From the NCBI RefSeq assembly GCF_024753565.1, contig NZ_JANTPT010000002.1, forward strand, positions 62,001 to 126,000: a stretch of 64,000 nucleotides of DNA. The letters are read 5' to 3'. The position numbers and the translations under genes are program-made. Positions 1 to 64,000 of this stretch are shown in pieces; the stretch's first letter is position 1, and the number at the start of each line of letters is the position of its first letter. This stretch comes from Mechercharimyces sp. CAU 1602 (lineage in GTDB: Bacteria > Bacillota > Bacilli > Thermoactinomycetales > JANTPT01). The notes beneath the pieces were generated by a model, which searched no databases, was not told the origin of the DNA, and saw nothing but the letters and a program-made list of their open reading frames with translations.

Positions 1-10
1 AAAACAAAAA

Positions 11-51
11 AATCAGCTGCATATAAACCGATCGTAGCAGCTGATTTTTTT
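11..51. terminator. Bidirectional Rho-independent terminator
   Basis: A perfect 10-bp stem (11-20 paired with 37-46) is flanked by an A-run on the left and a T-run on the right. It can therefore end the minus-strand enolase-superfamily gene at 83 and any plus-strand transcript entering from the left. Confidence 0.8.
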
Positions 52-82
52 GTTCCCTCATTTTTCATCTGTTCCTCTTTTA

Positions 83-1231
83 TTAAGGAGTAAAACTCCT
101 TCCATCCCAGCGTAAATAGGTAAGTCGTTCTTCGTCCCACTCCACCCCAATCCCCGTTCCTTGCGGAATCGGAACTTGTCCTCCCTCAGGCATGAGCGAG
201 ATCAACTGGTTTAACGAATTCTCCATCCAATCCCATTCTATTGGTTCAATCCCATCCCCTTGCATTTTACTCCATGCAGGGAGGGTAGATTGAGCACAGA
301 GCGCATACAGACGAGAGAGTGGCCCATCATATGTATGAGGTGTAATGCGCGTCCCAAAGTGACGTCCCAAATAAAGGCTTTGCCGAAACGATTCCACTCC
401 TCCCAGATGAAGTAGATCTGGCTGGATGATGTCAAGTGCCCCCTCCTGTAATAACGGTAAAAAAGAAGCGGTCGTAGGTAGTCTCTCTCCCCCGGCAATC
501 GGCAGAAGTGCATGTTGACGCAGGAGACGGTATCCATCCACCTGCTGGATGGGAAGGGGTTCCTCAAACCACATCCAATGGCATTGGTCGCTAAACACTT
601 CGTTCCACTTCAAAGCGGTACCCACATCGTAGCTTTGATTCGCATCGAGGGCGACTTCGCCTGCTTCACATAAGCGCTCTTGGAGAGCACGAATATGCTT
701 TTTATCCTCACAAAATGTCCTTCCTCCTACCTTTACTTTAAATTGACGAAAGCCTGCATCAAAGGCACTTTCCACTCTTTCTATCGAACGCTCCATCCAA
801 TCGATACGACCACTATAAGATTGAAAAGAAGCGTAGACCGGAATCTGCTCATGTCGGCACCCTCCCCACCAGTCCACAAGAGAAAGTCCTGCGCAGGTGG
901 CTTTAATTTCCGTTAAGGCCATGCTTACTCCCGCTGCCAGAGCAGCCGATTCCTGCTGTAGTAAGGGGAGCCATCTCGCCTCCTCCATCACATGCTTACC
1001 CCGCAAAAAAGGAATCACCCACTGTTGAAACTGAGTTTCCAATTGTGGTAACCAACCTTTGCACTCTCCCCACCCCACGATGCCTGCATGTGTGACAAGA
1101 CGAATAAGAAAGAGGCTCCGATATGCTTTTAAGCCATTGGCATCTCCATAAGGTTCCTCCAAATGATAAAAGAGAGGAAACGTTTCTACTTTTTCAATCT
1201 GCATTCCCCGCCAGTTTGCATGTCCTTCCAT
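83..1231 (-). CDS. Enolase-superfamily enzyme (mandelate racemase / muconate lactonizing type)
   Basis: This 382-residue protein has an N-terminal capping domain and a C-terminal (beta/alpha)8 barrel. Visible motifs are the KxK pair (Lys165/Lys167), metal ligands in LDANQ (Asp196), the WFEEP segment (Glu223) and GGER (Glu249), and His299 in a TPHTYDG motif after DIIQPD. The Lys-x-Lys plus downstream Asp/His arrangement fits the mandelate racemase subgroup, which abstracts a proton alpha to a carboxylate. The substrate cannot be told from sequence. o-Succinylbenzoate synthase or a dipeptide epimerase is less likely because those use Lys rather than His in the barrel's last strands. The start at 1231 is chosen because GGAGG lies 9 nt upstream. 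An in-frame ATG at 1258 has no such site. The gene stands alone and ends at a bidirectional terminator. Confidence 0.8.
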   Translation of the reverse strand: MEGHANWRGMQIEKVETFPLFYHLEEPYGDANGLKAYRSLFLIRLVTHAGIVGWGECKGWLPQLETQFQQWVIPFLRGKHVMEEARWLPLLQQESAALAAGVSMALTEIKATCAGLSLVDWWGGCRHEQIPVYASFQSYSGRIDWMERSIERVESAFDAGFRQFKVKVGGRTFCEDKKHIRALQERLCEAGEVALDANQSYDVGTALKWNEVFSDQCHWMWFEEPLPIQQVDGYRLLRQHALLPIAGGERLPTTASFLPLLQEGALDIIQPDLLHLGGVESFRQSLYLGRHFGTRITPHTYDGPLSRLYALCAQSTLPAWSKMQGDGIEPIEWDWMENSLNQLISLMPEGGQVPIPQGTGIGVEWDEERLTYLRWDGRSFTP

Positions 1232-1372
1232 CCGCGCTCGCCTCCATCTCTCGTTCATATCCCTATTGTTCCATATCTCCCCTTTTTATTATCCCTGCAC
1301 GAGCATGAAAACCCAAAATGAGGAGACAATAGTGAAAGCCTTGCAATTCGACAGCGGAAAAGGAGTGTACCT

Positions 1373-1765
1373 ATGAATTGGTCTGGATGGGAATGGGATC
1401 GCGTCTTAATTTTATTTGTCAGTCTCGCATTCCTGATGATTGCTGTACAGGTGACCATGTATCACTATCGGCAAAATTTCCATAAGAAGGCGATGTGGAT
1501 TCCTGTGATCGCCGCTCCCCTCTTCTTTATCGTTGGACTATCGCTTACCTTTTACAATGTATCCTGGCTCGCCTCCCTCTTTCTTTTTCTGATGTGGCTC
1601 GGATTGATCGACGGCCTAATCGGATTTATCTATCACGTTAAAGGAGTAGGTAGCCGAGTTGGTGGCTGGAAATTACGTAATTTCTTGATTGGGCCGCCTA
1701 TTATGATGCCCCTTATGTTTTCTGCGCTCAGCGTATTAGGTCTCATTATTATGTATTGGAGGTGA
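1373..1765 (+). CDS. Small four-helix membrane protein of unknown function
   Basis: The 130-residue protein has four predicted transmembrane segments (about 10-30, 41-60, 65-85 and 107-127), with a short basic loop after the first and third. I do not recognise a named family. An AAGGAG site precedes the ATG. Only 6 bp separate it from the gluconate-2-dehydrogenase-subunit-3-like gene, so it is probably the first gene of a three-gene operon. It could be a membrane anchor for the oxidoreductase pair that follows, but that is inference from position only. Confidence 0.7.
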   Translation: MNWSGWEWDRVLILFVSLAFLMIAVQVTMYHYRQNFHKKAMWIPVIAAPLFFIVGLSLTFYNVSWLASLFLFLMWLGLIDGLIGFIYHVKGVGSRVGGWKLRNFLIGPPIMMPLMFSALSVLGLIIMYWR

Positions 1766-1771
1766 GTACAC

Positions 1772-2371
1772 ATGAGTTCATCCCCTTCTTCCAATTATCC
1801 TACTTATGACGTGATGAAAGAGAAAGAGAATTGGGATAAGCATACACAGCAAATTGTGAACAGGCGTCTTTCGGCAACCACTAACTATCACTACCTTACT
1901 CAACACGAGGCAAACCTGATTCGTATCCTAGCACATGCTCTCCTCTACGATGGCGAAGAAGAGATCCTCACCTTTATCATCGCTCATATCGACGAAACAC
2001 TTCACTCCTCCCCCGGGGAGGGACAGCGGGAGGAGCACGTTCCCCCCGCACCCACTCTAGTTCGTAGTGGGCTAAAAGCATTAGAAAAGACATGTAACCT
2101 AGAATTTAAACAATCCATCCCACTACTAAAACCCACCCAATTAGATCACCTCTTGACCCAGTTAAGCCAGGGTGAATACGGCATGAGAAGCGAATGGCGT
2201 GGACTACCTAGCATCCCATTCTTTAAAAAACTACTCACATTAACTGTGGAAGCGTACACCGCCCACCCCACCATCTGGTCAGAAATCGGCTATGGCGGGC
2301 CTGCATATCCTCGCGGGTATGTTCGTGCTCACCTTGGCCAACGTGATCCCTGGGAGGCAGAAAAATCATGA
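1772..2371 (+). CDS. Gluconate 2-dehydrogenase subunit 3 family protein
   Basis: The 199-residue protein ends in the family's typical C-terminal block: a Tyr...His-Pro...Trp segment followed by IGYGGPAYPRGYVR. In characterised family members this small subunit accompanies a GMC-type flavoprotein catalytic subunit and often helps its export or assembly. No Tat or Sec signal is visible here, so the complex may stay cytoplasmic or membrane-associated. GGAGG lies 9 nt before the ATG. Its stop codon overlaps the start of the GMC oxidoreductase by an ATGA, which implies translational coupling and a 1:1 complex. Confidence 0.85.
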   Translation: MSSSPSSNYPTYDVMKEKENWDKHTQQIVNRRLSATTNYHYLTQHEANLIRILAHALLYDGEEEILTFIIAHIDETLHSSPGEGQREEHVPPAPTLVRSGLKALEKTCNLEFKQSIPLLKPTQLDHLLTQLSQGEYGMRSEWRGLPSIPFFKKLLTLTVEAYTAHPTIWSEIGYGGPAYPRGYVRAHLGQRDPWEAEKS

Positions 2372-3945
2372 AACGGAAGTATGGACAAGATGAAGTAGAT
2401 GTCCTTATCGTTGGCGCTGGGGCCGCAGGTGGAGTGCTTGCCAAAGAGTTGAGCGAGGCGGGGATGTCTGTCGTTGTACTGGATGCTGGTCCGATGCGGG
2501 ATCCACAAGAAGATTTTGTCAGCGATGAATTAGCGATGAAAAAGCTAGCTTGGCAAGATACACGCCTCGTTGCCGGGCTTAATCCACTCACCATGGGGGA
2601 AAACAATAGTGGACGGGGTGTAGGTGGAGGCACGGTTCACTTCACCGGGGTTTTCCTTCGTTTTCACGATTCCGACTTCCGCACGCGCACCATTGATGGC
2701 GTAGGGGAGGACTGGCCGCTCACATACGATGAGCTCGCCCCTTATTACGATCGCATTGAAAAAGAGATTGCCATCTCTGGCCCCCACCATTTTCCCTGGG
2801 GGAATTTTCACGGCCCTTATCCTTTTCCTGAACGTGAGCCCCTCAGCCCAAATGCGGAATTGTTTCAAAAAGGGTGTGAGAAACTATCCATTCCAACAGT
2901 AGTAACTCCACTCGCCATCTTATCTGCTCCCTTTCAAGGCAGACCACCCTGTATCAATCGTGGATTTTGTAACCAGGGATGCATGCCCAATGCTAAATTT
3001 AGCACCTTGATCGTACACATCCCACTAGCGATCAAAGCTGGTGCTGAAGTATTGCCCAACTGTACCGTGACGCAAATCATGATGAATAAAGAAGGACGGA
3101 CAACGGGAGTCGAATTTATTTACAAAGGAAAGTCTTATCAACAAAAAGCTCGGCTCGTCATCTTGTCCGCTTTTGTGATAGAAACCCCGCGCCTTCTCCT
3201 TCATTCTGCCAATGCCCAGTTTCCCGATGGCCTTGCTAATCACAGTGGGTGGGTGGGTAAAGCTATCATGCCGCACAGCAGTCACGATGTGTATGGTAAG
3301 TTCGATATGGAAGTACGCCTCTACAAGGGGACACCTGTTCTTGCCACCACACAAGAGTACTATAAAACGGATCTTGCTCGAGGATTTACACGGGGATATA
3401 CGCTTCATGCCCATGGCGCACGCCCCATGGAGTTTGCCAGTGGGATCACCCATTCGCAAAGTGGATTTCTATGGGGAGAAAACTTACGGCAAGCACTGCT
3501 CGACTATAACCATTATGGACGTATCACCTTAGTAGGAGAAGTTCTGCCAGCAGAACAAAATAGGGTAACCTTAGCGGAAGAGAAAGATGAGCATGGCGTA
3601 CCTCGCGCCAAGGTCTCCTTTCAATACGGTGAGAACGACAAACGCTTAATTGCCCACGCCGTCACGATGATGAAAGAGATCATTCAAGCAGCAGGGGGCT
3701 GGCCCCACTTTGTCGTTCCCGATACGGCTCATTTGATGGGGGGATGTCGCATGGGTGACGATCCTGCTACCTCCGTGGTCAACTCCTTTGGTCAAACGCA
3801 TGATATCCCCAACTTGTTCATCTGCGATGCGAGTACGTTTGTCACTTCCGGAGGTGGAAATCCAACGGAAACTGTAATGGCATTAGCTCTGCGCTCAGCA
3901 GATCACATTAAAGAAAAAGCAAAAAAAGGGGATTTAGGTATGTAA
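2368..3945 (+). CDS. GMC-family FAD-dependent oxidoreductase
   Basis: The 525-residue protein opens with a Rossmann dinucleotide motif (VGAGAAGG at about residues 15-22, then an acidic residue at the end of beta-2). It carries the FAD-contact segment GRGVGGGTVHFTG near residue 82. The C-terminal GMC signature LMGGCRMG and the FAD-binding NLFICDASTFVTSGGGNPTET block near 490-510 complete the family pattern. Family members oxidise sugars or alcohols such as gluconate, sorbitol or choline; the substrate here is unknown. It overlaps the subunit-3-like gene by 4 bp and is followed by a strong terminator, so the operon is 1373-3945. No cytochrome c subunit is encoded nearby, so the electron acceptor is unclear. 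Confidence 0.9.
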   Translation: MKRKYGQDEVDVLIVGAGAAGGVLAKELSEAGMSVVVLDAGPMRDPQEDFVSDELAMKKLAWQDTRLVAGLNPLTMGENNSGRGVGGGTVHFTGVFLRFHDSDFRTRTIDGVGEDWPLTYDELAPYYDRIEKEIAISGPHHFPWGNFHGPYPFPEREPLSPNAELFQKGCEKLSIPTVVTPLAILSAPFQGRPPCINRGFCNQGCMPNAKFSTLIVHIPLAIKAGAEVLPNCTVTQIMMNKEGRTTGVEFIYKGKSYQQKARLVILSAFVIETPRLLLHSANAQFPDGLANHSGWVGKAIMPHSSHDVYGKFDMEVRLYKGTPVLATTQEYYKTDLARGFTRGYTLHAHGARPMEFASGITHSQSGFLWGENLRQALLDYNHYGRITLVGEVLPAEQNRVTLAEEKDEHGVPRAKVSFQYGENDKRLIAHAVTMMKEIIQAAGGWPHFVVPDTAHLMGGCRMGDDPATSVVNSFGQTHDIPNLFICDASTFVTSGGGNPTETVMALALRSADHIKEKAKKGDLGM

Positions 3946-3966
3946 ACTCCCTCAATGATTTGATAA

Positions 3967-4013
3967 GGCCTAAAGAGGACAAAGCTTATATCCTCTTTAG
4001 GCCCTTTATTTAA
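3967..4013 (+). terminator. Rho-independent terminator of the GMC operon
   Basis: A 13-bp perfect stem (3967-3979 with 3991-4003) is followed by a T-rich run. It separates the oxidoreductase operon from the SBBP cluster. Confidence 0.85.
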
Positions 4014-4052
4014 TATAGCGATGTTTAGTTTATCTTAAGTTATCACTGATGG

Positions 4053-4080
4053 CACCCTATTTCTGTTCTTACATATACAT
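4053..4080 (+). promoter_or_regulatory. Weak candidate sigma-K-type promoter of the first SBBP gene
   Basis: CACC at 4053-4056 and CATA at 4072-4075 are 15 nt apart. They resemble the mother-cell sigma-K elements mACm and CATAnnnTA, but the last two -10 bases do not match. The call rests partly on similar sequences in front of other genes in this window. Confidence 0.3.
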
Positions 4081-4115
4081 AACAACAGTTAGCACCATCA
4101 CGGGAGGAATCTCTT

Positions 4116-5615
4116 TTGAATCCGATCATCGTCCTTTACTCCACCTATCTCGGGGGAAGCTCGGCTGACTGTGGAAATGCCATCACTTCCGACGAAGCCG
4201 GTTTCACCTATATCACAGGGTTGACAGATAGCACAAACTTTCCCGTCACATCCGGCGCTTTTCAAACCATTTTTCCTGACGCTTGTAGTGTCTTTGTAGC
4301 CAAGTTAAATCAATCCGGTTCAGGGATCGTTTACGCCACCTATCTCGGGGGTGAAAGAGCAGTAAATATAGGGAGTGCGATCGCTGTCGACGATGAGAAC
4401 TGTGCCTATGTAACTGGGGAAACAGGCTCAACTCAATTTCCTGTATCGACAAATGCCTTCCAGTCACAATACCCTGGCGGCGACGCCTCTGCTTTTGTCA
4501 GTAAGCTTAATGCAACAGGTACCTCCCTCGTCTTCTCCAGTTACTTAGGTGGAAATCAAAATGACTTTGGTAACGGGATCGCAGTGGATAAAGAGAAAGC
4601 CACTTATGTGACTGGCATAACGGCATCATCAAATTTTCCAGTCACGAGTTCCTCCCTGCAAACCCAGTTTAGCGGTGGCGGGTTTGATGCTTATGTAACA
4701 AAGATCAATCAGGCAGGCCGCTCCCTTCTTTACTCCACCTTTCTCGGTGGAACGAAAGAAGACTTTGGTTTCGCGATCGCTCTCGATGAAAATGGATCAG
4801 CCTATATAACTGGGGAAACATGCTCCACCAACTTCCCTACCACGACAGGTGCGTTTCAAACGCAATTTGCAGGACAAGGAAATTCCAATGCTTTTGTCAG
4901 TAAAATAGATGCCACGGGTTCCCAATTCAACTATTCTTCATTCCTCGGGGGAACAAGCCGAGATTACGGAGCGGGAATCGCTGTCGATGTTACAGGGGCC
5001 GCCTATGTAACCGGTGGCACTCAATCTGGTAACTTCCCCATCTCCTCCTCAGCGTTTCAAACGCAATTGAATGCAATTGAAAGTGCGTTTGTCACCAAAG
5101 TAAACCCTAACGGATCTCAACTCGCCTACTCCTCCTTTCTAGGAGGAACCTTTGTAAATGAAGGGAACGGTATCCAAGTGGATGCGCAGGGGCAAGCATG
5201 GGTGACAGGATCGACAGAATCAATCGATTTCCCCGTTACCCCTACAGCCTTTCAGCGAACACAACGGGGGGACACCAGTGCCTTTCTCTCTCAAGTGAAT
5301 CTAACGGGAAGTAAATTGCTCTACTCCACCTATATCGGCGGTTCCCGAGTCACGATGGGAAGAGGGGTTGGGATTGATAGCATGGGCTCCGCTTATGTAA
5401 CAGGCGATACCACCTCCACTAACTTTCCTACCACACCTGGTGCCCTAGAAGAAACGTTTCAAAGTGCCATTGATACTCCTGACGCTTATGTAATCAAAAT
5501 AGGAACCTTTACACCTGTTGGAATAACAGGTGCCACTGGTGCCACTGGCGAACAAGGGATGCGTGGTCCACGGGGAGCACGGGGGGTGAGAGGAGAGAGT
5601 GGAAGCGGGAGATAA
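4116..5615 (+). CDS. SBBP seven-bladed beta-propeller protein with collagen-like tail (propeller-only form)
   Basis: The TTG start is supported by GGGAGG, with the GGAGG core 8 nt upstream. The 499-residue protein begins directly in the first propeller repeat and lacks the roughly 190-residue N-terminal domain of its longer paralogues. Seven repeats of about 52-63 residues follow the pattern YST(Y/F)LGG..D.G..IAVD..G.AYVTG.T.S.NFPVT.GAFQT, enough for one closed seven-bladed propeller. The sixth repeat has Trp (AWVTG) where the others have Tyr. The C-terminus carries about nine Gly-X-Y triplets rich in Arg, a collagen-like tail. No signal peptide or membrane segment is present. It leads a run of four same-strand paralogues. 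Function is unknown; a spore-surface filament role is inference. Confidence 0.85.
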   Translation: MNPIIVLYSTYLGGSSADCGNAITSDEAGFTYITGLTDSTNFPVTSGAFQTIFPDACSVFVAKLNQSGSGIVYATYLGGERAVNIGSAIAVDDENCAYVTGETGSTQFPVSTNAFQSQYPGGDASAFVSKLNATGTSLVFSSYLGGNQNDFGNGIAVDKEKATYVTGITASSNFPVTSSSLQTQFSGGGFDAYVTKINQAGRSLLYSTFLGGTKEDFGFAIALDENGSAYITGETCSTNFPTTTGAFQTQFAGQGNSNAFVSKIDATGSQFNYSSFLGGTSRDYGAGIAVDVTGAAYVTGGTQSGNFPISSSAFQTQLNAIESAFVTKVNPNGSQLAYSSFLGGTFVNEGNGIQVDAQGQAWVTGSTESIDFPVTPTAFQRTQRGDTSAFLSQVNLTGSKLLYSTYIGGSRVTMGRGVGIDSMGSAYVTGDTTSTNFPTTPGALEETFQSAIDTPDAYVIKIGTFTPVGITGATGATGEQGMRGPRGARGVRGESGSGR

Positions 5616-5733
5616 TCCATTCTTAGTATCTCATATGACAAGCACTTGATTGCTTCATTCGTTCTGAAACAAGCCGGCTTTTGCATAATCCCGTAGGAGA
5701 GTCTTTGATACCTATAGAAGGGATGATATTCCA

Positions 5734-7743
5734 TTGAAGAAAAAAGCAACACTTCAACTCCCCCCTCTCTATATACTTCAACATAACCATCTTCGGCTTC
5801 TCTGTTACAAAAACCATGTGGTATTCCAGACGGGCATTTCCACCTCATCAACCCCAGAGCTATCCTTACACTTTCATAAACCTGCTGATTCTCTCTGTTC
5901 ATCTCCCGTACGAGAAAAAAATTACATCACCTACCCTCAACTTTGGCAGAAGATTGACGCTCGCTTTTATTTAGATTCAGAACATTTTAAATATGAATTT
6001 ATTGTTCATCCAGGAGCCAATCCCAATCACATTCGACTTTCTTACTTCGGAGTAACCTCATATACTCTCCACTCGGATGGGGAACTAATGCTTCTCACCC
6101 CTGCAGGATATTGGCATGAAAAAAAACCTATCAGCTTTCAAAGAGTCACAAATGATGAGGCACTCACTATCCCCACATCGTTTGTTCTTCATCCTGACAA
6201 AACAATCGGCTTTCTCTTAGAAGATTATCATTCCGATCTCCCGCTCATCATTGATCCGATCGTGTTTTACTCTACTTATCTGGGTGGAATGCGGGTGGAT
6301 GAGGCTACCGATATTGCCGTTGACCAGTCAGAATCCGCATATGTAACAGGGTTTACTGAATCGGATAATTTCCCGATCACTTCGGGTGCCTTTCAAACAA
6401 TCTTAGCAGGAGATTTTAGCATCTTTGTCACAAAGTTTAACCAAACTGGAAGCTCACTCGTCTACTCTACTTTTATCGGGGGCAATATTTTTGACGGCGC
6501 CAACGCCATAACCCTCGATGATATTGGAGCTGCCTATGTAACTGGCGAGACCAGTTCCACTGATTACCCTGTCACTTCAGGAGCACTCCAAACTACTGTG
6601 GGGGGATCGTTTGTTACAAAGCTCTCTCCTGACGGCTCTTCTCTCCTTTACTCCACTTATTTTGGCGGTCCAAGTTTCATCACACAGGGATGCGACATCC
6701 TCACTGATAGTGCAGGCAACGCCTATCTAACTGGGACCGCAGGTGAGAATTTCACCGTTACCAGCGGTGCCTTCCAAACCATCCTCAAAGGTCCGCGTGA
6801 CGCCTTTATAAGTAAGTTAAACGCGACGGGAAACTCGCTCATCTACTCTACCTTACTCGGAGGAGGCGGACTTAATGTAGTTAACGAAGGGTCAGCCATC
6901 GCGCTTGACAAGTCTGGTAATGTTTTTGTGACCGGTAGTACCAGTTCCACTCTTTTTCCTGTTACCAGCCAAGCCTTTCAAACGATCAATCCCTCCTCTT
7001 CTCCCTTCTCCAACTCTGTTTTTGTGACCAAGTTAAATGCTGAGGGAACATCACTTCTCTATTCCACTTACCTTGGAGGAGAATTAGAGGATAATGGGAC
7101 AGGGATTGCGATCGATCCTTTCGGTTCCGCTTATATAACCGGTGAAACGGCATCCCGAAACTTCCCCACTACCGCAGGTGCGTTTCAAAGAGAAAATGAA
7201 AGTTCAGCCGCCTTCATCACAAAATTTTCCCCTAGCGGATCCAGATTAGTTTACTCAACCTTTCTTGGTGACAGCAGTGTAGGTGTTGATATTGTATTGG
7301 ATCGTTTTTTCAACGCTTGGATAGTAGGCTTTGTAGGTGTAGACAATTTTCCTGTTACCGATAATGCCTTCCAGCGAGTACGTGAAGGTAACTTTACGAA
7401 TATATTTCTCACCCATCTCAACTTTGCAGGTTCTGGCTTGCTTTTTTCCACTCTCTATGGGGGAAGCTCCGAAAATATGGGAGCGGCCATCGCTCTTGAC
7501 TCTGCACAACGAGTCTACGTTACAGGACCTACCACTTCCGCTAATTTTCCCATCACACCCGGTGCCTTTCAAAGTCAATATCGGTCTGATATTGCCACAG
7601 AAGATTCTTTTGTTTTCAAAGTTGGCTCGCTCATGCCTGTAGGGCCGACAGGTGCAAGCGGAGCAACAGGAGCCCAAGGGAAACGCGGCCCACGGGGAGC
7701 ACGCGGCCCACGCGGAGCAGGTGGGGATATTATTGAGTCTTAA
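5734..7743 (+). CDS. SBBP beta-propeller protein with N-terminal domain and collagen-like tail
   Basis: The 669-residue protein starts at TTG with a modest AAGGGA site 11 nt upstream, so the start is less certain than its neighbours'. Residues 1 to about 175 form the beta-rich domain that commonly precedes SBBP repeats (DUF7948-like, from memory), ending in the junction LIIDPIVFYSTYLGG. Seven propeller repeats follow to about residue 635; blade 6 has NAWIVG in place of the usual Tyr and is divergent. The tail has nine Gly-X-Y triplets with Arg in the third position and ends in an acidic DIIES. No signal peptide is seen. A 20-bp gap to the next paralogue suggests co-transcription. Confidence 0.85.
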   Translation: MKKKATLQLPPLYILQHNHLRLLCYKNHVVFQTGISTSSTPELSLHFHKPADSLCSSPVREKNYITYPQLWQKIDARFYLDSEHFKYEFIVHPGANPNHIRLSYFGVTSYTLHSDGELMLLTPAGYWHEKKPISFQRVTNDEALTIPTSFVLHPDKTIGFLLEDYHSDLPLIIDPIVFYSTYLGGMRVDEATDIAVDQSESAYVTGFTESDNFPITSGAFQTILAGDFSIFVTKFNQTGSSLVYSTFIGGNIFDGANAITLDDIGAAYVTGETSSTDYPVTSGALQTTVGGSFVTKLSPDGSSLLYSTYFGGPSFITQGCDILTDSAGNAYLTGTAGENFTVTSGAFQTILKGPRDAFISKLNATGNSLIYSTLLGGGGLNVVNEGSAIALDKSGNVFVTGSTSSTLFPVTSQAFQTINPSSSPFSNSVFVTKLNAEGTSLLYSTYLGGELEDNGTGIAIDPFGSAYITGETASRNFPTTAGAFQRENESSAAFITKFSPSGSRLVYSTFLGDSSVGVDIVLDRFFNAWIVGFVGVDNFPVTDNAFQRVREGNFTNIFLTHLNFAGSGLLFSTLYGGSSENMGAAIALDSAQRVYVTGPTTSANFPITPGAFQSQYRSDIATEDSFVFKVGSLMPVGPTGASGATGAQGKRGPRGARGPRGAGGDIIES

Positions 7744-7763
7744 AATCCGTATAGGAGGTTACT

Positions 7764-9863
7764 ATGATTACGACAACAGCAAGGCAGATCCCTAATGAGC
7801 GCAACCTTGACATCAGAGGTGCAGACAATCTACTTTCCTCCCAGCCCTTTCCTACTATAGATGCTGCGCACTCTTATCCAGTCACATCTCACTCTTCATT
7901 TCGATGTGTCTTCCATCCCGAGTACGTCACCTTACTGTTTCCGACAACGACAACCACACTTCAACTTCGCTTTCTCGCCCCCAACCCTGAAGTCATCCTG
8001 ACAAACTCATCCAATCTATCCGAAAATCCCTTCGCATCTGCTACTGAGATCTTGTACCACGATCTATGGCCTGGTATTACAGCTCGCTTCCATGTAACAA
8101 ACAGACGACTAAAATACGAGTTTATCGTAAGTCCTCGTGCCGATCTTGACGATATTTGCCTTTCCTACCACGGTGCTGATCACCTCTACCTTCACCCCTC
8201 GGGTGATCTTCATCTCTATACGGCCCATGGCATGCTCGTAGAAAAAAAACCGGTAAGTTTCCAACCCCCTCATAAGACGGAGATCAACACCTGCTTCAGC
8301 CTAGATAACAAACAGCAGATTCGCTTTGTTCTAGAGGAGGAAGTGGATCGTTCCCTGCCACTAGTGATCGACCCAGTCATCTTTTACTCCACCTATCTAG
8401 GGGGGAGGGGTAGCGATACTGGAATGGGAATCGCCGTCGATCGCTCTGGATTTTCTTATGTAACAGGGAGCACCCAGTCCCGAAATTTCCCTGTCACTAG
8501 TGGTTCATTCCAAACCTCCTATCCTGGGGGAACGTTTAGTACATTTGTCACAAAAATAAATCAAAGCGGCACCTCACTCGTCTATTCCACATTCCTCGGG
8601 GGGAGAGAAAGTGATGTAGCAAACGCTATCCGTGTCAATTCCGATGGAGAAGCATATGTTACGGGAGTTACCAGCTCTACGAATTTCCCCATTACTTCAG
8701 GTGCCTTTCAAACCATCTTCGACAGTATTGACTCTTTAGCTTTCGTCACAAAGCTTACTGCCACCGGCTCTTCTCTTCTCTTTTCCACCTACCTCGGCGG
8801 AGATAATAGCAATGTGGGTCAGGGAATCGCACTGGATCAACAAGGATTTTCTTATGTAGCCGGCACAACTGCCTCTGACAATTTCCCTGTGACCAGCGGC
8901 GCCTTCCAAACACAACAAACGGGTTCTTTTAGTGCTTTCGTCACCAAACTAAACTTGACTGGAACTTCCCTCCTCTATTCCACCTACCTAGGTGGAAGTG
9001 AAGTTGATGAAGGCTTTGCTCTCACCGTGGATAACAATGGGTCTGCCTATGTCACTGGGGAAACCTGTTCTCCTGATTTCCCCGTCACCTCATCCGCCTT
9101 TCAAACAATCTTTGGGGGTGGACTAGAAGATGCCTTTATCACAAAGTTACATCCCAGCGGTCGTTCATTGGTCTATTCCAGTTACCTAGGTGGCTCTTCA
9201 CGTGACATTGGCGTTGCCATCGCCATCGATCCAGCCGGATCTGCTTATATAACGGGAGGAACGGAATCGGATAACTTCCCTGTGACCAGCGGTGCCTTTC
9301 AATCCATCGCTAGCGGATTTGAAACTGCTTTTATTACGAAAGTTAATCCCACTGGGACCGCCCTCTCTTATTCCACTCTCCTCGGGGGAAGCGGCACAGA
9401 ACAAGGAAATGGAATTGCTGTAGACTCCTTTGGCAATGCATGGATCGCCGGGGATACCGAATCGGATAACTTCCCAGTTACAGCCGATGCGTTTCAAAAT
9501 CAATTGATGGGAATAACCGATGCTTTTTTTTCTCTGGTTAGCTATGCAGGCACCGGGCTTCTGTTCTCTACCTACTATGGGGGATCTAACACTGACCAAT
9601 CTTTTGCACTGGCAATTGATCCCCAAGATCGTATTTATGCGACGGGACAGACCGAATCTCCTAACTTCCCTATAACTCCGGGGGCCTTTCAATCCATGTT
9701 TGACTCTGCCCCTACCACTACGGATGCGTTTGTCGTCAAAATAGGTTTTGACTCCCCTCCAGGGGTAACAGGTGCCACCGGTCCTACAGGCGCTGTCGGT
9801 CCTCGCGGCCCTCGTGGAGCGCGAGGGGCACGCGGAAAGTCTAATAATGAGGAAGGGGTATAG
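7764..9863 (+). CDS. SBBP beta-propeller protein with N-terminal domain and collagen-like tail
   Basis: The ATG is preceded by AGGAGG. The 699-residue protein has the N-terminal beta-rich domain up to about residue 205 (ending LVIDPVIFYSTYLGG), then seven SBBP repeats, then a proline-bearing linker and nine Gly-X-Y triplets. The last triplets are GPR/GAR-rich, and a short acidic end follows. Blade 6 reads DSFGNAWIAGDTES, nearly identical to the same blade of the next gene. No secretion signal is present. Its TAG stop is directly followed by the ATG of the next paralogue, so the two are very likely translationally coupled. Confidence 0.88.
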   Translation: MITTTARQIPNERNLDIRGADNLLSSQPFPTIDAAHSYPVTSHSSFRCVFHPEYVTLLFPTTTTTLQLRFLAPNPEVILTNSSNLSENPFASATEILYHDLWPGITARFHVTNRRLKYEFIVSPRADLDDICLSYHGADHLYLHPSGDLHLYTAHGMLVEKKPVSFQPPHKTEINTCFSLDNKQQIRFVLEEEVDRSLPLVIDPVIFYSTYLGGRGSDTGMGIAVDRSGFSYVTGSTQSRNFPVTSGSFQTSYPGGTFSTFVTKINQSGTSLVYSTFLGGRESDVANAIRVNSDGEAYVTGVTSSTNFPITSGAFQTIFDSIDSLAFVTKLTATGSSLLFSTYLGGDNSNVGQGIALDQQGFSYVAGTTASDNFPVTSGAFQTQQTGSFSAFVTKLNLTGTSLLYSTYLGGSEVDEGFALTVDNNGSAYVTGETCSPDFPVTSSAFQTIFGGGLEDAFITKLHPSGRSLVYSSYLGGSSRDIGVAIAIDPAGSAYITGGTESDNFPVTSGAFQSIASGFETAFITKVNPTGTALSYSTLLGGSGTEQGNGIAVDSFGNAWIAGDTESDNFPVTADAFQNQLMGITDAFFSLVSYAGTGLLFSTYYGGSNTDQSFALAIDPQDRIYATGQTESPNFPITPGAFQSMFDSAPTTTDAFVVKIGFDSPPGVTGATGPTGAVGPRGPRGARGARGKSNNEEGV

Positions 9864-11357
9864 ATGAACATCTTTTTCTCCACCTTTCTCGGTGGATTTG
9901 AGAGTGATTGTGGATTGGGGATTGCGGTCGATCGCAGTAATTTCTCCTACATTACAGGTAGTACCAATTCATCAGATTTCCCTATCACTAGTGGCGCCTT
10001 TCAAACCATCTATCCAGGTGGACAGTTTAGTATCTTTCTTAGCAAAATGAACCCAACAGGTACTTCTCTTGTCTACTCCACCTTCTTGGGGGGCAATATG
10101 AGTGATATTGCCAATAGCATCAGCATCGATCGCGAAGAAGCCGTCTACTTAACAGGTGTGACCGACTCCTCTAATTTTCCTGTTACTTCTGGCGCTTTTC
10201 AAACACGGGTAAATGACATCGATGCGTTTGTGACAAAGATCTCTCCCACGGGTGACTCGTTACTCTATTCTACCTTTCTTGGGGGAAGTAATTTTGATAG
10301 TGCTAATGGCATTGCCGTTGATACTGAGGGGTTTGCTTATCTTACGGGTTTTACTGCTTCGAACAACTTTCCTACTACCAGCGGTGCGCTGCAAACGGGC
10401 TTAAAGGGAAGCACTAGCGCTTTCGTCAGTAAATTAAATCCCACTGGCACTACCCTTAGTTACTCCACTTATCTTGGTGGTAATGGCATGGATAATGGGG
10501 AGTCTATTGTGCTCAATGATGCTGGTGAGGCGTTCCTCACTGGCTTTACCTCATCAACCGATTTCCCCATTACAACAAATGCCATCCAAACCCAATTTGC
10601 TGGTGGTTCAGAGGATGCCTTCATCAGTAAAATAAATGCCACCGCTACTTCACTCCTCTACTCCACCTATTTAGGAGGGCGTAGCAGTGACATCGGGGTT
10701 AGTATTACGATCGACTCCACAGGTGCCGCTTATGTGACGGGAGGAACAGGATCCTCCAACTTTCCCATCACATCGGGTGCCTTCCAAACCCAACTGGCTA
10801 CGATCATCAGTGGCCAAAATGCCTTTGTCAGCAAACTAAACCCCACTGGATCGCAACTCATCTATTCCACTTTTTTGGGTGGGAATCGCGTCGATCAAGG
10901 CAACGGAATTGTATTGGACTCATTTGGAAACGCATGGATCGCAGGAGATACCGAATCAACTAACTTTCCTGTAACTTCAGATGCCTTTCAGTTACGCTTG
11001 CTCGGTATTACAAGTGCCTTTTTCACTCAACTCAGTTTTGCGGGCACAGGTGTCCTCTACTCCACATACTATGGTGGATCGATCGTCGATCGATCCACTG
11101 CCGTCGCTATCGACCGGCAACAACGCATCTATGCTACCGGTGAAACTGACTCTAGCGACTTTCCTATCACTCCAGGAGCCTTTCAATCACAACTGCGCAC
11201 CAGTCGGACTTCTGGCGATGCGTTTGTCGTCAAGCTAGGTCCTGTCATTGCCACCGGAACGACGGGTCCGACGGGAGCAACAGGCCCTACTGGACCGCGT
11301 GGACCGCGGGGGGCGCGCGGTCCACGCGGACGAACATCCGCAGAAGAGACATCCTAA
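9864..11357 (+). CDS. SBBP beta-propeller protein with collagen-like tail (propeller-only form)
   Basis: The 497-residue protein starts at the base after the previous stop codon, with a GAGGAAGGGG Shine-Dalgarno inside the upstream gene. Like the first gene of the cluster it has no N-terminal domain: residue 4 is already in blade 1. Seven repeats follow, with Trp in blade 6 (NAWIAG), and then nine Gly-X-Y triplets ending in a short acidic tail. Coupling to the full-length gene upstream suggests that a long and a short form are made together, perhaps as partners in one assembly (inference). No terminator with a T-run was found directly after it on this strand. Confidence 0.88.
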   Translation: MNIFFSTFLGGFESDCGLGIAVDRSNFSYITGSTNSSDFPITSGAFQTIYPGGQFSIFLSKMNPTGTSLVYSTFLGGNMSDIANSISIDREEAVYLTGVTDSSNFPVTSGAFQTRVNDIDAFVTKISPTGDSLLYSTFLGGSNFDSANGIAVDTEGFAYLTGFTASNNFPTTSGALQTGLKGSTSAFVSKLNPTGTTLSYSTYLGGNGMDNGESIVLNDAGEAFLTGFTSSTDFPITTNAIQTQFAGGSEDAFISKINATATSLLYSTYLGGRSSDIGVSITIDSTGAAYVTGGTGSSNFPITSGAFQTQLATIISGQNAFVSKLNPTGSQLIYSTFLGGNRVDQGNGIVLDSFGNAWIAGDTESTNFPVTSDAFQLRLLGITSAFFTQLSFAGTGVLYSTYYGGSIVDRSTAVAIDRQQRIYATGETDSSDFPITPGAFQSQLRTSRTSGDAFVVKLGPVIATGTTGPTGATGPTGPRGPRGARGPRGRTSAEETS

Positions 11358-11380
11358 TATCGCTAGAAATCAACCTTATT

Positions 11381-11420
11381 TCAGCTGAAGCTGAGCCATC
11401 GAGGAATCAGGTAAAGTTGA
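11381..11420. repeat. Dispersed intergenic repeat, copy a
   Basis: The CTGAAGCTGA...GGAATCAGGTA segment resembles the copy at 37758-37790. Part of that copy also recurs at 29741-29756. All three copies lie next to SBBP-type genes. Confidence 0.45.
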
Positions 11421-11504
11421 GTTTTGGCTCTACCAAATAAGATTAGTCTGTTAGTCTGTTTATTATGTAAAAATGAGGATCTAAGCAGATTTTAAAAAGA
11501 AAAT

Positions 11505-11536
11505 GAAGGGCCATGGCGTTTTCGCCATGGCCCTTC
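11505..11536 (-). terminator. Terminator of the MMPL transporter gene
   Basis: A 14-bp perfect stem (11505-11518 with 11523-11536) has a 4-nt loop. Read on the minus strand it is followed by a T-rich tail. It may also stop plus-strand SBBP transcripts, though no T-run follows on that side. Confidence 0.75.
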
Positions 11537-11579
11537 TTCAACTACCTTACATCCTCTATTCATTCGTTTGTTGGCTTCG

Positions 11580-14500
11580 TTACACTTCTTCCTGAGCTAA
11601 CTCATCATCTTTTCTGCGTTCGTGCGAGAGCGGTCGATTAATCCGTTCCTGTATAGAGATCAATGCTGGCAAGAGCACTGGGAGGAAAAAGACCGCTAGC
11701 AATGCTAAGCCGACGATAACCACTGTTGCTATTTGTAACAGCGATAACACCCCTGATGGGTACAAGGCAGCAAAAGTACCACACAAGATCACCGCAGCTG
11801 AGATGACGACTGCACCAATATTTTTCGCAGCATTTACGATAGAAGCACTGGCGGATACTCCTTCGCTCTCTTTGTACCTCATCATCAGGAAGATACTGTA
11901 ATCCACTCCCAAGGCGACGATCATGATGAGGGAGAAGAATGGAATCGTCCACGATAATCCTGCGTAATCAGCGAAGAAGACAGTAAATGCCTGTTCACCA
12001 AATGCTAGGGCAATAAAGTAAGCCAGAGATAGCGAACCGAGAATATATACCGTATTCCAGAAAGAACGCAGGATCCACAATAACATGAGCGCAATTCCAC
12101 CAAACATAAAGAGTGCAGTTCGCGTGAGATCGCTTGTAGAAATATTGCTAAGATCGCGGTTCATTGAACTGGTGCCACCAACTCCATAGGTAGCATCCTC
12201 AAAAATCGTGCTCTTCGTTTTTGCATCTACAAGGTTCTGTACTTCACCAATGGTATCAATCGCCGCTTCAGAGTAAGGATCCTCTTCGAGAATGACACGC
12301 CACTCCATAATTTTACGGTCATCCGACATGTAGGCATCTAGTACCTCTTGAAATTCCTTATCCTCTTTTACATCTGCAGGGACGAAGAAACGCATGGTCG
12401 CTTCCGTACTAGCGAGCTGTGCTAGGAAATCTTGAGCATCTTCTAATCCGCCTGAGATCTCTGATAACCCTTCTGTACTCTTAGCAAGCCCTTCTTCCAA
12501 TTCATTTAACCCAGCGCTCAATTTGCGCTGACCATCGTTTACTTTACCCAATCCTTGTTCTGCCTGGTTGAGAGCACTAATTAACTGCTGTTGTCCACCT
12601 ATCCCCTGTTCAAGACCGGCGACAACCTGATTAACCCCTCCCTCCAACTCCTTCGCACCTTCTGCAAGTTGTGCTTGTGCTTGTTCGATTTTCTTTAACT
12701 CTTTATTAATCTCTGCCAATCCCGCAGTTGCTTCTTTATGCTTCTTATTTACTTCAGTCAGAGTAATCACTTGCACATTTAGCTTTTTAATGGAGTCGGC
12801 ACTTGATGTTATTTCAGATTGCAAATTCCTAAAGGCCGCGCTATTTGCCACATCTGGGTTTTCAGCTGCAATTTGACCCGTAGCTGTTTGTATACCCGCA
12901 AAGCGTGCATTTAGATCATTTCGCACCTGGTCTAATTCAGAAGCCGAACGGCGATACTGATTTTCTAGCTGGCTGTAACCCTTATACAGATCATCATAAC
13001 TTTTATTAATTTGAGCCATGCCTTTATTAAGTTCTGTAAGCCCTGCACTTAATTCGGCTGCTCCCGCTGCTAATTTTTTCGCATTAGCGGCTGCATTGGG
13101 ATCTGACTGTTGCTCTAACTGAGCACTCATCTGTTGCAGGCCAGCACGGATTTGTTCCGTTGCAGAAATTAATTGACCAACGCTGTCAAATCCACCTTCA
13201 CTTGCCTCTCCCAAGCCACTTTCGATTTGATCAAGCCCTTCTTGCGCTTCTCCTAAGCCCTCTTCCGTTTTACCTGTTTGCTCTTGCACATACAGGTCTT
13301 CAATCCGTTCTCCCTTAGGGCGAGTAGGAGAGTAAACATCTTTCACACCCTCTATATGTCGTAAAGCCCCAGTTATTTCATCAATCAAGGCAAGCGCCTC
13401 ATCTGATTCGAGCGAATCATCCGATTTAAGCACAATACTGGTCGGCATAGATTCACCCGGGCCAAAGTTATCAGAGACCTTATTAAAACCTTTAACGGAG
13501 TTGTATTCGCTCCCTACCTCATCCAGGTTGTTGTAGGATAGCGATCCATCATAGAAAAATAAGATTGGGGAGCTGAGTAGGACGACAATAATGATTGCAA
13601 TAATGGGCCGTTTCACAGACTTCGCCGACATCCCACCCCAAATACGACTCTGTTTGTGTCCACCATCTGTTTTGGACGGCCAAAACATCTTGGGGCCAAG
13701 AATGACGAAGAAAAATGGAAGTACCGTAAACAGTACAGCCAATAACGTAAATACACCAATAGCTACAGCTGCTCCTGCTTTATAGATAGAAAACTGCGCA
13801 AAATATAAACCACTAAAACCGATCATAACAGCAAGTCCGCTATATAATACGGTCTTCCCAGCTGTACGATACGTCTCTAGTACCGCCCGGGTGGTGGAAC
13901 GATGTTGACCCATCTCTTCTTTAAAACGAGAGAACAGCAATATATTATAATCCGTCCCAATCCCAAACAAAACAAGCACCAGGAAGACTTGCGTAAAGTT
14001 GGCGAACGGAAAATCAATGTTTTCAACGAGGTTAGCGATGATCGATAGTGAGACCAAGTACGAAATCCCTACCGTTAACAAGGAGATCAATGGCGTAATC
14101 GGAGAGCGAAAAATAATAATTAGCACGATAATGATAAAGATTACCGTAAATATCTCCGTTTTCTTTACCCCTTCCAGTGTCGTCTCCGCCATATCCTCCG
14201 TAATTAATTCCGGACCAGTCAAATAATGCGTCACATCTACATCAGACAGAGCATTCTCTACATCTGCTCGTGCCTCAGCAACACTGCGATCCCCTTTCCC
14301 AACTTTTAAAGAGGCGAGAACGGTAGACCCGTTTTCAGAGATCAGCTGATCTTTTAATTCTTCATTGTCCATATGAGTCAGCATATCCGTTATACCGAGC
14401 TCACTTCTTTCACGCTCCAGTTTGGAAAGACCCTCTTCGATATCTCCTAACTGCGATTGCGATAATTTATCATCAGCATTAAAAACCACCATAAAGGTGA

Positions 14501-14699
14501 GGTCCTTACCTTCAGTAGACCCTTCATTCATCTCTTTTTGTAAATCAGCAGCTACCTGCGAAGAGTATTCCGCCGGGATCTCTGGATCCCCCTTCTCCTT
14601 TACTAATTGCTCTAAGTTAGGCATCAAAAATAGAGCTGCCGCCGTTATCACGATCCATGCGACGAACAGAATCACTCGTATCTTTAAGATTTTTTGCAT
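11580..14699 (-). CDS. MMPL/RND-family transporter with long coiled-coil extracellular domain
   Basis: The 1039-residue membrane protein has the usual RND duplication: one N-terminal helix, an ectodomain, five helices (about 175-350), a second ectodomain, then a C-terminal helix bundle (about 835-1010). Each half carries the family signature (GTDYNILLFSRFKEE in the first, GVDYSIFLMMRYKE in the second). The second ectodomain (about 390-800) is rich in heptad-like Ala/Leu/Glu/Gln repeats and predicted coiled coil, as in YdfJ/YhgE-like Firmicute proteins. Relatives export lipids, surfactants or toxic amphiphiles; the substrate here is unknown. A histidine kinase/regulator pair lies 102 bp upstream on the same strand and probably controls it. 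Confidence 0.88.
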   Translation of the reverse strand: MQKILKIRVILFVAWIVITAAALFLMPNLEQLVKEKGDPEIPAEYSSQVAADLQKEMNEGSTEGKDLTFMVVFNADDKLSQSQLGDIEEGLSKLERERSELGITDMLTHMDNEELKDQLISENGSTVLASLKVGKGDRSVAEARADVENALSDVDVTHYLTGPELITEDMAETTLEGVKKTEIFTVIFIIIVLIIIFRSPITPLISLLTVGISYLVSLSIIANLVENIDFPFANFTQVFLVLVLFGIGTDYNILLFSRFKEEMGQHRSTTRAVLETYRTAGKTVLYSGLAVMIGFSGLYFAQFSIYKAGAAVAIGVFTLLAVLFTVLPFFFVILGPKMFWPSKTDGGHKQSRIWGGMSAKSVKRPIIAIIIVVLLSSPILFFYDGSLSYNNLDEVGSEYNSVKGFNKVSDNFGPGESMPTSIVLKSDDSLESDEALALIDEITGALRHIEGVKDVYSPTRPKGERIEDLYVQEQTGKTEEGLGEAQEGLDQIESGLGEASEGGFDSVGQLISATEQIRAGLQQMSAQLEQQSDPNAAANAKKLAAGAAELSAGLTELNKGMAQINKSYDDLYKGYSQLENQYRRSASELDQVRNDLNARFAGIQTATGQIAAENPDVANSAAFRNLQSEITSSADSIKKLNVQVITLTEVNKKHKEATAGLAEINKELKKIEQAQAQLAEGAKELEGGVNQVVAGLEQGIGGQQQLISALNQAEQGLGKVNDGQRKLSAGLNELEEGLAKSTEGLSEISGGLEDAQDFLAQLASTEATMRFFVPADVKEDKEFQEVLDAYMSDDRKIMEWRVILEEDPYSEAAIDTIGEVQNLVDAKTKSTIFEDATYGVGGTSSMNRDLSNISTSDLTRTALFMFGGIALMLLWILRSFWNTVYILGSLSLAYFIALAFGEQAFTVFFADYAGLSWTIPFFSLIMIVALGVDYSIFLMMRYKESEGVSASASIVNAAKNIGAVVISAAVILCGTFAALYPSGVLSLLQIATVVIVGLALLAVFFLPVLLPALISIQERINRPLSHERRKDDELAQEEV

Positions 14700-14801
14700 G
14701 GTATTACACCGCCTCCATTATCAACTTACCCATACTTATCATAACCAATAAACCTAAAATAAAAGTGAACCAAACCTAAAAAAAAATAAAGATGAAATCA
14801 T

Positions 14802-16151
14802 TCACTTATCCTCATGTATCTCCTTCTTCTCAATCGGAAGAGTAAAAGTAATGCCCAAGCCACCACCACTTGCGGTATAAGCCCGAATCTGCCCCCCATG
14901 CTGTTCCACAATCGCACGACTAGAAGCAAGCCCCAATCCTGTGCCTCCTGTTTCCCGTTGGCGTGATTGATCTACGGTGAAGAACATCTGAAATAATTGT
15001 GATTGATCATTCTCAGGTACCCCTACTCCATCATCTTCAATACGGATCCGTATACCATTTTTCTCAACACATCCACTAATAAAGATTGTAAGATGTTCCC
15101 GTTGCCCATATCGAACTGCATTACTAAAGATATTTGCAAACACGCGTTGCAACATCGCTTCATTCATCTGCACTCTCACCTGCTCTGGCAGCTGACACTC
15201 CCATATCAATTCATGACCCAACCCCGATAATTCAACTTCATATTCACGAATAAGTGCAGAAAAAAAAGGGTGAAATAAAGAAGATTTCATCGACATTTGC
15301 TGCAGGGTTGCTTCATCTTTCGCATAGGCAGAAAACTCATCCACCAAATCCGTAATGGCATAAGATTTACGCCCGATGAGACGAATATATTCTTCTTTCT
15401 TCTCATCAGTCATATCAGGATGTGCTAAAATCAGCTCGATAAACCCATTAATCGTCGTAAGCGGGGTCTTCAAATCATGCGCAATCGCCGCAATCATATC
15501 CACTTGTTCACGATGCGAGCGAACTAGCCGTTCTTCCATTTTACTAAACTGGCGGTACAAGCTCCCGATCTCATCACAACGCGTTGTTACTAAAGGTTCT
15601 CTATGATGACGCAAGTTAAAATGATCAAGACGACGATTAAGCCGCGTTAACGGATAAGTAATCATGCCATGAAACACAAAGGTAAGCATAATAAAATCAA
15701 TTACGAGTATAAATACCAACACCATCATGGTAACGGCAATCGCTCTCGGGTCATCCATCATCAACTTGCGATTAACAGTGAGTACACCTACCAACTTCTC
15801 TTCATTATTCCACACAGGATATGTACGGGGCCCCATATAACGTCCCCCTTCTTGCAAATGATTCGCCTTATATACAACTTGTTGCGATTGCGGTTCATAT
15901 AACGCTAAGGCAATCTGATGCTCGCTCGCTTTCGCTTCCATAAAACGGGCGATATCTTCCTCTCCCTTTGCGGATAAACTCCCTATATCCGCTGCGATAG
16001 CTCTTTCTTGGGGCTCTAGTTCGCCCATCTGTTTATTGGCTCTTTCCATCACCCCATCGATCACAACCAAATGAACGAATAGAAACAGCAACAAAAAGAT
16101 CGTAAGAGACATCGACAAAAATATTAAAGGGATCTTCACTTTTAGCTTCAT
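14802..16151 (-). CDS. HAMP-domain sensor histidine kinase
   Basis: The start at 16151 forms an ATGA overlap with the response regulator and follows a GGGGGA site; the longer reading frame is rejected. The 449-residue protein has TM1 at about 8-28, an extracytoplasmic sensor region, TM2 near 140-162, a HAMP segment and the dimerisation box AHDLKTPLTTINGF with the phospho-accepting His. N-box (NIFSNAVRYG), G1 (EDDGVGVPE) and G2 (GGTGLGLAS) ATP-binding motifs follow. It should phosphorylate the overlapping OmpR-type regulator. The stimulus is unknown. The MMPL transporter just downstream suggests an envelope-stress or antimicrobial response (inference). Confidence 0.9.
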   Translation of the reverse strand: MKLKVKIPLIFLSMSLTIFLLLFLFVHLVVIDGVMERANKQMGELEPQERAIAADIGSLSAKGEEDIARFMEAKASEHQIALALYEPQSQQVVYKANHLQEGGRYMGPRTYPVWNNEEKLVGVLTVNRKLMMDDPRAIAVTMMVLVFILVIDFIMLTFVFHGMITYPLTRLNRRLDHFNLRHHREPLVTTRCDEIGSLYRQFSKMEERLVRSHREQVDMIAAIAHDLKTPLTTINGFIELILAHPDMTDEKKEEYIRLIGRKSYAITDLVDEFSAYAKDEATLQQMSMKSSLFHPFFSALIREYEVELSGLGHELIWECQLPEQVRVQMNEAMLQRVFANIFSNAVRYGQREHLTIFISGCVEKNGIRIRIEDDGVGVPENDQSQLFQMFFTVDQSRQRETGGTGLGLASSRAIVEQHGGQIRAYTASGGGLGITFTLPIEKKEIHEDK

Positions 16152-16864
16152 AAGTGTCCCCCATCGTCTATAAACTTGTATCCGACACCCCACACCGTCT
16201 TAATATAATTTTGTTTATTACCTAACTTCTTACGTAGATTTTTTATATGAACGGTTACGGTATGGACATCCCCCAACTCGTCACCCCATACATTTGCATA
16301 CACCTGTTCCCTCGTCAGTACTTGATTGGCATGGCGAACAAGATAGTGTAGGATTTGAAACTCTTTAGTAGACAAATCCAATTTTTCTCCATCGAGAAAC
16401 GCTTCATATGTATGTTCACTAATGACCAGCCGGGAAACACGTAATAAATTCCCCCCCACTTGCCCCTGATGCTGATAGATATGATGCCTCATCCGATCAG
16501 ATTTGCGGAAATGCGCCTTTACTCGTGCGGCTAACTCTTGTACACTAAACGGTTTCGTCATATAATCATCTGCACCAATTTCCAGCCCTATCACTTTATC
16601 CATCTCGCGATCACGTGCACTTAAGAGCAGAATAGGGATACTCTTCTCCGCCCGCACCCGCCGACACACCTCTAACCCATCGATTCCAGGCATCATAATA
16701 TCTAAAATTAAGAATGAAATCTCTGGATGTTGTCTCAATTTCTCCAATGTCTCTTGTCCCGAATACGCCGCAATCACTGTAAATTGTTCATACTGTAACG
16801 TCTCTGTAATAAGCCGTACAATATCTTTATCATCATCTACCACTAGTACTGTTCTTTGATTCAT
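16148..16864 (-). CDS. OmpR/PhoB-family response regulator
   Basis: The start at 16864 is preceded by GGAGG with a 7-nt spacer, giving 238 residues. The receiver domain shows the acidic pocket VVDDDKD, the phospho-acceptor Asp in LILDIMMPG and the conserved Lys in TKPFSVQEL. The C-terminal winged helix ends with VHIKNLRKKLG and VWGVGYKF, typical of OmpR-type DNA-binding domains. It is translationally coupled to the histidine kinase and likely activates or represses the MMPL transporter gene. Confidence 0.92.
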   Translation of the reverse strand: MNQRTVLVVDDDKDIVRLITETLQYEQFTVIAAYSGQETLEKLRQHPEISFLILDIMMPGIDGLEVCRRVRAEKSIPILLLSARDREMDKVIGLEIGADDYMTKPFSVQELAARVKAHFRKSDRMRHHIYQHQGQVGGNLLRVSRLVISEHTYEAFLDGEKLDLSTKEFQILHYLVRHANQVLTREQVYANVWGDELGDVHTVTVHIKNLRKKLGNKQNYIKTVWGVGYKFIDDGGHL

Positions 16865-17113
16865 CCTTCTTCCTCCTTCCAATCGACTGCCCTCATATTT
16901 GCTCCTTCTTTTTGCTACAGATCACTCACTTCTTATTATCCACCGCTCACTCGGAAGTACTCGATAATTGTTATATTTCAACTGATTATATCGCATGTCC
17001 TGGTATTGAGAAAGCCATCGGTACCAGGGGAAGATTCCTTCTTCACCCCACTCGCTTCAAAGAATGGATTGCCTTACAAGCTCGATTTCTGGTTTTTTTA
17101 ACGCTATTATCAC

Positions 17114-17142
17114 TTGAATTTACAGAAAATATGAATTATAAT
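17114..17142 (+). promoter_or_regulatory. Sigma-A-type promoter P1 of the M14 carboxypeptidase
   Basis: TTGAAT (17114-17119) and TATAAT (17137-17142) are 17 nt apart, about 100 bp before the TTG start. The divergent gap 16865-17245 is otherwise AT-rich, and I saw no other gene in it. Confidence 0.6.
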
Positions 17143-17152
17143 AAATCTAGTT

Positions 17153-17181
17153 TTCAAAAATATTTTAATAGTGTTTATAAT
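17153..17181 (+). promoter_or_regulatory. Second possible sigma-A promoter P2 of the M14 carboxypeptidase
   Basis: TTCAAA (17153-17158) and TATAAT (17176-17181) are also 17 nt apart. It lies 39 bp downstream of P1, so the two could act in tandem. Confidence 0.45.
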
Positions 17182-17245
17182 ATGACCACTATAAGATCCC
17201 TACTACTTCTTTGTAGCTCAAAACCAGATCTAGGAGGCGGAAAGC

Positions 17246-19096
17246 TTGCGTAAAATTAGAGGGTTGATTGCGATGATGCTCCTTTTATCACTCCTTGGCC
17301 TACCCTTATTCAGCAGTAATTTGCTAGCTGAAAATACCACCACAGCAACAACAGAAGTAAAAGAGGCACCCGATGAGCGAAAGATATATCGCATAGAAGG
17401 AGTAAGCACACGTGAACAGCGAACGGAAATCATTCGAACAGGTGCTTCCATTGAAGAAGTGGGCAAAGATTATGTGATCGTCATTGCCCAACCAACCGAA
17501 ATAAAAGCATTGAAAGCATCAAAATTCTCTGTCAAAGAACTGCAGAGCACGATGGACTTCCCTCCCTCCGATTCTGGGTTCCATAACTATGAAGAAATGG
17601 TGAGCGAGATTGAAGATGCCGCTCGTGACCACGGTAACATCGTTGAGAAATTTAGCATCGGACAATCGTACGAAGGGCGCGAATTGTGGATGGTAAAAAT
17701 CAGCGACAACCCAGGTCAGGATGAAGATGAGCCTGAGTTATTGTACACCGGTATGCATCATGCCCGTGAGCACCTCACCGTAGAGATGACCCTCTACTTA
17801 CTAGATCTTTATACCAACAACTATGGCTCCGATTCGCAGATTACCGATTTGGTCAACTCTCGCGAAATTTACATCCTATTTGCGCTCAACCCCGATGGAG
17901 CTGAATACGATGTCAGAGATGGTAACTACAAGTATTGGCGTAAGAACCGTCAACCTAATTCCGGCTCTTCTTATGTCGGAACTGACCTTAATCGCAATTA
18001 CAGCTATAAATGGGGTTGCTGTGGAGGATCCAGCGGAAGTCCCTCCAGCGACACCTATCGTGGATCTAGTCCCTTCTCTGCCCCAGAGACAGCTGCTTTA
18101 CGCGATTTCGTTCAGTCCCGTGAGATCGACGGAGAACAACAGATCAAGTCGCTTATCTCTTTTCACACCTACAGTGAGCTCATTCTTTATCCCTATGGTT
18201 ACACATACGATGAATTGCCAAGCGATATGAATCCGGACGACTATGCTGTTTTTGAAGAAATGGCAAACTCGATGGCAGATACCAACGGCTATACACCGCA
18301 ACAAAGTAGTGACCTCTACGTAACAGATGGTGAGATGACCGACTGGGCATACGGTGAGCATGGCATCTTTGCCTTCACTTTTGAAATGTACCCCACATCA
18401 AGATTCCCAGGCTTTTATCCTGATGACGAAGTGATCGCAGAAGAAACGGCACGCAACCGTGAAGCCGTTCTCTACTTCACAGAACAAGCAGATTGTCCAT
18501 ACCGTACCATCGGTAAGGAAGGGCAATACTGTGGAGATGATGGTGGCGGAGATAACGAAACCGTCTTCGCTGATGACTTTGAGTCAAATAAGGGCTGGAC
18601 CCCTAACCCAGATGGAGATGATACTGCCACTACAGGCAAGTGGGAGCGTGCCAATCCCGAATCGACCAGCTATCGAGGTGCAAAACAGCTCGGCACCACC
18701 AAAAGCGGAAATTATGATTTGGTTACTGGAGCTTCAGCTGGTTCCTCTGTAGGAAGCAATGATATCGATGGGGGCGAAACATCCATCCTTTCCCCAGAGA
18801 TATCCTTGCCAACAGACGGAACACTCAGCCTCTCCTTCGCTTACTATTTTAGTTATTACAGCAATGCCTCCAGCGACGATTACTTCCGTATCAAGCTGAT
18901 TGATGGCAACAATCAGACGACCCTCTTCGAAGAACGAGGTGCGTCTTCTAATCGAGATGCCTCCTGGTCTACTCGCGACTTAGATCTATCCGCCTACGCT
19001 GGAAAAACCATTCGACTTCAGATTGAAGCTGCCGATGCCGGTAGCGCCAGTCTCGTAGAGGCTGGATTTGATGATCTGCTCATCGAAAAAAGATAA
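17246..19096 (+). CDS. Secreted M14-family zinc carboxypeptidase
   Basis: A TTG start follows GGAGG with an 8-nt spacer. The 616-residue precursor has a Sec signal peptide (KIRG, hydrophobic core to about residue 28), a short propeptide-like region (about 45-105) and an M14 peptidase domain (about 110-420). Zinc ligands are His172 and Glu175 (HAREH) and His307 (SFHTYSE). Arg250 in TDLNRNY and the catalytic Glu380 (FTFEMYP) complete the active site. The C-terminal region from about 440 is a jelly-roll/MAM-like module, as seen at the end of some secreted peptidases including immune inhibitor A. It would trim C-terminal residues of peptides outside the cell. Confidence 0.92.
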
Positions 19097-19121
19097 ATTT
19101 CTTATCAAACAATAACAACAA

Positions 19122-19160
19122 AGCCGCCCTTCGCTTTCTTGAAGAAAGCGAAGGGCGGCT
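19122..19160. terminator. Bidirectional terminator between convergent genes
   Basis: A 19-bp perfect inverted repeat (19122-19140 with 19142-19160) lies between the carboxypeptidase and speD. T-rich sequence follows on the plus strand. Confidence 0.85.
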
Positions 19161-19180
19161 CTTTCTATTACCCTGTACAT

Positions 19181-19594
19181 TTATGCTAATTCAACCATAC
19201 GGTTTGTCTGGTGTTCCAAATCTGGTTGGACCATCTTGATCGGACCCTGACCACGTTGCATACTCTTGTGAAAAACTTGCTGTGGATTCAGCATATCAAC
19301 CATGTATTGAATCGCAATAGCTGGATCCACCTCCGTACCACAGGTGTAGCAATCCAATGCCGCAAATCCGCGCTCCGGATAAGTGTGGATGGAGATATGA
19401 CTCTCCGACAACAGGAGCAAAACCGTTGCTCCTTGAGGATCAAATTGCTTCGATTGAGCAGACATCACTGTCGCTCCACACTTGTTAGCCGCCACTCTCA
19501 TATGCTGCTCTAATAGCGAGGCATCGTTGAGCAGATCAAAGTCGACGCCCCATGCATCCAGGGCCACATGCCGTCCGAAAGTGGAAAATTCCAT
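19181..19594 (-). CDS. speD: S-adenosylmethionine decarboxylase proenzyme
   Basis: The enzyme decarboxylates SAM to supply aminopropyl groups for spermidine synthesis. The start at 19594 gives 137 residues beginning MEFSTFGRH, matching the short bacterial SpeH type; the longer frame adds an unrelated leader. The self-cleavage site is visible between Glu64 and Ser65 (SESHISIH), which generates the pyruvoyl cofactor. His70 and Cys85 (CYTCG) are in place for catalysis. An AAGGGGG site lies upstream. The 19595-19867 upstream gap shows a small hairpin but no promoter I can defend. Confidence 0.93.
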   Translation of the reverse strand: MEFSTFGRHVALDAWGVDFDLLNDASLLEQHMRVAANKCGATVMSAQSKQFDPQGATVLLLLSESHISIHTYPERGFAALDCYTCGTEVDPAIAIQYMVDMLNPQQVFHKSMQRGQGPIKMVQPDLEHQTNRMVELA

Positions 19595-19867
19595 AGCTTT
19601 CGGCCCCCTTCCTAGGAAATATTTGGAGTGAGCCAATATTCCTCTAGAATCTGCTCGTTCACCACGGGGGAAGGTTAGTCCGGTGAGGTCCCAACCCTTT
19701 AAGTGAATCTTGGATCCTTTATGTTGAAGAATAGCAGAAAGTACTGCATATCTTCTTACCCAGTATGATTGGATAGTAGATCAAATTAATACAAAAGCTC
19801 ACGCACTCCAACTTATCATATTTGATCCAGAAGATCAACTGTAATATAAAAGAAAGAGCGCTTCTAA

Positions 19868-20635
19868 TTATCCAATCAGGTTGAAGCCATTATCCACATG
19901 AATCACTTCACCAGTAATCCCCCGCGACAACGAGCTTGCGAGGAAGAGAGCAGTATCTGCAACTTCTTCCACATCTGTTACCCTGCGCAAAGGCGCCTTT
20001 TCTTCCATCATTTTTAGGATGCTGTTAAAATCTTTCACCCCACGTGCAGCCAGAGTACGAATCGGTCCTGCTGAGATCGCATTGACACGAATATTATCTT
20101 TCCCAAGATCTTCGGCTAAATAACGGACATTGGTTTCCAATGCCGCCTTCGCTATACCCATCACTTTGTAATTGGGGATAACACGTTCGGCGCCGAGGTA
20201 GGTCATCGTAATCAGGCTTCCACCCTCCACCATTAACGGTTTGGCCGCACGTGCGACTGCAATAAGGGAATATGCACTAATATCCTGTGCCAACGCATAG
20301 CCTGCTCGAGAAGTGTTAAGAAAGCTGCCTTCCAAATCCTCGTTGCGTGCGAAGGCAATGCTATGAATAACACCATCGAGCGTACCCCACAATTCCTTCA
20401 TCTCGGCAAAAGCTGTCGTCAATTGTTCATCCGACGTTACATCACACTCAATACAAGGAGCTCCTGGAATCTCTTCATCCACCAAGCGGCGCACATACTT
20501 CTCTAATCGCTCTCCCTGATAGGAGAAAGCGAGTTGTGCTCCCGCCCGATGAAGAGCTTTAGCAATTGCCCAAGCGATACTCCGTTTGTTCGCTACGCCC
20601 ATAATAAGAAAGCGCTTTCCTTCTAACTGCAACAT
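19868..20635 (-). CDS. fabI: Enoyl-[acyl-carrier-protein] reductase (NADH)
   Basis: FabI performs the last reduction of each fatty-acid elongation cycle. The 255-residue protein has the SDR Rossmann start (GKRFLIMGVANKRSIAWAIA) and the catalytic set Tyr146, Tyr156 and Lys163 in YLGAERVIPNYKVMGIAK, with the same numbering as the E. coli enzyme. GGGAGG precedes the ATG. A perfect FapR operator and a promoter lie just upstream, so expression should rise when malonyl-CoA releases FapR. It appears monocistronic. Confidence 0.96.
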   Translation of the reverse strand: MLQLEGKRFLIMGVANKRSIAWAIAKALHRAGAQLAFSYQGERLEKYVRRLVDEEIPGAPCIECDVTSDEQLTTAFAEMKELWGTLDGVIHSIAFARNEDLEGSFLNTSRAGYALAQDISAYSLIAVARAAKPLMVEGGSLITMTYLGAERVIPNYKVMGIAKAALETNVRYLAEDLGKDNIRVNAISAGPIRTLAARGVKDFNSILKMMEEKAPLRRVTDVEEVADTALFLASSLSRGITGEVIHVDNGFNLIG

Positions 20636-20655
20636 GGAAATACCTCCCTTAATAA

Positions 20656-20672
20656 TTAGTACCTGATACTAA
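20656..20672 (-). promoter_or_regulatory. FapR operator of fabI
   Basis: The 17-bp sequence TTAGTACCTGATACTAA is the textbook FapR site. It sits downstream of the promoter and upstream of the ribosome binding site, a position suited to repression. Confidence 0.9.
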
Positions 20673-20680
20673 TTATGATA

Positions 20681-20709
20681 AGCGTAGCGAATACGATCGG
20701 AATTGTCAA
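20681..20709 (-). promoter_or_regulatory. Candidate sigma-A promoter of fabI
   Basis: On the minus strand a perfect TTGACA (20704-20709) is followed after 17 nt by TACGCT (20681-20686), a weak -10. An alternative TATCAT lies further down with a long spacer, so the -10 is uncertain. Confidence 0.5.
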
Positions 20710-20715
20710 TCAAAA

Positions 20716-21081
20716 TTAGCCATTCAGTTTGATTCGCGCTCCAGGACGAGTACTGAGCAAGAAATGATGCACTCCCACTTCATAACAGCCAAACAGGGAA
20801 CCTATGAGAGCAGCGCTCGATAACCGTATTCGTGCAGACGAAAACAACCACTGTTGCATCCATAACATCACAATCATAAATAACGTCCCCGCAGTCGCCG
20901 AACGAAGGTTGCCCCACCTTGGTAACACAAAGCGATCTGCATAATGTCCCACAATCGCAAACAAAGCTGCAATCAGGAGAGGTTCTCCTCTTCCCTTAAA
21001 ATAAACGCCCGTGTGATAACGAGAAAAACCAAGCAAAACAGTGGAGAATAATGCCCATTTTATCCATCCATTCACACCCAT
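20716..21081 (-). CDS. Small membrane protein, possibly DUF2512 (YndM-like)
   Basis: The 121-residue protein has about four hydrophobic segments and the motif HYADRFVLPRWGNLRSA, which resembles the (G/A)D.F.LPR..N..A pattern of the DUF2512 family of Bacillales membrane proteins. The family assignment is from memory and only moderately secure. Function is unknown. It is transcribed toward fabI but separated from it by the fabI promoter and operator. Confidence 0.6.
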   Translation of the reverse strand: MGVNGWIKWALFSTVLLGFSRYHTGVYFKGRGEPLLIAALFAIVGHYADRFVLPRWGNLRSATAGTLFMIVMLWMQQWLFSSARIRLSSAALIGSLFGCYEVGVHHFLLSTRPGARIKLNG

Positions 21082-21140
21082 CCCTCCTTCCTGAGCGTTA
21101 CCTCTAACGTGCCCACAATCACCTAACTGTACACAACAAA

Positions 21141-21186
21141 CAAGCGCTCTCGATCAGTCTGTGTGCTGACTGACAAAGAGCGCTTG
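21141..21186 (-). terminator. Terminator of the 21197-21601 gene
   Basis: A perfect 10-bp stem (21141-21150 with 21177-21186) encloses a second 6-bp stem. On the minus strand the tail is T-rich. Confidence 0.65.
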
Positions 21187-21196
21187 CTATTTCTTC

Positions 21197-21601
21197 TTAC
21201 CATCCTGCCTGCGGATGACGTTTCAACGAAATATCACGCAAAAGCATCATACGGGTTTGATTCTGCTCCAAATCTTTAATCTCACCTGCCAATAATAGCA
21301 GGCAGAAGGATTCGTATGCCCGTCCATCCCGCAATAGTTGACCCGCATGATCTTTTGGGAAGACTATCGCCCATTCGGTTTTGTCAGGCAATCGAAAACA
21401 GAACAGATAGGCATCAGCTCCGTGATCATACAACCAGGCAAATTCATACCCATCTGCATTCCAATCTAATTCTTCTTTCCATTCCGGCATGGATAAAATG
21501 AGTACGTTTTCTTCCGATAGCTCCGCCCATGCTCCGTCTTCTGGAACATACGCTTCATTTACTTGTGGCACATATCGTTTAGTCATCATTTTCCACCTCA
21601 T
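21197..21601 (-). CDS. Hypothetical protein, acidic, 134 aa
   Basis: I do not recognise a family. The protein is soluble and acidic, with many Trp, Tyr and Glu residues in the first 100 positions and a C-terminal amphipathic stretch. The ATG at 21601 has GGGAGGAG with a 7-nt spacer, so the long start is kept over the Met-Met at residues 5-6. It is bounded by its own terminator and by a divergent YfhH-like gene at 21732. Confidence 0.65.
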   Translation of the reverse strand: MRWKMMTKRYVPQVNEAYVPEDGAWAELSEENVLILSMPEWKEELDWNADGYEFAWLYDHGADAYLFCFRLPDKTEWAIVFPKDHAGQLLRDGRAYESFCLLLLAGEIKDLEQNQTRMMLLRDISLKRHPQAGW

Positions 21602-21731
21602 TTTTCAACTCCTCCCATTGTAACATAGCTACGTTCTCCTTAAACCTGATGAGATGATATGGATTCGTTCATGGTACACTAGTAGAAAAGCAGAGACGGG
21701 CTACTAGTCCCTATGAGGAGAGTGAACGATT

Positions 21732-22043
21732 ATGCCGACCTTTGGACACATGACACGAGCAGAGTTAATCGAGGAGATTAAACGCTTAGAGAAGGAAGAA
21801 CATGAAAAACAACATCAAGACCCTACCCAGACAGAAGTAATCAGACAACGTCGCTACTTCGCCTTATCCTATCTTGTCGATCCTAAAGAAATCACCTTGC
21901 ACACATCATATCGCGTCAAAGGAAGTTGCGCCCCTTTTACTGTCCAATATCTAAATGGGGTGATGGCATGGGGAAATTGGTGTGAAGATAAACAACTACA
22001 AGCGATCCCACTAGGAAGGTTAGAGTTCTCTAAGAGAGAATAA
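21732..22043 (+). CDS. DUF1811 protein, YfhH-like
   Basis: The 103-residue protein has an N-terminal helical region (MTRAELIEEIKRLEKE) followed by a small beta-rich part (YRVKGSCAPFTVQYLNGVMAWG) that resembles Bacillus subtilis YfhH. Function is unknown. GAGGAG precedes the ATG. The next gene begins 177 bp downstream, after a structured leader. Confidence 0.75.
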   Translation: MPTFGHMTRAELIEEIKRLEKEEHEKQHQDPTQTEVIRQRRYFALSYLVDPKEITLHTSYRVKGSCAPFTVQYLNGVMAWGNWCEDKQLQAIPLGRLEFSKRE

Positions 22044-22088
22044 TAACTGGAAAAGAATAGTTAATATGTTTTTGGACAATACTGAACT

Positions 22089-22220
22089 GCAAGAGGCTCA
22101 GCACAATGACGAATCTCCATACAAATGGGAGCGTCTGCTGTGCTCATTGCAAAGGAGGTGAATCCGTTACGAAGAGCGGTCAAGGTCTTCACCTGCTAGA
22201 TCTATTCGTAACGGTCACAA
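22089..22220 (+). promoter_or_regulatory. Structured 5' leader with Shine-Dalgarno placed between two hairpins
   Basis: Hairpin 1 spans 22089-22150: GCAA/TTGC, AGCACA/TGTGCT, ACG/CGT, and a CTCCAT/ATGGGAG tip. It is followed at once by AAAGGAGGTG (22151-22160). Hairpin 2 is a perfect 10-bp stem (22164-22173 with 22205-22214) between this site and the ATG at 22221. Folding hairpin 2 shortens the spacer to about 9 nt. Its loop carries TTCACCT (22188-22194), which can pair with AGGTGAA (22156-22162) in the Shine-Dalgarno, so the two pairings interlock as a possible pseudoknot. Confidence 0.5.
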
Positions 22221-22391
22221 ATGTATTATGTCGTTTCTGATACAGACCATCGTCCCCCCACTATTCTGCATGAAGATCACTATTTTGAGTGGTACAATCC
22301 GATGAAGAAGGATCATCGTGTTGAATTTCGCGGTTCGATGAATCAATGTTATGACTATGTAGCCATCCGTTATCCTACAGCCGCACAATAA
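22221..22391 (+). CDS. Small hypothetical protein, 56 aa
   Basis: The ORF starts MYYVVSDTDHRPP and ends RYPTAAQ, and is rich in Tyr, Asp and His. I do not recognise it. An in-frame TAA lies 12 nt upstream, so the ATG is fixed. No Shine-Dalgarno lies at normal distance; a strong one sits 61 nt upstream, beyond a stem-loop (see the leader entry). A terminator follows within 40 bp. Coding is likely from amino-acid composition and context, not proven. Confidence 0.5.
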   Translation: MYYVVSDTDHRPPTILHEDHYFEWYNPMKKDHRVEFRGSMNQCYDYVAIRYPTAAQ

Positions 22392-22428
22392 CTTTTCCAC
22401 TCTTTTATTTCAGAATAATGGATCACAA

Positions 22429-22462
22429 AAAATAACCACCCGTTTTAGTAGGTGGTTATTTT
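22429..22462. terminator. Bidirectional terminator between the small gene and ispH
   Basis: A 12-bp perfect stem (22429-22440 with 22451-22462) has A/T runs on both sides, strongest in the ispH direction. Confidence 0.8.
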
Positions 22463-22468
22463 ACCTTA

Positions 22469-23437
22469 TTACTTCCGAGCTTGCTTGCGTTCCGTCCCCT
22501 TCTTCCGTACAGGAGGGAGCAGTTTCTTTTTATTAATTGTGCGCTCAGGTTGCCACGTATCAGGGTTATGCTCATCAAACTCTTCCAGATACTTTATCAC
22601 TTCACGAGTGACTGGAGTCGGCGTGGATGCCCCTGCGGTTACACCAATTTGCTGTTTCCCTTTTAACCACTCAGGATCTATCTCTGTCACATCAGCAATA
22701 CGATGTGCTTCCACACCAGCGATCTCTTCCGATACCTGCGCCAAGCGATTGGAGTTGTTGCTGCGTGGATCACCTACTACCAATACGAGATCGTTCCCTT
22801 TCGCCTGCTCCGCAACCGCTTCCTGCCGCTCTTGTGTCGCCATACAAATTTCCTTGTGCGGATCCGCATGAGGGTACTTTTCACGTATCTTGATCATTAA
22901 ATCCATCGTATCCCATTGACTCATCGTCGTTTGGTTTGTAATCATAATATTCTCTGCCCCAATATCGAGCGCATCTACATCAGCTAACGTTTCTACCAGA
23001 TGAACTTTCCCCGGTGCCACCCCTAGTGCACCCTCTGGTTCTGGATGACCTTTTTTCCCGATATAAACCACTTCGTAACCATTATTCACTTTATCCAAGA
23101 TTAAATCATGGGTGTTCGTTACATCAGGGCAGGTGGCATCAATACAGACAAGGCCTTTCTCCTCCGCACGTTGGCGCACCTCCGGGGAGACCCCGTGTGC
23201 AGTGAAAATAACCGTCCCCTTCTCCACTTGTTCCAAGATCTCAAGACGATTAGGACCATCTAGTGTCACTATTCCAAGGTCTTCAAATGCATCTGTAACA
23301 TGACGATTATGAACAATCATTCCCAATATATATATCGGACGAGGCAAATCTGGATTGTCTGCCGCTTGCCGCGCAATCACCATCGCATCTACCACGCCAT
23401 AACAATACCCACGAGGGGCGATTCTCACTACTTCCAT
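22469..23437 (-). CDS. ispH: 4-hydroxy-3-methylbut-2-enyl diphosphate reductase
   Basis: IspH carries out the last step of the MEP isoprenoid pathway, giving IPP and DMAPP, using a [4Fe-4S] cluster. The 322-residue protein starts [15 protein letters not shown] with the first cluster Cys at residue 12. It has [14 protein letters not shown], the second Cys region [10 protein letters not shown], the TTMSQWDT motif and [11 protein letters not shown] with the third Cys. The NSNRL motif is also present. GGAGG precedes the ATG. A basic C-terminal tail is as in Bacillus forms. It ends in a terminator shared with the convergent small gene. Confidence 0.96.
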
Positions 23438-23569
23438 TTCCCATCCTCCATTCTATCGGAGACACTCGTTTCATTATATCGCAACTAGTGGGCAGATCTC
23501 AAACCACAACTAAGATATTAAACAGCCTCACCTGTAACGACATTGTTTTAGCATAAATGAAAAACGAAC

Positions 23570-23634
23570 GAGCTGTAGGCTGATGCGCCTAAAGTCCAAA
23601 TAGGCTAGTTTATATGGCACCTACCTACAGGCTC
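23570..23634. other. Imperfect hairpin upstream of the Pro/Met-rich gene
   Basis: GAGCTGTAGG (23570-23579) pairs with CCTACAGGCTC (23624-23634), leaving one bulged G. An inner GCCTA/TAGGC stem (23587-23591 with 23601-23605) stacks inside. It overlaps the -35 area of the candidate sigma-K promoter and has no T-run. Confidence 0.4.
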
Positions 23635-23647
23635 CTTTCATATGATA
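23618..23647 (+). promoter_or_regulatory. Candidate sigma-K promoter of the Pro/Met-rich gene
   Basis: CACC (23618-23621) and CATATGATA (23639-23647) are 17 nt apart. They match the mACm and CATAnnnTA elements of mother-cell sigma-K, 40 bp before the ATG. Confidence 0.5.
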
Positions 23648-23687
23648 ACAATGTGCTCAGCTACGAATAGCGAATAGGAGTGAAATC

Positions 23688-24170
23688 ATGGAGAAAGAAA
23701 CACAACAGCCTTATCCAATGCCACCCCCACCAGAGCCGGCAAAAGAGGCACCCATGAAATATCCATATCAACCTTGTATGCCTCCACCACCCCCACCTCA
23801 AAAACATATGGAGTGCCCTCCGATGCCCCCGATGTGTGATCCGTGCATGCCCAATCCATGCATGCCCCCCATGCCCTATATGCCAATGCAACCCAACCCA
23901 TATGATAAAGGGCAAGGGAGTCCGCAAATGCCACCACAATCCCCCTCCGCACCTGGAACTCCAATGATGCCACCAGGTTATCCGATGGATGCGTATCAAC
24001 AGCCCATGATGCCACAGATGGACCCAGAAACAATGAAATATATGTATCGTTACATGAAAATGTGCCATAATATGGAGTCGATGATGATGGAATATGCCAT
24101 GAAGAGACAAGGATGCTGGCAGGGAGACTGGGATGGAACCAAGTGGGGCGGATGGGAAGAACAAAAATGA
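23688..24170 (+). CDS. Pro/Met-rich low-complexity protein, probable spore-coat type
   Basis: The 160-residue protein is dominated by Pro and Met, with seven Cys, mostly in an MPPMCDPCMPNPCMPP-type stretch near residues 40-60, and a Tyr/Met/Trp-rich C-terminus. No catalytic domain, signal peptide or membrane segment is present. Such composition is common in Bacillales spore-coat and exosporium proteins, and a sigma-K-like promoter precedes it; this role is inference. AGGAG precedes the ATG and a terminator follows. The long minus-strand frames over this gene are composition artefacts. Confidence 0.7.
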   Translation: MEKETQQPYPMPPPPEPAKEAPMKYPYQPCMPPPPPPQKHMECPPMPPMCDPCMPNPCMPPMPYMPMQPNPYDKGQGSPQMPPQSPSAPGTPMMPPGYPMDAYQQPMMPQMDPETMKYMYRYMKMCHNMESMMMEYAMKRQGCWQGDWDGTKWGGWEEQK

Positions 24171-24180
24171 CAACGAAAAG

Positions 24181-24207
24181 AAAACCTCCCCCTGCACAGG
24201 AGGTTTT
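24181..24207. terminator. Bidirectional terminator
   Basis: A 9-bp stem (24181-24189 with 24199-24207) is followed by T-rich sequence on both strands. It serves the Pro/Met-rich gene and the convergent LysM-NlpC/P60 gene. Confidence 0.8.
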
Positions 24208-24223
24208 CTTTTTCATCTAACTA

Positions 24224-25129
24224 CTATTGAATGAGGCGACGACCACTCACATAATGGTCTGCCCAATACCCACTAGCAACACTTGCAATGCGCACATTGG
24301 TACCGTAATTCTCCGCAGAAATCATCTTTCCATCGCCAATATATATACCCACATGTGAGATACCCTTGCCAAAGTAGAGAAGGTCACCCACACGGAGCTG
24401 ATCCCGCGCAACATAGCTACCAACGCTTTTTTGTTGCGAAGACGAACGGGGAAGTGAAATTCCAAATTCGCGATAAACGTATTGCGTAAATCCTGAACAG
24501 TCAAAAGCAGACGGGCCGTTTGCACCATAACGATACGGCACTCCAATATACCCTTTCGCAAAGGAGACCAACTGCTGTGCCTTCGTTTGCCATTCACCCG
24601 TATCGCTCTTGCCATCTTTCTTTTCCTTTGAAATGGAAGGAGTTGAACTCTTCTTATCTTCCACTTGCTTTGCTGATGTAGAAGAAGCTAAGGTGGTACC
24701 CTCTTTTTGATTGACCGAATCTACTGGATCTGCTTTCGGTTTAGGAATCAAATTAACAGCATGACCGACATAGATAAGGTTTACACTTTCCATATGTGGA
24801 TTCATCTCTAACAGATGATTCAAACTAAAATGGTGCTCACGCGCTAATTTCCATATTGTATTTTTCTCCTGATCGAGCGCACTCTTTGCTTGCTCTCCTT
24901 CATTTGTTCCTGCAGCAATGAAAAGTTGATCACCTGGAAAGATCAACGTCGTCTCTTTCTGATTCTGCTCCATCAACTCTTCAACGGAGAGATTATACTT
25001 ACTGGCAATGCCATATAACGTTTCATTCTTTGCAACCGTGTGTAGCTGCTCACTAGCATCCACCACTTGCGGTAGTGCCATACTGCAAGCTACAGCCGCT
25101 CCCGTCATCATCCCTACTTTCTTTCGCAA
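24224..25129 (-). CDS. LysM / NlpC-P60 (C40) peptidoglycan endopeptidase
   Basis: The 301-residue precursor has a Sec signal peptide ending around VDASEQ. A clear LysM domain follows (about 28-72, HTVAKNETLYGIASKYNLS), then a weaker second LysM (about 88-132) and a Ser/Lys-rich linker. The C-terminal NlpC/P60 domain (about 185-300) carries the catalytic Cys in FDCSGFTQYVY and the His in SHVGIYIGDG. Family enzymes cleave D-Glu-meso-DAP bonds in cell-wall peptides. Its neighbours are spore genes, so a role in germination or spore cortex/wall remodelling is possible but unproven. Confidence 0.9.
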   Translation of the reverse strand: MRKKVGMMTGAAVACSMALPQVVDASEQLHTVAKNETLYGIASKYNLSVEELMEQNQKETTLIFPGDQLFIAAGTNEGEQAKSALDQEKNTIWKLAREHHFSLNHLLEMNPHMESVNLIYVGHAVNLIPKPKADPVDSVNQKEGTTLASSTSAKQVEDKKSSTPSISKEKKDGKSDTGEWQTKAQQLVSFAKGYIGVPYRYGANGPSAFDCSGFTQYVYREFGISLPRSSSQQKSVGSYVARDQLRVGDLLYFGKGISHVGIYIGDGKMISAENYGTNVRIASVASGYWADHYVSGRRLIQ

Positions 25130-25214
25130 ATGTACATCATTCCCCTCATCACTAGTGAAAAAGTGATCTCCCTTTTTATGTATTCAACTAAATCACCATT
25201 ATGTCCTTAAAACC

Positions 25215-26291
25215 TTACCCTAAAGCCCCTGTACTTAAAATTTCCACTGTCACCTGAAGGGAAATCTCCACATCAGGGTATACTTCATACCACTTATCTA
25301 CCGCCCATCCACCAAACTGATTGTGCGCCTTAGCACCAAACCCTAAGGGATCAATCCCCTTATCAACAAACGAACGAATCATTTCCTCACCATTATTTTT
25401 CAATGTTTCTTCTAGCCTTTTTTTGATCAACTTCTCTTGCTGACCCGTCACTTCTTCACCAGAATACTCAATAACCGTCGCTTTCATGGATAACTCACCT
25501 TTAATGGTAGGCTTTTCTCCGCTCTTTGGTAGTTGATACTTAATGGAAGAGCCGTTGTTTTGTACCGTTACAAACTGATCTTTGTCCAAGGAAAATTCAT
25601 AGTTCCCTTGATTCACACCCTCATGCAACATGCTAAACAAGTAGACATCGTTTAACTCTAACTTATCCACATAGCGATCGTCTTGAAAAAGAGCTAACCC
25701 CATAATCTGAGCCGTGTCTTCTTTCGCTTTAAAGATAGGCAAGTACGGATCCGCCCCATCTTCATGATAAGCATAATTAAATAAATGAATATTGCTTTCC
25801 GGCAAGTAACCTATATTCATATTTTGCAAGATGATTTCACTTAAATACATCCCGATATCTTCACTGCGAGAGAATTCTCCCTGTAACAACTCCTTTATAT
25901 CGCCTTCTACCACCGCAATATGAGCGCGACTTCCTACACTAGGCTCTCGTAAAAAGCTATCCAATAAGGTGATGACCCCTTTCTTCGCCACCTCTTCACT
26001 CAGTAAGACCATGCTTAGCTTTCCAATAGCAAACGGGCGCTCCAATTCACTCCCCAACTTGTGGCGCAATCCCTTACTCGTATTAGACTTAGCTGAAACA
26101 ATCTTGCGGTTGAGCGATTGATCTGGTTCGTAGGTGGGAGCGGAGATGGTAGCTTCATATTTATCCTTCCCCTCTGACACATCAAAGCCAACGGCAAATA
26201 AAAGCTGCACTTCATCTACTATTAATTGTTCTACTCTGCCTACCATAAGTAGTACAAAGATAATCACCATCCAGATCACTGTTTTTCTCAT
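25215..26291 (-). CDS. gerKC: GerC-type germination protein lacking the lipobox Cys
   Basis: Ger(x)C proteins are the third subunit of nutrient germinant receptors and are normally lipoproteins. The start at 26291 (ATGA overlap with gerKB) gives 358 residues. After the hydrophobic N-terminal helix the sequence reads VGRVEQL where relatives have a lipobox GCWD, and I see no Cys in the whole protein. It may therefore be held by an uncleaved helix instead of a lipid. The rest keeps family features, including the GLALFQDDRYVDKL block near 215 and a C-terminal domain ending in VTVEIL. Confidence 0.88.
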   Translation of the reverse strand: MRKTVIWMVIIFVLLMVGRVEQLIVDEVQLLFAVGFDVSEGKDKYEATISAPTYEPDQSLNRKIVSAKSNTSKGLRHKLGSELERPFAIGKLSMVLLSEEVAKKGVITLLDSFLREPSVGSRAHIAVVEGDIKELLQGEFSRSEDIGMYLSEIILQNMNIGYLPESNIHLFNYAYHEDGADPYLPIFKAKEDTAQIMGLALFQDDRYVDKLELNDVYLFSMLHEGVNQGNYEFSLDKDQFVTVQNNGSSIKYQLPKSGEKPTIKGELSMKATVIEYSGEEVTGQQEKLIKKRLEETLKNNGEEMIRSFVDKGIDPLGFGAKAHNQFGGWAVDKWYEVYPDVEISLQVTVEILSTGALG

Positions 26292-27379
26292 GCTTTTACC
26301 CCCCGTCTCCCCCTCCACGTCACCCATAGGAATAAAAGGGGAATATACACATAGATCAAATAAAACCCAATCATGGCTAGCCAGTTATTTAGATTATTAA
26401 TCGTCTCCCGTTCTTCAATCATACCCGTTAACAGTAAACAGACCAGGATCATTACTACTAAGATATGTCGTTGCCTTCCCCCCCATATCTTCTTCCCAAT
26501 CCGGCTGGCTACCCAGAGTCCCATGCATAAGTTCGGTAACACCGCACTGATCCAAACAGCGACCGCTAAATACTCAAACCGTTCCAAGAAAGGAAGTTCC
26601 ACCATCTTTAATTTGTTGATCGACGACCAGATCGTCTCCGCCAGCTCACCCTGGCTGTAATACATCGTCGAAGCAATAACAGCAAACAGATAAAAAAAGA
26701 CCGTAGTCGAATGTCCTAGATAGGCCCATTTTCTCGACTTCTCCGCCTGTTTAATGAAGGGATAATAAATAAGTAGCAACTCAAATCCTAAGTAGCTTAA
26801 CGTATTTTCCCTCAATCCTTGAACAAACTCCCCTAACTTATGGTGAAAGATCGGAAGTAAATTACTGGGATGAGCAAATTCATACGTATAAACGGTTGTA
26901 AAGACTAGCCATGTTGTTAATAAAATTGAGAAGTATGCTATTCCTGTAACCGTGCGAAACCCACCTGAGATAACATAGTAAGATAAAATAAGAAACATAC
27001 TTGCAAATACCCACTCATTTAGAGAAGGGAACAGCCATACTTGCAATACCTCCAAATAAGTGCGAATGATGACGAGTGCAATCAAGAAACCGTATCCCAT
27101 CCATAATAAATTAACAAAACTCCCCACCCATTTCCCCAATAAATGTTCATGAATCCCCATCACATCGCTTTGTTCCTGCTCACATATGCGATATATCATC
27201 CAGATCAGCGGATAAATCGTAAGCCCACCGATCAGTACCACGATCCATGCTTCATTTCCTACCGAGTGAGAAAGAATTTGTTCAAATCCGAGCACCCCTA
27301 CACCCAGTTGGTTAGCGACGACGAGATAGTATACCAATGAGGGTGAGATCTGATTTCTCTCTTTCACTTTTACTTGCAT
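26288..27379 (-). CDS. gerKB: GerB-type spore germination permease
   Basis: The GerAB/GerKB subunit resembles amino-acid permeases and binds the germinant in the spore inner membrane. The start at 27379 (MQVKVKERNQISP) gives 363 residues with about ten transmembrane helices. A GGAGGGTGGG stretch lies upstream, while the longer frame would need GTG without a ribosome site. It overlaps gerKC by 4 bp and follows gerKA closely, the standard A-B-C receptor order. The K-type symbol is by family resemblance only; the germinant is unknown. Confidence 0.9.
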   Translation of the reverse strand: MQVKVKERNQISPSLVYYLVVANQLGVGVLGFEQILSHSVGNEAWIVVLIGGLTIYPLIWMIYRICEQEQSDVMGIHEHLLGKWVGSFVNLLWMGYGFLIALVIIRTYLEVLQVWLFPSLNEWVFASMFLILSYYVISGGFRTVTGIAYFSILLTTWLVFTTVYTYEFAHPSNLLPIFHHKLGEFVQGLRENTLSYLGFELLLIYYPFIKQAEKSRKWAYLGHSTTVFFYLFAVIASTMYYSQGELAETIWSSINKLKMVELPFLERFEYLAVAVWISAVLPNLCMGLWVASRIGKKIWGGRQRHILVVMILVCLLLTGMIEERETINNLNNWLAMIGFYLIYVYIPLLFLWVTWRGRRGVKA

Positions 27380-27404
27380 GTTGTACCCACCCTCCACCAC
27401 ATAA

Positions 27405-28892
27405 TTATTCGTCGATATCCTTCTTCTCTTTCTCCCTTATGTCTGGTTTTGGATCAAATCGTTTCGGTTCTTGTGCGCGCAAAAAGCTGGGGCGCAAATA
27501 CTCACGCGCATAAGAGGGGCGAAATAATGTTTGGTGCGTCAAGTCGTGCCAGCGTGGAGGATAGACGGGTGCTAAATAGGGCACTCCCAGTGAAGTAAGT
27601 CTAATCAGATGTACCATATAAAAGAGAAGACAAAGTACAAGACCTGCCAATCCCCAAGTAGCCGCAAATATTAACAGAGGATACCGTAACACACGCACAG
27701 TGTTCGTCATGCGGTATATAGCCGTAGTGAAGGAGGCAAGTGCAGATAGGGAGACGATAATTAACAACACATTACTTGTTAAAGAAGCTTGCACTGAGGC
27801 TGTTCCAATCACAATACCGCCCACAATACCCAGGGTTTGTCCAATTTTTGTCGGCATGCGCGCCCCTGCTTCACGCAAAAGCTCAATCGTAATCTCTAAA
27901 AAGAGTGCCTCCATAAAAGGGCTAAAGGGAATATTGGTACGTGAGGAAACCAACGTAGCGAGAAGATCAGAGGGAATCATTTCATAATGATACGTTAAAA
28001 CAGCAACATAAAGCGGGGTAGCCACCACTGAAAAAAGAACAGCAAACATACGAATGATGCGGAAAAAAGACCCAATAATCCAAGGAAGATAGTAATCATC
28101 AAATGAGCTAAAATACCAACCTAAGGTTGCGGGCATCACTACCGCATTGGGAGAACCATTACTCAAAAAGACCACACTACCATATTCTAATAATGCCACC
28201 ACCCGATCGGTTCGTTCCGTCTCCAAAACCTGCGGAAAGATAGACAGAGAGTTATCGCTCACAATCTCACCTAATAAACTGGAATCGGTAAACATATCGA
28301 AGTTTTGATTTGTAATCCGATGATGCAAGCGATCCACATAATCCTTATTCGTTATTCCCTCTAAGTGCAAGATAGCCACATTGGTTTTAGTAGCCTTCCC
28401 AACCGTTAGCTCGTCTATCCGCAGTTTTCCATTAGGTATACGCCGCCTAATCATGTTTAGATTCGTATCTAAATCCTCTATAAATGCTTCTTTGGGACCC
28501 GTTACACTAAACTCGATTTCAGTTTGAGAGACAGCTCGCGATTTAGTGAGAGCCGCTTGAACGACAATTCCTTTCCCATCCCGCTCATGCAGCTGTATAA
28601 AGAGGTAACCGGCTAACAATTTTTCTTCGATCTTTGCCGGATCACTTAAAATTTCAACATCATTAATAGGAAATAACCCTTTCATATCTTCTAAGCTGTC
28701 GATCCCATCCCGATCTAAATAAGGCAAGATATCGCGATGCATCTGTGTCGAGTCAATCAAAGTTTTAAAGTAGTAGATCAAGTAAGTACGAGGGCCTTGA
28801 TTTTGATGATAATGAACAAAGTCGGATGACTTACTCAGCGCGCGCATAAGCTCCCTTATATTACGCCCACGATCCTGTTTCTTAAACCACAT
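27405..28892 (-). CDS. gerKA: GerA-type spore germination receptor subunit
   Basis: The 495-residue protein has the soluble N-terminal region of GerAA-type subunits (about 1-250, with SKSRAVSQTEIEFSVTGPKEAFIEDLDTN-type family block near 125) and then about five to six membrane helices. A basic, Pro-rich C-terminal tail ends it. The family block TEVSVTGPRE(G/A)F.E....N is characteristic. An AGGGGGG site precedes the ATG. It is the first gene of the receptor operon and has a sigma-G-like -10 element upstream. Confidence 0.92.
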   Translation of the reverse strand: MWFKKQDRGRNIRELMRALSKSSDFVHYHQNQGPRTYLIYYFKTLIDSTQMHRDILPYLDRDGIDSLEDMKGLFPINDVEILSDPAKIEEKLLAGYLFIQLHERDGKGIVVQAALTKSRAVSQTEIEFSVTGPKEAFIEDLDTNLNMIRRRIPNGKLRIDELTVGKATKTNVAILHLEGITNKDYVDRLHHRITNQNFDMFTDSSLLGEIVSDNSLSIFPQVLETERTDRVVALLEYGSVVFLSNGSPNAVVMPATLGWYFSSFDDYYLPWIIGSFFRIIRMFAVLFSVVATPLYVAVLTYHYEMIPSDLLATLVSSRTNIPFSPFMEALFLEITIELLREAGARMPTKIGQTLGIVGGIVIGTASVQASLTSNVLLIIVSLSALASFTTAIYRMTNTVRVLRYPLLIFAATWGLAGLVLCLLFYMVHLIRLTSLGVPYLAPVYPPRWHDLTHQTLFRPSYAREYLRPSFLRAQEPKRFDPKPDIREKEKKDIDE

Positions 28893-28939
28893 CTATTTCC
28901 CCCCTGTCTATATCTCCAGCTTACTGCATACTTCTAGCA

Positions 28940-28946
28940 TAGTATG
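28940..28946 (-). promoter_or_regulatory. Possible sigma-G -10 element of the ger operon
   Basis: Minus-strand CATACTA equals the forespore sigma-G -10 consensus and lies about 48 bp before the gerKA start. No good -35 was seen at the expected spacing, so this is tentative. Confidence 0.4.
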
Positions 28947-29234
28947 AGCTAGAGAAAGGGAAAACATTACCTCTATTTTCGAACATGAGATATAAGCAGC
29001 ATTGTGTTTATTTTCTCATTTAAAAAGAGATGAACTCAGGAAGTTTCAACCTCATCCTCCTTTACATAATCCTTCTTTTTCATTCACTAATGAGTGGAAA
29101 CCCTTCTTCTTTTCATGACACTAAGCGAAAAAACAAAGATCGGACATCGGTACACTTCATCCCTCTGTCCCATCTCTAATTAGATTCATTGATTCAGTGC
29201 AATATACTTAAAATCCCTATATGATGACCAAGCA
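28947..29234. other. Intergenic region without recognisable gene
   Basis: This stretch between the ger promoter and the 29235 gene is AT-rich. I see only a short CACT/AGTG palindrome near 29086-29097 and no convincing ORF or terminator. Confidence 0.4.
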
Positions 29235-29645
29235 CTAAAGTATAATAGCCAACTGTGCTTCTGCTAAAATAAGATATTCTCTTGCCCACAACGGGATGTC
29301 CTCATCATCTGACAGCTCCTTCAAATTTGCCCGAGCGGCAACCAGTTGTGGAACCGCCCATAACGGAGTCGTCCCTGTTCGTGTCAATATAGACCCTTGT
29401 CCAAGTTGAATCAGACGTGCACTGATTTGACCCGATTGCGTCAACACAAATACTAAGTGACCATGTGCCTCAGATGTTTTCCCCACCATTTCTATAGATT
29501 GTGTCCCTCGTGCAGCACCTCGCAATAACGATTCGATCCCTAAAATATTTGATAAAATACTTTTTGCAACAGACGCATGCACATATACGTTAAACGGTAA
29601 CGGCCCTTGCCTCAATATGTCTGATGAGATATTAAACTGATTCAT
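29235..29645 (-). CDS. Hypothetical protein, 136 aa, probable sporulation gene
   Basis: I do not recognise a family. The protein is Leu/Ile/Ala-rich with no signal peptide: an N-terminal segment (ILRQGPLPFNVYVHASVAKSILSN), a glycine-containing middle and a helical end. AGGAGG precedes the ATG. Its promoter matches sigma-K elements very well (CACA, 16 nt, CATAAAATA), which suggests mother-cell expression late in sporulation. It sits between the ger operon and the minus-strand SBBP cluster, which fits a spore-surface or coat role (inference). Confidence 0.65.
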   Translation of the reverse strand: MNQFNISSDILRQGPLPFNVYVHASVAKSILSNILGIESLLRGAARGTQSIEMVGKTSEAHGHLVFVLTQSGQISARLIQLGQGSILTRTGTTPLWAVPQLVAARANLKELSDDEDIPLWAREYLILAEAQLAIIL

Positions 29646-29671
29646 TTTATCCTCCTTTTATCCTTTCTTTC

Positions 29672-29700
29672 TATTTTATGTAAAATATGAAGTTGCTGTG
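29672..29700 (-). promoter_or_regulatory. Candidate sigma-K promoter of the 29235 gene
   Basis: On the minus strand CACA (29697-29700) and CATAAAATA (29672-29680) are separated by 16 nt. They match mACm and CATAnnnTA exactly, just upstream of the ribosome site. Confidence 0.6.
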
Positions 29701-29726
29701 ATCCTAATATTAACTTGATAGGCGCG

Positions 29727-29756
29727 ATCAAACTCGTTCTAGCTTAAGCTGAAACA
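29727..29756. repeat. Dispersed intergenic repeat, copy b
   Basis: ATCAAACTCG and CTTAAGCTGAAACAT are both identical to the copy at 37741-37772, with a 6 versus 7 nt gap between the two blocks. Confidence 0.55.
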
Positions 29757-29757
29757 T

Positions 29758-29783
29758 AAAAAACCCCCGATTTCTCGAGGGTT
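29758..29783 (-). terminator. Terminator of the 29835 SBBP gene
   Basis: A 9-bp stem with one mismatch is followed by a T-run on the minus strand. The same 26-nt sequence recurs after tRNA-Ala at 42096. Confidence 0.75.
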
Positions 29784-29834
29784 GCTTCACTTAAGATGCA
29801 TCTACTCACCATACATCTCCTTCTATCATCATGC

Positions 29835-31913
29835 TTATAAACCTGTCTCTCCTCCCCCTGCATCCCGCGGACCTCTGGGTCCCCTGGGACCACGCCGTCC
29901 ACGCGGGCCACGTACACCCTGAGCTCCTGTCGAACCGGTGGCTCCTGTCGGACCAGTCGGGCCGGTTGCTCCTACAGCAGTTAATTGAGAGAATTTTGTC
30001 ACAAACACACTCGAATTTCCTGAATCGGCAGACGGATTAAGGGTTTGAAATGCACCCGGTAGAGTAGGAAATCCCGTTCCCGCAAATCCTGTTACATATA
30101 CATCGTCCTGATTATTCCCATCCACCACAATGCCAAAGCCATTATCTTGCACCGGCCCTCCTAGGTATGTGGAATACATAATTCCCCGTCCCGATGAACT
30201 TACTTGGGTGACAAACACATCCTGACTCCCACCAAAGTTAGCCTGGTAGGCATCAGAAGTAAGCGGAAAATCAATGGAAGAGGTGCTACCGGTTACCCAT
30301 ACATTGAAGAAGGAATCGAGGGAGAGCGCTATTCCTAAATCTGTACCACTTCCACCGAGATAGGTAGAGAACAACAGATTGGAACCTACTGCATTCAATT
30401 TGGTAACAAAGGCATCACTTACGCCTGTACCAAACACGGTTTGAAACGCAGTAGGGGTAACGGGAAAGTTGGTTGATCTCGTATTCCCTGTCACATATGC
30501 CAGCCCAAACGAGTCCACCACCACCTCATTAGCAAAATCTAACACACCTGCCCCGCCTAAGAAGGTAGAGTAGATAAGAGTGGACCCAGAAGTATTAAAC
30601 TTACTTACAAACGCATTTGAGGTTCCGCCAGGGAACACTGTCTGAAAGGCATTGGTAGTGACCGGAAAATTGGTTGAATCCGTACTCCCCGTTACATACG
30701 CATTCTCACTACTATCTAAAGCAATTCCCAGTCCTGTGTCAGTGTCATTTCCACCAAGAAAGGTAGAATACACTAAAGAACTGCCCTGTGGATTAAATTG
30801 CGTAACAAAAGCGTCAGAAGAACCTCCACCAAACACCGTTTGAAAGCCACCCGAGGTGACCGGAAAGTCAGAAGAAGTAGAACCTGTCACATACGCATTT
30901 CCACTGTCATTGATTGCTAATCCGTTTATAGTTGCACCTTGCCCCAGGAGAGTAGAGTAAATCAAACTGGTACCCGTCTCATTTAACTTTGTCACAAATC
31001 CACTAGTGGAACCCACAATGGTCTGAAATGCTCCTGACGTAACTGGAAAATCGGTAGAAAGCGTAGTCCCACCCACAAAAGCATTGTTACTTACATCTAC
31101 TTGAATACTATTCCCTCGGTCTGCCGAGTTTCCTCCTAAGTAGGTGGAGTAGAGAAGGGAACTTCCTACTGAATTCAGTTTGGAAACAAACGCATCTCTT
31201 GCTCCTCCAACACTACTATTTGTGGTTTGAAACGCGCCGCTAGTCACCGGAAAGTCGGTTGAATTTGTTTGTCCAGTGATGTACGCATTGCCCGAAGCAT
31301 CAATCGCTATCGTGAGCCCGTTATCAGTACCTGTAGATCCTCCAATAAACGTGGAGTAGCGTACATTGGGATCAATCACCAACGGCTGGCTGCGATCATA
31401 AGGAGTGACGGTACGAAAGCCAAACCCTCCATCTGGATAGCAGATATACTCGGTTTCAATGCGGACACTTCCTTCCTCCTGAAAGCTGACTGGCTTCTCC
31501 TCGCGCACTACCCCACTTTTTGTGCCCACAAGAAGGTGGCCGTCTGCGTCAATCCCCAAGGGCGTCCCCCCTGTATAGCGCAAGCGGATGTCTATGATTG
31601 CCGCTCCCGGATGAACAAGACAGTCATACTTAAACTGCTGCCCATCCCACGAGAAGAGAAGGTCAATTCCTTTCCATACCTGCTCATACATGACTTGATG
31701 AAACCCTATCTTTCCACTTTCCATTCGCTTTGGTACCAGGTTACGATGCGCATGGCAAAACTGAAGCTGTACCCATGTATCCGATGCCAACTGCAAAGCG
31801 ACCCCATGGGAATGAAACACAAAGCGCATCCCCCCGCTCTCACCTTCTAATCCGACGACACATCGATCCTGTACACCCTGTCTATAGTGATACTCATCCA
31901 CGCTTACACGCAC
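29835..31913 (-). CDS. SBBP beta-propeller protein with N-terminal domain and collagen-like tail
   Basis: GTG start with GAGGTG 8 nt upstream; 692 residues. Residues 1 to about 182 form the N-terminal beta-rich domain, ending LVIDPNVRYSTFIGG. Seven propeller repeats follow; blade 3 is shortened (LLGQGATINGLAI lacks the usual D.G). Blade 6 has the Trp signature (NVWVTG). The tail has 12 Gly-X-Y triplets, half with Arg in the third position, then a PRDAGGGETGL end in which an Asp breaks the final triplet. The gene is a close tandem copy of the one at 32151, with a near-identical N-terminal domain. No secretion signal is visible. Confidence 0.88.
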   Translation of the reverse strand: MRVSVDEYHYRQGVQDRCVVGLEGESGGMRFVFHSHGVALQLASDTWVQLQFCHAHRNLVPKRMESGKIGFHQVMYEQVWKGIDLLFSWDGQQFKYDCLVHPGAAIIDIRLRYTGGTPLGIDADGHLLVGTKSGVVREEKPVSFQEEGSVRIETEYICYPDGGFGFRTVTPYDRSQPLVIDPNVRYSTFIGGSTGTDNGLTIAIDASGNAYITGQTNSTDFPVTSGAFQTTNSSVGGARDAFVSKLNSVGSSLLYSTYLGGNSADRGNSIQVDVSNNAFVGGTTLSTDFPVTSGAFQTIVGSTSGFVTKLNETGTSLIYSTLLGQGATINGLAINDSGNAYVTGSTSSDFPVTSGGFQTVFGGGSSDAFVTQFNPQGSSLVYSTFLGGNDTDTGLGIALDSSENAYVTGSTDSTNFPVTTNAFQTVFPGGTSNAFVSKFNTSGSTLIYSTFLGGAGVLDFANEVVVDSFGLAYVTGNTRSTNFPVTPTAFQTVFGTGVSDAFVTKLNAVGSNLLFSTYLGGSGTDLGIALSLDSFFNVWVTGSTSSIDFPLTSDAYQANFGGSQDVFVTQVSSSGRGIMYSTYLGGPVQDNGFGIVVDGNNQDDVYVTGFAGTGFPTLPGAFQTLNPSADSGNSSVFVTKFSQLTAVGATGPTGPTGATGSTGAQGVRGPRGRRGPRGPRGPRDAGGGETGL

Positions 31914-31944
31914 GATCTCTACACCTCACTCATCACTAATGATT

Positions 31945-31973
31945 CATGTTATGAAGAAAACCGTCTTCCAGTG
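31945..31973 (-). promoter_or_regulatory. Possible sigma-K-like promoter of the 29835 gene
   Basis: CATAACATG (31945-31953) lies 16 nt after CACT (31970-31973) on the minus strand. The same arrangement is conserved in the duplicated upstream region at 34264-34292. Neither element is a perfect consensus. Confidence 0.35.
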
Positions 31974-32070
31974 TCAAAAACACTCCTTGCTATCCTCCAA
32001 GCTGACTGTCCCAACAACAACGTACATCGGATCCTTGTAACTGCTATGGACAGTCGAGGGAGCTAATCAG

Positions 32071-32118
32071 CACAAACAGAGCAACCCTCCTCCCCAAATA
32101 GGATTAGCTTAGTTGCTC
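32071..32118 (-). terminator. Probable terminator of the 32151 SBBP gene
   Basis: Minus-strand GAGCAAC (32112-32118) pairs with GTTGCTC (32079-32085) across a long loop, followed by a T-rich TGTTTGTG. The structure is duplicated at 34401-34447. Confidence 0.5.
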
Positions 32119-32150
32119 CCTTCGTTTACACACATTATTAATGTACCTTT

Positions 32151-34232
32151 CTACAATCCCGTCTCTCCTCCCCCTGCACCCCGCGGTCCCCTGGGTCCCC
32201 TGGGACCACGCCGTCCACGCGGACCGCTTATACCCTGAGCTCCTGTCGAACCGGTGGCTCCTGTCGGACCAGTCGGGCCCGTGGCTCCTACAGCAGTTAA
32301 TTGAGAGAACTTTGTCACAAACACACTCGGATTTCCTGGGGCAGTAGAAGGGTTAAGGGTTTGAAACGCTCCAGGCAGAGTTGGAAACCCCGTTCCTGCA
32401 GGTCCTGCTACATATACATCGTCCTGGTTATTCCGATCTACTACAATGCCATTTCCAATATCAAGTTCCACTCCCCCCAAGTACGTAGAATACATAATTC
32501 CCCGTCCCGATGAACTTACTTGAGTAACAAACACGTCCTGACTTCCACCTAAGTTAACTTGGTAGGCATCCGAAGTAAGTGGAAAATCAGTGGAAGAGGT
32601 TCTACCGGTTACCCATGCATTGAAAAAAGAATCGAGAGACAACCCTATCCCAAAGTCATTCCCACTCCCTCCTAGATAAGTAGAGAAGAGAAGATTGGAA
32701 CCTGTCGCATTCAGTTTGGTAACAAAAGCATCCCTTAAACCCGCACCAAATACCGTTTGAAAGGCAGTAGGGGTAACAGGAAAGTTAGTTGAATTCGTAT
32801 CCCCTGTCACATACGCCAATCCAAACGAGTCCACCATAACCTCACTGCCTGAGTCTATCCCACTCCCGCCTAAGAGGGTGGAGTAGGTAAGGGTTGACCC
32901 AGAAGCACTTAGCTTACTTATAAATGCACTCGTGCTTAAGCCAAGGAGCACTGTCTGAAAAGCATTGGTGGAGACCGGAAAATTGGTTGAACTCGTACTT
33001 CCAGTCACATAAGCATTCTCACTACTATCTAAAGCAATACCTAGTCCTGTATCAGCACCATTGCCACCGAGAAAAGTAGAATAAACTAAGGAGCTACCTT
33101 GTACATTAAATTGCGTAACAAAAGCGTCAGAAGAACCTCCACCACCAAATACCGTTTGAAAGGCACCCGAGGTGATTGGGAAATCAGAAGAAGTAGCACC
33201 TGTCACATACGCATTTCCACTAGCATTGATAGCTAATCCGTTTATAAGTGTACCTTGCCCCAGAAGCGTAGAATAAATCAAACTGGTACCCGTCTCATTT
33301 AGCTTTGTCACAAATCCACTAGTGGAACCCACAATGGTCTGAAATGCTCCTGACGTGACTGGAAAATCTATAGATAACGTAAACCCACCCACATAGGCAT
33401 TATTACTAGTATCTACTTGAATGCTATTCCCCCGGTCAGCCGAGTTTCCTCCTAAATAGGTGGAGTAGAGAAGGGAACTTCCTACTGAATTTAGTTTGGT
33501 AACAAACGCATCTGTTAACCCTGGAAGTGTCGTATTGTTTATTGTTTGAAACGCGCCGCTAGTCACCGGGAAATCGGTTGAGTTCGTTTGTCCAGTAATA
33601 TACGCATTGCCTGAAGCATCAACCGCTATCGCAAGCCCGTTATCAGCACCTGTAGATCCTCCAATAAAGGTGGAGTAGCGCACATTGGGATCAATCACCA
33701 ACAGCTGGCGGCGATCATAAGAAGTGACGGTGCGAAAGCCAAACCCTCCATCTGGATAGCAGGTATACTCGGTTTCAATGCGGACACTTCCGTCCTGCTG
33801 AAAGCTGACTGGCTTCTCCTCGCGCACTACCCCACTTTTTGTGCCCACAAGAAGGTGGCCGTTTACGTCAATCCCCAAGGGCGTCCCCCCTGTATAGCGC
33901 AAGCGGATGTCTGTGACTGCCGCTTCCGGATGAACGAGACAGTCATACTTAAACTGCTGCTCACTCCACGAAAAGAGAAGGTCAATTCCTTTCCATACCT
34001 GCTCATACATGACTTGATGAAACCTTATCTTTCCACTTGCCATTCGCTTTGGTACCCGGTTGCGATGCGCGTGGCAAAACTGAAGCTGTACCCATGTATC
34101 CGATGCCAACTGCAAAGCCACCCCATGGGAATGAAACACAAAGCGCATCCCCCCGCTCTCACCTTCTATTCCGACGACACACCGATCCTGTACACCTCGC
34201 CTGTAGTGGTACTCATCCACGCTTACACGCAC
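32151..34232 (-). CDS. SBBP beta-propeller protein with N-terminal domain and collagen-like tail
   Basis: The start at the GTG of 34232 matches the ribosome-site spacing (GAGGTG, 8 nt) of its tandem copy; a GTG three codons earlier would sit on top of the site. The 693-residue protein has the N-terminal beta-rich domain, seven SBBP repeats and 13 or so Gly-X-Y triplets, ending GAGGGETGL. The N-domain differs from the 29835 copy at only scattered residues, and the tails are nearly the same, so this is a recent duplication. Blade 6 carries NAWVTG. No signal peptide is present. Confidence 0.88.
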   Translation of the reverse strand: MRVSVDEYHYRRGVQDRCVVGIEGESGGMRFVFHSHGVALQLASDTWVQLQFCHAHRNRVPKRMASGKIRFHQVMYEQVWKGIDLLFSWSEQQFKYDCLVHPEAAVTDIRLRYTGGTPLGIDVNGHLLVGTKSGVVREEKPVSFQQDGSVRIETEYTCYPDGGFGFRTVTSYDRRQLLVIDPNVRYSTFIGGSTGADNGLAIAVDASGNAYITGQTNSTDFPVTSGAFQTINNTTLPGLTDAFVTKLNSVGSSLLYSTYLGGNSADRGNSIQVDTSNNAYVGGFTLSIDFPVTSGAFQTIVGSTSGFVTKLNETGTSLIYSTLLGQGTLINGLAINASGNAYVTGATSSDFPITSGAFQTVFGGGGSSDAFVTQFNVQGSSLVYSTFLGGNGADTGLGIALDSSENAYVTGSTSSTNFPVSTNAFQTVLLGLSTSAFISKLSASGSTLTYSTLLGGSGIDSGSEVMVDSFGLAYVTGDTNSTNFPVTPTAFQTVFGAGLRDAFVTKLNATGSNLLFSTYLGGSGNDFGIGLSLDSFFNAWVTGRTSSTDFPLTSDAYQVNLGGSQDVFVTQVSSSGRGIMYSTYLGGVELDIGNGIVVDRNNQDDVYVAGPAGTGFPTLPGAFQTLNPSTAPGNPSVFVTKFSQLTAVGATGPTGPTGATGSTGAQGISGPRGRRGPRGPRGPRGAGGGETGL

Positions 34233-34263
34233 GATCTCCACACCTCACTTATCACTAATGATT

Positions 34264-34292
34264 CATGTTATGAAGAAAACCTTCTTCCGGTG
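34264..34292 (-). promoter_or_regulatory. Possible sigma-K promoter of the 32151 gene
   Basis: Minus-strand CACC (34289-34292), 16 nt and CATAACATG (34264-34272) fit mACm and CATAnnnT, with a mismatch at the last base. The element is conserved in the neighbouring duplicate. Confidence 0.45.
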
Positions 34293-34400
34293 TCAAAAAC
34301 ACTCCTTGCTATCCTCCAAGCTGACGGTCCCGACAAGAATCCCCCTCAAATCTCCGTTACATAAGCACCCTTCTACGGGGCAGTCGGGGGAGCGAACCAG

Positions 34401-34447
34401 CACAAAAAGAGCAACCCTCTCCCCCAATAGGATCAGCTTAGTTGCCC
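34401..34447 (-). terminator. Probable terminator of the 34477 SBBP gene
   Basis: Minus-strand GGGCAAC (34441-34447) pairs with GTTGCTC (34409-34415), with one weak pair, followed by TTTTTGTG. It is the second copy of the structure at 32071-32118. Confidence 0.5.
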
Positions 34448-34476
34448 CCTTCGTTTGCACATTATCATGTACCTTT

Positions 34477-36564
34477 CTACAATCCCGTCTCTCCTCCCCC
34501 TGTACCCCGCGGACCTCTGGGTCCCCTGGGACCACGTCGCCCACGCGGGCCGCTTATACCCTGAGCTCCTGTCGAACCGGTGGCTCCTGTCGGACCTGTC
34601 GGACCTGTCGGGCCTGTTGCACCAACGGAAGTGAGCTGCCCTACTTTTATGACGAAGGCATTCGTTGATCCCACCAATTGACTTTGAAATGCTCCAAAGG
34701 TAACGGGAAAATTAATTGATCCCGTACTCCCTGTCATATAAGCATTCTCCTCTGTATCGACTGCTATCTGAGAACCTCTATCCGTCCCACTTCCCCCTAG
34801 ATATGAAGAAAAAGAGATTCCCCCGCCTGAGAAGCTCATTAGTGAAACAAATGCATCCACTCCACCAGCATTACTATCTTGAAAGGCATCCGATGTAACT
34901 GGAAAGTTAGTGGAAGTAGTTTGACCACTCACCCATGCTGTGCCAAAAGAGTCAACGGCAATGCCAACACCCGTATCACTCCCATTTCCACCTAAAAAGG
35001 TAGAATAAACAAGTGCACTGCCTAGAGGATTCAACTTTGTTACAAAAGCTGTGATACTTCCTAGAAATACGGTTTGAAATGCATTGTTAGTTATTGGGAA
35101 ATCAGTAGATTGTGCTGCCCCTGTCACGTAGGCATTATTTCTTCCATCTAAATCAATGCCTAAACTCGTATCCGAGACATTCCCACCCAAATAAGTGGAG
35201 TAAATCAATGAAGAGCCTGCAGAATTAACCTTGCTTACAAATACATTCCGCCCGCCATTTAATATTGTCTGAAAAGATCCCGGTGTCGTTGGAAAATTGG
35301 TTGAGGTTGTTTCTCCAGTCACATACGCTTGATTGTCACTATCCACTACAATATCTCTGCCGTCATCATTTCCATTTCCTCCTAAAAAAGTAGAATAAAC
35401 CAGAGCCGTTCCCGTTGTATCTAATTTAGAGATAAATGCATCTTGAGGCCCTCCCCCAAACTGTGTTTGAAAAGCACCTGTTGTTACAGGGAAATCATTA
35501 GCACCCGTAATCCCAGTCACATAGGCATTTCCCAGTTCATCTACAGTAATTCCTCTTCCTATTTCCGATCCATTTTGACCGCCCAGGTAAGTAGAATAGA
35601 CAAGGGAAGTCCCTGTTACATTTAATTTTGTTGCGAATGCAGATTGATTGCCAGGCAACACCGTCTGAAAAGCGTTAGAGGTAACGGGAAAGTTAGTAGA
35701 ACTAGTCAACCCGGTTATATAAGCATTTTCTGACCCATCAACAGCAATACTTGCCCCCGAGTTACTATCTGTTCCACCTAGAAAAGTAGAATATATAAGG
35801 GAGTTACCCGACACACTAAACTTACTGATAAATGCGTTGGAACCATCTGTCCCACCAGTGTATATCGTCTGAAAAACACCTGTTGTCACAGGGAAATCTG
35901 AGGATATAGTACTCCCTGTCACGTAAGCATTTAAATTCCTATCAACAGCAATCCCACTCCCACTATCAGATTCACTTCCCCCTAAGTAAGTAGAATAAAG
36001 GACGAGAGGATCTATCACCAATAGGTTATCTTTCTTATAACCCCCATCTATAATAAAACCAATTGTCCCATCGTCTGCTAGTTGAAACTGAGTTGCAATC
36101 CCCGTTCTCTTCCCCTTCACCATTTGATAACTTACCGGATTTGGTTCAAATATCACCCCATTAGACGTATATACAAACAAGTCTCCTCTTTCACTTAATG
36201 TCACATCGCCTCCACCCTCATACCGCAATCGAATATCTCCCACACAAGCGCCTGGATAAACCACTATATCGTATTTCAACTGAGCTCCATCTCCATAGAA
36301 AACCACATCCATCCCCCGCCAGACACCCTTATAGACTACGCGTTTATACTCTTGCTCGGCTAGATCGAGCCCCTCCGGTACAATTCCCTCAATCGCACCA
36401 ACAAATCGCAAGATCACTTCATCAGATCCACCTAACGTAAATTGTATGCCCTCTGACGAGAACATACTCTGGATTCCCTGCCCTGCTGCAACATAAGCAC
36501 CCTTCCCATTCTCAGTGCTCCGCCTAAACCGAAGTGATTGCCTCTCGGTTTTCACCTTTTTCAT
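34477..36564 (-). CDS. SBBP beta-propeller protein with N-terminal domain and collagen-like tail
   Basis: GGAGGGATAGTG precedes the ATG; 695 residues. The N-terminal domain (to about residue 185, ending LLVIDPLVLYSTYLGG) is more like the 38394 paralogue (shared AYVA.GQGI and KY DVVVYPGA-type segments) than the 29835/32151 pair. Seven SBBP repeats follow, with TAWVSG in blade 6. The tail has about 14 Gly-X-Y triplets and ends GTGGGETGL like the two genes downstream, so the 3' end seems homogenised among these three. No signal peptide is visible. Confidence 0.88.
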   Translation of the reverse strand: MKKVKTERQSLRFRRSTENGKGAYVAAGQGIQSMFSSEGIQFTLGGSDEVILRFVGAIEGIVPEGLDLAEQEYKRVVYKGVWRGMDVVFYGDGAQLKYDIVVYPGACVGDIRLRYEGGGDVTLSERGDLFVYTSNGVIFEPNPVSYQMVKGKRTGIATQFQLADDGTIGFIIDGGYKKDNLLVIDPLVLYSTYLGGSESDSGSGIAVDRNLNAYVTGSTISSDFPVTTGVFQTIYTGGTDGSNAFISKFSVSGNSLIYSTFLGGTDSNSGASIAVDGSENAYITGLTSSTNFPVTSNAFQTVLPGNQSAFATKLNVTGTSLVYSTYLGGQNGSEIGRGITVDELGNAYVTGITGANDFPVTTGAFQTQFGGGPQDAFISKLDTTGTALVYSTFLGGNGNDDGRDIVVDSDNQAYVTGETTSTNFPTTPGSFQTILNGGRNVFVSKVNSAGSSLIYSTYLGGNVSDTSLGIDLDGRNNAYVTGAAQSTDFPITNNAFQTVFLGSITAFVTKLNPLGSALVYSTFLGGNGSDTGVGIAVDSFGTAWVSGQTTSTNFPVTSDAFQDSNAGGVDAFVSLMSFSGGGISFSSYLGGSGTDRGSQIAVDTEENAYMTGSTGSINFPVTFGAFQSQLVGSTNAFVIKVGQLTSVGATGPTGPTGPTGATGSTGAQGISGPRGRRGPRGPRGPRGTGGGETGL

Positions 36565-36599
36565 TCACTATCCCTCCATTGGATGTCGCTATCATGTTT

Positions 36600-36636
36600 T
36601 ATCCTATGTTCAACATCCAATTTGGATATGGGCAAA
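36600..36636 (-). promoter_or_regulatory. Conserved promoter block with sigma-K-like -10
   Basis: Minus-strand CATAGGATA (36600-36608) matches CATAnnnTA. A block that includes TTTGCCC and a TCCAAATTGGA palindrome upstream of it is shared with 40511-40548. No mACm is seen at 16 nt. Confidence 0.45.
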
Positions 36637-36777
36637 ATCACACCATCCCCTCTCATTCACCCTCAGCTAAATCACTTTATCCCTCTTCTTTTAAGTGAGG
36701 ACCCTCCAAACAGTCATTACCTGACACAGAGATAGAACACTCCACCGCTCCGAAATATATTTTGTAAACATTCTTTA

Positions 36778-36798
36778 AAATCAGATACTACCTGATTT
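36778..36798 (-). terminator. Possible terminator of the DUF1259 pair
   Basis: AAATCAG (36778-36784) pairs with CTGATTT (36792-36798) around a 7-nt loop. The T-run on the minus strand is short. Confidence 0.45.
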
Positions 36799-36827
36799 CT
36801 CGAAAGAACCACACGTAGGTTCATAAC

Positions 36828-37247
36828 TTAACACGCAGATTGGAACTTTCGGAACCTAAGTGTCTGGAGAGCTTCCCTAGCTTTCAAAGCAAAGCGAATG
36901 GGGTTCTCTATTGATTGGGCGTGAATATACATGATGCTAGGACGATCGAAGATCCAGTGTTTGTGCATCGCCGCAATCGAGACATTATTTTTAAGATACG
37001 AGCGAACAAAAGAATTTACCTCTCCTTCAAACATCCCTGACTCACTCGTATTTAGTGACCGACCCCGGCAGTCGAGTGAGCCGAATGAAAATGCAAAAGA
37101 CTGTACATATGGGCTTCTCGTTTCTTGTCCTAAAATCGTGGTAGGAACATTTCGGAAAAGAAAAACAAAACAAGTCCCATCGATAATCTGAGGATTCCCT
37201 CCTAAGATCTTTCCATACACTTTACAAATGTCAGCAAAAGAACTCAT
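36828..37247 (-). CDS. DUF1259 (LppY/LpqO-type) protein
   Basis: The 139-residue protein shows the DUF1259 core: an acidic/hydrophobic 'E(V/L)NSFVRSYLKNN' helix, then MHKHWIFDRPSIMYIHAQS and a C-terminal NPIRFALKAREAL helix. These match the family's ALHNH....P..MY.H..G.G.P..LA..L..AL pattern. Actinobacterial members are lipoproteins; this one has no signal. It overlaps its paralogue upstream by an ATGA. Function is unknown. Its place between two SBBP-collagen genes suggests a link to them (inference). Confidence 0.7.
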   Translation of the reverse strand: MSSFADICKVYGKILGGNPQIIDGTCFVFLFRNVPTTILGQETRSPYVQSFAFSFGSLDCRGRSLNTSESGMFEGEVNSFVRSYLKNNVSIAAMHKHWIFDRPSIMYIHAQSIENPIRFALKAREALQTLRFRKFQSAC

Positions 37248-37714
37248 CTTCCTCTCTCCTCAATCTTTATATATTGTCTTTTGTGGACGGGTCGGGCAGA
37301 AAGGATATTAACAAAATTCCTGTTTTTTAATACTTGAAACACTCCTCTGCTTTTCAGAGCAAAGACAATGGGATTTTCTATCGACTGCCAATGAATATAG
37401 ATAACTAACGGTTTTTGAAATACCCAATGATTCTGGATCGGTGCGAGGGTAAAGTTGTTCTGCCGCAAAAATTGCAGAACAGGCTCCAGTTCCTCTTGCA
37501 ATAGCCCCAATACACCCAGATTAAGAGCAGTTGCATCACGATTCACCTTCCCAAAGGTAAAGATAGCAGGATATATTTGTGGACCTGCTGCCCTTCTATT
37601 CATTATGGTATTTGGAATAATCCTCAATAGCTGAACCCCACAGTTCCCATTTATAATCTTGGGCGCAAATCCAAGTACTTCCCCAAAGGATTGACACACT
37701 TGCTGATAACCCAT
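37244..37714 (-). CDS. DUF1259 (LppY/LpqO-type) protein
   Basis: The start at 37714 has GGAGG 8 nt upstream; the GTG at 37723 lies inside the ribosome site and is rejected. The 156-residue protein has the family core IQNHWVFQKPLVIYIHWQSIENP followed by a FALKSRGVF helix, and LQEELEPVLQFLRQNN before it. It is a diverged paralogue of the next gene, with which it is translationally coupled. No signal peptide, no recognisable catalytic motif beyond the conserved His and acidic residues. Confidence 0.7.
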   Translation of the reverse strand: MGYQQVCQSFGEVLGFAPKIINGNCGVQLLRIIPNTIMNRRAAGPQIYPAIFTFGKVNRDATALNLGVLGLLQEELEPVLQFLRQNNFTLAPIQNHWVFQKPLVIYIHWQSIENPIVFALKSRGVFQVLKNRNFVNILSARPVHKRQYIKIEERGR

Positions 37715-37740
37715 GAAATTCACCTCCGGAAAATTATGTT

Positions 37741-37790
37741 ATCAAACTCGATTTGGACTTAAGCTGAAACATCAGGGAATCAGGTAGAGC
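37741..37790. repeat. Dispersed intergenic repeat, copy c
   Basis: The first part (37741-37772) matches copy b at 29727-29756. The second part (37758-37790) matches copy a at 11381-11420. It thus links the two. Confidence 0.5.
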
Positions 37791-37881
37791 TTTTCCCCAA
37801 CTGATTGGAAAAACCCACTAATGAGAAGTAGGTGAAAACTATTACGAAAGATCAAAATATATCATTCCGATTCAGTTTCAT

Positions 37882-38151
37882 TTAGTATATGTATTTATTT
37901 TTTGTAAGTATGTGCTCATTCCACTTCTTATCTCTTTCATCATTCATACCATTGACCCATTTTAACATCGCTGTCTTCGATACGCTTATTTGCTCCGCTA
38001 TCCAACTTGCCATAATCTCATCAAATCCATCCATCCCGACAACAGCCCTTGTAACTGATTCTCTATCCAATCCATTAGATCGTCATCCGACCGCTCGTAT
38101 CTCATACGCCATGATCTCAATCAACCTGTGCACATTTACATAGATAGTCAT
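37882..38151 (-). pseudogene. Small gene interrupted by one in-frame TGA
   Basis: From an ATG at 38151 one frame runs MTIYVNVHRLIEIMAYEI, meets TGA at 38082-38084, then continues in the same frame for 67 more codons as GLDRESVTRAVVGMDGFDE and IMASWIAEQISVSKT to 37882. The helical, hydrophobic-patterned sequence on both sides looks like one 89-codon protein. I do not recognise a family. Either a recent nonsense mutation or two tiny ORFs would explain it. The wider gap 37791-38393 holds nothing else but a terminator. Confidence 0.45.
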
Positions 38152-38210
38152 CGTCCTTTCGTTTGATCATCTTCCTCACTACCACTCACTCTGAAAAAAA
38201 GGCATTAGAA

Positions 38211-38231
38211 AAGCATCCACACCGGATGCTT
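38211..38231 (-). terminator. Terminator of the 38394 SBBP gene
   Basis: An 8-bp perfect stem (38211-38218 with 38224-38231) is followed on the minus strand by a T-rich tail. Confidence 0.7.
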
Positions 38232-38393
38232 CACATCTTTAAATTAGTTCACGGGATCACTATTTCCTTATTTTACATGAAAATCATTTCCCCTACGACA
38301 TATCATCCTCCCACCTGCCTAAACGACTCAATTTACTCGCCACTTCTTCTCATTATAATTTCTCCCCATCCACACCTTGCAGTGATGCTTTCT

Positions 38394-40475
38394 CTACCCG
38401 TTAAACTCTCCTCCATCTCCACGCAAACCTCTTGCTCCTCTTGGACCACGCCGTCCTCTTAGTCCTCTTGGTCCTATTGGACCTTGTGCTCCAGTGGTTC
38501 CTGTTGGACCCGTCGCTCCTGTCGGACCGGTAGCACCGACGGAGGTAAGCGATCCTACTTTCGTGACGAAAGCGCTATTAATCCCTGGTGAGAAATTGGT
38601 CTCCTGAAACGCTTGAGAAGTGACTGGAAAATCCGTTGAAGCTGTAAAGCCAGCAAAATAAGCAGATCCCGCTGAATCTAGCACCACACCATTTCCACTT
38701 TCATTCTGACTACCCCCAAGGTAAGAGGAGAAAGAAATTCCCTGTCCAGAGTAACTCATTTGTGTGACAAAGGCATCAAAACTTCCCGCTAAGCTATCTT
38801 GAAAGGCATCCGTGGTAAGCGGAAAATCAGTAGAATTGGTATTCCCTATCACCCATGCCCCTCCAAACGAGTCTACAGCAATACCTCCTCTGCCCAAGGG
38901 ATTTTCTCGCTGACTTCCACCTAAGTAAGTGGAATAGACAAGCGCACTCCCACCTGGATTCAACTTTGTTACAAAAGCAGATTCAGGTCCAGGTCGAGTA
39001 ACTTGAAATGCATTATTTGTTGTTGGAAAGTCCACAGAAAATGTAAATCCTGTCACATACGCATAGCTAGCTTCATCCAAATCAATGCCTATACCGCCAT
39101 CTTGATTGGAACCACCTAGAAAAGTGGAATAGACGAGTGATGATCCAGTAGCATTCAACTTCGTAATAAATGCGTCAATCACTCCTGCAAACGTAACTTG
39201 AAAAGCGCCTGTAGTTATAGGGAAATCCGTTGACTGAGTGGAGCCAGTAACATAAGCTTGATCGCTATCATCCACAATGATATCACGTCCACTATCAATC
39301 GAACTCCCTCCTAAAAATGTAGAATAGACTAGATTACTTCCTGTTGTATTTAATTTAGTTACAAATGCATCTGAACTCCCTCCCAAAATCGTTTGAAATG
39401 CATTTGTTGTCGTTGGGAAGTCAGTGGATTGTGCTTCTCCAGTCACATAAGCATTGCCCTCCCCATCAATTGCTATGGCAGAACTTGAATCTAGCAAACT
39501 TGTACCTCCTAAATAAGTAGAATAGACAAGGGAAGTACCTGGGGCATTCAATTTCGTTACAAATATTGATCTTGGCATCGTCTGAAAGGCTCCAGAAGTT
39601 ACAGGAAAGTTACTCGAAAAAGTAACTCCCGTCACATAAGCACGATTAGCACTGTCCACAACGATACTTACTCCTAAATCATCAAGATCTCCTCCAATGT
39701 AGGTAGAGTAAATAAGGGAGGTACCACCCTTATTAAATTTGCTAACAAACACATCAGCAACACCCATAAACATGGTTTGAAAAGCCCCTGTTGTCACAGG
39801 AAAATCTGTGGAAGCCGTCTGTCCTACTACATATGCACTTTGTGCTTTATCCACCGCAATATCTTGCCCAGTATCTACTTCTGAGCCCCCAAGGTAAGTG
39901 GAATAAAAGACGACCGGATCAATGACAACCATTTGAGTAGAATCGTACTTCTCTTTATCTATTCCAAATTGAATAGACCCATCTTTGTTGAGCTCAAATT
40001 GTGTGCGAATGTACTTTTTTCCCTGTTTTGTCCACTGAAAGCTAATTGGTTTTTTTTCGCAGTAAACACCCTCATCTGTATAAATATATAAATCACCATA
40101 CTCGCCCAGGGTCACTCCATTTCCACCCTCATATTTCAGCCGAACATCTTCAACACGCGCCCCTGGATAAACAACCACATCATACTTCAGCCGCTCTTCA
40201 TCACTTAAGAACACCACATCAATCCCCTGCCATACGCTCTCATAGATGACACGTTTATATCCTCGTCCACTTAGCTCTAACCCTCTGGGAGCCACCCCAT
40301 CATGTGCATCCACAAACCGCAGTACCAACTCATCAGACCCCTCTATCGTAAACCGTACTCCCTCTGGCAGAAACGTATACAGGATTCCTTGCCCTTCTGC
40401 AACATAAGCATCCCTTTCACAACTGTCCCCTTGACACGCTTTGAACTGCAATTCAGCCTTCTGTATATTCTTCAT
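38394..40475 (-). CDS. SBBP beta-propeller protein with N-terminal domain and collagen-like tail
   Basis: The start at 40475 follows GGAGG by 8 nt; the ATG at 40490 is directly upstream of the site itself and is rejected. The 693-residue protein has an N-terminal beta-rich domain (KYDVVVYPGARVEDVRLKYEG near 100, ending VVIDPVVFYSTYLGG) and seven SBBP repeats with GAWVIG in blade 6. About 14 Gly-X-Y triplets then end in GDGGEFNG. It is the outermost and most distinct member of the minus-strand group. No signal peptide is present. Its promoter block is shared with the 34477 gene. Confidence 0.88.
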   Translation of the reverse strand: MKNIQKAELQFKACQGDSCERDAYVAEGQGILYTFLPEGVRFTIEGSDELVLRFVDAHDGVAPRGLELSGRGYKRVIYESVWQGIDVVFLSDEERLKYDVVVYPGARVEDVRLKYEGGNGVTLGEYGDLYIYTDEGVYCEKKPISFQWTKQGKKYIRTQFELNKDGSIQFGIDKEKYDSTQMVVIDPVVFYSTYLGGSEVDTGQDIAVDKAQSAYVVGQTASTDFPVTTGAFQTMFMGVADVFVSKFNKGGTSLIYSTYIGGDLDDLGVSIVVDSANRAYVTGVTFSSNFPVTSGAFQTMPRSIFVTKLNAPGTSLVYSTYLGGTSLLDSSSAIAIDGEGNAYVTGEAQSTDFPTTTNAFQTILGGSSDAFVTKLNTTGSNLVYSTFLGGSSIDSGRDIIVDDSDQAYVTGSTQSTDFPITTGAFQVTFAGVIDAFITKLNATGSSLVYSTFLGGSNQDGGIGIDLDEASYAYVTGFTFSVDFPTTNNAFQVTRPGPESAFVTKLNPGGSALVYSTYLGGSQRENPLGRGGIAVDSFGGAWVIGNTNSTDFPLTTDAFQDSLAGSFDAFVTQMSYSGQGISFSSYLGGSQNESGNGVVLDSAGSAYFAGFTASTDFPVTSQAFQETNFSPGINSAFVTKVGSLTSVGATGPTGATGPTGTTGAQGPIGPRGLRGRRGPRGARGLRGDGGEFNG

Positions 40476-40510
40476 CCCATATTCCTCCATCGAATGTTAC
40501 CATGATGCAT

Positions 40511-40548
40511 TATCCTATGCATCCAACTCCAACTTGGGCATGGGCAAA
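40511..40548 (-). promoter_or_regulatory. Conserved promoter block with sigma-K-like -10
   Basis: Minus-strand CATAGGATA (40511-40519) matches CATAnnnTA. The upstream TTTGCCCAT and CCAAGTTGG elements recur at nearly the same spacing before the 34477 gene. Confidence 0.45.
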
Positions 40549-40589
40549 GTCAAAAAAACACCCTCGTCATGAGCGTGCCAATCATCGTT

Positions 40590-40839
40590 GAAGGAAGGAA
40601 TACGATTGTGAGAAAAAAGATGCTGGCCGTCCATCACTACCTATCGCGGAATAATGTGTATATAAAGTATCGCCCTGTTCAATGAAAGACTGAACTCGAG
40701 CTGAAGATAGGAAGTGATATCATCCGGTCAGACGCTTATTTTGCGACAAGGGACGGTAAAACAATTCTTCCTTGAGGTAGACATTACACAAAGCATGCAC
40801 AAGATTAAAGAGTATAAGCGGGTATTAAATGATAATTGA
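40590..40839 (+). pseudogene. Decayed replication-relaxation family gene fragment
   Basis: One frame reads MLAVHHYLSRNNVYIKYRPVQ, a TGA (40683-40685), then KTELELKIGSDIIRSDAYF and ATRDGKT. The frame then shifts and continues as QFFLEVDITQSMHKIKEYKRVL up to 40839. This order (an NDVYIKYR-like helix, an IRPDAYF-like strand, a FFLEVDR-like strand, an IKEYKR-like helix) resembles the replication-relaxation proteins found on plasmids and integrative elements of Bacillales. One nonsense codon, one frameshift and loss of both ends mark it as a relic. The rest of the 40549-40998 gap is empty. Confidence 0.5.
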
Positions 40840-40998
40840 ATCCGTCCCTTGCTAGGTATAAAATGGATGTTAACAGGAGAATCTGTCCCACTTTCATAGG
40901 TGGAATCTTCGATCAGCCACATATATCACTGTGTGCGATGCATTCAGCTCGATTAATGAGTAACCTTTTAGTATTCACATTCTTGGAGAGATGTTAGC

Positions 40999-41826
40999 AT
41001 GAATATTATAGAAAAAAATTTATATACATTAAAATCCAAAAACAAAAATACCAAAATCATAGATTGTGATTGGAAAGATGATTATGGATTGTTAATGCTA
41101 ATTGAAGAGAACAACCAATTCATACTTAAAATCAATGACGGAACTATGTACTTGACCAACTTAGGTATTAGGAGATTCCATTCCCTCTTCATCAGATGGA
41201 TTGATAAATATCACTTTCTCATTGCTAATAGTAGAAATGAGGACAGAATGAACCTGCATATTTTTGATATGAATGGAATTAAACAAAATCATTTTAATTG
41301 TGGAGATGGCATTGAAGACATATTAGTCAATAATGAAAGTATATGGATTAGCTATTTTGACGAAGGTGTCTTTGGGGATAGTATAGGACATGAAGGTCTA
41401 ATACAATTTAACTATGAGGGTACACCAGTATTGAGATACCATACTGATTTACTGGGAGCTCCGCTTATAGATGATTGTTATGCCATCTGTAAAGGAAAAG
41501 GTTCTTCAATATGGATTTTCCCTTATAGTGATTTTCCTTTGCTCCAAATAGATTCATCTAGTAAAACATATACATCTTACAAAACTCCCAAGGAAGTACA
41601 CGGTTCATACGCTCTTTGCGCTCGAGGGAAAAACGCATATTTTCAAGGTTCGTATCGTCCTAAAGAACGTTTATATAGTTGGAGAATCGGTCAAGGTCGT
41701 CCAAAACCAATCGGAAATATTCCAGGCTATGTTCGGGGACTAGGTGACAATGAAACACATCATTTTTTATCCATAAATAATGATGACGTTAACGTCTATA
41801 GGATAATCAATCCCGAAGAGCATTGA
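40999..41826 (+). CDS. Hypothetical beta-propeller-like protein, AT-rich orphan
   Basis: The 275-residue protein has alternating short beta-strand segments and a WISYFDEGVFGD motif, seen in uncharacterised propeller-like bacterial proteins (from memory). No signal peptide is present. GGAGAG precedes the ATG. Its base composition and codon use (AAA, ATA, AAT rich) are clearly more AT-rich than the flanking genes, which suggests recent acquisition. It lies next to the replication-relaxation relic. Function is unknown. Confidence 0.7.
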   Translation: MNIIEKNLYTLKSKNKNTKIIDCDWKDDYGLLMLIEENNQFILKINDGTMYLTNLGIRRFHSLFIRWIDKYHFLIANSRNEDRMNLHIFDMNGIKQNHFNCGDGIEDILVNNESIWISYFDEGVFGDSIGHEGLIQFNYEGTPVLRYHTDLLGAPLIDDCYAICKGKGSSIWIFPYSDFPLLQIDSSSKTYTSYKTPKEVHGSYALCARGKNAYFQGSYRPKERLYSWRIGQGRPKPIGNIPGYVRGLGDNETHHFLSINNDDVNVYRIINPEEH

Positions 41827-41951
41827 AAGTACATAGGTAAAGAGGATATAAAATAATTGGCCAGATCAAGCTGGAGCCAAGTAAAATTTAGAAGCAAGAG
41901 ATTAAAAAAGTGTGAAAGATATGTTTATAAAATATATGAAACAAACAAGAG

Positions 41952-41973
41952 AGCACCCACAAGGTGCTTTTTT
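41952..41973 (+). terminator. Terminator of the 40999 gene
   Basis: AGCACC (41952-41957) pairs with GGTGCT (41963-41968) followed by six T. Confidence 0.7.
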
Positions 41974-42095
41974 AGTGGGGAGGGTAACGAATTAAAATTA
42001 AACTACCTTTATCCAAAAGGTGTGCCTAAGTAAGCGTGTCCACATTTGGCCCCCAATTTACTTTTTAGTGCTCCGTTAGTAACGTTTTCAAATAG

Positions 42096-42120
42096 AAAAA
42101 CCCCCGATTTCTCGAGGGTT
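42096..42120 (-). terminator. Terminator after tRNA-Ala
   Basis: The stem-loop with T-run on the minus strand is identical over 26 nt to the one at 29758. It lies directly 3' of tRNA-Ala. Confidence 0.75.
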
Positions 42121-42124
42121 GGTG

Positions 42125-42200
42125 TGGTGGAGCATAGCGGGCTCGAACCGCTGACCTCTACACTGCCAGTGTAGCGCTCTCCCAGCTGAGCTAATGCCCC
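42125..42200 (-). tRNA. tRNA-Ala (GGC anticodon)
   Basis: A 76-nt cloverleaf with encoded CCA. Acceptor GGGGCAT pairs with ATGCTCC. The anticodon stem CTACA/TGTAG carries loop CTGGCAG, so the anticodon GGC reads GCC/GCU. The T-arm has GGTTCGA. Confidence 0.95.
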
Positions 42201-42310
42201 ATAAAATAATCTTTTTCGAAAGACAAGATTTATACTACTACATATCTGATGCGATGTCAAGAAGTACATATCACTCACATTATACACAGATCTCATCATG
42301 ATCATATACA

Positions 42311-42338
42311 AAAAGACAGGACATTCACCCTGTCTTTT
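42311..42338 (-). terminator. Terminator between tRNA-Thr and tRNA-Ala
   Basis: A 10-bp stem (42311-42320 with 42329-42338) has a T-run on the minus strand, immediately 3' of tRNA-Thr. Confidence 0.7.
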
Positions 42339-42340
42339 CA

Positions 42341-42415
42341 TGGTGCTGGAGAAGGGAATTGAACCCCCGACCTACGCATTACGAGTGCGTTGCTCTACCC
42401 CTGAGCTACTCCAGC
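42341..42415 (-). tRNA. tRNA-Thr (CGT anticodon)
   Basis: A 75-nt cloverleaf with encoded CCA. Acceptor GCTGGAG/CTCCAGC. Anticodon stem ACGCA/TGCGT with loop CTCGTAA, giving anticodon CGT for codon ACG. T-loop GGTTCAA. Confidence 0.95.
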
Positions 42416-42448
42416 TTATTCACCTATGATCGCCATCAGACCCTCATG

Positions 42449-42477
42449 ATTATAGCATGCTTTGATAGAAGAGTCTA
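42449..42477 (-). promoter_or_regulatory. Sigma-A promoter of tRNA-Thr
   Basis: Minus-strand TAGACT (42472-42477), 17 nt, TATAAT (42449-42454) lies between tmRNA and tRNA-Thr. Confidence 0.6.
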
Positions 42478-42498
42478 TACTTGGACGGTCATTTATTA

Positions 42499-42866
42499 TG
42501 GTGGAGGCGAGCGGAGTTGAACCGCTGTCCGAAGACATCGCCACGTTAGATTCTCCGAGTGCAGTCGTTGTATTGAAGTCTCATCAGCCGAACTGCCCAA
42601 CGACAGGCTATTCGTCTGACCAGCTATCTATCATTCACTCGTCAGTCGATAGCACTCCTGACCAGCTAGTCCGCTAGATTATGAGACCCGGGAAAACACC
42701 ACACGGACGATGGTGGACCGGATCCTAGCTAGCTTAAATTAAGCAGCTAGAGCGTAATTGTTATCGTTGCCAGTTATATTAGGCGTTCGCGTTATTTACG
42801 AGGACGCTGCCCCTCGACTCGCTACTAACGCTCGATCTGTCCCCGTCGAATCCAATAAACGCCCCC
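42499..42866 (-). ncRNA. ssrA: Transfer-messenger RNA (tmRNA)
   Basis: The 368-nt RNA has tRNA-like ends: 5' GGGGGCG pairs with 3' CGCCTCC, then A and CCA. The 5' part contains GGATTCGACGGGG and the 3' part GGTTCAACTCCGCT. The tag reading frame (42739-42771 on the minus strand) encodes GNDNNYALAA, which with the charged Ala gives the degradation tag AGNDNNYALAA. It rescues stalled ribosomes together with SmpB, whose gene lies directly upstream. Confidence 0.96.
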
Positions 42867-42895
42867 GCGGGAATAAATCAACGTTTCAGGTACCT

Positions 42896-42924
42896 ATTCT
42901 ATCACAACTATCCATTAATGTAAA
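42896..42924 (-). promoter_or_regulatory. Sigma-A promoter of ssrA
   Basis: Minus-strand TTTACA (42919-42924), 17 nt, TAGAAT (42896-42901), ending 29 bp before the mature 5' end of tmRNA. Confidence 0.7.
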
Positions 42925-42933
42925 GGAGGAAGC

Positions 42934-43410
42934 CTACATCTGCCGTTCTTTCAGCTGTCTGCGAATCTCACGATCAGCATCCCGCTTTGCCACTGCTTGC
43001 CGTTTGTCATGCGTCTTCTTCCCTTTAGCTAGTGCTAATTGAATCTTGGCATAGCCATTGCGAAGGTGTAAATCTAAGGGGATTAAAGTATAACCCTTCT
43101 GTTTAATCAAGCCGATAAGCTTATTAATCTCCTTCTTATGGAGCAAGAGCTTACGCGTTCGTGTTGGATCGTGATTAAAGCGGTTTCCCTGCTCAAACGG
43201 ACTAATATGCATGTTGACTAACTTTACTTCACCACCGCTGACGAGCGCATGACTATCTTTTAAATTAACACGTCCCTGGCGGATCGACTTGATCTCTGTT
43301 CCTGTCAATACAAGTCCAGCTTCAAACGTTTCTTCAATAAGGTAATCATGACGTGCTTTGCGATTTTGTGCAATGACACGACTCCCTTTTTTCGCCAATA
43401 TTCTCACCAC
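42934..43410 (-). CDS. smpB: SsrA-binding protein SmpB
   Basis: The 158-residue protein binds tmRNA and carries it to stalled ribosomes. Family motifs are clear: [48 protein letters not shown] and the basic C-terminal tail [23 protein letters not shown]. The GTG start at 43410 is kept, but a TTG at 43398 (giving an N-terminus of [11 protein letters not shown], closer to B. subtilis) is a good alternative. It ends 68 bp before ssrA in the order rnr-smpB-ssrA. Confidence 0.95.
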
Positions 43411-43471
43411 CCACTACTGTTAGCTATACGGAGTTATATTTTAGCAAGAATATTGGCATTCCGTCAATAAC

Positions 43472-45805
43472 CTACTTTGCCATTCTATTCTTTTTCGCCT
43501 TGTTTCTATAGCTTTTCTTCTTCTTTTTCGCCTTAGGAGAGCCTTCAGAAGACTTCCCTTTGACAGGGGATCCACTCTTGGCTTTCACCTTTGTTTTAGG
43601 TTTACGCTTCCCATGACCCGCTCGCTTATTTGCCGATTTTTTCTGCGGTTGTTTTGTTGGCCGGCGCGTTGTGCTTCCTTCTCCGCTCTCCAATAATTCA
43701 AAGTTGATCTTGCGCTCTTCCAAATCGACACCCATCACTTTTACACGTACGGCATCCCCCATATGATACGCCTTGCCAGAGAGCTCCCCATTTAGCGTAT
43801 AGGTTCGCTCATTATAATGATAGTAATCATCGGTCATGTAACTAACATGAACCAGTCCTTCAATCGTATTTTCCAACTCGACGAATAGACCAAAGGAGGT
43901 AACACTGCTGATCACTCCATCAAATTCTTCTCCTACTTTATCTACCATAAATTCAGCTTTCTTCAAATCGTTCGTCTCACGCTCGGCGTCGATAGCCATC
44001 CGTTCGCGACGGGATGATTGCTCTGAAATATCACCTAGAATTTGCTGATAATGAGTTTTCCGTTCTGGTGTCAACTGACCCGTCACCGACTCACGGATAA
44101 TGCGATGAATGATTAAATCAGGGTAGCGACGAATAGGAGACGTAAAGTGAGAATAAAATTTCGCTGCTAAGCCAAAGTGACCCAAACTTTCCGGTGAATA
44201 CTTTGCTTGCTGCATCGAACGTAACATCACCTTACTAATCACTGCTTCTTCCGGGGTATGAGCAATCTCTTCCAAAACATCTTGTAGAGCACGCGGTTTA
44301 ATGTCATCTGTCTGCCCACGCAACTGATAGCCAAAGTGAGTAATAAACTCTGCAAAGGATTGAAGCTTCTCGCTGTTTGGCTTTTCATGAATGCGGTAGA
44401 CAAACGGTGTTTCCTGCCGAAAGAAGTGCTCTGCCACCGTCTCATTAGCAATCAACATAAACTCTTCAATCATTCTCTCGGCTACGGTGCGAGGCCGGGG
44501 AACGATATCTGTCGGTTTTCCATCTTCATCTACCAAAATTTTTGCTTCAGTGAAGTCAAAGTCGATCGCCCCCCGGCGCATACGCTTCGAGCGCAAGGTT
44601 AACGATAGTTCTTCCATACGGCGAAAATCGTCGATCAACTGTGCGTACCGTTCAATCAACGCAGGATCCCCATCAACCAAAATACTTTTTACATCCGCAT
44701 ATGTCATCCGCTCTGTTGTACGAATCACACTGGGATAAATATCGTAATCAACGACATCCCCGCTAGAGTCAATCTCCATATCACACGTCATCGTCAGGCG
44801 ATCTACCTGGGGATTTAAACTACAGATGCCATTAGATAGACGTGGTGGCAACATCGGTATAACACGGTCAACTAAATAAACACTGCAGCCCCGTCTCATC
44901 GCCTCTTCATCTAACGCGCTATCTTCGCGTACGTAATAACTAACATCGGCGATATGTACGCCTAACCGCACGTGTCCATGTTCCAATTGCTCAATGGAAA
45001 CAGCATCATCTAAATCTTTCGCATCCGCCCCATCAATGGTAACCATTTGACGATCGCGCAAATCACGACGCTCTGCAACTTCCGCCTCACTGATTGAATC
45101 AGGCACTTGTTCAGCCGCCTGCAGTACTTCCTCCGGAAAAGATTCGGGCAATTGATGTTTGCGCACGATAGATAAGATGTCTACCCCTGGATCATCCTTG
45201 TGGCCGATAATCTCTTTAATAACACCTTCTGCGTTCTTTCTTCCCTGTGGATAAATCTTAATCTGTACGACGACCTTCTGCCTATCCGTTGCCCCTGCCT
45301 GTGCTTCGTGTGGTATGAAGATATCAGCGGCCAGCCGTTTATCATCCGGCACAACAAACCCAAAATATTGGGAGGCCTGATGAAAAGTGCCCACTACTTC
45401 CTGCCGACCACGTTTAATAATCCGAACGACTTCTCCTTCTGCCCGTCGTCCCTGCTTTCCTTTACCATGCAGCCGTGCCAACACAGTGTCTCCATCCATA
45501 GCTCCATTCAAATCATTCGCATGGATAAAGACATCAGAAAAGTCGGGGTGATCAGGTAACACAAAACCAAACCCCTTTGCGTTACCTTGAAGTGTACCAC
45601 GAACTAAGTTTAAGCGTTCGGGCACCCCGTATCGCTGGGCGCGCGTACGAACAATATGTCCCCCCTCCTCCAACTTATCTAACACATATTGAAATTGATC
45701 GCGATCATCTTGTTGCTCAGCAAAGGTATCCACCAATTCATTAAATGACATCGGCTTATATGCTTTCTTCCTCATAAACTCTAAGATATTATATTCTAAG
45801 TCCAT
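43472..45805 (-). CDS. rnr: Ribonuclease R
   Basis: This 777-residue 3'-5' exoribonuclease degrades structured RNA and works in trans-translation. Order: N-terminal winged helix, two cold-shock domains (about 70-220), RNB catalytic domain (about 255-585) with the acidic cluster DAKDLDDAVSIE, then an S1 domain (about 625-705) and a Lys-rich tail of some 60 residues. Its RNB domain also shows HFTSPIRRYPDLIIHR. GGAGGAAGGAG precedes the ATG, which lies inside the 3' end of the esterase gene. Confidence 0.96.
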   Translation of the reverse strand: MDLEYNILEFMRKKAYKPMSFNELVDTFAEQQDDRDQFQYVLDKLEEGGHIVRTRAQRYGVPERLNLVRGTLQGNAKGFGFVLPDHPDFSDVFIHANDLNGAMDGDTVLARLHGKGKQGRRAEGEVVRIIKRGRQEVVGTFHQASQYFGFVVPDDKRLAADIFIPHEAQAGATDRQKVVVQIKIYPQGRKNAEGVIKEIIGHKDDPGVDILSIVRKHQLPESFPEEVLQAAEQVPDSISEAEVAERRDLRDRQMVTIDGADAKDLDDAVSIEQLEHGHVRLGVHIADVSYYVREDSALDEEAMRRGCSVYLVDRVIPMLPPRLSNGICSLNPQVDRLTMTCDMEIDSSGDVVDYDIYPSVIRTTERMTYADVKSILVDGDPALIERYAQLIDDFRRMEELSLTLRSKRMRRGAIDFDFTEAKILVDEDGKPTDIVPRPRTVAERMIEEFMLIANETVAEHFFRQETPFVYRIHEKPNSEKLQSFAEFITHFGYQLRGQTDDIKPRALQDVLEEIAHTPEEAVISKVMLRSMQQAKYSPESLGHFGLAAKFYSHFTSPIRRYPDLIIHRIIRESVTGQLTPERKTHYQQILGDISEQSSRRERMAIDAERETNDLKKAEFMVDKVGEEFDGVISSVTSFGLFVELENTIEGLVHVSYMTDDYYHYNERTYTLNGELSGKAYHMGDAVRVKVMGVDLEERKINFELLESGEGSTTRRPTKQPQKKSANKRAGHGKRKPKTKVKAKSGSPVKGKSSEGSPKAKKKKKSYRNKAKKNRMAK

Positions 45806-46613
45806 CTCTCTCTCCTTCCTCCTTTATCATCTCACCACCCCAGTGGTCGGGTTCCATTGCTGGAACTGCTGGCAGTACCTCTTGAATAAAGGTTGAAATA
45901 TCTTCAAATAATTGCTTCCGTTCACGATCCACCGTAATGATATGACTTGACTTTTCATACCAGATCAATTGCTTATTCTCCGATGCAATATGATCAAATA
46001 TATATTGACCACTCTCAGGGCGCACCGTTTCATCTTGCCTCGCTTGTACTACAAGTGCAGGAACCGTAACGTGGGGCAAAGTTTTGCGTAAGTGGCGAAT
46101 AAATTTTCGAAGGCTGGCCACACTGCGCATCGGCGTGCGATCATAGGGAACAATATGTTGTTCAATATGAGCCGGTTTCTCCCCTCCGCGCGGACGGAAA
46201 CGAACAACATACTGTAAAACATCCGCTAAAGGAGCGCGTCGATCCTGTACCCAAATGGGAGCACACATGGGAATGACAGCTGCCAGCGGTTTCATATGAG
46301 CTAGATGGAGCACCAAAGCTCCCCCCATCGACAAACCACAAGCAATGATCCGCTCTACCCCCTGCGCTTGCAAATGGTTATAGCCTTCCAATACACTTCC
46401 CCACCAGTCCTCCCAACCTGTTTTTTCCATCTCTTCAGGAGACGATCCATGACCTGCTAATAGGGGCGCATGCACCGTATACCCTTGTTCGTGCAGATGT
46501 TTTCCTAACGGTCGTAGCTCGGACGGTGAGCCTGTAAAGCCATGTACCAATAAGATGCCCGTTTCTCCTCCCGAATATAAAAACGGCTGTGTCGAACGCT
46601 CTACTATTTTCAT
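45789..46613 (-). CDS. est: Carboxylesterase, Est30/YvaK type
   Basis: The 274-residue alpha/beta hydrolase has the oxyanion-hole segment LLVHGFTGSP, the nucleophile in CGLSMGGAL (Ser at about 94), the acid in ARQDETV and the catalytic His in SSHIITVD. It resembles Geobacillus Est30. The C-terminus is about 25 residues longer than usual. The gene overlaps the start of rnr by 17 bp and follows secG, the conserved secG-est-rnr-smpB-ssrA order of Bacillales. Confidence 0.92.
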   Translation of the reverse strand: MKIVERSTQPFLYSGGETGILLVHGFTGSPSELRPLGKHLHEQGYTVHAPLLAGHGSSPEEMEKTGWEDWWGSVLEGYNHLQAQGVERIIACGLSMGGALVLHLAHMKPLAAVIPMCAPIWVQDRRAPLADVLQYVVRFRPRGGEKPAHIEQHIVPYDRTPMRSVASLRKFIRHLRKTLPHVTVPALVVQARQDETVRPESGQYIFDHIASENKQLIWYEKSSHIITVDRERKQLFEDISTFIQEVLPAVPAMEPDHWGGEMIKEEGERDGLRI

Positions 46614-46724
46614 ACCCTCTTCATCCCTTTATATTCATTTTGTGCGAAAGTACCGTACTCTAATCATACCACGACTTTTTTCACCCCTGGTGACAACGGA
46701 AGAAACGGATGCAAAATAAACAAA

Positions 46725-46748
46725 AACAGCCGGATTGCTCCCGCTGTT
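46725..46748 (-). terminator. Possible terminator after secG
   Basis: AACAGC (46725-46730) pairs with GCTGTT (46743-46748), plus two inner G-C pairs. A T-rich tail follows on the minus strand. Some transcription may read through to est. Confidence 0.55.
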
Positions 46749-46773
46749 CCAAGTCAGGCATATTTAAGCTATA

Positions 46774-47013
46774 TTATACGAACAAGCCTACCGCTACCGC
46801 CATCACCATAAATAAGACGGCTAGCACGATGGTTACCTTGTTAAGGACTGCATCCATCCCTCTTGCCTTCGTTTTACCCATAAGGTGTTCCGCACCACCA
46901 GCAATCGCACCGGATAGGCCTGCGCTTTTACCTGATTGTAAGAGAACTGCGACGATCAAGCCAATACTGATGATCGCAAGTATGATCTTTGCTGCTATTG
47001 CCACCCGTTCCAC
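46774..47013 (-). CDS. secG: Preprotein translocase subunit SecG
   Basis: The 79-residue inner-membrane protein has two transmembrane helices (about 7-25 and 58-77) around the conserved loop VLLQSGKSAGLSGAIAGGAE. SecG assists SecYEG-driven export. The start is GTG; a second GTG at codon 4 could also be used. It lies between the eno terminator and est. Confidence 0.93.
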   Translation of the reverse strand: MERVAIAAKIILAIISIGLIVAVLLQSGKSAGLSGAIAGGAEHLMGKTKARGMDAVLNKVTIVLAVLFMVMAVAVGLFV

Positions 47014-47128
47014 CCCCCGTCACTACTCATACAGCTTAATCTATCACAATTTCAGTTATTTTGCAATATAGCGGAGGCCTTCAGAAACTACTCCTTCCCT
47101 ACGCATATGAACACGTTACACATTAAAG

Positions 47129-47164
47129 AGAAAAGAGGGCTATCCAATGATAGCCCTCTTTTCT
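47129..47164 (-). terminator. Terminator of the glycolytic operon
   Basis: A 16-bp perfect stem (47129-47144 with 47149-47164) just 3' of eno. Confidence 0.85.
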
Positions 47165-47196
47165 ACCCACTTCATAGTTGGCTAGCTCCCCAGTCC

Positions 47197-48498
<1,302 letters not shown>

Positions 48499-50046
48499 CT
48501 AGTTAGTTGGTGTATCAATTACCGATTTCCCAGTCATGGCCGCTGGTTTATCAAGTTGCAATAACTGTAGCAAGGTAGGTGCCACATCAGCTAAAATACC
48601 CCCGTCTCGCAGATGGATCGACTCGTCTGTCACAATACAGGGTACGGGAAAAGTAGTGTGAGAAGTGACAGGTCGTTCCTGCTCGTCCAGTACCATATCG
48701 GCGTTACCATGGTCAGCAATAATCATCGCTACCCCACCTTTTTCCTCAATGACACGAACCACTTGTCCCAAGCAATCATCTACTGCCTCTACCGCCTGAA
48801 TCGTGGCATTCAACTTGCCTGAGTGACCTACCATATCCGGGTTAGCAAAATTTAAGATAACCACATCATAATGTTCCTGTTCAATCTCAGTCACCAGTTG
48901 CGCTGTCAGCTCATATGCGCTCATCTCTGGTTGCAGATCATACGTTGCCACTTTAGGAGATGGAATCAATTTTCGCTCCTCACCTATAAAAGGCTCCTCT
49001 CGTCCTCCATTATAAAAAAAGGTGACGTGCGGATATTTTTCCGTCTCAGCGATCCGCAATTGTGTTAATCCTGCACGGGAGACTACCTCTCCGAATGTAT
49101 CCTCTAAATCGACTGAATCAAACGCGATTTCTGCTTGGATCGAATCGCTATAATGCGTCAGACACACATATGAAAGCTCATGCGGATGACGTTTGCTCTG
49201 TTCAAACCCCATAAACGAAGAGGAAGTTAGCGATTGCGACAATTGAATAGCACGATCGGGGCGGAAGTTATAAAAGATAACTGTGTCATTATCACAGATC
49301 GTAGCACGTTCCTTCCCCTCTTCATCTATAACGACAGTAGGGGGAAGAAATTCGTCATATACTTCCTGCTCATATGCTCGCTGCAGAGTAGCGATCGGGT
49401 CGGAGGTTTTCTCCCCTTCACCCTCTACGAGCACACGGTACGATTGTTGCACACGCTCCCAGCGTTGATCGCGATCCATAGCAAAATAACGTCCGTGCAG
49501 TGAGGCGAGTCTACCCACACCTATTTCTTCTATTTTCGCTTCTAACTGTTCTAAATAGTCCACTCCACTGGTGGGAGAAACGTCACGTCCATCCATAAAA
49601 GCATGTATATACACATCTTTCAATCCTACCTGCTTTGCCAGCTCTAATAACGCATAGAGATGGTCGATATGACTATGTACCCCACCATCGGATAGTAGGC
49701 CCATGAGATGGAGCTGAGTTCCCTTGTTTTTTGCCTGCTCCATCGCCGCCAGCAGTACCTGATTGGTAAAGAAATCCCCCGATTCGATTGCTTTACTGAT
49801 TCGTGTAAAGTCTTGATATACAATACGTCCGGCACCAATGTTGAGATGACCTACTTCAGAGTTACCCATCTGCCCCGGAGGAAGTCCAACTGCTTCACCG
49901 CTCGCCTGTAGCTGTGTGTGCGGATATTGCTCCCACAAGCGATCAAAGTTAGGTTTATGCGCCTGCATGACAGCGTTACCATGCCGCTCTTCGCGCAAAG
50001 CAAATCCATCGAGAATGATTAAGGCGACTGGTTTGCGCTGTGTCAT
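48499..50046 (-). CDS. gpmI: 2,3-bisphosphoglycerate-independent phosphoglycerate mutase
   Basis: It interconverts 3- and 2-phosphoglycerate through a phosphoserine. The 515-residue protein has the alkaline-phosphatase-like metal site (LIILDGF at the start), the active Ser in [15 protein letters not shown] near residue 62, HAFMDGRD..P and late ligands in [10 protein letters not shown] and DHGNAD. The Mn-dependent enzyme of spore formers is pH-sensitive. It overlaps tpiA by an ATGA. Confidence 0.98.
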
Positions 50047-50810
50047 CCTTCATCCCCTCCTATGCTCGCTTTCACCAAGTGGAAGAACATAGTGGGATCT
50101 AAGCTAGCTCCACCTACTAGGGCTCCATCGATATCTGTTTCTGCCATATAGGCGGCAATATTATCTGGTTTTACACTACCTCCATACTGGATACGAACTG
50201 CATTTGCCACCGCAACAGTAAATTGTTCCCGCAATGTATCTCTAATGGAGGTGATCACTTTACCCGCCTCTACAGGGGTAGAAGCTTTGCCTGTTCCAAT
50301 CGCCCATACCGGTTCATACGCGATCACCACACGTTCCAATACGGTCGTTTCAATACCCGCTAATGCTCGTAGTACTTGCTTTCTAACCACGTCAGTCGTC
50401 TGCTGTGCTTCACGTTCTGCCAGCGACTCTCCTACGCACACGATAGGGGTTAACCCACTTGCAAGCGCACTCTTCACTTTGCGATTGATCATCTCATCGG
50501 TTTCCATAAAGTAAAGCCTGCGCTCAGAGTGACCCAAGATTACATATTCGACTCCTGCCTTGACAAGCATCGTAGCGCTTACTTCACCTGTGTAGGCACC
50601 CTCGTTCTCCCAGTGCATATTTTGCGCCCCTATCGCCACATCTGTCTCCTCAGCCGCATGCACCAACAGCGGGATAACGGGAAAAGGAACACATAGTACT
50701 ACGGATACATCGGCAGGAAGGGTAGAGGCAGGAAAAGAACGAATAAAGTCTATCGTCTCCTCCTGATCCTTGTTCATCTTCCAGTTACCTGCAATTATAG
50801 GTGTTCGCAT
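50043..50810 (-). CDS. tpiA: Triosephosphate isomerase
   Basis: The 255-residue TIM barrel has GNWKMNK (Lys12), the electrophile His in GHSERR near 95, the catalytic Glu in [13 protein letters not shown] near 168 and the phosphate-binding GGSV / GALVGGASL. It interconverts DHAP and glyceraldehyde 3-phosphate. AAGGAG precedes the ATG, 32 bp after pgk, and the stop overlaps gpmI. Confidence 0.98.
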
Positions 50811-50842
50811 GAGAGTGCATCTCCTTCGTCATATAGAGTTGA

Positions 50843-52024
50843 TTAACGATCGTGTAATGCAATGACACCAGGCAAATCCTTCCCTTCCATCAGTTCCAAA
50901 GAAGCACCCCCACCGGTAGAAATATGATCCACCTGTTCTGCCAACCCCGATTTCTCGATGGCGGCAGCGGAATCCCCTCCACCTACAATCGTAAGGGCGC
51001 CTGAATCTGCCATCGCTTGAGCAATCGCAAACGTTCCCTGAGCAAAACGATCAAACTCAAAAACACCCATCGGTCCATTCCAGATAACCAGTTGTGAAGA
51101 ATGAATGACATCGGCAAAAGTGGCTCTCGTAGCAGGACCAATATCAAGTCCTTGCTTATCTGCCGGTATATTAGAAACATCAACCACTTCTGCTTCTGCA
51201 TCTTCGGCAAAACGTTCCGCCACAACGACATCCGTCGGCAAGAGTAACTGAACGCCTTTCGCCTTCGCCTGATCCATAAATGACTTTGCTAACTCCACTT
51301 TATCTTCTTCTAACAACGATTTCCCAATTTCATGTCCTTGAGCGTGTAGAAATGTATACGCTAAGCCTCCACCTATGATCAAAGAATCGACCACATCGAG
51401 GAGATGTTCGATCACTCCGATCTTATCTTTCACTTTGGCACCACCAATAATCGCCGTAAACGGACGCTTTGGTTGTTCCAACGCATGCCCCAATATCTCC
51501 AATTCTTTTTGCATCAACAATCCGGCAACCGCTGGGAGATGAGTGGCGATTCCCTCCGTCGAAGCATGTGCGCGGTGGGCAGCACCAAAGGCATCATTGA
51601 CGTACACATCCGCTAACCCTGCCATCGCCTGTGCGAGTTGGGGATCATTTGCTTCTTCACCCGGATGAAAACGGAGGTTTTCTAATAGAAATACTTCCCC
51701 TTGCTTCATATTGTGGGCATACTTTTGTACTTCCTCACCCACCACTTCATCCGCTTTTGCGACCGTAATACCAAGTAGATTAGAAAGGCGTTTGGCCACA
51801 GCATCTAACCGTAATTCTTCCACTACTTTTCCCTTAGGTCGTCCGAGATGACTCGCTAATATCACTTTCGCTCCTTGTTCCCGCAAATATAAGATGGTAG
51901 GGAGCGCCGCCCTGATTCGCGTATCATCTGTTACCCGTCCGTCTTGGAGCGGAACATTAAAGTCGACGCGACAAAATACTCGCTTGCCTTGAACATTCAC
52001 ATCCTGTATTGATTGCTTGTTCAT
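50843..52024 (-). CDS. pgk: Phosphoglycerate kinase
   Basis: This 393-residue kinase makes ATP from 1,3-bisphosphoglycerate. N-terminal domain motifs are [21 protein letters not shown] and [10 protein letters not shown]; the C-terminal nucleotide domain has [19 protein letters not shown] and [15 protein letters not shown] precedes the ATG. A 122-bp gap with a hairpin separates it from gap. Confidence 0.98.
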
Positions 52025-52070
52025 ATATTGTGCCTCCTTGACAATAGGTTACGCCTTAAATACAAGCGAA

Positions 52071-52136
52071 AAGGAGAGCGGCTCCTCGCGCCGTAGCTTC
52101 ATCAATACGTACGGTCTTTACAGAAGTGCTCTCCTT
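52071..52136 (-). other. Long-range inverted repeat between gap and pgk
   Basis: AAGGAGAGC (52071-52079) is an exact reverse complement of GCTCTCCTT (52128-52136), with a 48-nt loop that holds smaller GC-rich pairings. It lies within the operon mRNA and has no T-run, so an RNA-processing or stability role is more likely than termination. Confidence 0.45.
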
Positions 52137-52146
52137 ATTCTATTTC

Positions 52147-54214
<2,068 letters not shown>

Positions 54215-54230
54215 ATTCCACCACCTCCAA

Positions 54231-54267
54231 GGGACTTATAATGTCCCGTTATAAATATTATGTCCCG
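54231..54267 (-). promoter_or_regulatory. CggR operator
   Basis: Two direct copies of minus-strand CGGGACAT (54260-54267 and 54241-54248) start 19 nt apart, preceded on the other side by a GGGAC half-site (54231-54235). This matches the known CGGGAC repeat operator of CggR. A -35-like TTTACA and a TATACAAT lie upstream, but the promoter is not certain. Confidence 0.8.
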
Positions 54268-54326
54268 CAAGGTGTAAAAAAAGAAGGCAGATTGTATAAT
54301 ATGCTCTTACCTTCTATTCTACACCT

Positions 54327-55700
54327 TTAAACATAGCGTCGTCTATGGGTAGAAGCTGCAATTTTCATCTCCTCACGATATTTGGCTACTGTCCGGCGCG
54401 AGATGCGAATCCCACGCTCCATTAACACTTGAGATATTTTTTGATCGGAAAGCGGCTTTTCTTTATCTTCTTCCACAATCAACGTGTTAATCAACCTTTT
54501 TACTTGATACGTGGAAGTATTTTCACCCACATGCGTCGTCACTTTGGTCTGGAAGAAAAAACGAAAAGGAAAGATTCCATAAGGCGTTTGCATATACTTA
54601 TGTTGGGTCGCTCGACTCACGGTCGATTCATGCAGTGAAAGTTCATCTGCCACTTGTTGTAAAGTGAGTGGCTTGATTAATCCTTTCCCATTTTCAAAGA
54701 AATCACGCTGCCTTCGCACGATGCAATCACTCACTCGATACATGGTTAAGCGACGTTGCTCCACATTTTTAATTAACCATTTGGCTGCTTGAAACCGTTT
54801 CTCTAAATAACGTGTCGCCTGAGCTGCTCCTTCTCCTTCATCCTTCCGATGCATCAGTTGATGATAATATGGACTCAGGCGCAGGCGTGGAATATAAGGA
54901 TCATGTATAGAAACCTCATACGCTCCTTCCTGCCAATCCACTATAACATCCGGTAAAAGGTATCGTGCCGGCTCAGACACATAAACCGCGCCCGGTCTTG
55001 GATCCAACTTCAAAATTAGGTCTAGCGCTCGTTGCACACACAACAACTTAACAGAGAGTGCAGTCGCAATCTTTTTGAGTCGATGAGCCGCCAAATCATG
55101 TAGATGATCTTTTACAATGGCAAGTGCAACCTCCCTCGCTTCCTCACCCTTATTCTGGCGAAGAAGCTGCAACTCAAGACACTCCGCCAAGGATCGAGCA
55201 CCCACGCCCGCCGGATCTAGTGATTGAACGATCGTTATGCAATTTTCATATTCATCTCGACTTAAATGAAAGCGCTTACATATTGCTTCATCTTCCACTT
55301 GTAAATATCCTTTTTCATCCAGATTACCCGCTAGATAGAGGCAGACCTTGTATTCATATGCAGTTAATGTTAATTCGCGCAACTGTGCTTCTAAAGCCAC
55401 CATTAATGTGTCCCCAGCAGAGGAGAGGCGCTCAAGTACATGTTCCTTTTCATTTCCTATATGAACGGAGGCTGTTCCTCGTTCACTTTGTAACTTTGCC
55501 CACGCTTCCATTTCCCGTTCAGTAGGCGTTATCTGTTCTTCGGATTCCAGTAATGGGTTCTCTATGATTTTTTCTTGCAGAAAGGTGAGCAGCTCATATG
55601 CCGGTAATTGTAAAATATGAAGTGCCTGCCGCAACTGCGGTGTCATGGTTACGCTTAATTTCTGCTCTTGATTAAACCCAAACTCCATGGAGAGAGTCAT
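54327..55700 (-). CDS. rpoN: RNA polymerase sigma-54 factor
   Basis: The 457-residue protein (start chosen at MTLSMEFGFNQEQK; the longer frame adds an unrelated basic leader) has the Gln/Leu-rich activator region I (QKLSVTMTPQLRQALHILQLPAYEL). The core-binding part, the HTH and the C-terminal RpoN box (ISRRTVAKYREEM) follow. It requires bacterial enhancer-binding proteins. GGAGG lies 13 nt upstream, so a CTG two codons before is not excluded. It lies upstream of cggR on the same strand. Confidence 0.95.
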   Translation of the reverse strand: MTLSMEFGFNQEQKLSVTMTPQLRQALHILQLPAYELLTFLQEKIIENPLLESEEQITPTEREMEAWAKLQSERGTASVHIGNEKEHVLERLSSAGDTLMVALEAQLRELTLTAYEYKVCLYLAGNLDEKGYLQVEDEAICKRFHLSRDEYENCITIVQSLDPAGVGARSLAECLELQLLRQNKGEEAREVALAIVKDHLHDLAAHRLKKIATALSVKLLCVQRALDLILKLDPRPGAVYVSEPARYLLPDVIVDWQEGAYEVSIHDPYIPRLRLSPYYHQLMHRKDEGEGAAQATRYLEKRFQAAKWLIKNVEQRRLTMYRVSDCIVRRQRDFFENGKGLIKPLTLQQVADELSLHESTVSRATQHKYMQTPYGIFPFRFFFQTKVTTHVGENTSTYQVKRLINTLIVEEDKEKPLSDQKISQVLMERGIRISRRTVAKYREEMKIAASTHRRRYV

Positions 55701-55944
55701 CTTCAGATACTCACCTCCGCTTTTCGATTTCTTTATTATATGTGAGCGTTCTGCTAAAGGATGCCACTTTCTTTTCATATCTTTTATTTTATCATATGTA
55801 TGGTATAGAGAGGGGCTAAGTTAAGGCTGTTCCTCTTTTTACAAGTAATAGTTCTCTTCTCATCCCAGTTTATCTTCCTTCCTCTTGCGTTCCACAATTC
55901 AATGCGATATAATGGTCTTTGTCGGTATTATTGTTACCGTTTAT

Positions 55945-56019
55945 GCGCCTATAGCTCAGGGGATAGAGCACTGGTCTCCGGAACCAGGTGCCCAGGTTCG
56001 AATCCTGGTAGGCGCGCCA
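55945..56019 (+). tRNA. tRNA-Arg (CCG anticodon)
   Basis: A 75-nt cloverleaf with encoded CCA. Acceptor GCGCCTA/TAGGCGC; anticodon stem CTGGT/ACCAG with loop CTCCGGA, so anticodon CCG for CGG. T-loop GGTTCGA. Confidence 0.96.
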
Positions 56020-56034
56020 ATAGAGTTATTGCAG

Positions 56035-56071
56035 AATACACTCTCACCTTCTAGGTGAGAGTGTATTTTTT
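56035..56071 (+). terminator. Terminator of tRNA-Arg
   Basis: A 15-bp perfect stem (56035-56049 with 56053-56067) followed by a T-run. Confidence 0.9.
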
Positions 56072-56109
56072 CGTACTTGGGTATATATTGATAGGGCAGG
56101 CAAAAAACA

Positions 56110-56126
56110 TTTGACCTTTGTTGACC
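56110..56126 (+). promoter_or_regulatory. CtsR operator of clpP
   Basis: Two heptads, TTTGACC and GTTGACC, are separated by TTT. The reverse complement, GGTCAAC-AAA-GGTCAAA, matches the CtsR heptad repeat. It overlaps the -35 of the clpP promoter. Confidence 0.88.
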
Positions 56127-56139
56127 TTTCGTATATGAT
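56111..56139 (+). promoter_or_regulatory. Sigma-A promoter of clpP
   Basis: TTGACC (56111-56116), 17 nt, TATGAT (56134-56139). The CtsR operator covers the -35, so heat-shock derepression is expected. Confidence 0.75.
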
Positions 56140-56181
56140 TACACTAAGTTGTCAAATCACTTTAAGGAGGGAACTTACGTC

Positions 56182-56775
56182 ATGAATCTAGTCCCTTATG
56201 TAGTAGAGCAAACCAATCGTGGTGAACGTTCCTATGATATTTACTCCCGTCTCTTAAAAGATCGCATTATTTTTCTCGGTAGTGAGGTTAATGATGCTGT
56301 TGCCAATACCATTGTGGCACAGCTTCTCTTTTTGAGTGCAGACGATCCTGAAAAAGATATTCACCTATACATCAACTCCCCCGGTGGCTCCATCACTGCC
56401 GGTTTCGCCATCTACGATACGATGAATTTGGTCAAATGTGATGTGCAAACCATCTGTGTTGGTATGGCCGCTTCCATGGGCGCATTCCTACTCTCTTCTG
56501 GAACCCCAGGAAAGCGTTATGCTCTTCCTAACAGTGAAGTCATGATCCACCAACCTCTAGGTGGTGCACGCGGACAAGCGACCGATATTGAAATTGGGGC
56601 TAAACGCATTCTCGCCATGCGCGATAAGATTAATAAGCTTCTAGCAGAACAAACCGGACAAAAGCTAGAGAAGATCGCAAAAGATACTGACCGCGACTTC
56701 TTCCTCGAAGCTGACGAAGCAAAGAAATACGGTTTGGTCGATGAAGTCATCGAACGGCCGCCAGCAGCAAAATAA
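56182..56775 (+). CDS. clpP: ATP-dependent Clp protease proteolytic subunit
   Basis: ClpP forms the tetradecameric chamber served by ClpX, ClpC and ClpE. The start at 56182 ([16 protein letters not shown]) follows AAGGAGG and gives 197 residues. The catalytic triad Ser98 (GMAASMGA), His123 (MIHQP) and Asp172 is intact and numbered as in B. subtilis. The upstream TTG frame is rejected. CtsR operator and promoter lie just upstream. Confidence 0.97.
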
Positions 56776-56784
56776 TTTGTTAAA

Positions 56785-56829
56785 AACAGAACCCCCTCTC
56801 TTCTACATAAGAAGAGAGGGGGTTCTGTT
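56785..56829. terminator. Bidirectional terminator between clpP and the antiporter
   Basis: A 20-bp perfect stem (56785-56804 with 56810-56829), T-rich on both outward sides. Confidence 0.9.
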
Positions 56830-58662
56830 TTATTTTAACATCTCTCGCAATCGTTGCACATGTTCTGGTGTTCCACTAATAATTAGCCGATCCCCTAGCA
56901 ACAAAAGTGTCTCACCATGAGGTAAAATCACTTCATCACCCCGGAAAACGCGTATAATGAGTGTATCACCTAAGAATGGCAAATCCCGTACGCGGCGTTC
57001 ATGGAAACGCTCATTACATAAGGGTATTTCTTGCATATGAGATTCTTTATCCGATACCATTTTTATCATCGACGGATGTTCAATCAAGGAGAGCAACAAG
57101 GTCTTATTGGCTGAAAATGAGGAGAAGAGATGAATGGCCGACTCCTTCGGCAATTTCAGATTAGCCTTATCCTCCATCCGTGCAATGACTTGCTCTACCC
57201 CTTCTTTTTCTGCCCAACATGCCAAACGAACGTTTTTCTCATCATCATTGGTGAAGAAGACAACAATATCGCTATCTATCACTCCTTCAGCTTCCAATGA
57301 TTCTTCATCAATCACAGGTAGCTGGACAATTGGATATGGACGTTCATTATCCGACTCCAAGTTGGACTTGTCGGAACCATATACCGTCACCTGATACTTA
57401 TCATCAAATAGATCTTGAGCTAACGTAAGAGTAACCAGATTAATCCCTACTAACGACACTGTATGCCGCTGTTCCTTTTCCCGATCTGGCAAGATCTTTT
57501 GGAATAAGATAGGTGAGATCAAAGTCGTTAGCACCGCTGCTAACACTAATGCAGTATTCATCGTCTCATCAATAATTTTCATCTCAATTCCAATCGCTGC
57601 CGCCGCAATCACTAGACTAAGTTGCGAACTTAGCAATAGCCCAGCTCCAATCGATTGCTTCATGTTAAACCATCGACGGAATAAGAGGATCACCAACACA
57701 CGCGAGAAATAAGCTGCAAAGAGGAGAATCGGGAGCATCAACAGTGCACTAGGCTCTTGTAACAGCCCTTTTAGATCGAGCTCCGCCCCCACCATCACAA
57801 AGAAGATGGGAATGAGAAATCCATAGCCAAACGCATTCAGCTGCTTTACAAACGGCTTGCTCGGATACATCAGAGACAGGATTACCCCAGCTAAGAAGGC
57901 ACCTAAAATATTTTCTGCCCCTACTCCTTCTGATAAGGCTACAAAGAGCAATATCAGAGCAAACACACCCCGTGTGCTGATCGAAATTGTTTCTAATTTA
58001 ATTTTTTCCACCAATTTAAAGGGCTTAAAGATTTGAATCATACGATAGACAACAAAGAATGCAACGAAGAGCAGTAATAACCATAGAGTGTTAAACACAC
58101 TCTCTCCCGACCGTATTAAAGATATATGGATCGCTAACAACAGCATCGTAACGAAATCCGCGATCACAGCCGTCAATAAAATCGCTTGCCCATATGTAGT
58201 ATCAAGAAAGCCTTTATCTTTCAATATAGGCAGTGCGATACTAACTGAGATGGTCGAGATGATCAGTGTCATAAAGAGGACATCATCGACAAACCCGAGA
58301 GCTTGAATTCCCCACGCCATGCCAAAAGAGAGAAATAAAATCGTAAAAAAGCTAACCACGCTAATAATAAGTGGATTACCCGCTTTTTTATCTTTCTTTT
58401 TGTTACTTTTTTGTATCAGGTCAAAATCGATCTCCAAGCCACTGAGAAACATCAGATAGATGATCCCCAAGGTAGAAAGTAGTTCAAGAAATTGATCTTC
58501 ATGAATGACTTGAAACCCACTTTGCCCCAGAACGATCCCTGCTATAATTTCGGCAACCACCACAGGAATAAATTTTAATTTTAGTCGATGCAAGACAATC
58601 GGTATAAGAAATGCAACAATCACCACAACCATAAGTGATGTAACAGAATGGGTTCCCTCCAT
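56830..58662 (-). CDS. Monovalent cation:proton antiporter (CPA2) with TrkA-N and TrkA-C domains
   Basis: The 610-residue protein has about twelve to thirteen membrane helices (to residue 395) in the Na+/H+ exchanger fold with GIIYLMFLSGLEIDF and GAGLLLSSQLSLVIAAAAIGIE. A TrkA-N-like nucleotide domain (about 405-520) and a TrkA-C-like ligand domain (about 530-610) follow. AGGAGG precedes the ATG. Relatives exchange K+ or Na+ for H+ and some are gated by c-di-AMP or nucleotides through these domains; the ion is not determined here. Confidence 0.9.
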   Translation of the reverse strand: MEGTHSVTSLMVVVIVAFLIPIVLHRLKLKFIPVVVAEIIAGIVLGQSGFQVIHEDQFLELLSTLGIIYLMFLSGLEIDFDLIQKSNKKKDKKAGNPLIISVVSFFTILFLSFGMAWGIQALGFVDDVLFMTLIISTISVSIALPILKDKGFLDTTYGQAILLTAVIADFVTMLLLAIHISLIRSGESVFNTLWLLLLFVAFFVVYRMIQIFKPFKLVEKIKLETISISTRGVFALILLFVALSEGVGAENILGAFLAGVILSLMYPSKPFVKQLNAFGYGFLIPIFFVMVGAELDLKGLLQEPSALLMLPILLFAAYFSRVLVILLFRRWFNMKQSIGAGLLLSSQLSLVIAAAAIGIEMKIIDETMNTALVLAAVLTTLISPILFQKILPDREKEQRHTVSLVGINLVTLTLAQDLFDDKYQVTVYGSDKSNLESDNERPYPIVQLPVIDEESLEAEGVIDSDIVVFFTNDDEKNVRLACWAEKEGVEQVIARMEDKANLKLPKESAIHLFSSFSANKTLLLSLIEHPSMIKMVSDKESHMQEIPLCNERFHERRVRDLPFLGDTLIIRVFRGDEVILPHGETLLLLGDRLIISGTPEHVQRLREMLK

Positions 58663-58948
58663 ACTAAGCCTCCTGTGCCACTACATGTTCTGATGTATTT
58701 GTGTGCTCGTGTTCGCGTTCGCACACATCATGAATGACGGTCAAATTTTCTACTACAGATTACTTGTCGTTTATCACACAGAAAAGCTGTGGAAGGTGAC
58801 AATTTACAAGAGCCTCAATCACTCTGTTAATAATATATCCAGAAGTATAAAGACTGTCCAGTAAATCGTAGGAAATGTTCCTCCATAGAGAAGAGACACT
58901 TCCTAAAAAGCACACACCTACAGGGATCTGCTCACAAAGATACGAAAA
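58663..58948. other. Intergenic region upstream of the antiporter
   Basis: The main visible element is a 7-bp hairpin (TGTGTGC at 58700-58706 with GCACACA at 58721-58727) in the leader of the antiporter gene. No gene is convincing; the minus-strand frame at 58760-58957 lacks a ribosome site. Confidence 0.4.
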
Positions 58949-58969
58949 AGCCACCATGATATGGCAGCT
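58949..58969 (-). terminator. Terminator of the rapZ-yvcK-whiA-HPr operon
   Basis: An 8-bp stem with two G-T pairs (58949-58956 with 58962-58969) followed by TTTTTCG on the minus strand. Confidence 0.65.
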
Positions 58970-58985
58970 GGAGAAAGGGACTTCA

Positions 58986-59249
58986 CTATTTTAAGCTCTC
59001 CCGACTAATCAAATTCTCTAGACGGCGAACCGCTTCCTCTTCGTCTGTGCCATCTGCAATGATGGTCATCGCAGCCCCTTTGGCAACCGCCAAACTCATA
59101 ATTCCCATGATGCTTTTTGCATTTACTTTCTTTCCGTCTTTCGAAACAAAAATTTCTGCCGCAAATTTATTAGCTTCTTGTACAAAGCGCGCCGCTGGAC
59201 GAGCGTGTAACCCCGTATCTAAGCGAATCACTACTTCTTTTTCTGTCAT
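58986..59249 (-). CDS. HPr/Crh-like phosphocarrier protein
   Basis: The 87-residue protein lies where B. subtilis has crh, directly after whiA. It retains His15 in the TGLHARPAA motif, the residue that carries PEP-derived phosphate in HPr, whereas B. subtilis Crh has Gln there. The regulatory Ser46 is also kept (NAKSIMGIM). The rest (VQEANKFAAEIFVSKDGKKVNAKSIMG) is most like Crh. It could thus serve both sugar transport and CcpA-dependent catabolite control. I cannot tell whether it is the only HPr of the genome. Confidence 0.92.
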   Translation of the reverse strand: MTEKEVVIRLDTGLHARPAARFVQEANKFAAEIFVSKDGKKVNAKSIMGIMSLAVAKGAAMTIIADGTDEEEAVRRLENLISRESLK

Positions 59250-59283
59250 CTTGCGCTCCCCCTTCCTGTCCCCATTTAATCAT

Positions 59284-60234
59284 TTATGAAGTTTCATCCT
59301 CACCTGACATTTTACGAATCCGATGAGCCAATTCATTAATTTTGCGGAGACGATGATTGACGGCCGATTTACTTACTTCCCCAGGTAATAGTTGCCCTAA
59401 TTCAGTTAGGCTTACATCAGGGTAGCGAATACGTGCTTCTGCTACTTCCCGCAATCGCTCCGGAAGTTCTTCTAGTCCCATCTCCGCTTCGATCAGTCTA
59501 ATATTTTCCACCTGGCGCATACTAGCCTGAATCGTCTTGTTTAGATTAGCTGTTTCACAATTAACGAGGCGATTTACCGAGTTGCGCATATCTTTCATGA
59601 TGCGAACATCTTCAAAATGAAGAAGTGATTGGTGCGCACCCATCAGGTTGAGGAGTTCACCTATTTTATCTGCTTCCTTTAAGTAAACCACATATCCTTT
59701 CTTACGCTCAATCAGTTTTGCATGCAGGTGATATTTTTGTAACAACTCGCACAGATGTTCAGCATGATCATGATAAGTTGAGATAATTTCTAAGTGATAC
59801 GATCCACTATCAGGATTATTGACCGATCCTCCTGCTAAAAAAGCACCTCGAAGATAGGAGCGACGACAATACTCCTCTCCAATCAACTCCGAAGAGATAC
59901 CTTCGATGCGATGAAGCCCGACTCTCATAATACATAAATGCTCTAAGATCGACTCTGTTTTGTCAAGCACACGTATAATATACACATTATTTTTCTTTAA
60001 ACGCGCTTTTTTCCGCACCATTACTTCAGGTTGAACCGCATACAACAGTTTAAAGAGGCTGAAGATCCTGCGTGCAATCGAGGCATTTTCAGTATGAAGG
60101 TCCAGCACTGGACGCTTATCGTAGATAGAAAGCGAACCTACAATACGCACAATTGCTGAGAGTTCAGCACGTGCACTAGAGGGTTTTACATCGATGCGAC
60201 TCAGTTCGTTTTTCATCCTACCCGTAAAGGACAT
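59284..60234 (-). CDS. whiA: DNA-binding protein WhiA
   Basis: The 316-residue protein joins an N-terminal region related to LAGLIDADG homing endonucleases (with RGAFLAGGSVNNP near 128) with a C-terminal helix-turn-helix (VSLTELGQLLPGEVSKSAVNHRLRKINELA). WhiA affects cell division, and chromosome segregation in Bacillus. AGGA lies 7 nt before the ATG. It sits in the conserved rapZ-yvcK-whiA-crh order. Confidence 0.96.
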   Translation of the reverse strand: MSFTGRMKNELSRIDVKPSSARAELSAIVRIVGSLSIYDKRPVLDLHTENASIARRIFSLFKLLYAVQPEVMVRKKARLKKNNVYIIRVLDKTESILEHLCIMRVGLHRIEGISSELIGEEYCRRSYLRGAFLAGGSVNNPDSGSYHLEIISTYHDHAEHLCELLQKYHLHAKLIERKKGYVVYLKEADKIGELLNLMGAHQSLLHFEDVRIMKDMRNSVNRLVNCETANLNKTIQASMRQVENIRLIEAEMGLEELPERLREVAEARIRYPDVSLTELGQLLPGEVSKSAVNHRLRKINELAHRIRKMSGEDETS

Positions 60235-60272
60235 CACTCATTCCTACTCTCTTCCATCCACCATATTAATTT

Positions 60273-61232
60273 TTAAGCTCGCACAATTCGTAAGAGATGT
60301 TGACTTAAACGCTGAGCATTATGCCTAATCACCTGATCTTGATATTGAATAAAATTATCCGCAATCACGTGGTAGCCACTCTCTATTAAACGCTCGCAAT
60401 CAGGAAAGACAGGTTCGGATCCTTCCTCTGCATACGGTTTTAAAATCGAAACTTCGGGAATTTCACTATTGAGGAGGACTGTATCAATAATTCTTCCACC
60501 CATATGTTGTTCGATCACGGCTAAATGATCGTGCGCTGTATACCCACAGGTTTCACCAGGTTGGGTCATCACATTCCCAATGTAGACTTTCTCTGCACGA
60601 CTGCTGCGAATCGCCTCCGCCATTCCTTTTACTAAGAGATTAGGAATAACACTGGTATACAAACTCCCTGGTCCAATCACAATTAAATCAGCATCTTCTA
60701 TTGCCTGAATCGCCTCTTCTAGCGGACGAGGATTGGGTGGCTCCAGATAAACTTTACGAATTTTTTTGCCTGACTTTGGAATCTGCGATTCCCCGCGCAC
60801 AATCGTTCCATCTGTCATTTCTGCAACTAAAACAACATCTTGTTCACTTGCTGGCAATACACGTCCTCTCACCGCCAGCACTCGACTCAGCTCTTTTATC
60901 GCTTGTGTAAAATCCCCCGTAATATCTTTCATCGCTGCTAAAATCAAATTTCCTACGGCATGACCACGCAATCCATCTCCATTTTGAAAACGGTACTCAA
61001 ATATAGATTTTAGTAATGGTTCTGCGTCGGCCAATGCAAGCAAAACATTGCGAATATCTCCTGGTGGAGGCATCTGTAAATCAGTACGCAACCTCCCGGA
61101 GCTACCACCATCATCAGCGACGGTGACGATGGCTGTCAGTTCCAGGGGGTGGTGCTTCATCCCTCGTAGCAACACACCCAACCCTGTTCCGCCACCGATC
61201 ACTACCACATGTGGCTGGCGCTCTCCTCCCAT
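60273..61232 (-). CDS. yvcK: Gluconeogenesis factor YvcK/GlmR family protein
   Basis: The start at 61232 is preceded by AGAGG, 8 nt; the GTG at 61241 is rejected. The 319-residue protein has VVIGGGTGLGVLLRGMK near the N-terminus, TVADDGGSSGRLR, and the family block IGPGSLYTSVIPNLLVKG near 190. YvcK/GlmR binds UDP-GlcNAc and promotes flux into cell-wall precursor synthesis, and is needed for growth on gluconeogenic carbon. It lies 15 bp after rapZ and before whiA. Confidence 0.96.
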   Translation of the reverse strand: MGGERQPHVVVIGGGTGLGVLLRGMKHHPLELTAIVTVADDGGSSGRLRTDLQMPPPGDIRNVLLALADAEPLLKSIFEYRFQNGDGLRGHAVGNLILAAMKDITGDFTQAIKELSRVLAVRGRVLPASEQDVVLVAEMTDGTIVRGESQIPKSGKKIRKVYLEPPNPRPLEEAIQAIEDADLIVIGPGSLYTSVIPNLLVKGMAEAIRSSRAEKVYIGNVMTQPGETCGYTAHDHLAVIEQHMGGRIIDTVLLNSEIPEVSILKPYAEEGSEPVFPDCERLIESGYHVIADNFIQYQDQVIRHNAQRLSQHLLRIVRA

Positions 61233-61247
61233 CTCCAACACCTCTCT

Positions 61248-62123
61248 TTACTGCTGACCCTTTTTCGCATCCCGATGGGATACTTGACATCGCTGTTTCT
61301 CATTAAAGTGGCGATAAAGGTATTCAGCAATAGCAACCGAGCGATGCTGACCACCTGTACAACCAATCCCTACAACCAATTGCGATTTCCCTTCACGGAG
61401 ATAATGAGGTAGGAGAAACGATAGTAAATCCTCTAACTTCGCGATAAACTGTTGCGTCTCTGGCCACTTCATCACATATTCGTACACTTCCTCATCTTGT
61501 CCCGTGTGAGGGCGCAAGGAGTGCACATAATGAGGATTGGGCAAAAACCGAACATCAAATACCAAGTCTACATCTAGTGGCAACCCGTGTTTAAAACCAA
61601 AGGAAAGAAATGTAACCGAAAGTTGCGATGGTTCCTGGCTAAATTGTTTTACCAGCTTCTCCTTTAGGGCTACCGGCTTTAACCGACTCGTGTCTATCAC
61701 AGAGTCTGCTCTCCCTTTAATTTCATCCAGTAACTTGCGTTCTCGATTAATCCCTTCTAACGGCGTCCCATCAGGTGAAAGAGGATGAAGTCTCCTCGTT
61801 TCTTTGTAGCGAGCAACGAGTGAAGCATCATCTGCGTCGAGAAAGAGGATGTGATACTTGATTCCCTCATGCCCACCTAAAGTGTCCAACGTCTCAAGTA
61901 AGGATGAGAAAAAATCGCGCCCACGCATATCGATAACCAGAGCGGCCCGACGTAATTGTCCCCCAGATTGCTCTATCAAATCGACAAACTTAGGCAGTAA
62001 TACCGATGGTAAATTATCGATACAAAAGAAGCCGATATCCTCAAGACTTTGCACGGCAACTGTTTTACCTGCACCTGACATACCTGTGATAACAACTAAA
62101 TGAATATCTCGACCATTATCCAT
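61248..62123 (-). CDS. rapZ: RNase adapter / nucleotide-binding protein RapZ (YvcJ)
   Basis: The 291-residue protein has a Walker A motif ([12 protein letters not shown]) near residue 14 and the family signature [28 protein letters not shown] near 175. The C-terminal part ([17 protein letters not shown]) carries a second conserved site. YvcJ hydrolyses GTP in B. subtilis; in E. coli RapZ directs RNase E to GlmZ. It is followed closely by yvcK. Confidence 0.96.
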
Positions 62124-62222
62124 CCCCTACTGCACCCACTTTCCGACCATCCCTTAAAAAATCTCAAGCATTCACCCTAGTCTGTTTCTGCTTTAGCCCT
62201 TTAATCCTCACCTGGGGTCGCT

Positions 62223-62717
62223 TTATAACGACGACCCCGTCACTTTGTGAGATACCTCCGATCCAGTAACCGCTCGCAAGAACTCTTTCTGAAAGTAATC
62301 GGTTACTTGTTGCATCACTGCTTTACGCGTCAATACCCCTATAAACTGGTGGTGAATATCGGTCACAGGAATATACGATCGATCTGTCAATACCTCAAAT
62401 GCGAATGAGAAGATAGAGTTGGGTAAGATTGCCCCATGATTTATATCCATCGCCTCATGGACAGCATGTTGTTTTAGCATCGAAAAATCAATCTCATGGT
62501 TGGTCAACATAAAGTCGAGGATATGAGTTTTACTTATTATCCCCTCCACTGTACCAGCTGCACTGATGACAGGAACTGAGGAATACCCTCTTCTCGTCAA
62601 CACTAACAATGCACGATCCAAGCTCCACTCCGGTCGTACTGTTACTGCTTGCTCTTTGCTTGTTACCAGGGGAGCGATCTCTTGGGAGAACAGATAGCGA
62701 GCATCTTCGATCATCAT
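62223..62717 (-). CDS. CBS-domain protein, CbpB/YkuL-like
   Basis: The 164-residue protein is built of two CBS domains (about 20-75 and 80-150) with TRRGYSSVPVIS and DRSYIPVTDIHHQFIGVLTRKA. Length and sequence resemble YkuL (CbpB/DarB), which binds c-di-AMP and in B. subtilis regulates the (p)ppGpp synthetase Rel and pyruvate carboxylase. It occupies the place between trxB and rapZ that in many Bacillales is taken by a NUDIX gene. AAGGGG precedes the ATG. It may be co-transcribed with rapZ. Confidence 0.8.
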   Translation of the reverse strand: MMIEDARYLFSQEIAPLVTSKEQAVTVRPEWSLDRALLVLTRRGYSSVPVISAAGTVEGIISKTHILDFMLTNHEIDFSMLKQHAVHEAMDINHGAILPNSIFSFAFEVLTDRSYIPVTDIHHQFIGVLTRKAVMQQVTDYFQKEFLRAVTGSEVSHKVTGSSL

Positions 62718-62760
62718 ACAAACCCCTTTTCCTGCTTACACAAAAGAATGGACATGCCCT

Positions 62761-63774
<1,014 letters not shown>

Positions 63775-63839
63775 TTACATTCCTCTACCTTTACTTCCCG
63801 TTCTAGCGAGAGATAAATCCTCTACATTCGAAAAGAAAA

Positions 63840-63856
63840 GGAAGCACATGGCTTCC
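63840..63856 (-). terminator. Terminator of the thioredoxin-like gene
   Basis: GGAAGC (63840-63845) pairs with GCTTCC (63851-63856), followed on the minus strand by TTTTCTTTT. Confidence 0.7.
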
Positions 63857-63857
63857 C

Positions 63858-64000
63858 CTATTCACTATATTTTTCTAGGAACAATGCTACTTCCTCTTGG
63901 GTTTTCGCCTCACGACTGGTGAGGCGAGCCACCTCTTTTCCAGCTTTAAAAATAATAAAAGTAGGAATACCCTTCACTTTATATTTTTCTGCAATCTGCC
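63858..64000 (-). CDS. Thioredoxin-family protein, 3' part only
   Basis: The last 47 codons read QIAEKYKVKGIPTFIIFKAG and then KEVARLTSREAKTQEEVALF to a TAG at 63858. The cis-proline motif (V)KGIPTF and the following strand and helix are typical of thioredoxin C-terminal halves. The gene's start, and the CxxC motif, lie beyond the window. It may be reduced by the TrxB encoded next to it. Confidence 0.85.
   Translation of the reverse strand, partial: QIAEKYKVKGIPTFIIFKAGKEVARLTSREAKTQEEVALFLEKYSE

Follow-up and report, generated by a model that had tools for sequence, protein, structure and literature searches.

Some forty genes for seven-bladed propeller proteins with a short C-terminal collagen-like tail in Mechercharimyces sp. 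CAU 1602: candidate spore-envelope proteins

Eight propeller genes in two blocks

The window analysed is a stretch of 64,000 nucleotides from Mechercharimyces sp. CAU 1602, in whose coordinates positions are given below. It holds eight related ORFs in two blocks, four on the plus strand (4116-11357) and four on the minus strand (29835-40490), as the first-pass annotation had observed. The outer genes of the plus-strand block (4116..5615, 499 residues, with a TTG start, and 9864..11357, 497 residues) encode a propeller and a collagen tail without an N-terminal domain. The two genes between them (5734..7743, 669 residues, and 7764..9863, 699 residues) encode a DUF7948 half-domain, a seven-bladed SBBP propeller and a collagen tail. 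The same three-part plan is found in all four minus-strand genes: 29835..31913 (692 residues), which is a near-duplicate of its neighbour in the family tree, 32151..34241 (696 residues), 34477..36564 (695 residues), whose product was modelled with AlphaFold, and 38394..40490 (698 residues), which starts at 40490 or 40475.

The Pfam SBBP profile (PF06739) matches all eight proteins with E values from 9.1e-38 to 4.8e-53, and the whole-protein scores of 128-177 compare with a curated cut-off of 20.5. Each protein has exactly seven blades, as had been claimed, but the blade spacing is 62-72 residues, mostly 65-66, rather than the 52-63 first given. The optional beta-rich N-terminal domain corresponds to DUF7948, which Pfam matches in six of the eight proteins over 115-125 of the 214 profile positions; the part present in the family is the C-terminal half of the domain. 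The collagen profile (PF01391) matches the C-terminal end of all eight. Its search places the tails, in gene order, at 5520..5603, 7642..7725, 9759..9836 and 11253..11333 on the plus strand and at 29862..29972, 32169..32288, 34495..34626 and 38406..38540 on the minus strand. Because the tails are short, the curated cut-off for this profile is passed by one of eight by whole protein and two of eight by per-place search; genome-wide, it is passed at 22 of 40 tail places. A loose count gives 9-15 triplets per tail in the window, compared with the 9-14 first given.

A genome-wide family

The eight window genes are a sample of a larger family. Searches with the SBBP, DUF7948 and collagen profiles find 41 intact seven-bladed SBBP propeller genes, which occupy 83 kb, or 2.8% of the 2.93 Mb genome. 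Every one of the 41 has seven blades, with a period of about 65 residues across the family; 40 carry a Gly-X-Y tail at the C-terminus and 38 score over the cut-off for DUF7948 (PF25778). The SBBP search scored 150 of 296 candidates, so a member with neither DUF7948 nor collagen may escape it, while the DUF7948 and collagen searches, which scored all of their 44 and 46 candidates, revealed no extra intact member. Among the 45 collagen rows at E<=10, 40 are tails of the propeller family; of the remainder, two are antisense, one is a remnant and two, at C1:1441557-1441638, are weak. When neighbouring genes were clustered in search of a shared partner (for instance a glycosyltransferase), no cluster was larger than two or three; Pfam matches among ten selected neighbours comprised a multicopper oxidase, a YheC/D ATP-grasp protein, DUF4489, DUF6143 and little else.

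Predicted structure of the head

In the AlphaFold monomer of the 34477 gene product, seven four-stranded blades form a closed propeller with pLDDT mostly above 90. In structural comparison the best match is CylK (Z 48.4, rmsd 1.7 over 390 residues), the next unrelated chain having a Z of 34.9, and the head is confidently predicted to be a CylK-like propeller. The N-terminal domain is modelled as a beta-sandwich that best matches the luminal domain of GLMP (Z 11.3) and the sandwich domains of carbohydrate enzymes; taken alone, it has no Foldseek match at E<=0.001. A PDB sequence search gives no propeller relative at E<=0.001; relaxing the threshold to E<=10 adds only designed propellers, collagen peptides and a chain labelled as a kinase. 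No trimerisation domain is recognised, and the collagen tail of the model lies below a pLDDT of about 55.

The collagen tail

Gly occupies every third residue in 40 of 40 tails, with strict runs of 7-21 triplets. The tails have a common order, in which a Gly-Pro/Ala-Thr block is followed by a Gly-Pro/Ala-Arg block and then by a Gly-rich terminus that includes an acidic residue. In 36 of the 40, Thr comes before Arg, compared with a mean of 0.93 and a maximum of 6 in 2000 shuffles. The early remark that many third positions are Arg extends to the whole family: across 467 triplets, Arg is found 216 times at the Y position and 25 times at the X position. A DNA pattern drawn from the tail has 46 matches in the genome, which fall within 30 of the 40 genes that carry a tail, and its reversed control has none. 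The tail pattern is not due to chance.

The 28 tails with at least five Gly-x-Arg triplets have 87% protein identity over the last five triplets, while the third-base identity at identical residues is 0.34, close to the random expectation of about 0.29-0.32 from codon counts. Since the residues are kept and the third bases are near random, the tail is under selection. The median end branch of the family tree is 0.72 changes per column and there is one near-identical pair; together with the near-random third bases, these long branches point to old copies rather than recent exchange. They also make it very improbable that the family is a shuffling antigenic repertoire maintained by recombination, an idea that forty dispersed copies with one common end might otherwise suggest.

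Arg at the Y position is reported to stabilise collagen about as well as hydroxyproline (PMC7824840), and the tails may form a triple helix that brings three chains together, with the Arg block as a possible anchor. A possible though less probable alternative is that the tail serves as a flexible, positively charged tag without a triple helix, in which case these spore-envelope proteins would be monomers attached to an anionic layer through disordered, Arg-rich tails. The shortness of the tails, their net charge of +2 to +8 per chain and their low confidence in the monomer model are consistent with such a tag, as is the report that homotrimers of like charge are disfavoured (PMC7824840). A mere cationic tag, however, needs neither the unbroken Gly spacing nor the near restriction of Arg to Y, the position at which it stabilises a triple helix.

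N-termini and promoters

The lack of a signal peptide noted for the window proteins extends to the family, which appears to have no convincing one: a simple hydropathy scan, rather than SignalP, puts one of the 41 members over the threshold, and the start codon of that member is uncertain. By the same scan, 35 of the 42 relatives scored from lineages other than the spore-forming Bacillota have a hydrophobic N-terminus; the count in Bacillota relatives selected by motif, none of five, is weak.

The motif CATANNNTA lies at -60..-30 ahead of 17 of the 41 family genes and 8 of 121 neighbouring genes (mean 0.45 and maximum 3 in 200 shuffles). Depending on the pattern used, a sigma-K-type -10 precedes 17 to 21 of the 41 members; about half of the family genes have no such pattern. 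When aligned on CATANNNT alone, 16 of 22 upstream regions have C at -18 and 11 have AC at -19, compared with 0-2 occurrences of AC at the other 11 offsets and none at -19 in 13 neighbours. Judged by its sequence, the upstream motif is a sigma-K-type promoter, of which we take the AC element to be a part. Because family members share ancestry, these promoter counts are not independent, the 32151 and 29835 genes being near-duplicates. The strict form AC-N17-CATANGATAA occurs at eight places in the genome (one for the reversed control). Three are before family genes, one is before a 5' piece of gerE, one is before an ORF that is presumably amidase-like, and one falls inside an ORF on the opposite strand.

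Within the window, four of the eight genes have a sigma-K-type -10, all of them on the minus strand. The motif AC-N17-CATAACAT is found ahead of the 32151 gene (34264..34291, first base of AC at 34291) and of the 29835 gene (31945..31972, first base of AC at 31972). The other two sites have the -10 CATAGGATA without AC at -19, in each case 44 bases ahead of a start: at 36600..36608 for the 34477 gene and at 40511..40519 for the 38394 gene, taking 40475 as its start. In the plus-strand block, no sigma-K-type -10 is found ahead of any of the four genes. An uncontrolled count in relatives from spore formers puts a -10-like site at -30..-65 ahead of 8 of the 21 ORFs that have a start; two more ORFs have none.

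The spore role proposed in the first-pass annotation gains independent support for expression during sporulation, through promoters at about half of the genes, the shared element at the gerE piece and the lack of a convincing signal peptide, while the plus-strand block has no such promoter. On the same promoter sequences, expression in vegetative cells only is unlikely. That the proteins belong to vegetative cells, as secreted or cell-wall components, is likewise highly improbable. The hydrophobic N-terminus of the 35 of 42 SBBP/DUF7948 proteins, most other phyla in the set included, would favour secretion, but this feature appears in one of the 41 members here, and the sigma-K-type promoters also stand against it.

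Distribution

The order is represented by 42 genomes, and the source genome is the sole member of its family in the sample. The N-terminal domain occurs in 15 of 397 other sampled genomes, with at most three copies each, in a cross-genome search; of the 44 candidates in the source genome that search scored 7, and the count for the source genome comes from its full search (44 of 44). Within the order, relatives are found singly in at least 5 of 41 other genomes, several genomes having many candidates, of which 27 were scored. Among the other genomes of the order, 4 of 41 match the tail DNA pattern, as do 3 of 397 further ones in the phylum sample; the ORFs examined there are not SBBP proteins. 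One of them (L027) is a Gly-X-Thr collagen that ends in eight Gly-Pro-Arg.

Among the matches listed, only two loci elsewhere, both in Paenibacillus (L080 and L086), have collagen on a propeller ORF; this tail test covered ORFs with at least three blades at 80 of 575 loci and five relatives from the order. The arrangement, first described as uncommon, is thus not unique, since these loci join a propeller to a long Gly-X-Thr collagen, but its forty-copy scale is unseen in the sampled genomes. In the PMC literature, the matches listed include nothing joining SBBP with collagen-like proteins and none on a propeller-collagen arrangement.

Proposed role

We consider it somewhat probable that the family comprises late mother-cell proteins of the spore envelope that share a C-terminal collagen tag. 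One architecture has been multiplied to about forty genes within the lineage. Each chain consists of a monomeric CylK-type seven-bladed head, usually with a beta-sandwich domain before it, and the collagen tag at its C-terminus, where a Gly-X-Thr block offering possible sugar sites is followed by a Gly-X-Arg block and an acidic end rich in Gly. Sigma-K would turn on many of the genes in the mother cell, and the proteins, having no signal peptide, would remain in its cytoplasm and be deposited on the forming spore. The tag may hold three chains together as a short, stiff rod, with Arg at Y giving stability in place of hydroxyproline, and would serve as a common device for assembly or anchoring while the heads vary.

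The promoter timing would be identical if the mother-cell product instead formed a parasporal body or an extrasporal matrix freed at lysis, and in some spore formers a matrix that contains collagen-like proteins surrounds the spores (PMC11952670). This destination is improbable, however, as there is no sign of inclusions and the small tag suggests attachment. A more elaborate form of the envelope reading starts from the forty heads sharing one interchangeable tag, which would make mixed trimers possible. Each rod could then carry three different propellers, giving thousands of combinations per spore, and the Arg block would fold only once an anionic spore polymer neutralised its charge, so that trimer assembly is coupled to arrival at the surface. 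We regard this version of a family-wide C-terminal collagen sorting tag as doubtful.

The spore coat may, then, display a large family of heads under one collagen tag. If so, the widespread and unexplained SBBP/DUF7948 proteins of spore formers would be linked to the spore surface, the genome would encode forty short natural collagens, based on Gly-Pro-Arg and free of hydroxyproline, and a shared collagen end could be tested directly as a spore sorting tag.

Comparison with known systems

The propeller fold of the family is that of CylK, a cyanobacterial alkylating enzyme (7ron, 7fh6), whose propeller has long inner loops and calcium sites at the blade junctions (PMC8916777). In CylK the N-terminal domain, a calcium beta-roll, contributes an essential Arg; the family has a beta-sandwich instead, and common chemistry is therefore not implied. 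A CylK-type cleft between beta-roll and propeller was not found, and no RTX family appears in the Pfam scan of the eight window proteins. Other SBBP/DUF7948 proteins, LipL53-like and many more, have the same seven-bladed repeats and the same order of N-terminal domain and propeller in many phyla. They are usually of low copy number, often with a hydrophobic N-terminus and with other C-terminal parts, whereas the family has only the C-terminal half of the N-terminal domain and a collagen tail. The closest arrangement is that of the spore formers Paenibacillus pasadenensis MER37 and P. herberti R33 (two ORFs), in which a propeller is followed by C-terminal collagen. Their collagen is long and Thr-rich without an Arg block, and each locus has one or two such genes, a locus-level count, compared with forty genome-wide.

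Collagen-like proteins also fix and tip spore appendages in the F-ENA, F-Anchor and F-BclA system (PMC11952670); DUF4183, C1q and the hook peptide are absent from the Pfam scan of the eight proteins. The analogy first drawn was with BclA, and it holds in part. The BclA-type nap proteins of the B. cereus group exosporium resemble the family in their Gly-X-Thr collagen, sigma-K-type promoter, spore-former host and lack of a recognised secretion signal; in B. thuringiensis, bclA is SigK-dependent with the promoter CAC-N16-CATATGTTA (PMC4750369). The order of parts, the leader and the C-terminal trimerising head do not fit: no BclA leader is recognised, and the same scan has no BclA-C or C1q match. 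The family has its head first and its collagen last in 40 of 40 tailed members, the reverse of BclA; its collagen is much shorter and Arg-rich at the end, and its heads are propellers where those of BclA are C1q-like trimers. If the proposed role is correct, the family would be a mirror image of the BclA plan, at a scale unseen in the sampled genomes.

Size and composition of the family

The window carries eight genes of the SBBP propeller family in two blocks, four on the plus strand (4116-11357) and four on the minus strand (29835-40490). All eight proteins contain SBBP repeats, six match the N-terminal domain DUF7948 (over 115-125 of its 214 positions), and all have a short C-terminal collagen match, which exceeds the curated cut-off in one of them (whole-protein score). 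A family-derived repeat model places exactly seven blades in each protein. The domain search and this model recover the eight genes in two blocks, the seven repeats and the collagen-like ends of the first-pass annotation, and lengthen its repeat of 52-63 residues to a period of about 65.

These genes are a sample of a larger genome-wide set. SBBP matches occur at many places in the 2.93 Mb, 11-contig genome (150 of 296 candidates scored; the DUF7948 and collagen searches were scored fully), and translated stretches around them yield 41 intact family genes, eight in the window, 32 on contig C1 and one on contig C3, which take up 83,025 coding bases, or 2.83% of the genome. Seven blades are present in all 41 members, a DUF7948 match in 38 and a Gly-X-Y tail in 40. 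The single tail-less member has a near-full N-domain and is the outlier of the family tree; this gene (L015:2337-4436), the sole tail-less SBBP gene of the genome, adjoins a relative (L015:653-2122) of the gerA-type germination gene in the window. Beyond the 41 members, the DUF7948 search adds one orphan N-domain, two remnants and two weak matches; the orphan, near full-length (C1:693140-693841; L128:703-1578), stops exactly where the propeller would start. Since the collagen search adds only one remnant, two antisense matches and two weak matches at one place, nearly all recognisable collagen of this genome sits on propellers.

Predicted structure

The AlphaFold model of the protein of member 34477 has a mean pLDDT of 87.6, with the propeller (residues 188-641) mostly above 90, the N-domain mostly between 67 and 95 and the tail mostly below 55. 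The modelled propeller is by far closest to CylK (Z 48.4, rmsd 1.7 over 390; next chain, Z 34.9). The CylK propeller is described in PMC8916777 as having long inner loops and calcium at its blade junctions. Modelled alone, the N-domain (pLDDT 88) resembles the luminal domain of GLMP (Z 11.3) and carbohydrate-enzyme sandwich domains (Z about 8-10), and Foldseek gave no significant match to it.

The collagen-like tail

The 40 tails comprise 467 strict triplets. Pro (216) and Ala (141) dominate the X position, Arg (216) and Thr (176) the Y position. In 36 of the 40 tails the Thr triplets precede the Arg triplets, compared with a mean of 0.93 and a maximum of 6 when Y residues are shuffled inside each tail (2000 rounds). 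Arg is nearly absent from X (25 triplets, 24 of them Gly-Arg-Arg), and every tail has an acidic residue within its last 12 residues. Five or more Gly-x-Arg triplets occur in 28 tails; over the final five, protein identity is 87%, while codons for identical residues share their third base at a rate of 0.34, close to the 0.29-0.32 that we reckon for random third bases from the codon counts of this set. Whole proteins show 39-60% identity to the reference member. Taken together, these figures indicate that selection acts on the tail at the protein level.

In collagen, Arg at Y reportedly confers much the same stability as hydroxyproline (PMC7824840), and would be a sensible stand-in where hydroxylation is not known. 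According to the same source, strong like charge prevents homotrimers from forming; an anionic partner may therefore be required by the Arg block. A similar Thr-then-Arg order is seen in a protein without a propeller from another genome of the same order (L027), in which eight Gly-Pro-Arg triplets close a long stretch of Gly-X-Thr collagen.

Export and upstream promoters

As first annotated for the eight window genes, the family has no convincing signal peptide: one of the 41 N-termini passes the hydropathy threshold, and its start codon is uncertain. Of the scored relatives, those outside the spore-forming Bacillota pass it in 35 of 42 cases, whereas none of the only five spore-forming Bacillota relatives that the search motif caught does so. 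The absence of a signal peptide is consistent with delivery out of the mother-cell cytoplasm.

At -60 to -30, CATANNNTA occurs upstream of 17 of the 41 family genes and 8 of 121 neighbouring genes (mean 0.45, maximum 3, in 200 dinucleotide shuffles), and CATANNNT upstream of 21 and 13, respectively (shuffle mean 1.7). Four members lie closely behind another member, and leaving these four out gives counts of 17/37 and 21/37; some family genes may be transcribed from upstream members. When upstream regions are aligned on CATANNNT alone (n=22), 16 have C at -18 and 11 have AC at -19, compared with 0-2 at 11 other tested offsets and none in 13 aligned neighbours. AC followed by 17 bases and CATANNNTA corresponds to the sigma-K type of promoter. 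This strict AC-N17-CATANNNTA pattern is found at eight places in the genome (reversed control, one): three upstream of family genes, one each upstream of the gerE 5' piece, an amidase-like ORF, a CHRD-like ORF (both labels tentative) and a 72-residue ORF lacking a clear ribosome site, and one within an opposite-strand ORF. The upstream scan found no sigma-K-type site before about half of the 41 genes, including all four plus-block genes of the window, and two of the four sites in the window lack the AC. In B. thuringiensis, the bclA promoter, which depends on SigK, is given as CAC-N16-CATATGTTA (PMC4750369).

Split regulators and neighbouring genes

The sigK gene is split into three pieces, all on the same strand of C1 (390705-390899, L127; 325469-325726, L126; 306862-307125, L125), with gaps of about 65 kb and 18 kb. 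The first and third pieces each adjoin a large ORF that by eye resembles a serine recombinase; apparently, two sigK-intervening elements lie within one gene. Likewise, gerE is in two pieces (C1:1531501-1531641, L145; 1516770-1516859, L148) with about 14.6 kb between them, an arrangement comparable to that of the gin element described in B. cereus gerE (PMC5595907). Together these make three apparent insertions across two late mother-cell regulators.

Between minus-strand propeller genes of the window are two adjacent small ORFs (36828-37723), one a DUF1259-domain protein (PF07485) and the other its BLAST relative; a third relative (L014:732-1562) is likewise beside propeller genes. At L010:10028-11581, in the midst of three propeller genes, is a multicopper oxidase that by eye looks CotA-like.

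Distribution in other genomes

This genome is the only one of its taxonomic family among those compared. Within the order, at least five of the 41 other genomes have at least one family-model match each, and the SBBP matches of those five carry no collagen tail. DUF7948 is present in 15 of 397 other sampled genomes of the phylum, in three copies at most. Among 80 loci listed from the named collection, propeller and collagen are joined only in two Paenibacillus loci, of P. pasadenensis MER37 and P. herberti R33, where the collagen is a long Thr type without the Arg block of the present family. Based on these surveys, the head is widespread and its joining to collagen occurs elsewhere, while the Arg-ended tag and the forty copies are special here. 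Several DUF7948-SBBP genes that lack both the tail and a signal peptide form arrays in Clostridium aerotolerans (L082) and Clostridium sp. 12(A) (L090), with CATANNNT 39-57 bases upstream of some genes.

Proposed mechanism and relation to BclA

In the most likely account, family genes would be expressed late, in the mother cell, and their products, not secreted, would be deposited on the spore, where three tails could zip up as a short rod and the variable heads would be assembled or anchored through their shared C-terminal tag. We judge it quite probable that the members are late mother-cell spore proteins; the chances that the tail is triple-helical seem evenly balanced, and an anchoring role of the Arg block is somewhat less likely than not. 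The parts are ordinary, their combination is unusual, the expansion striking and the idea testable. The BclA-like, spore-surface role first proposed is partly supported, in that the family would work like a collagen-stalked spore protein; since its parts run in the reverse of the order in BclA, it is not itself a BclA.
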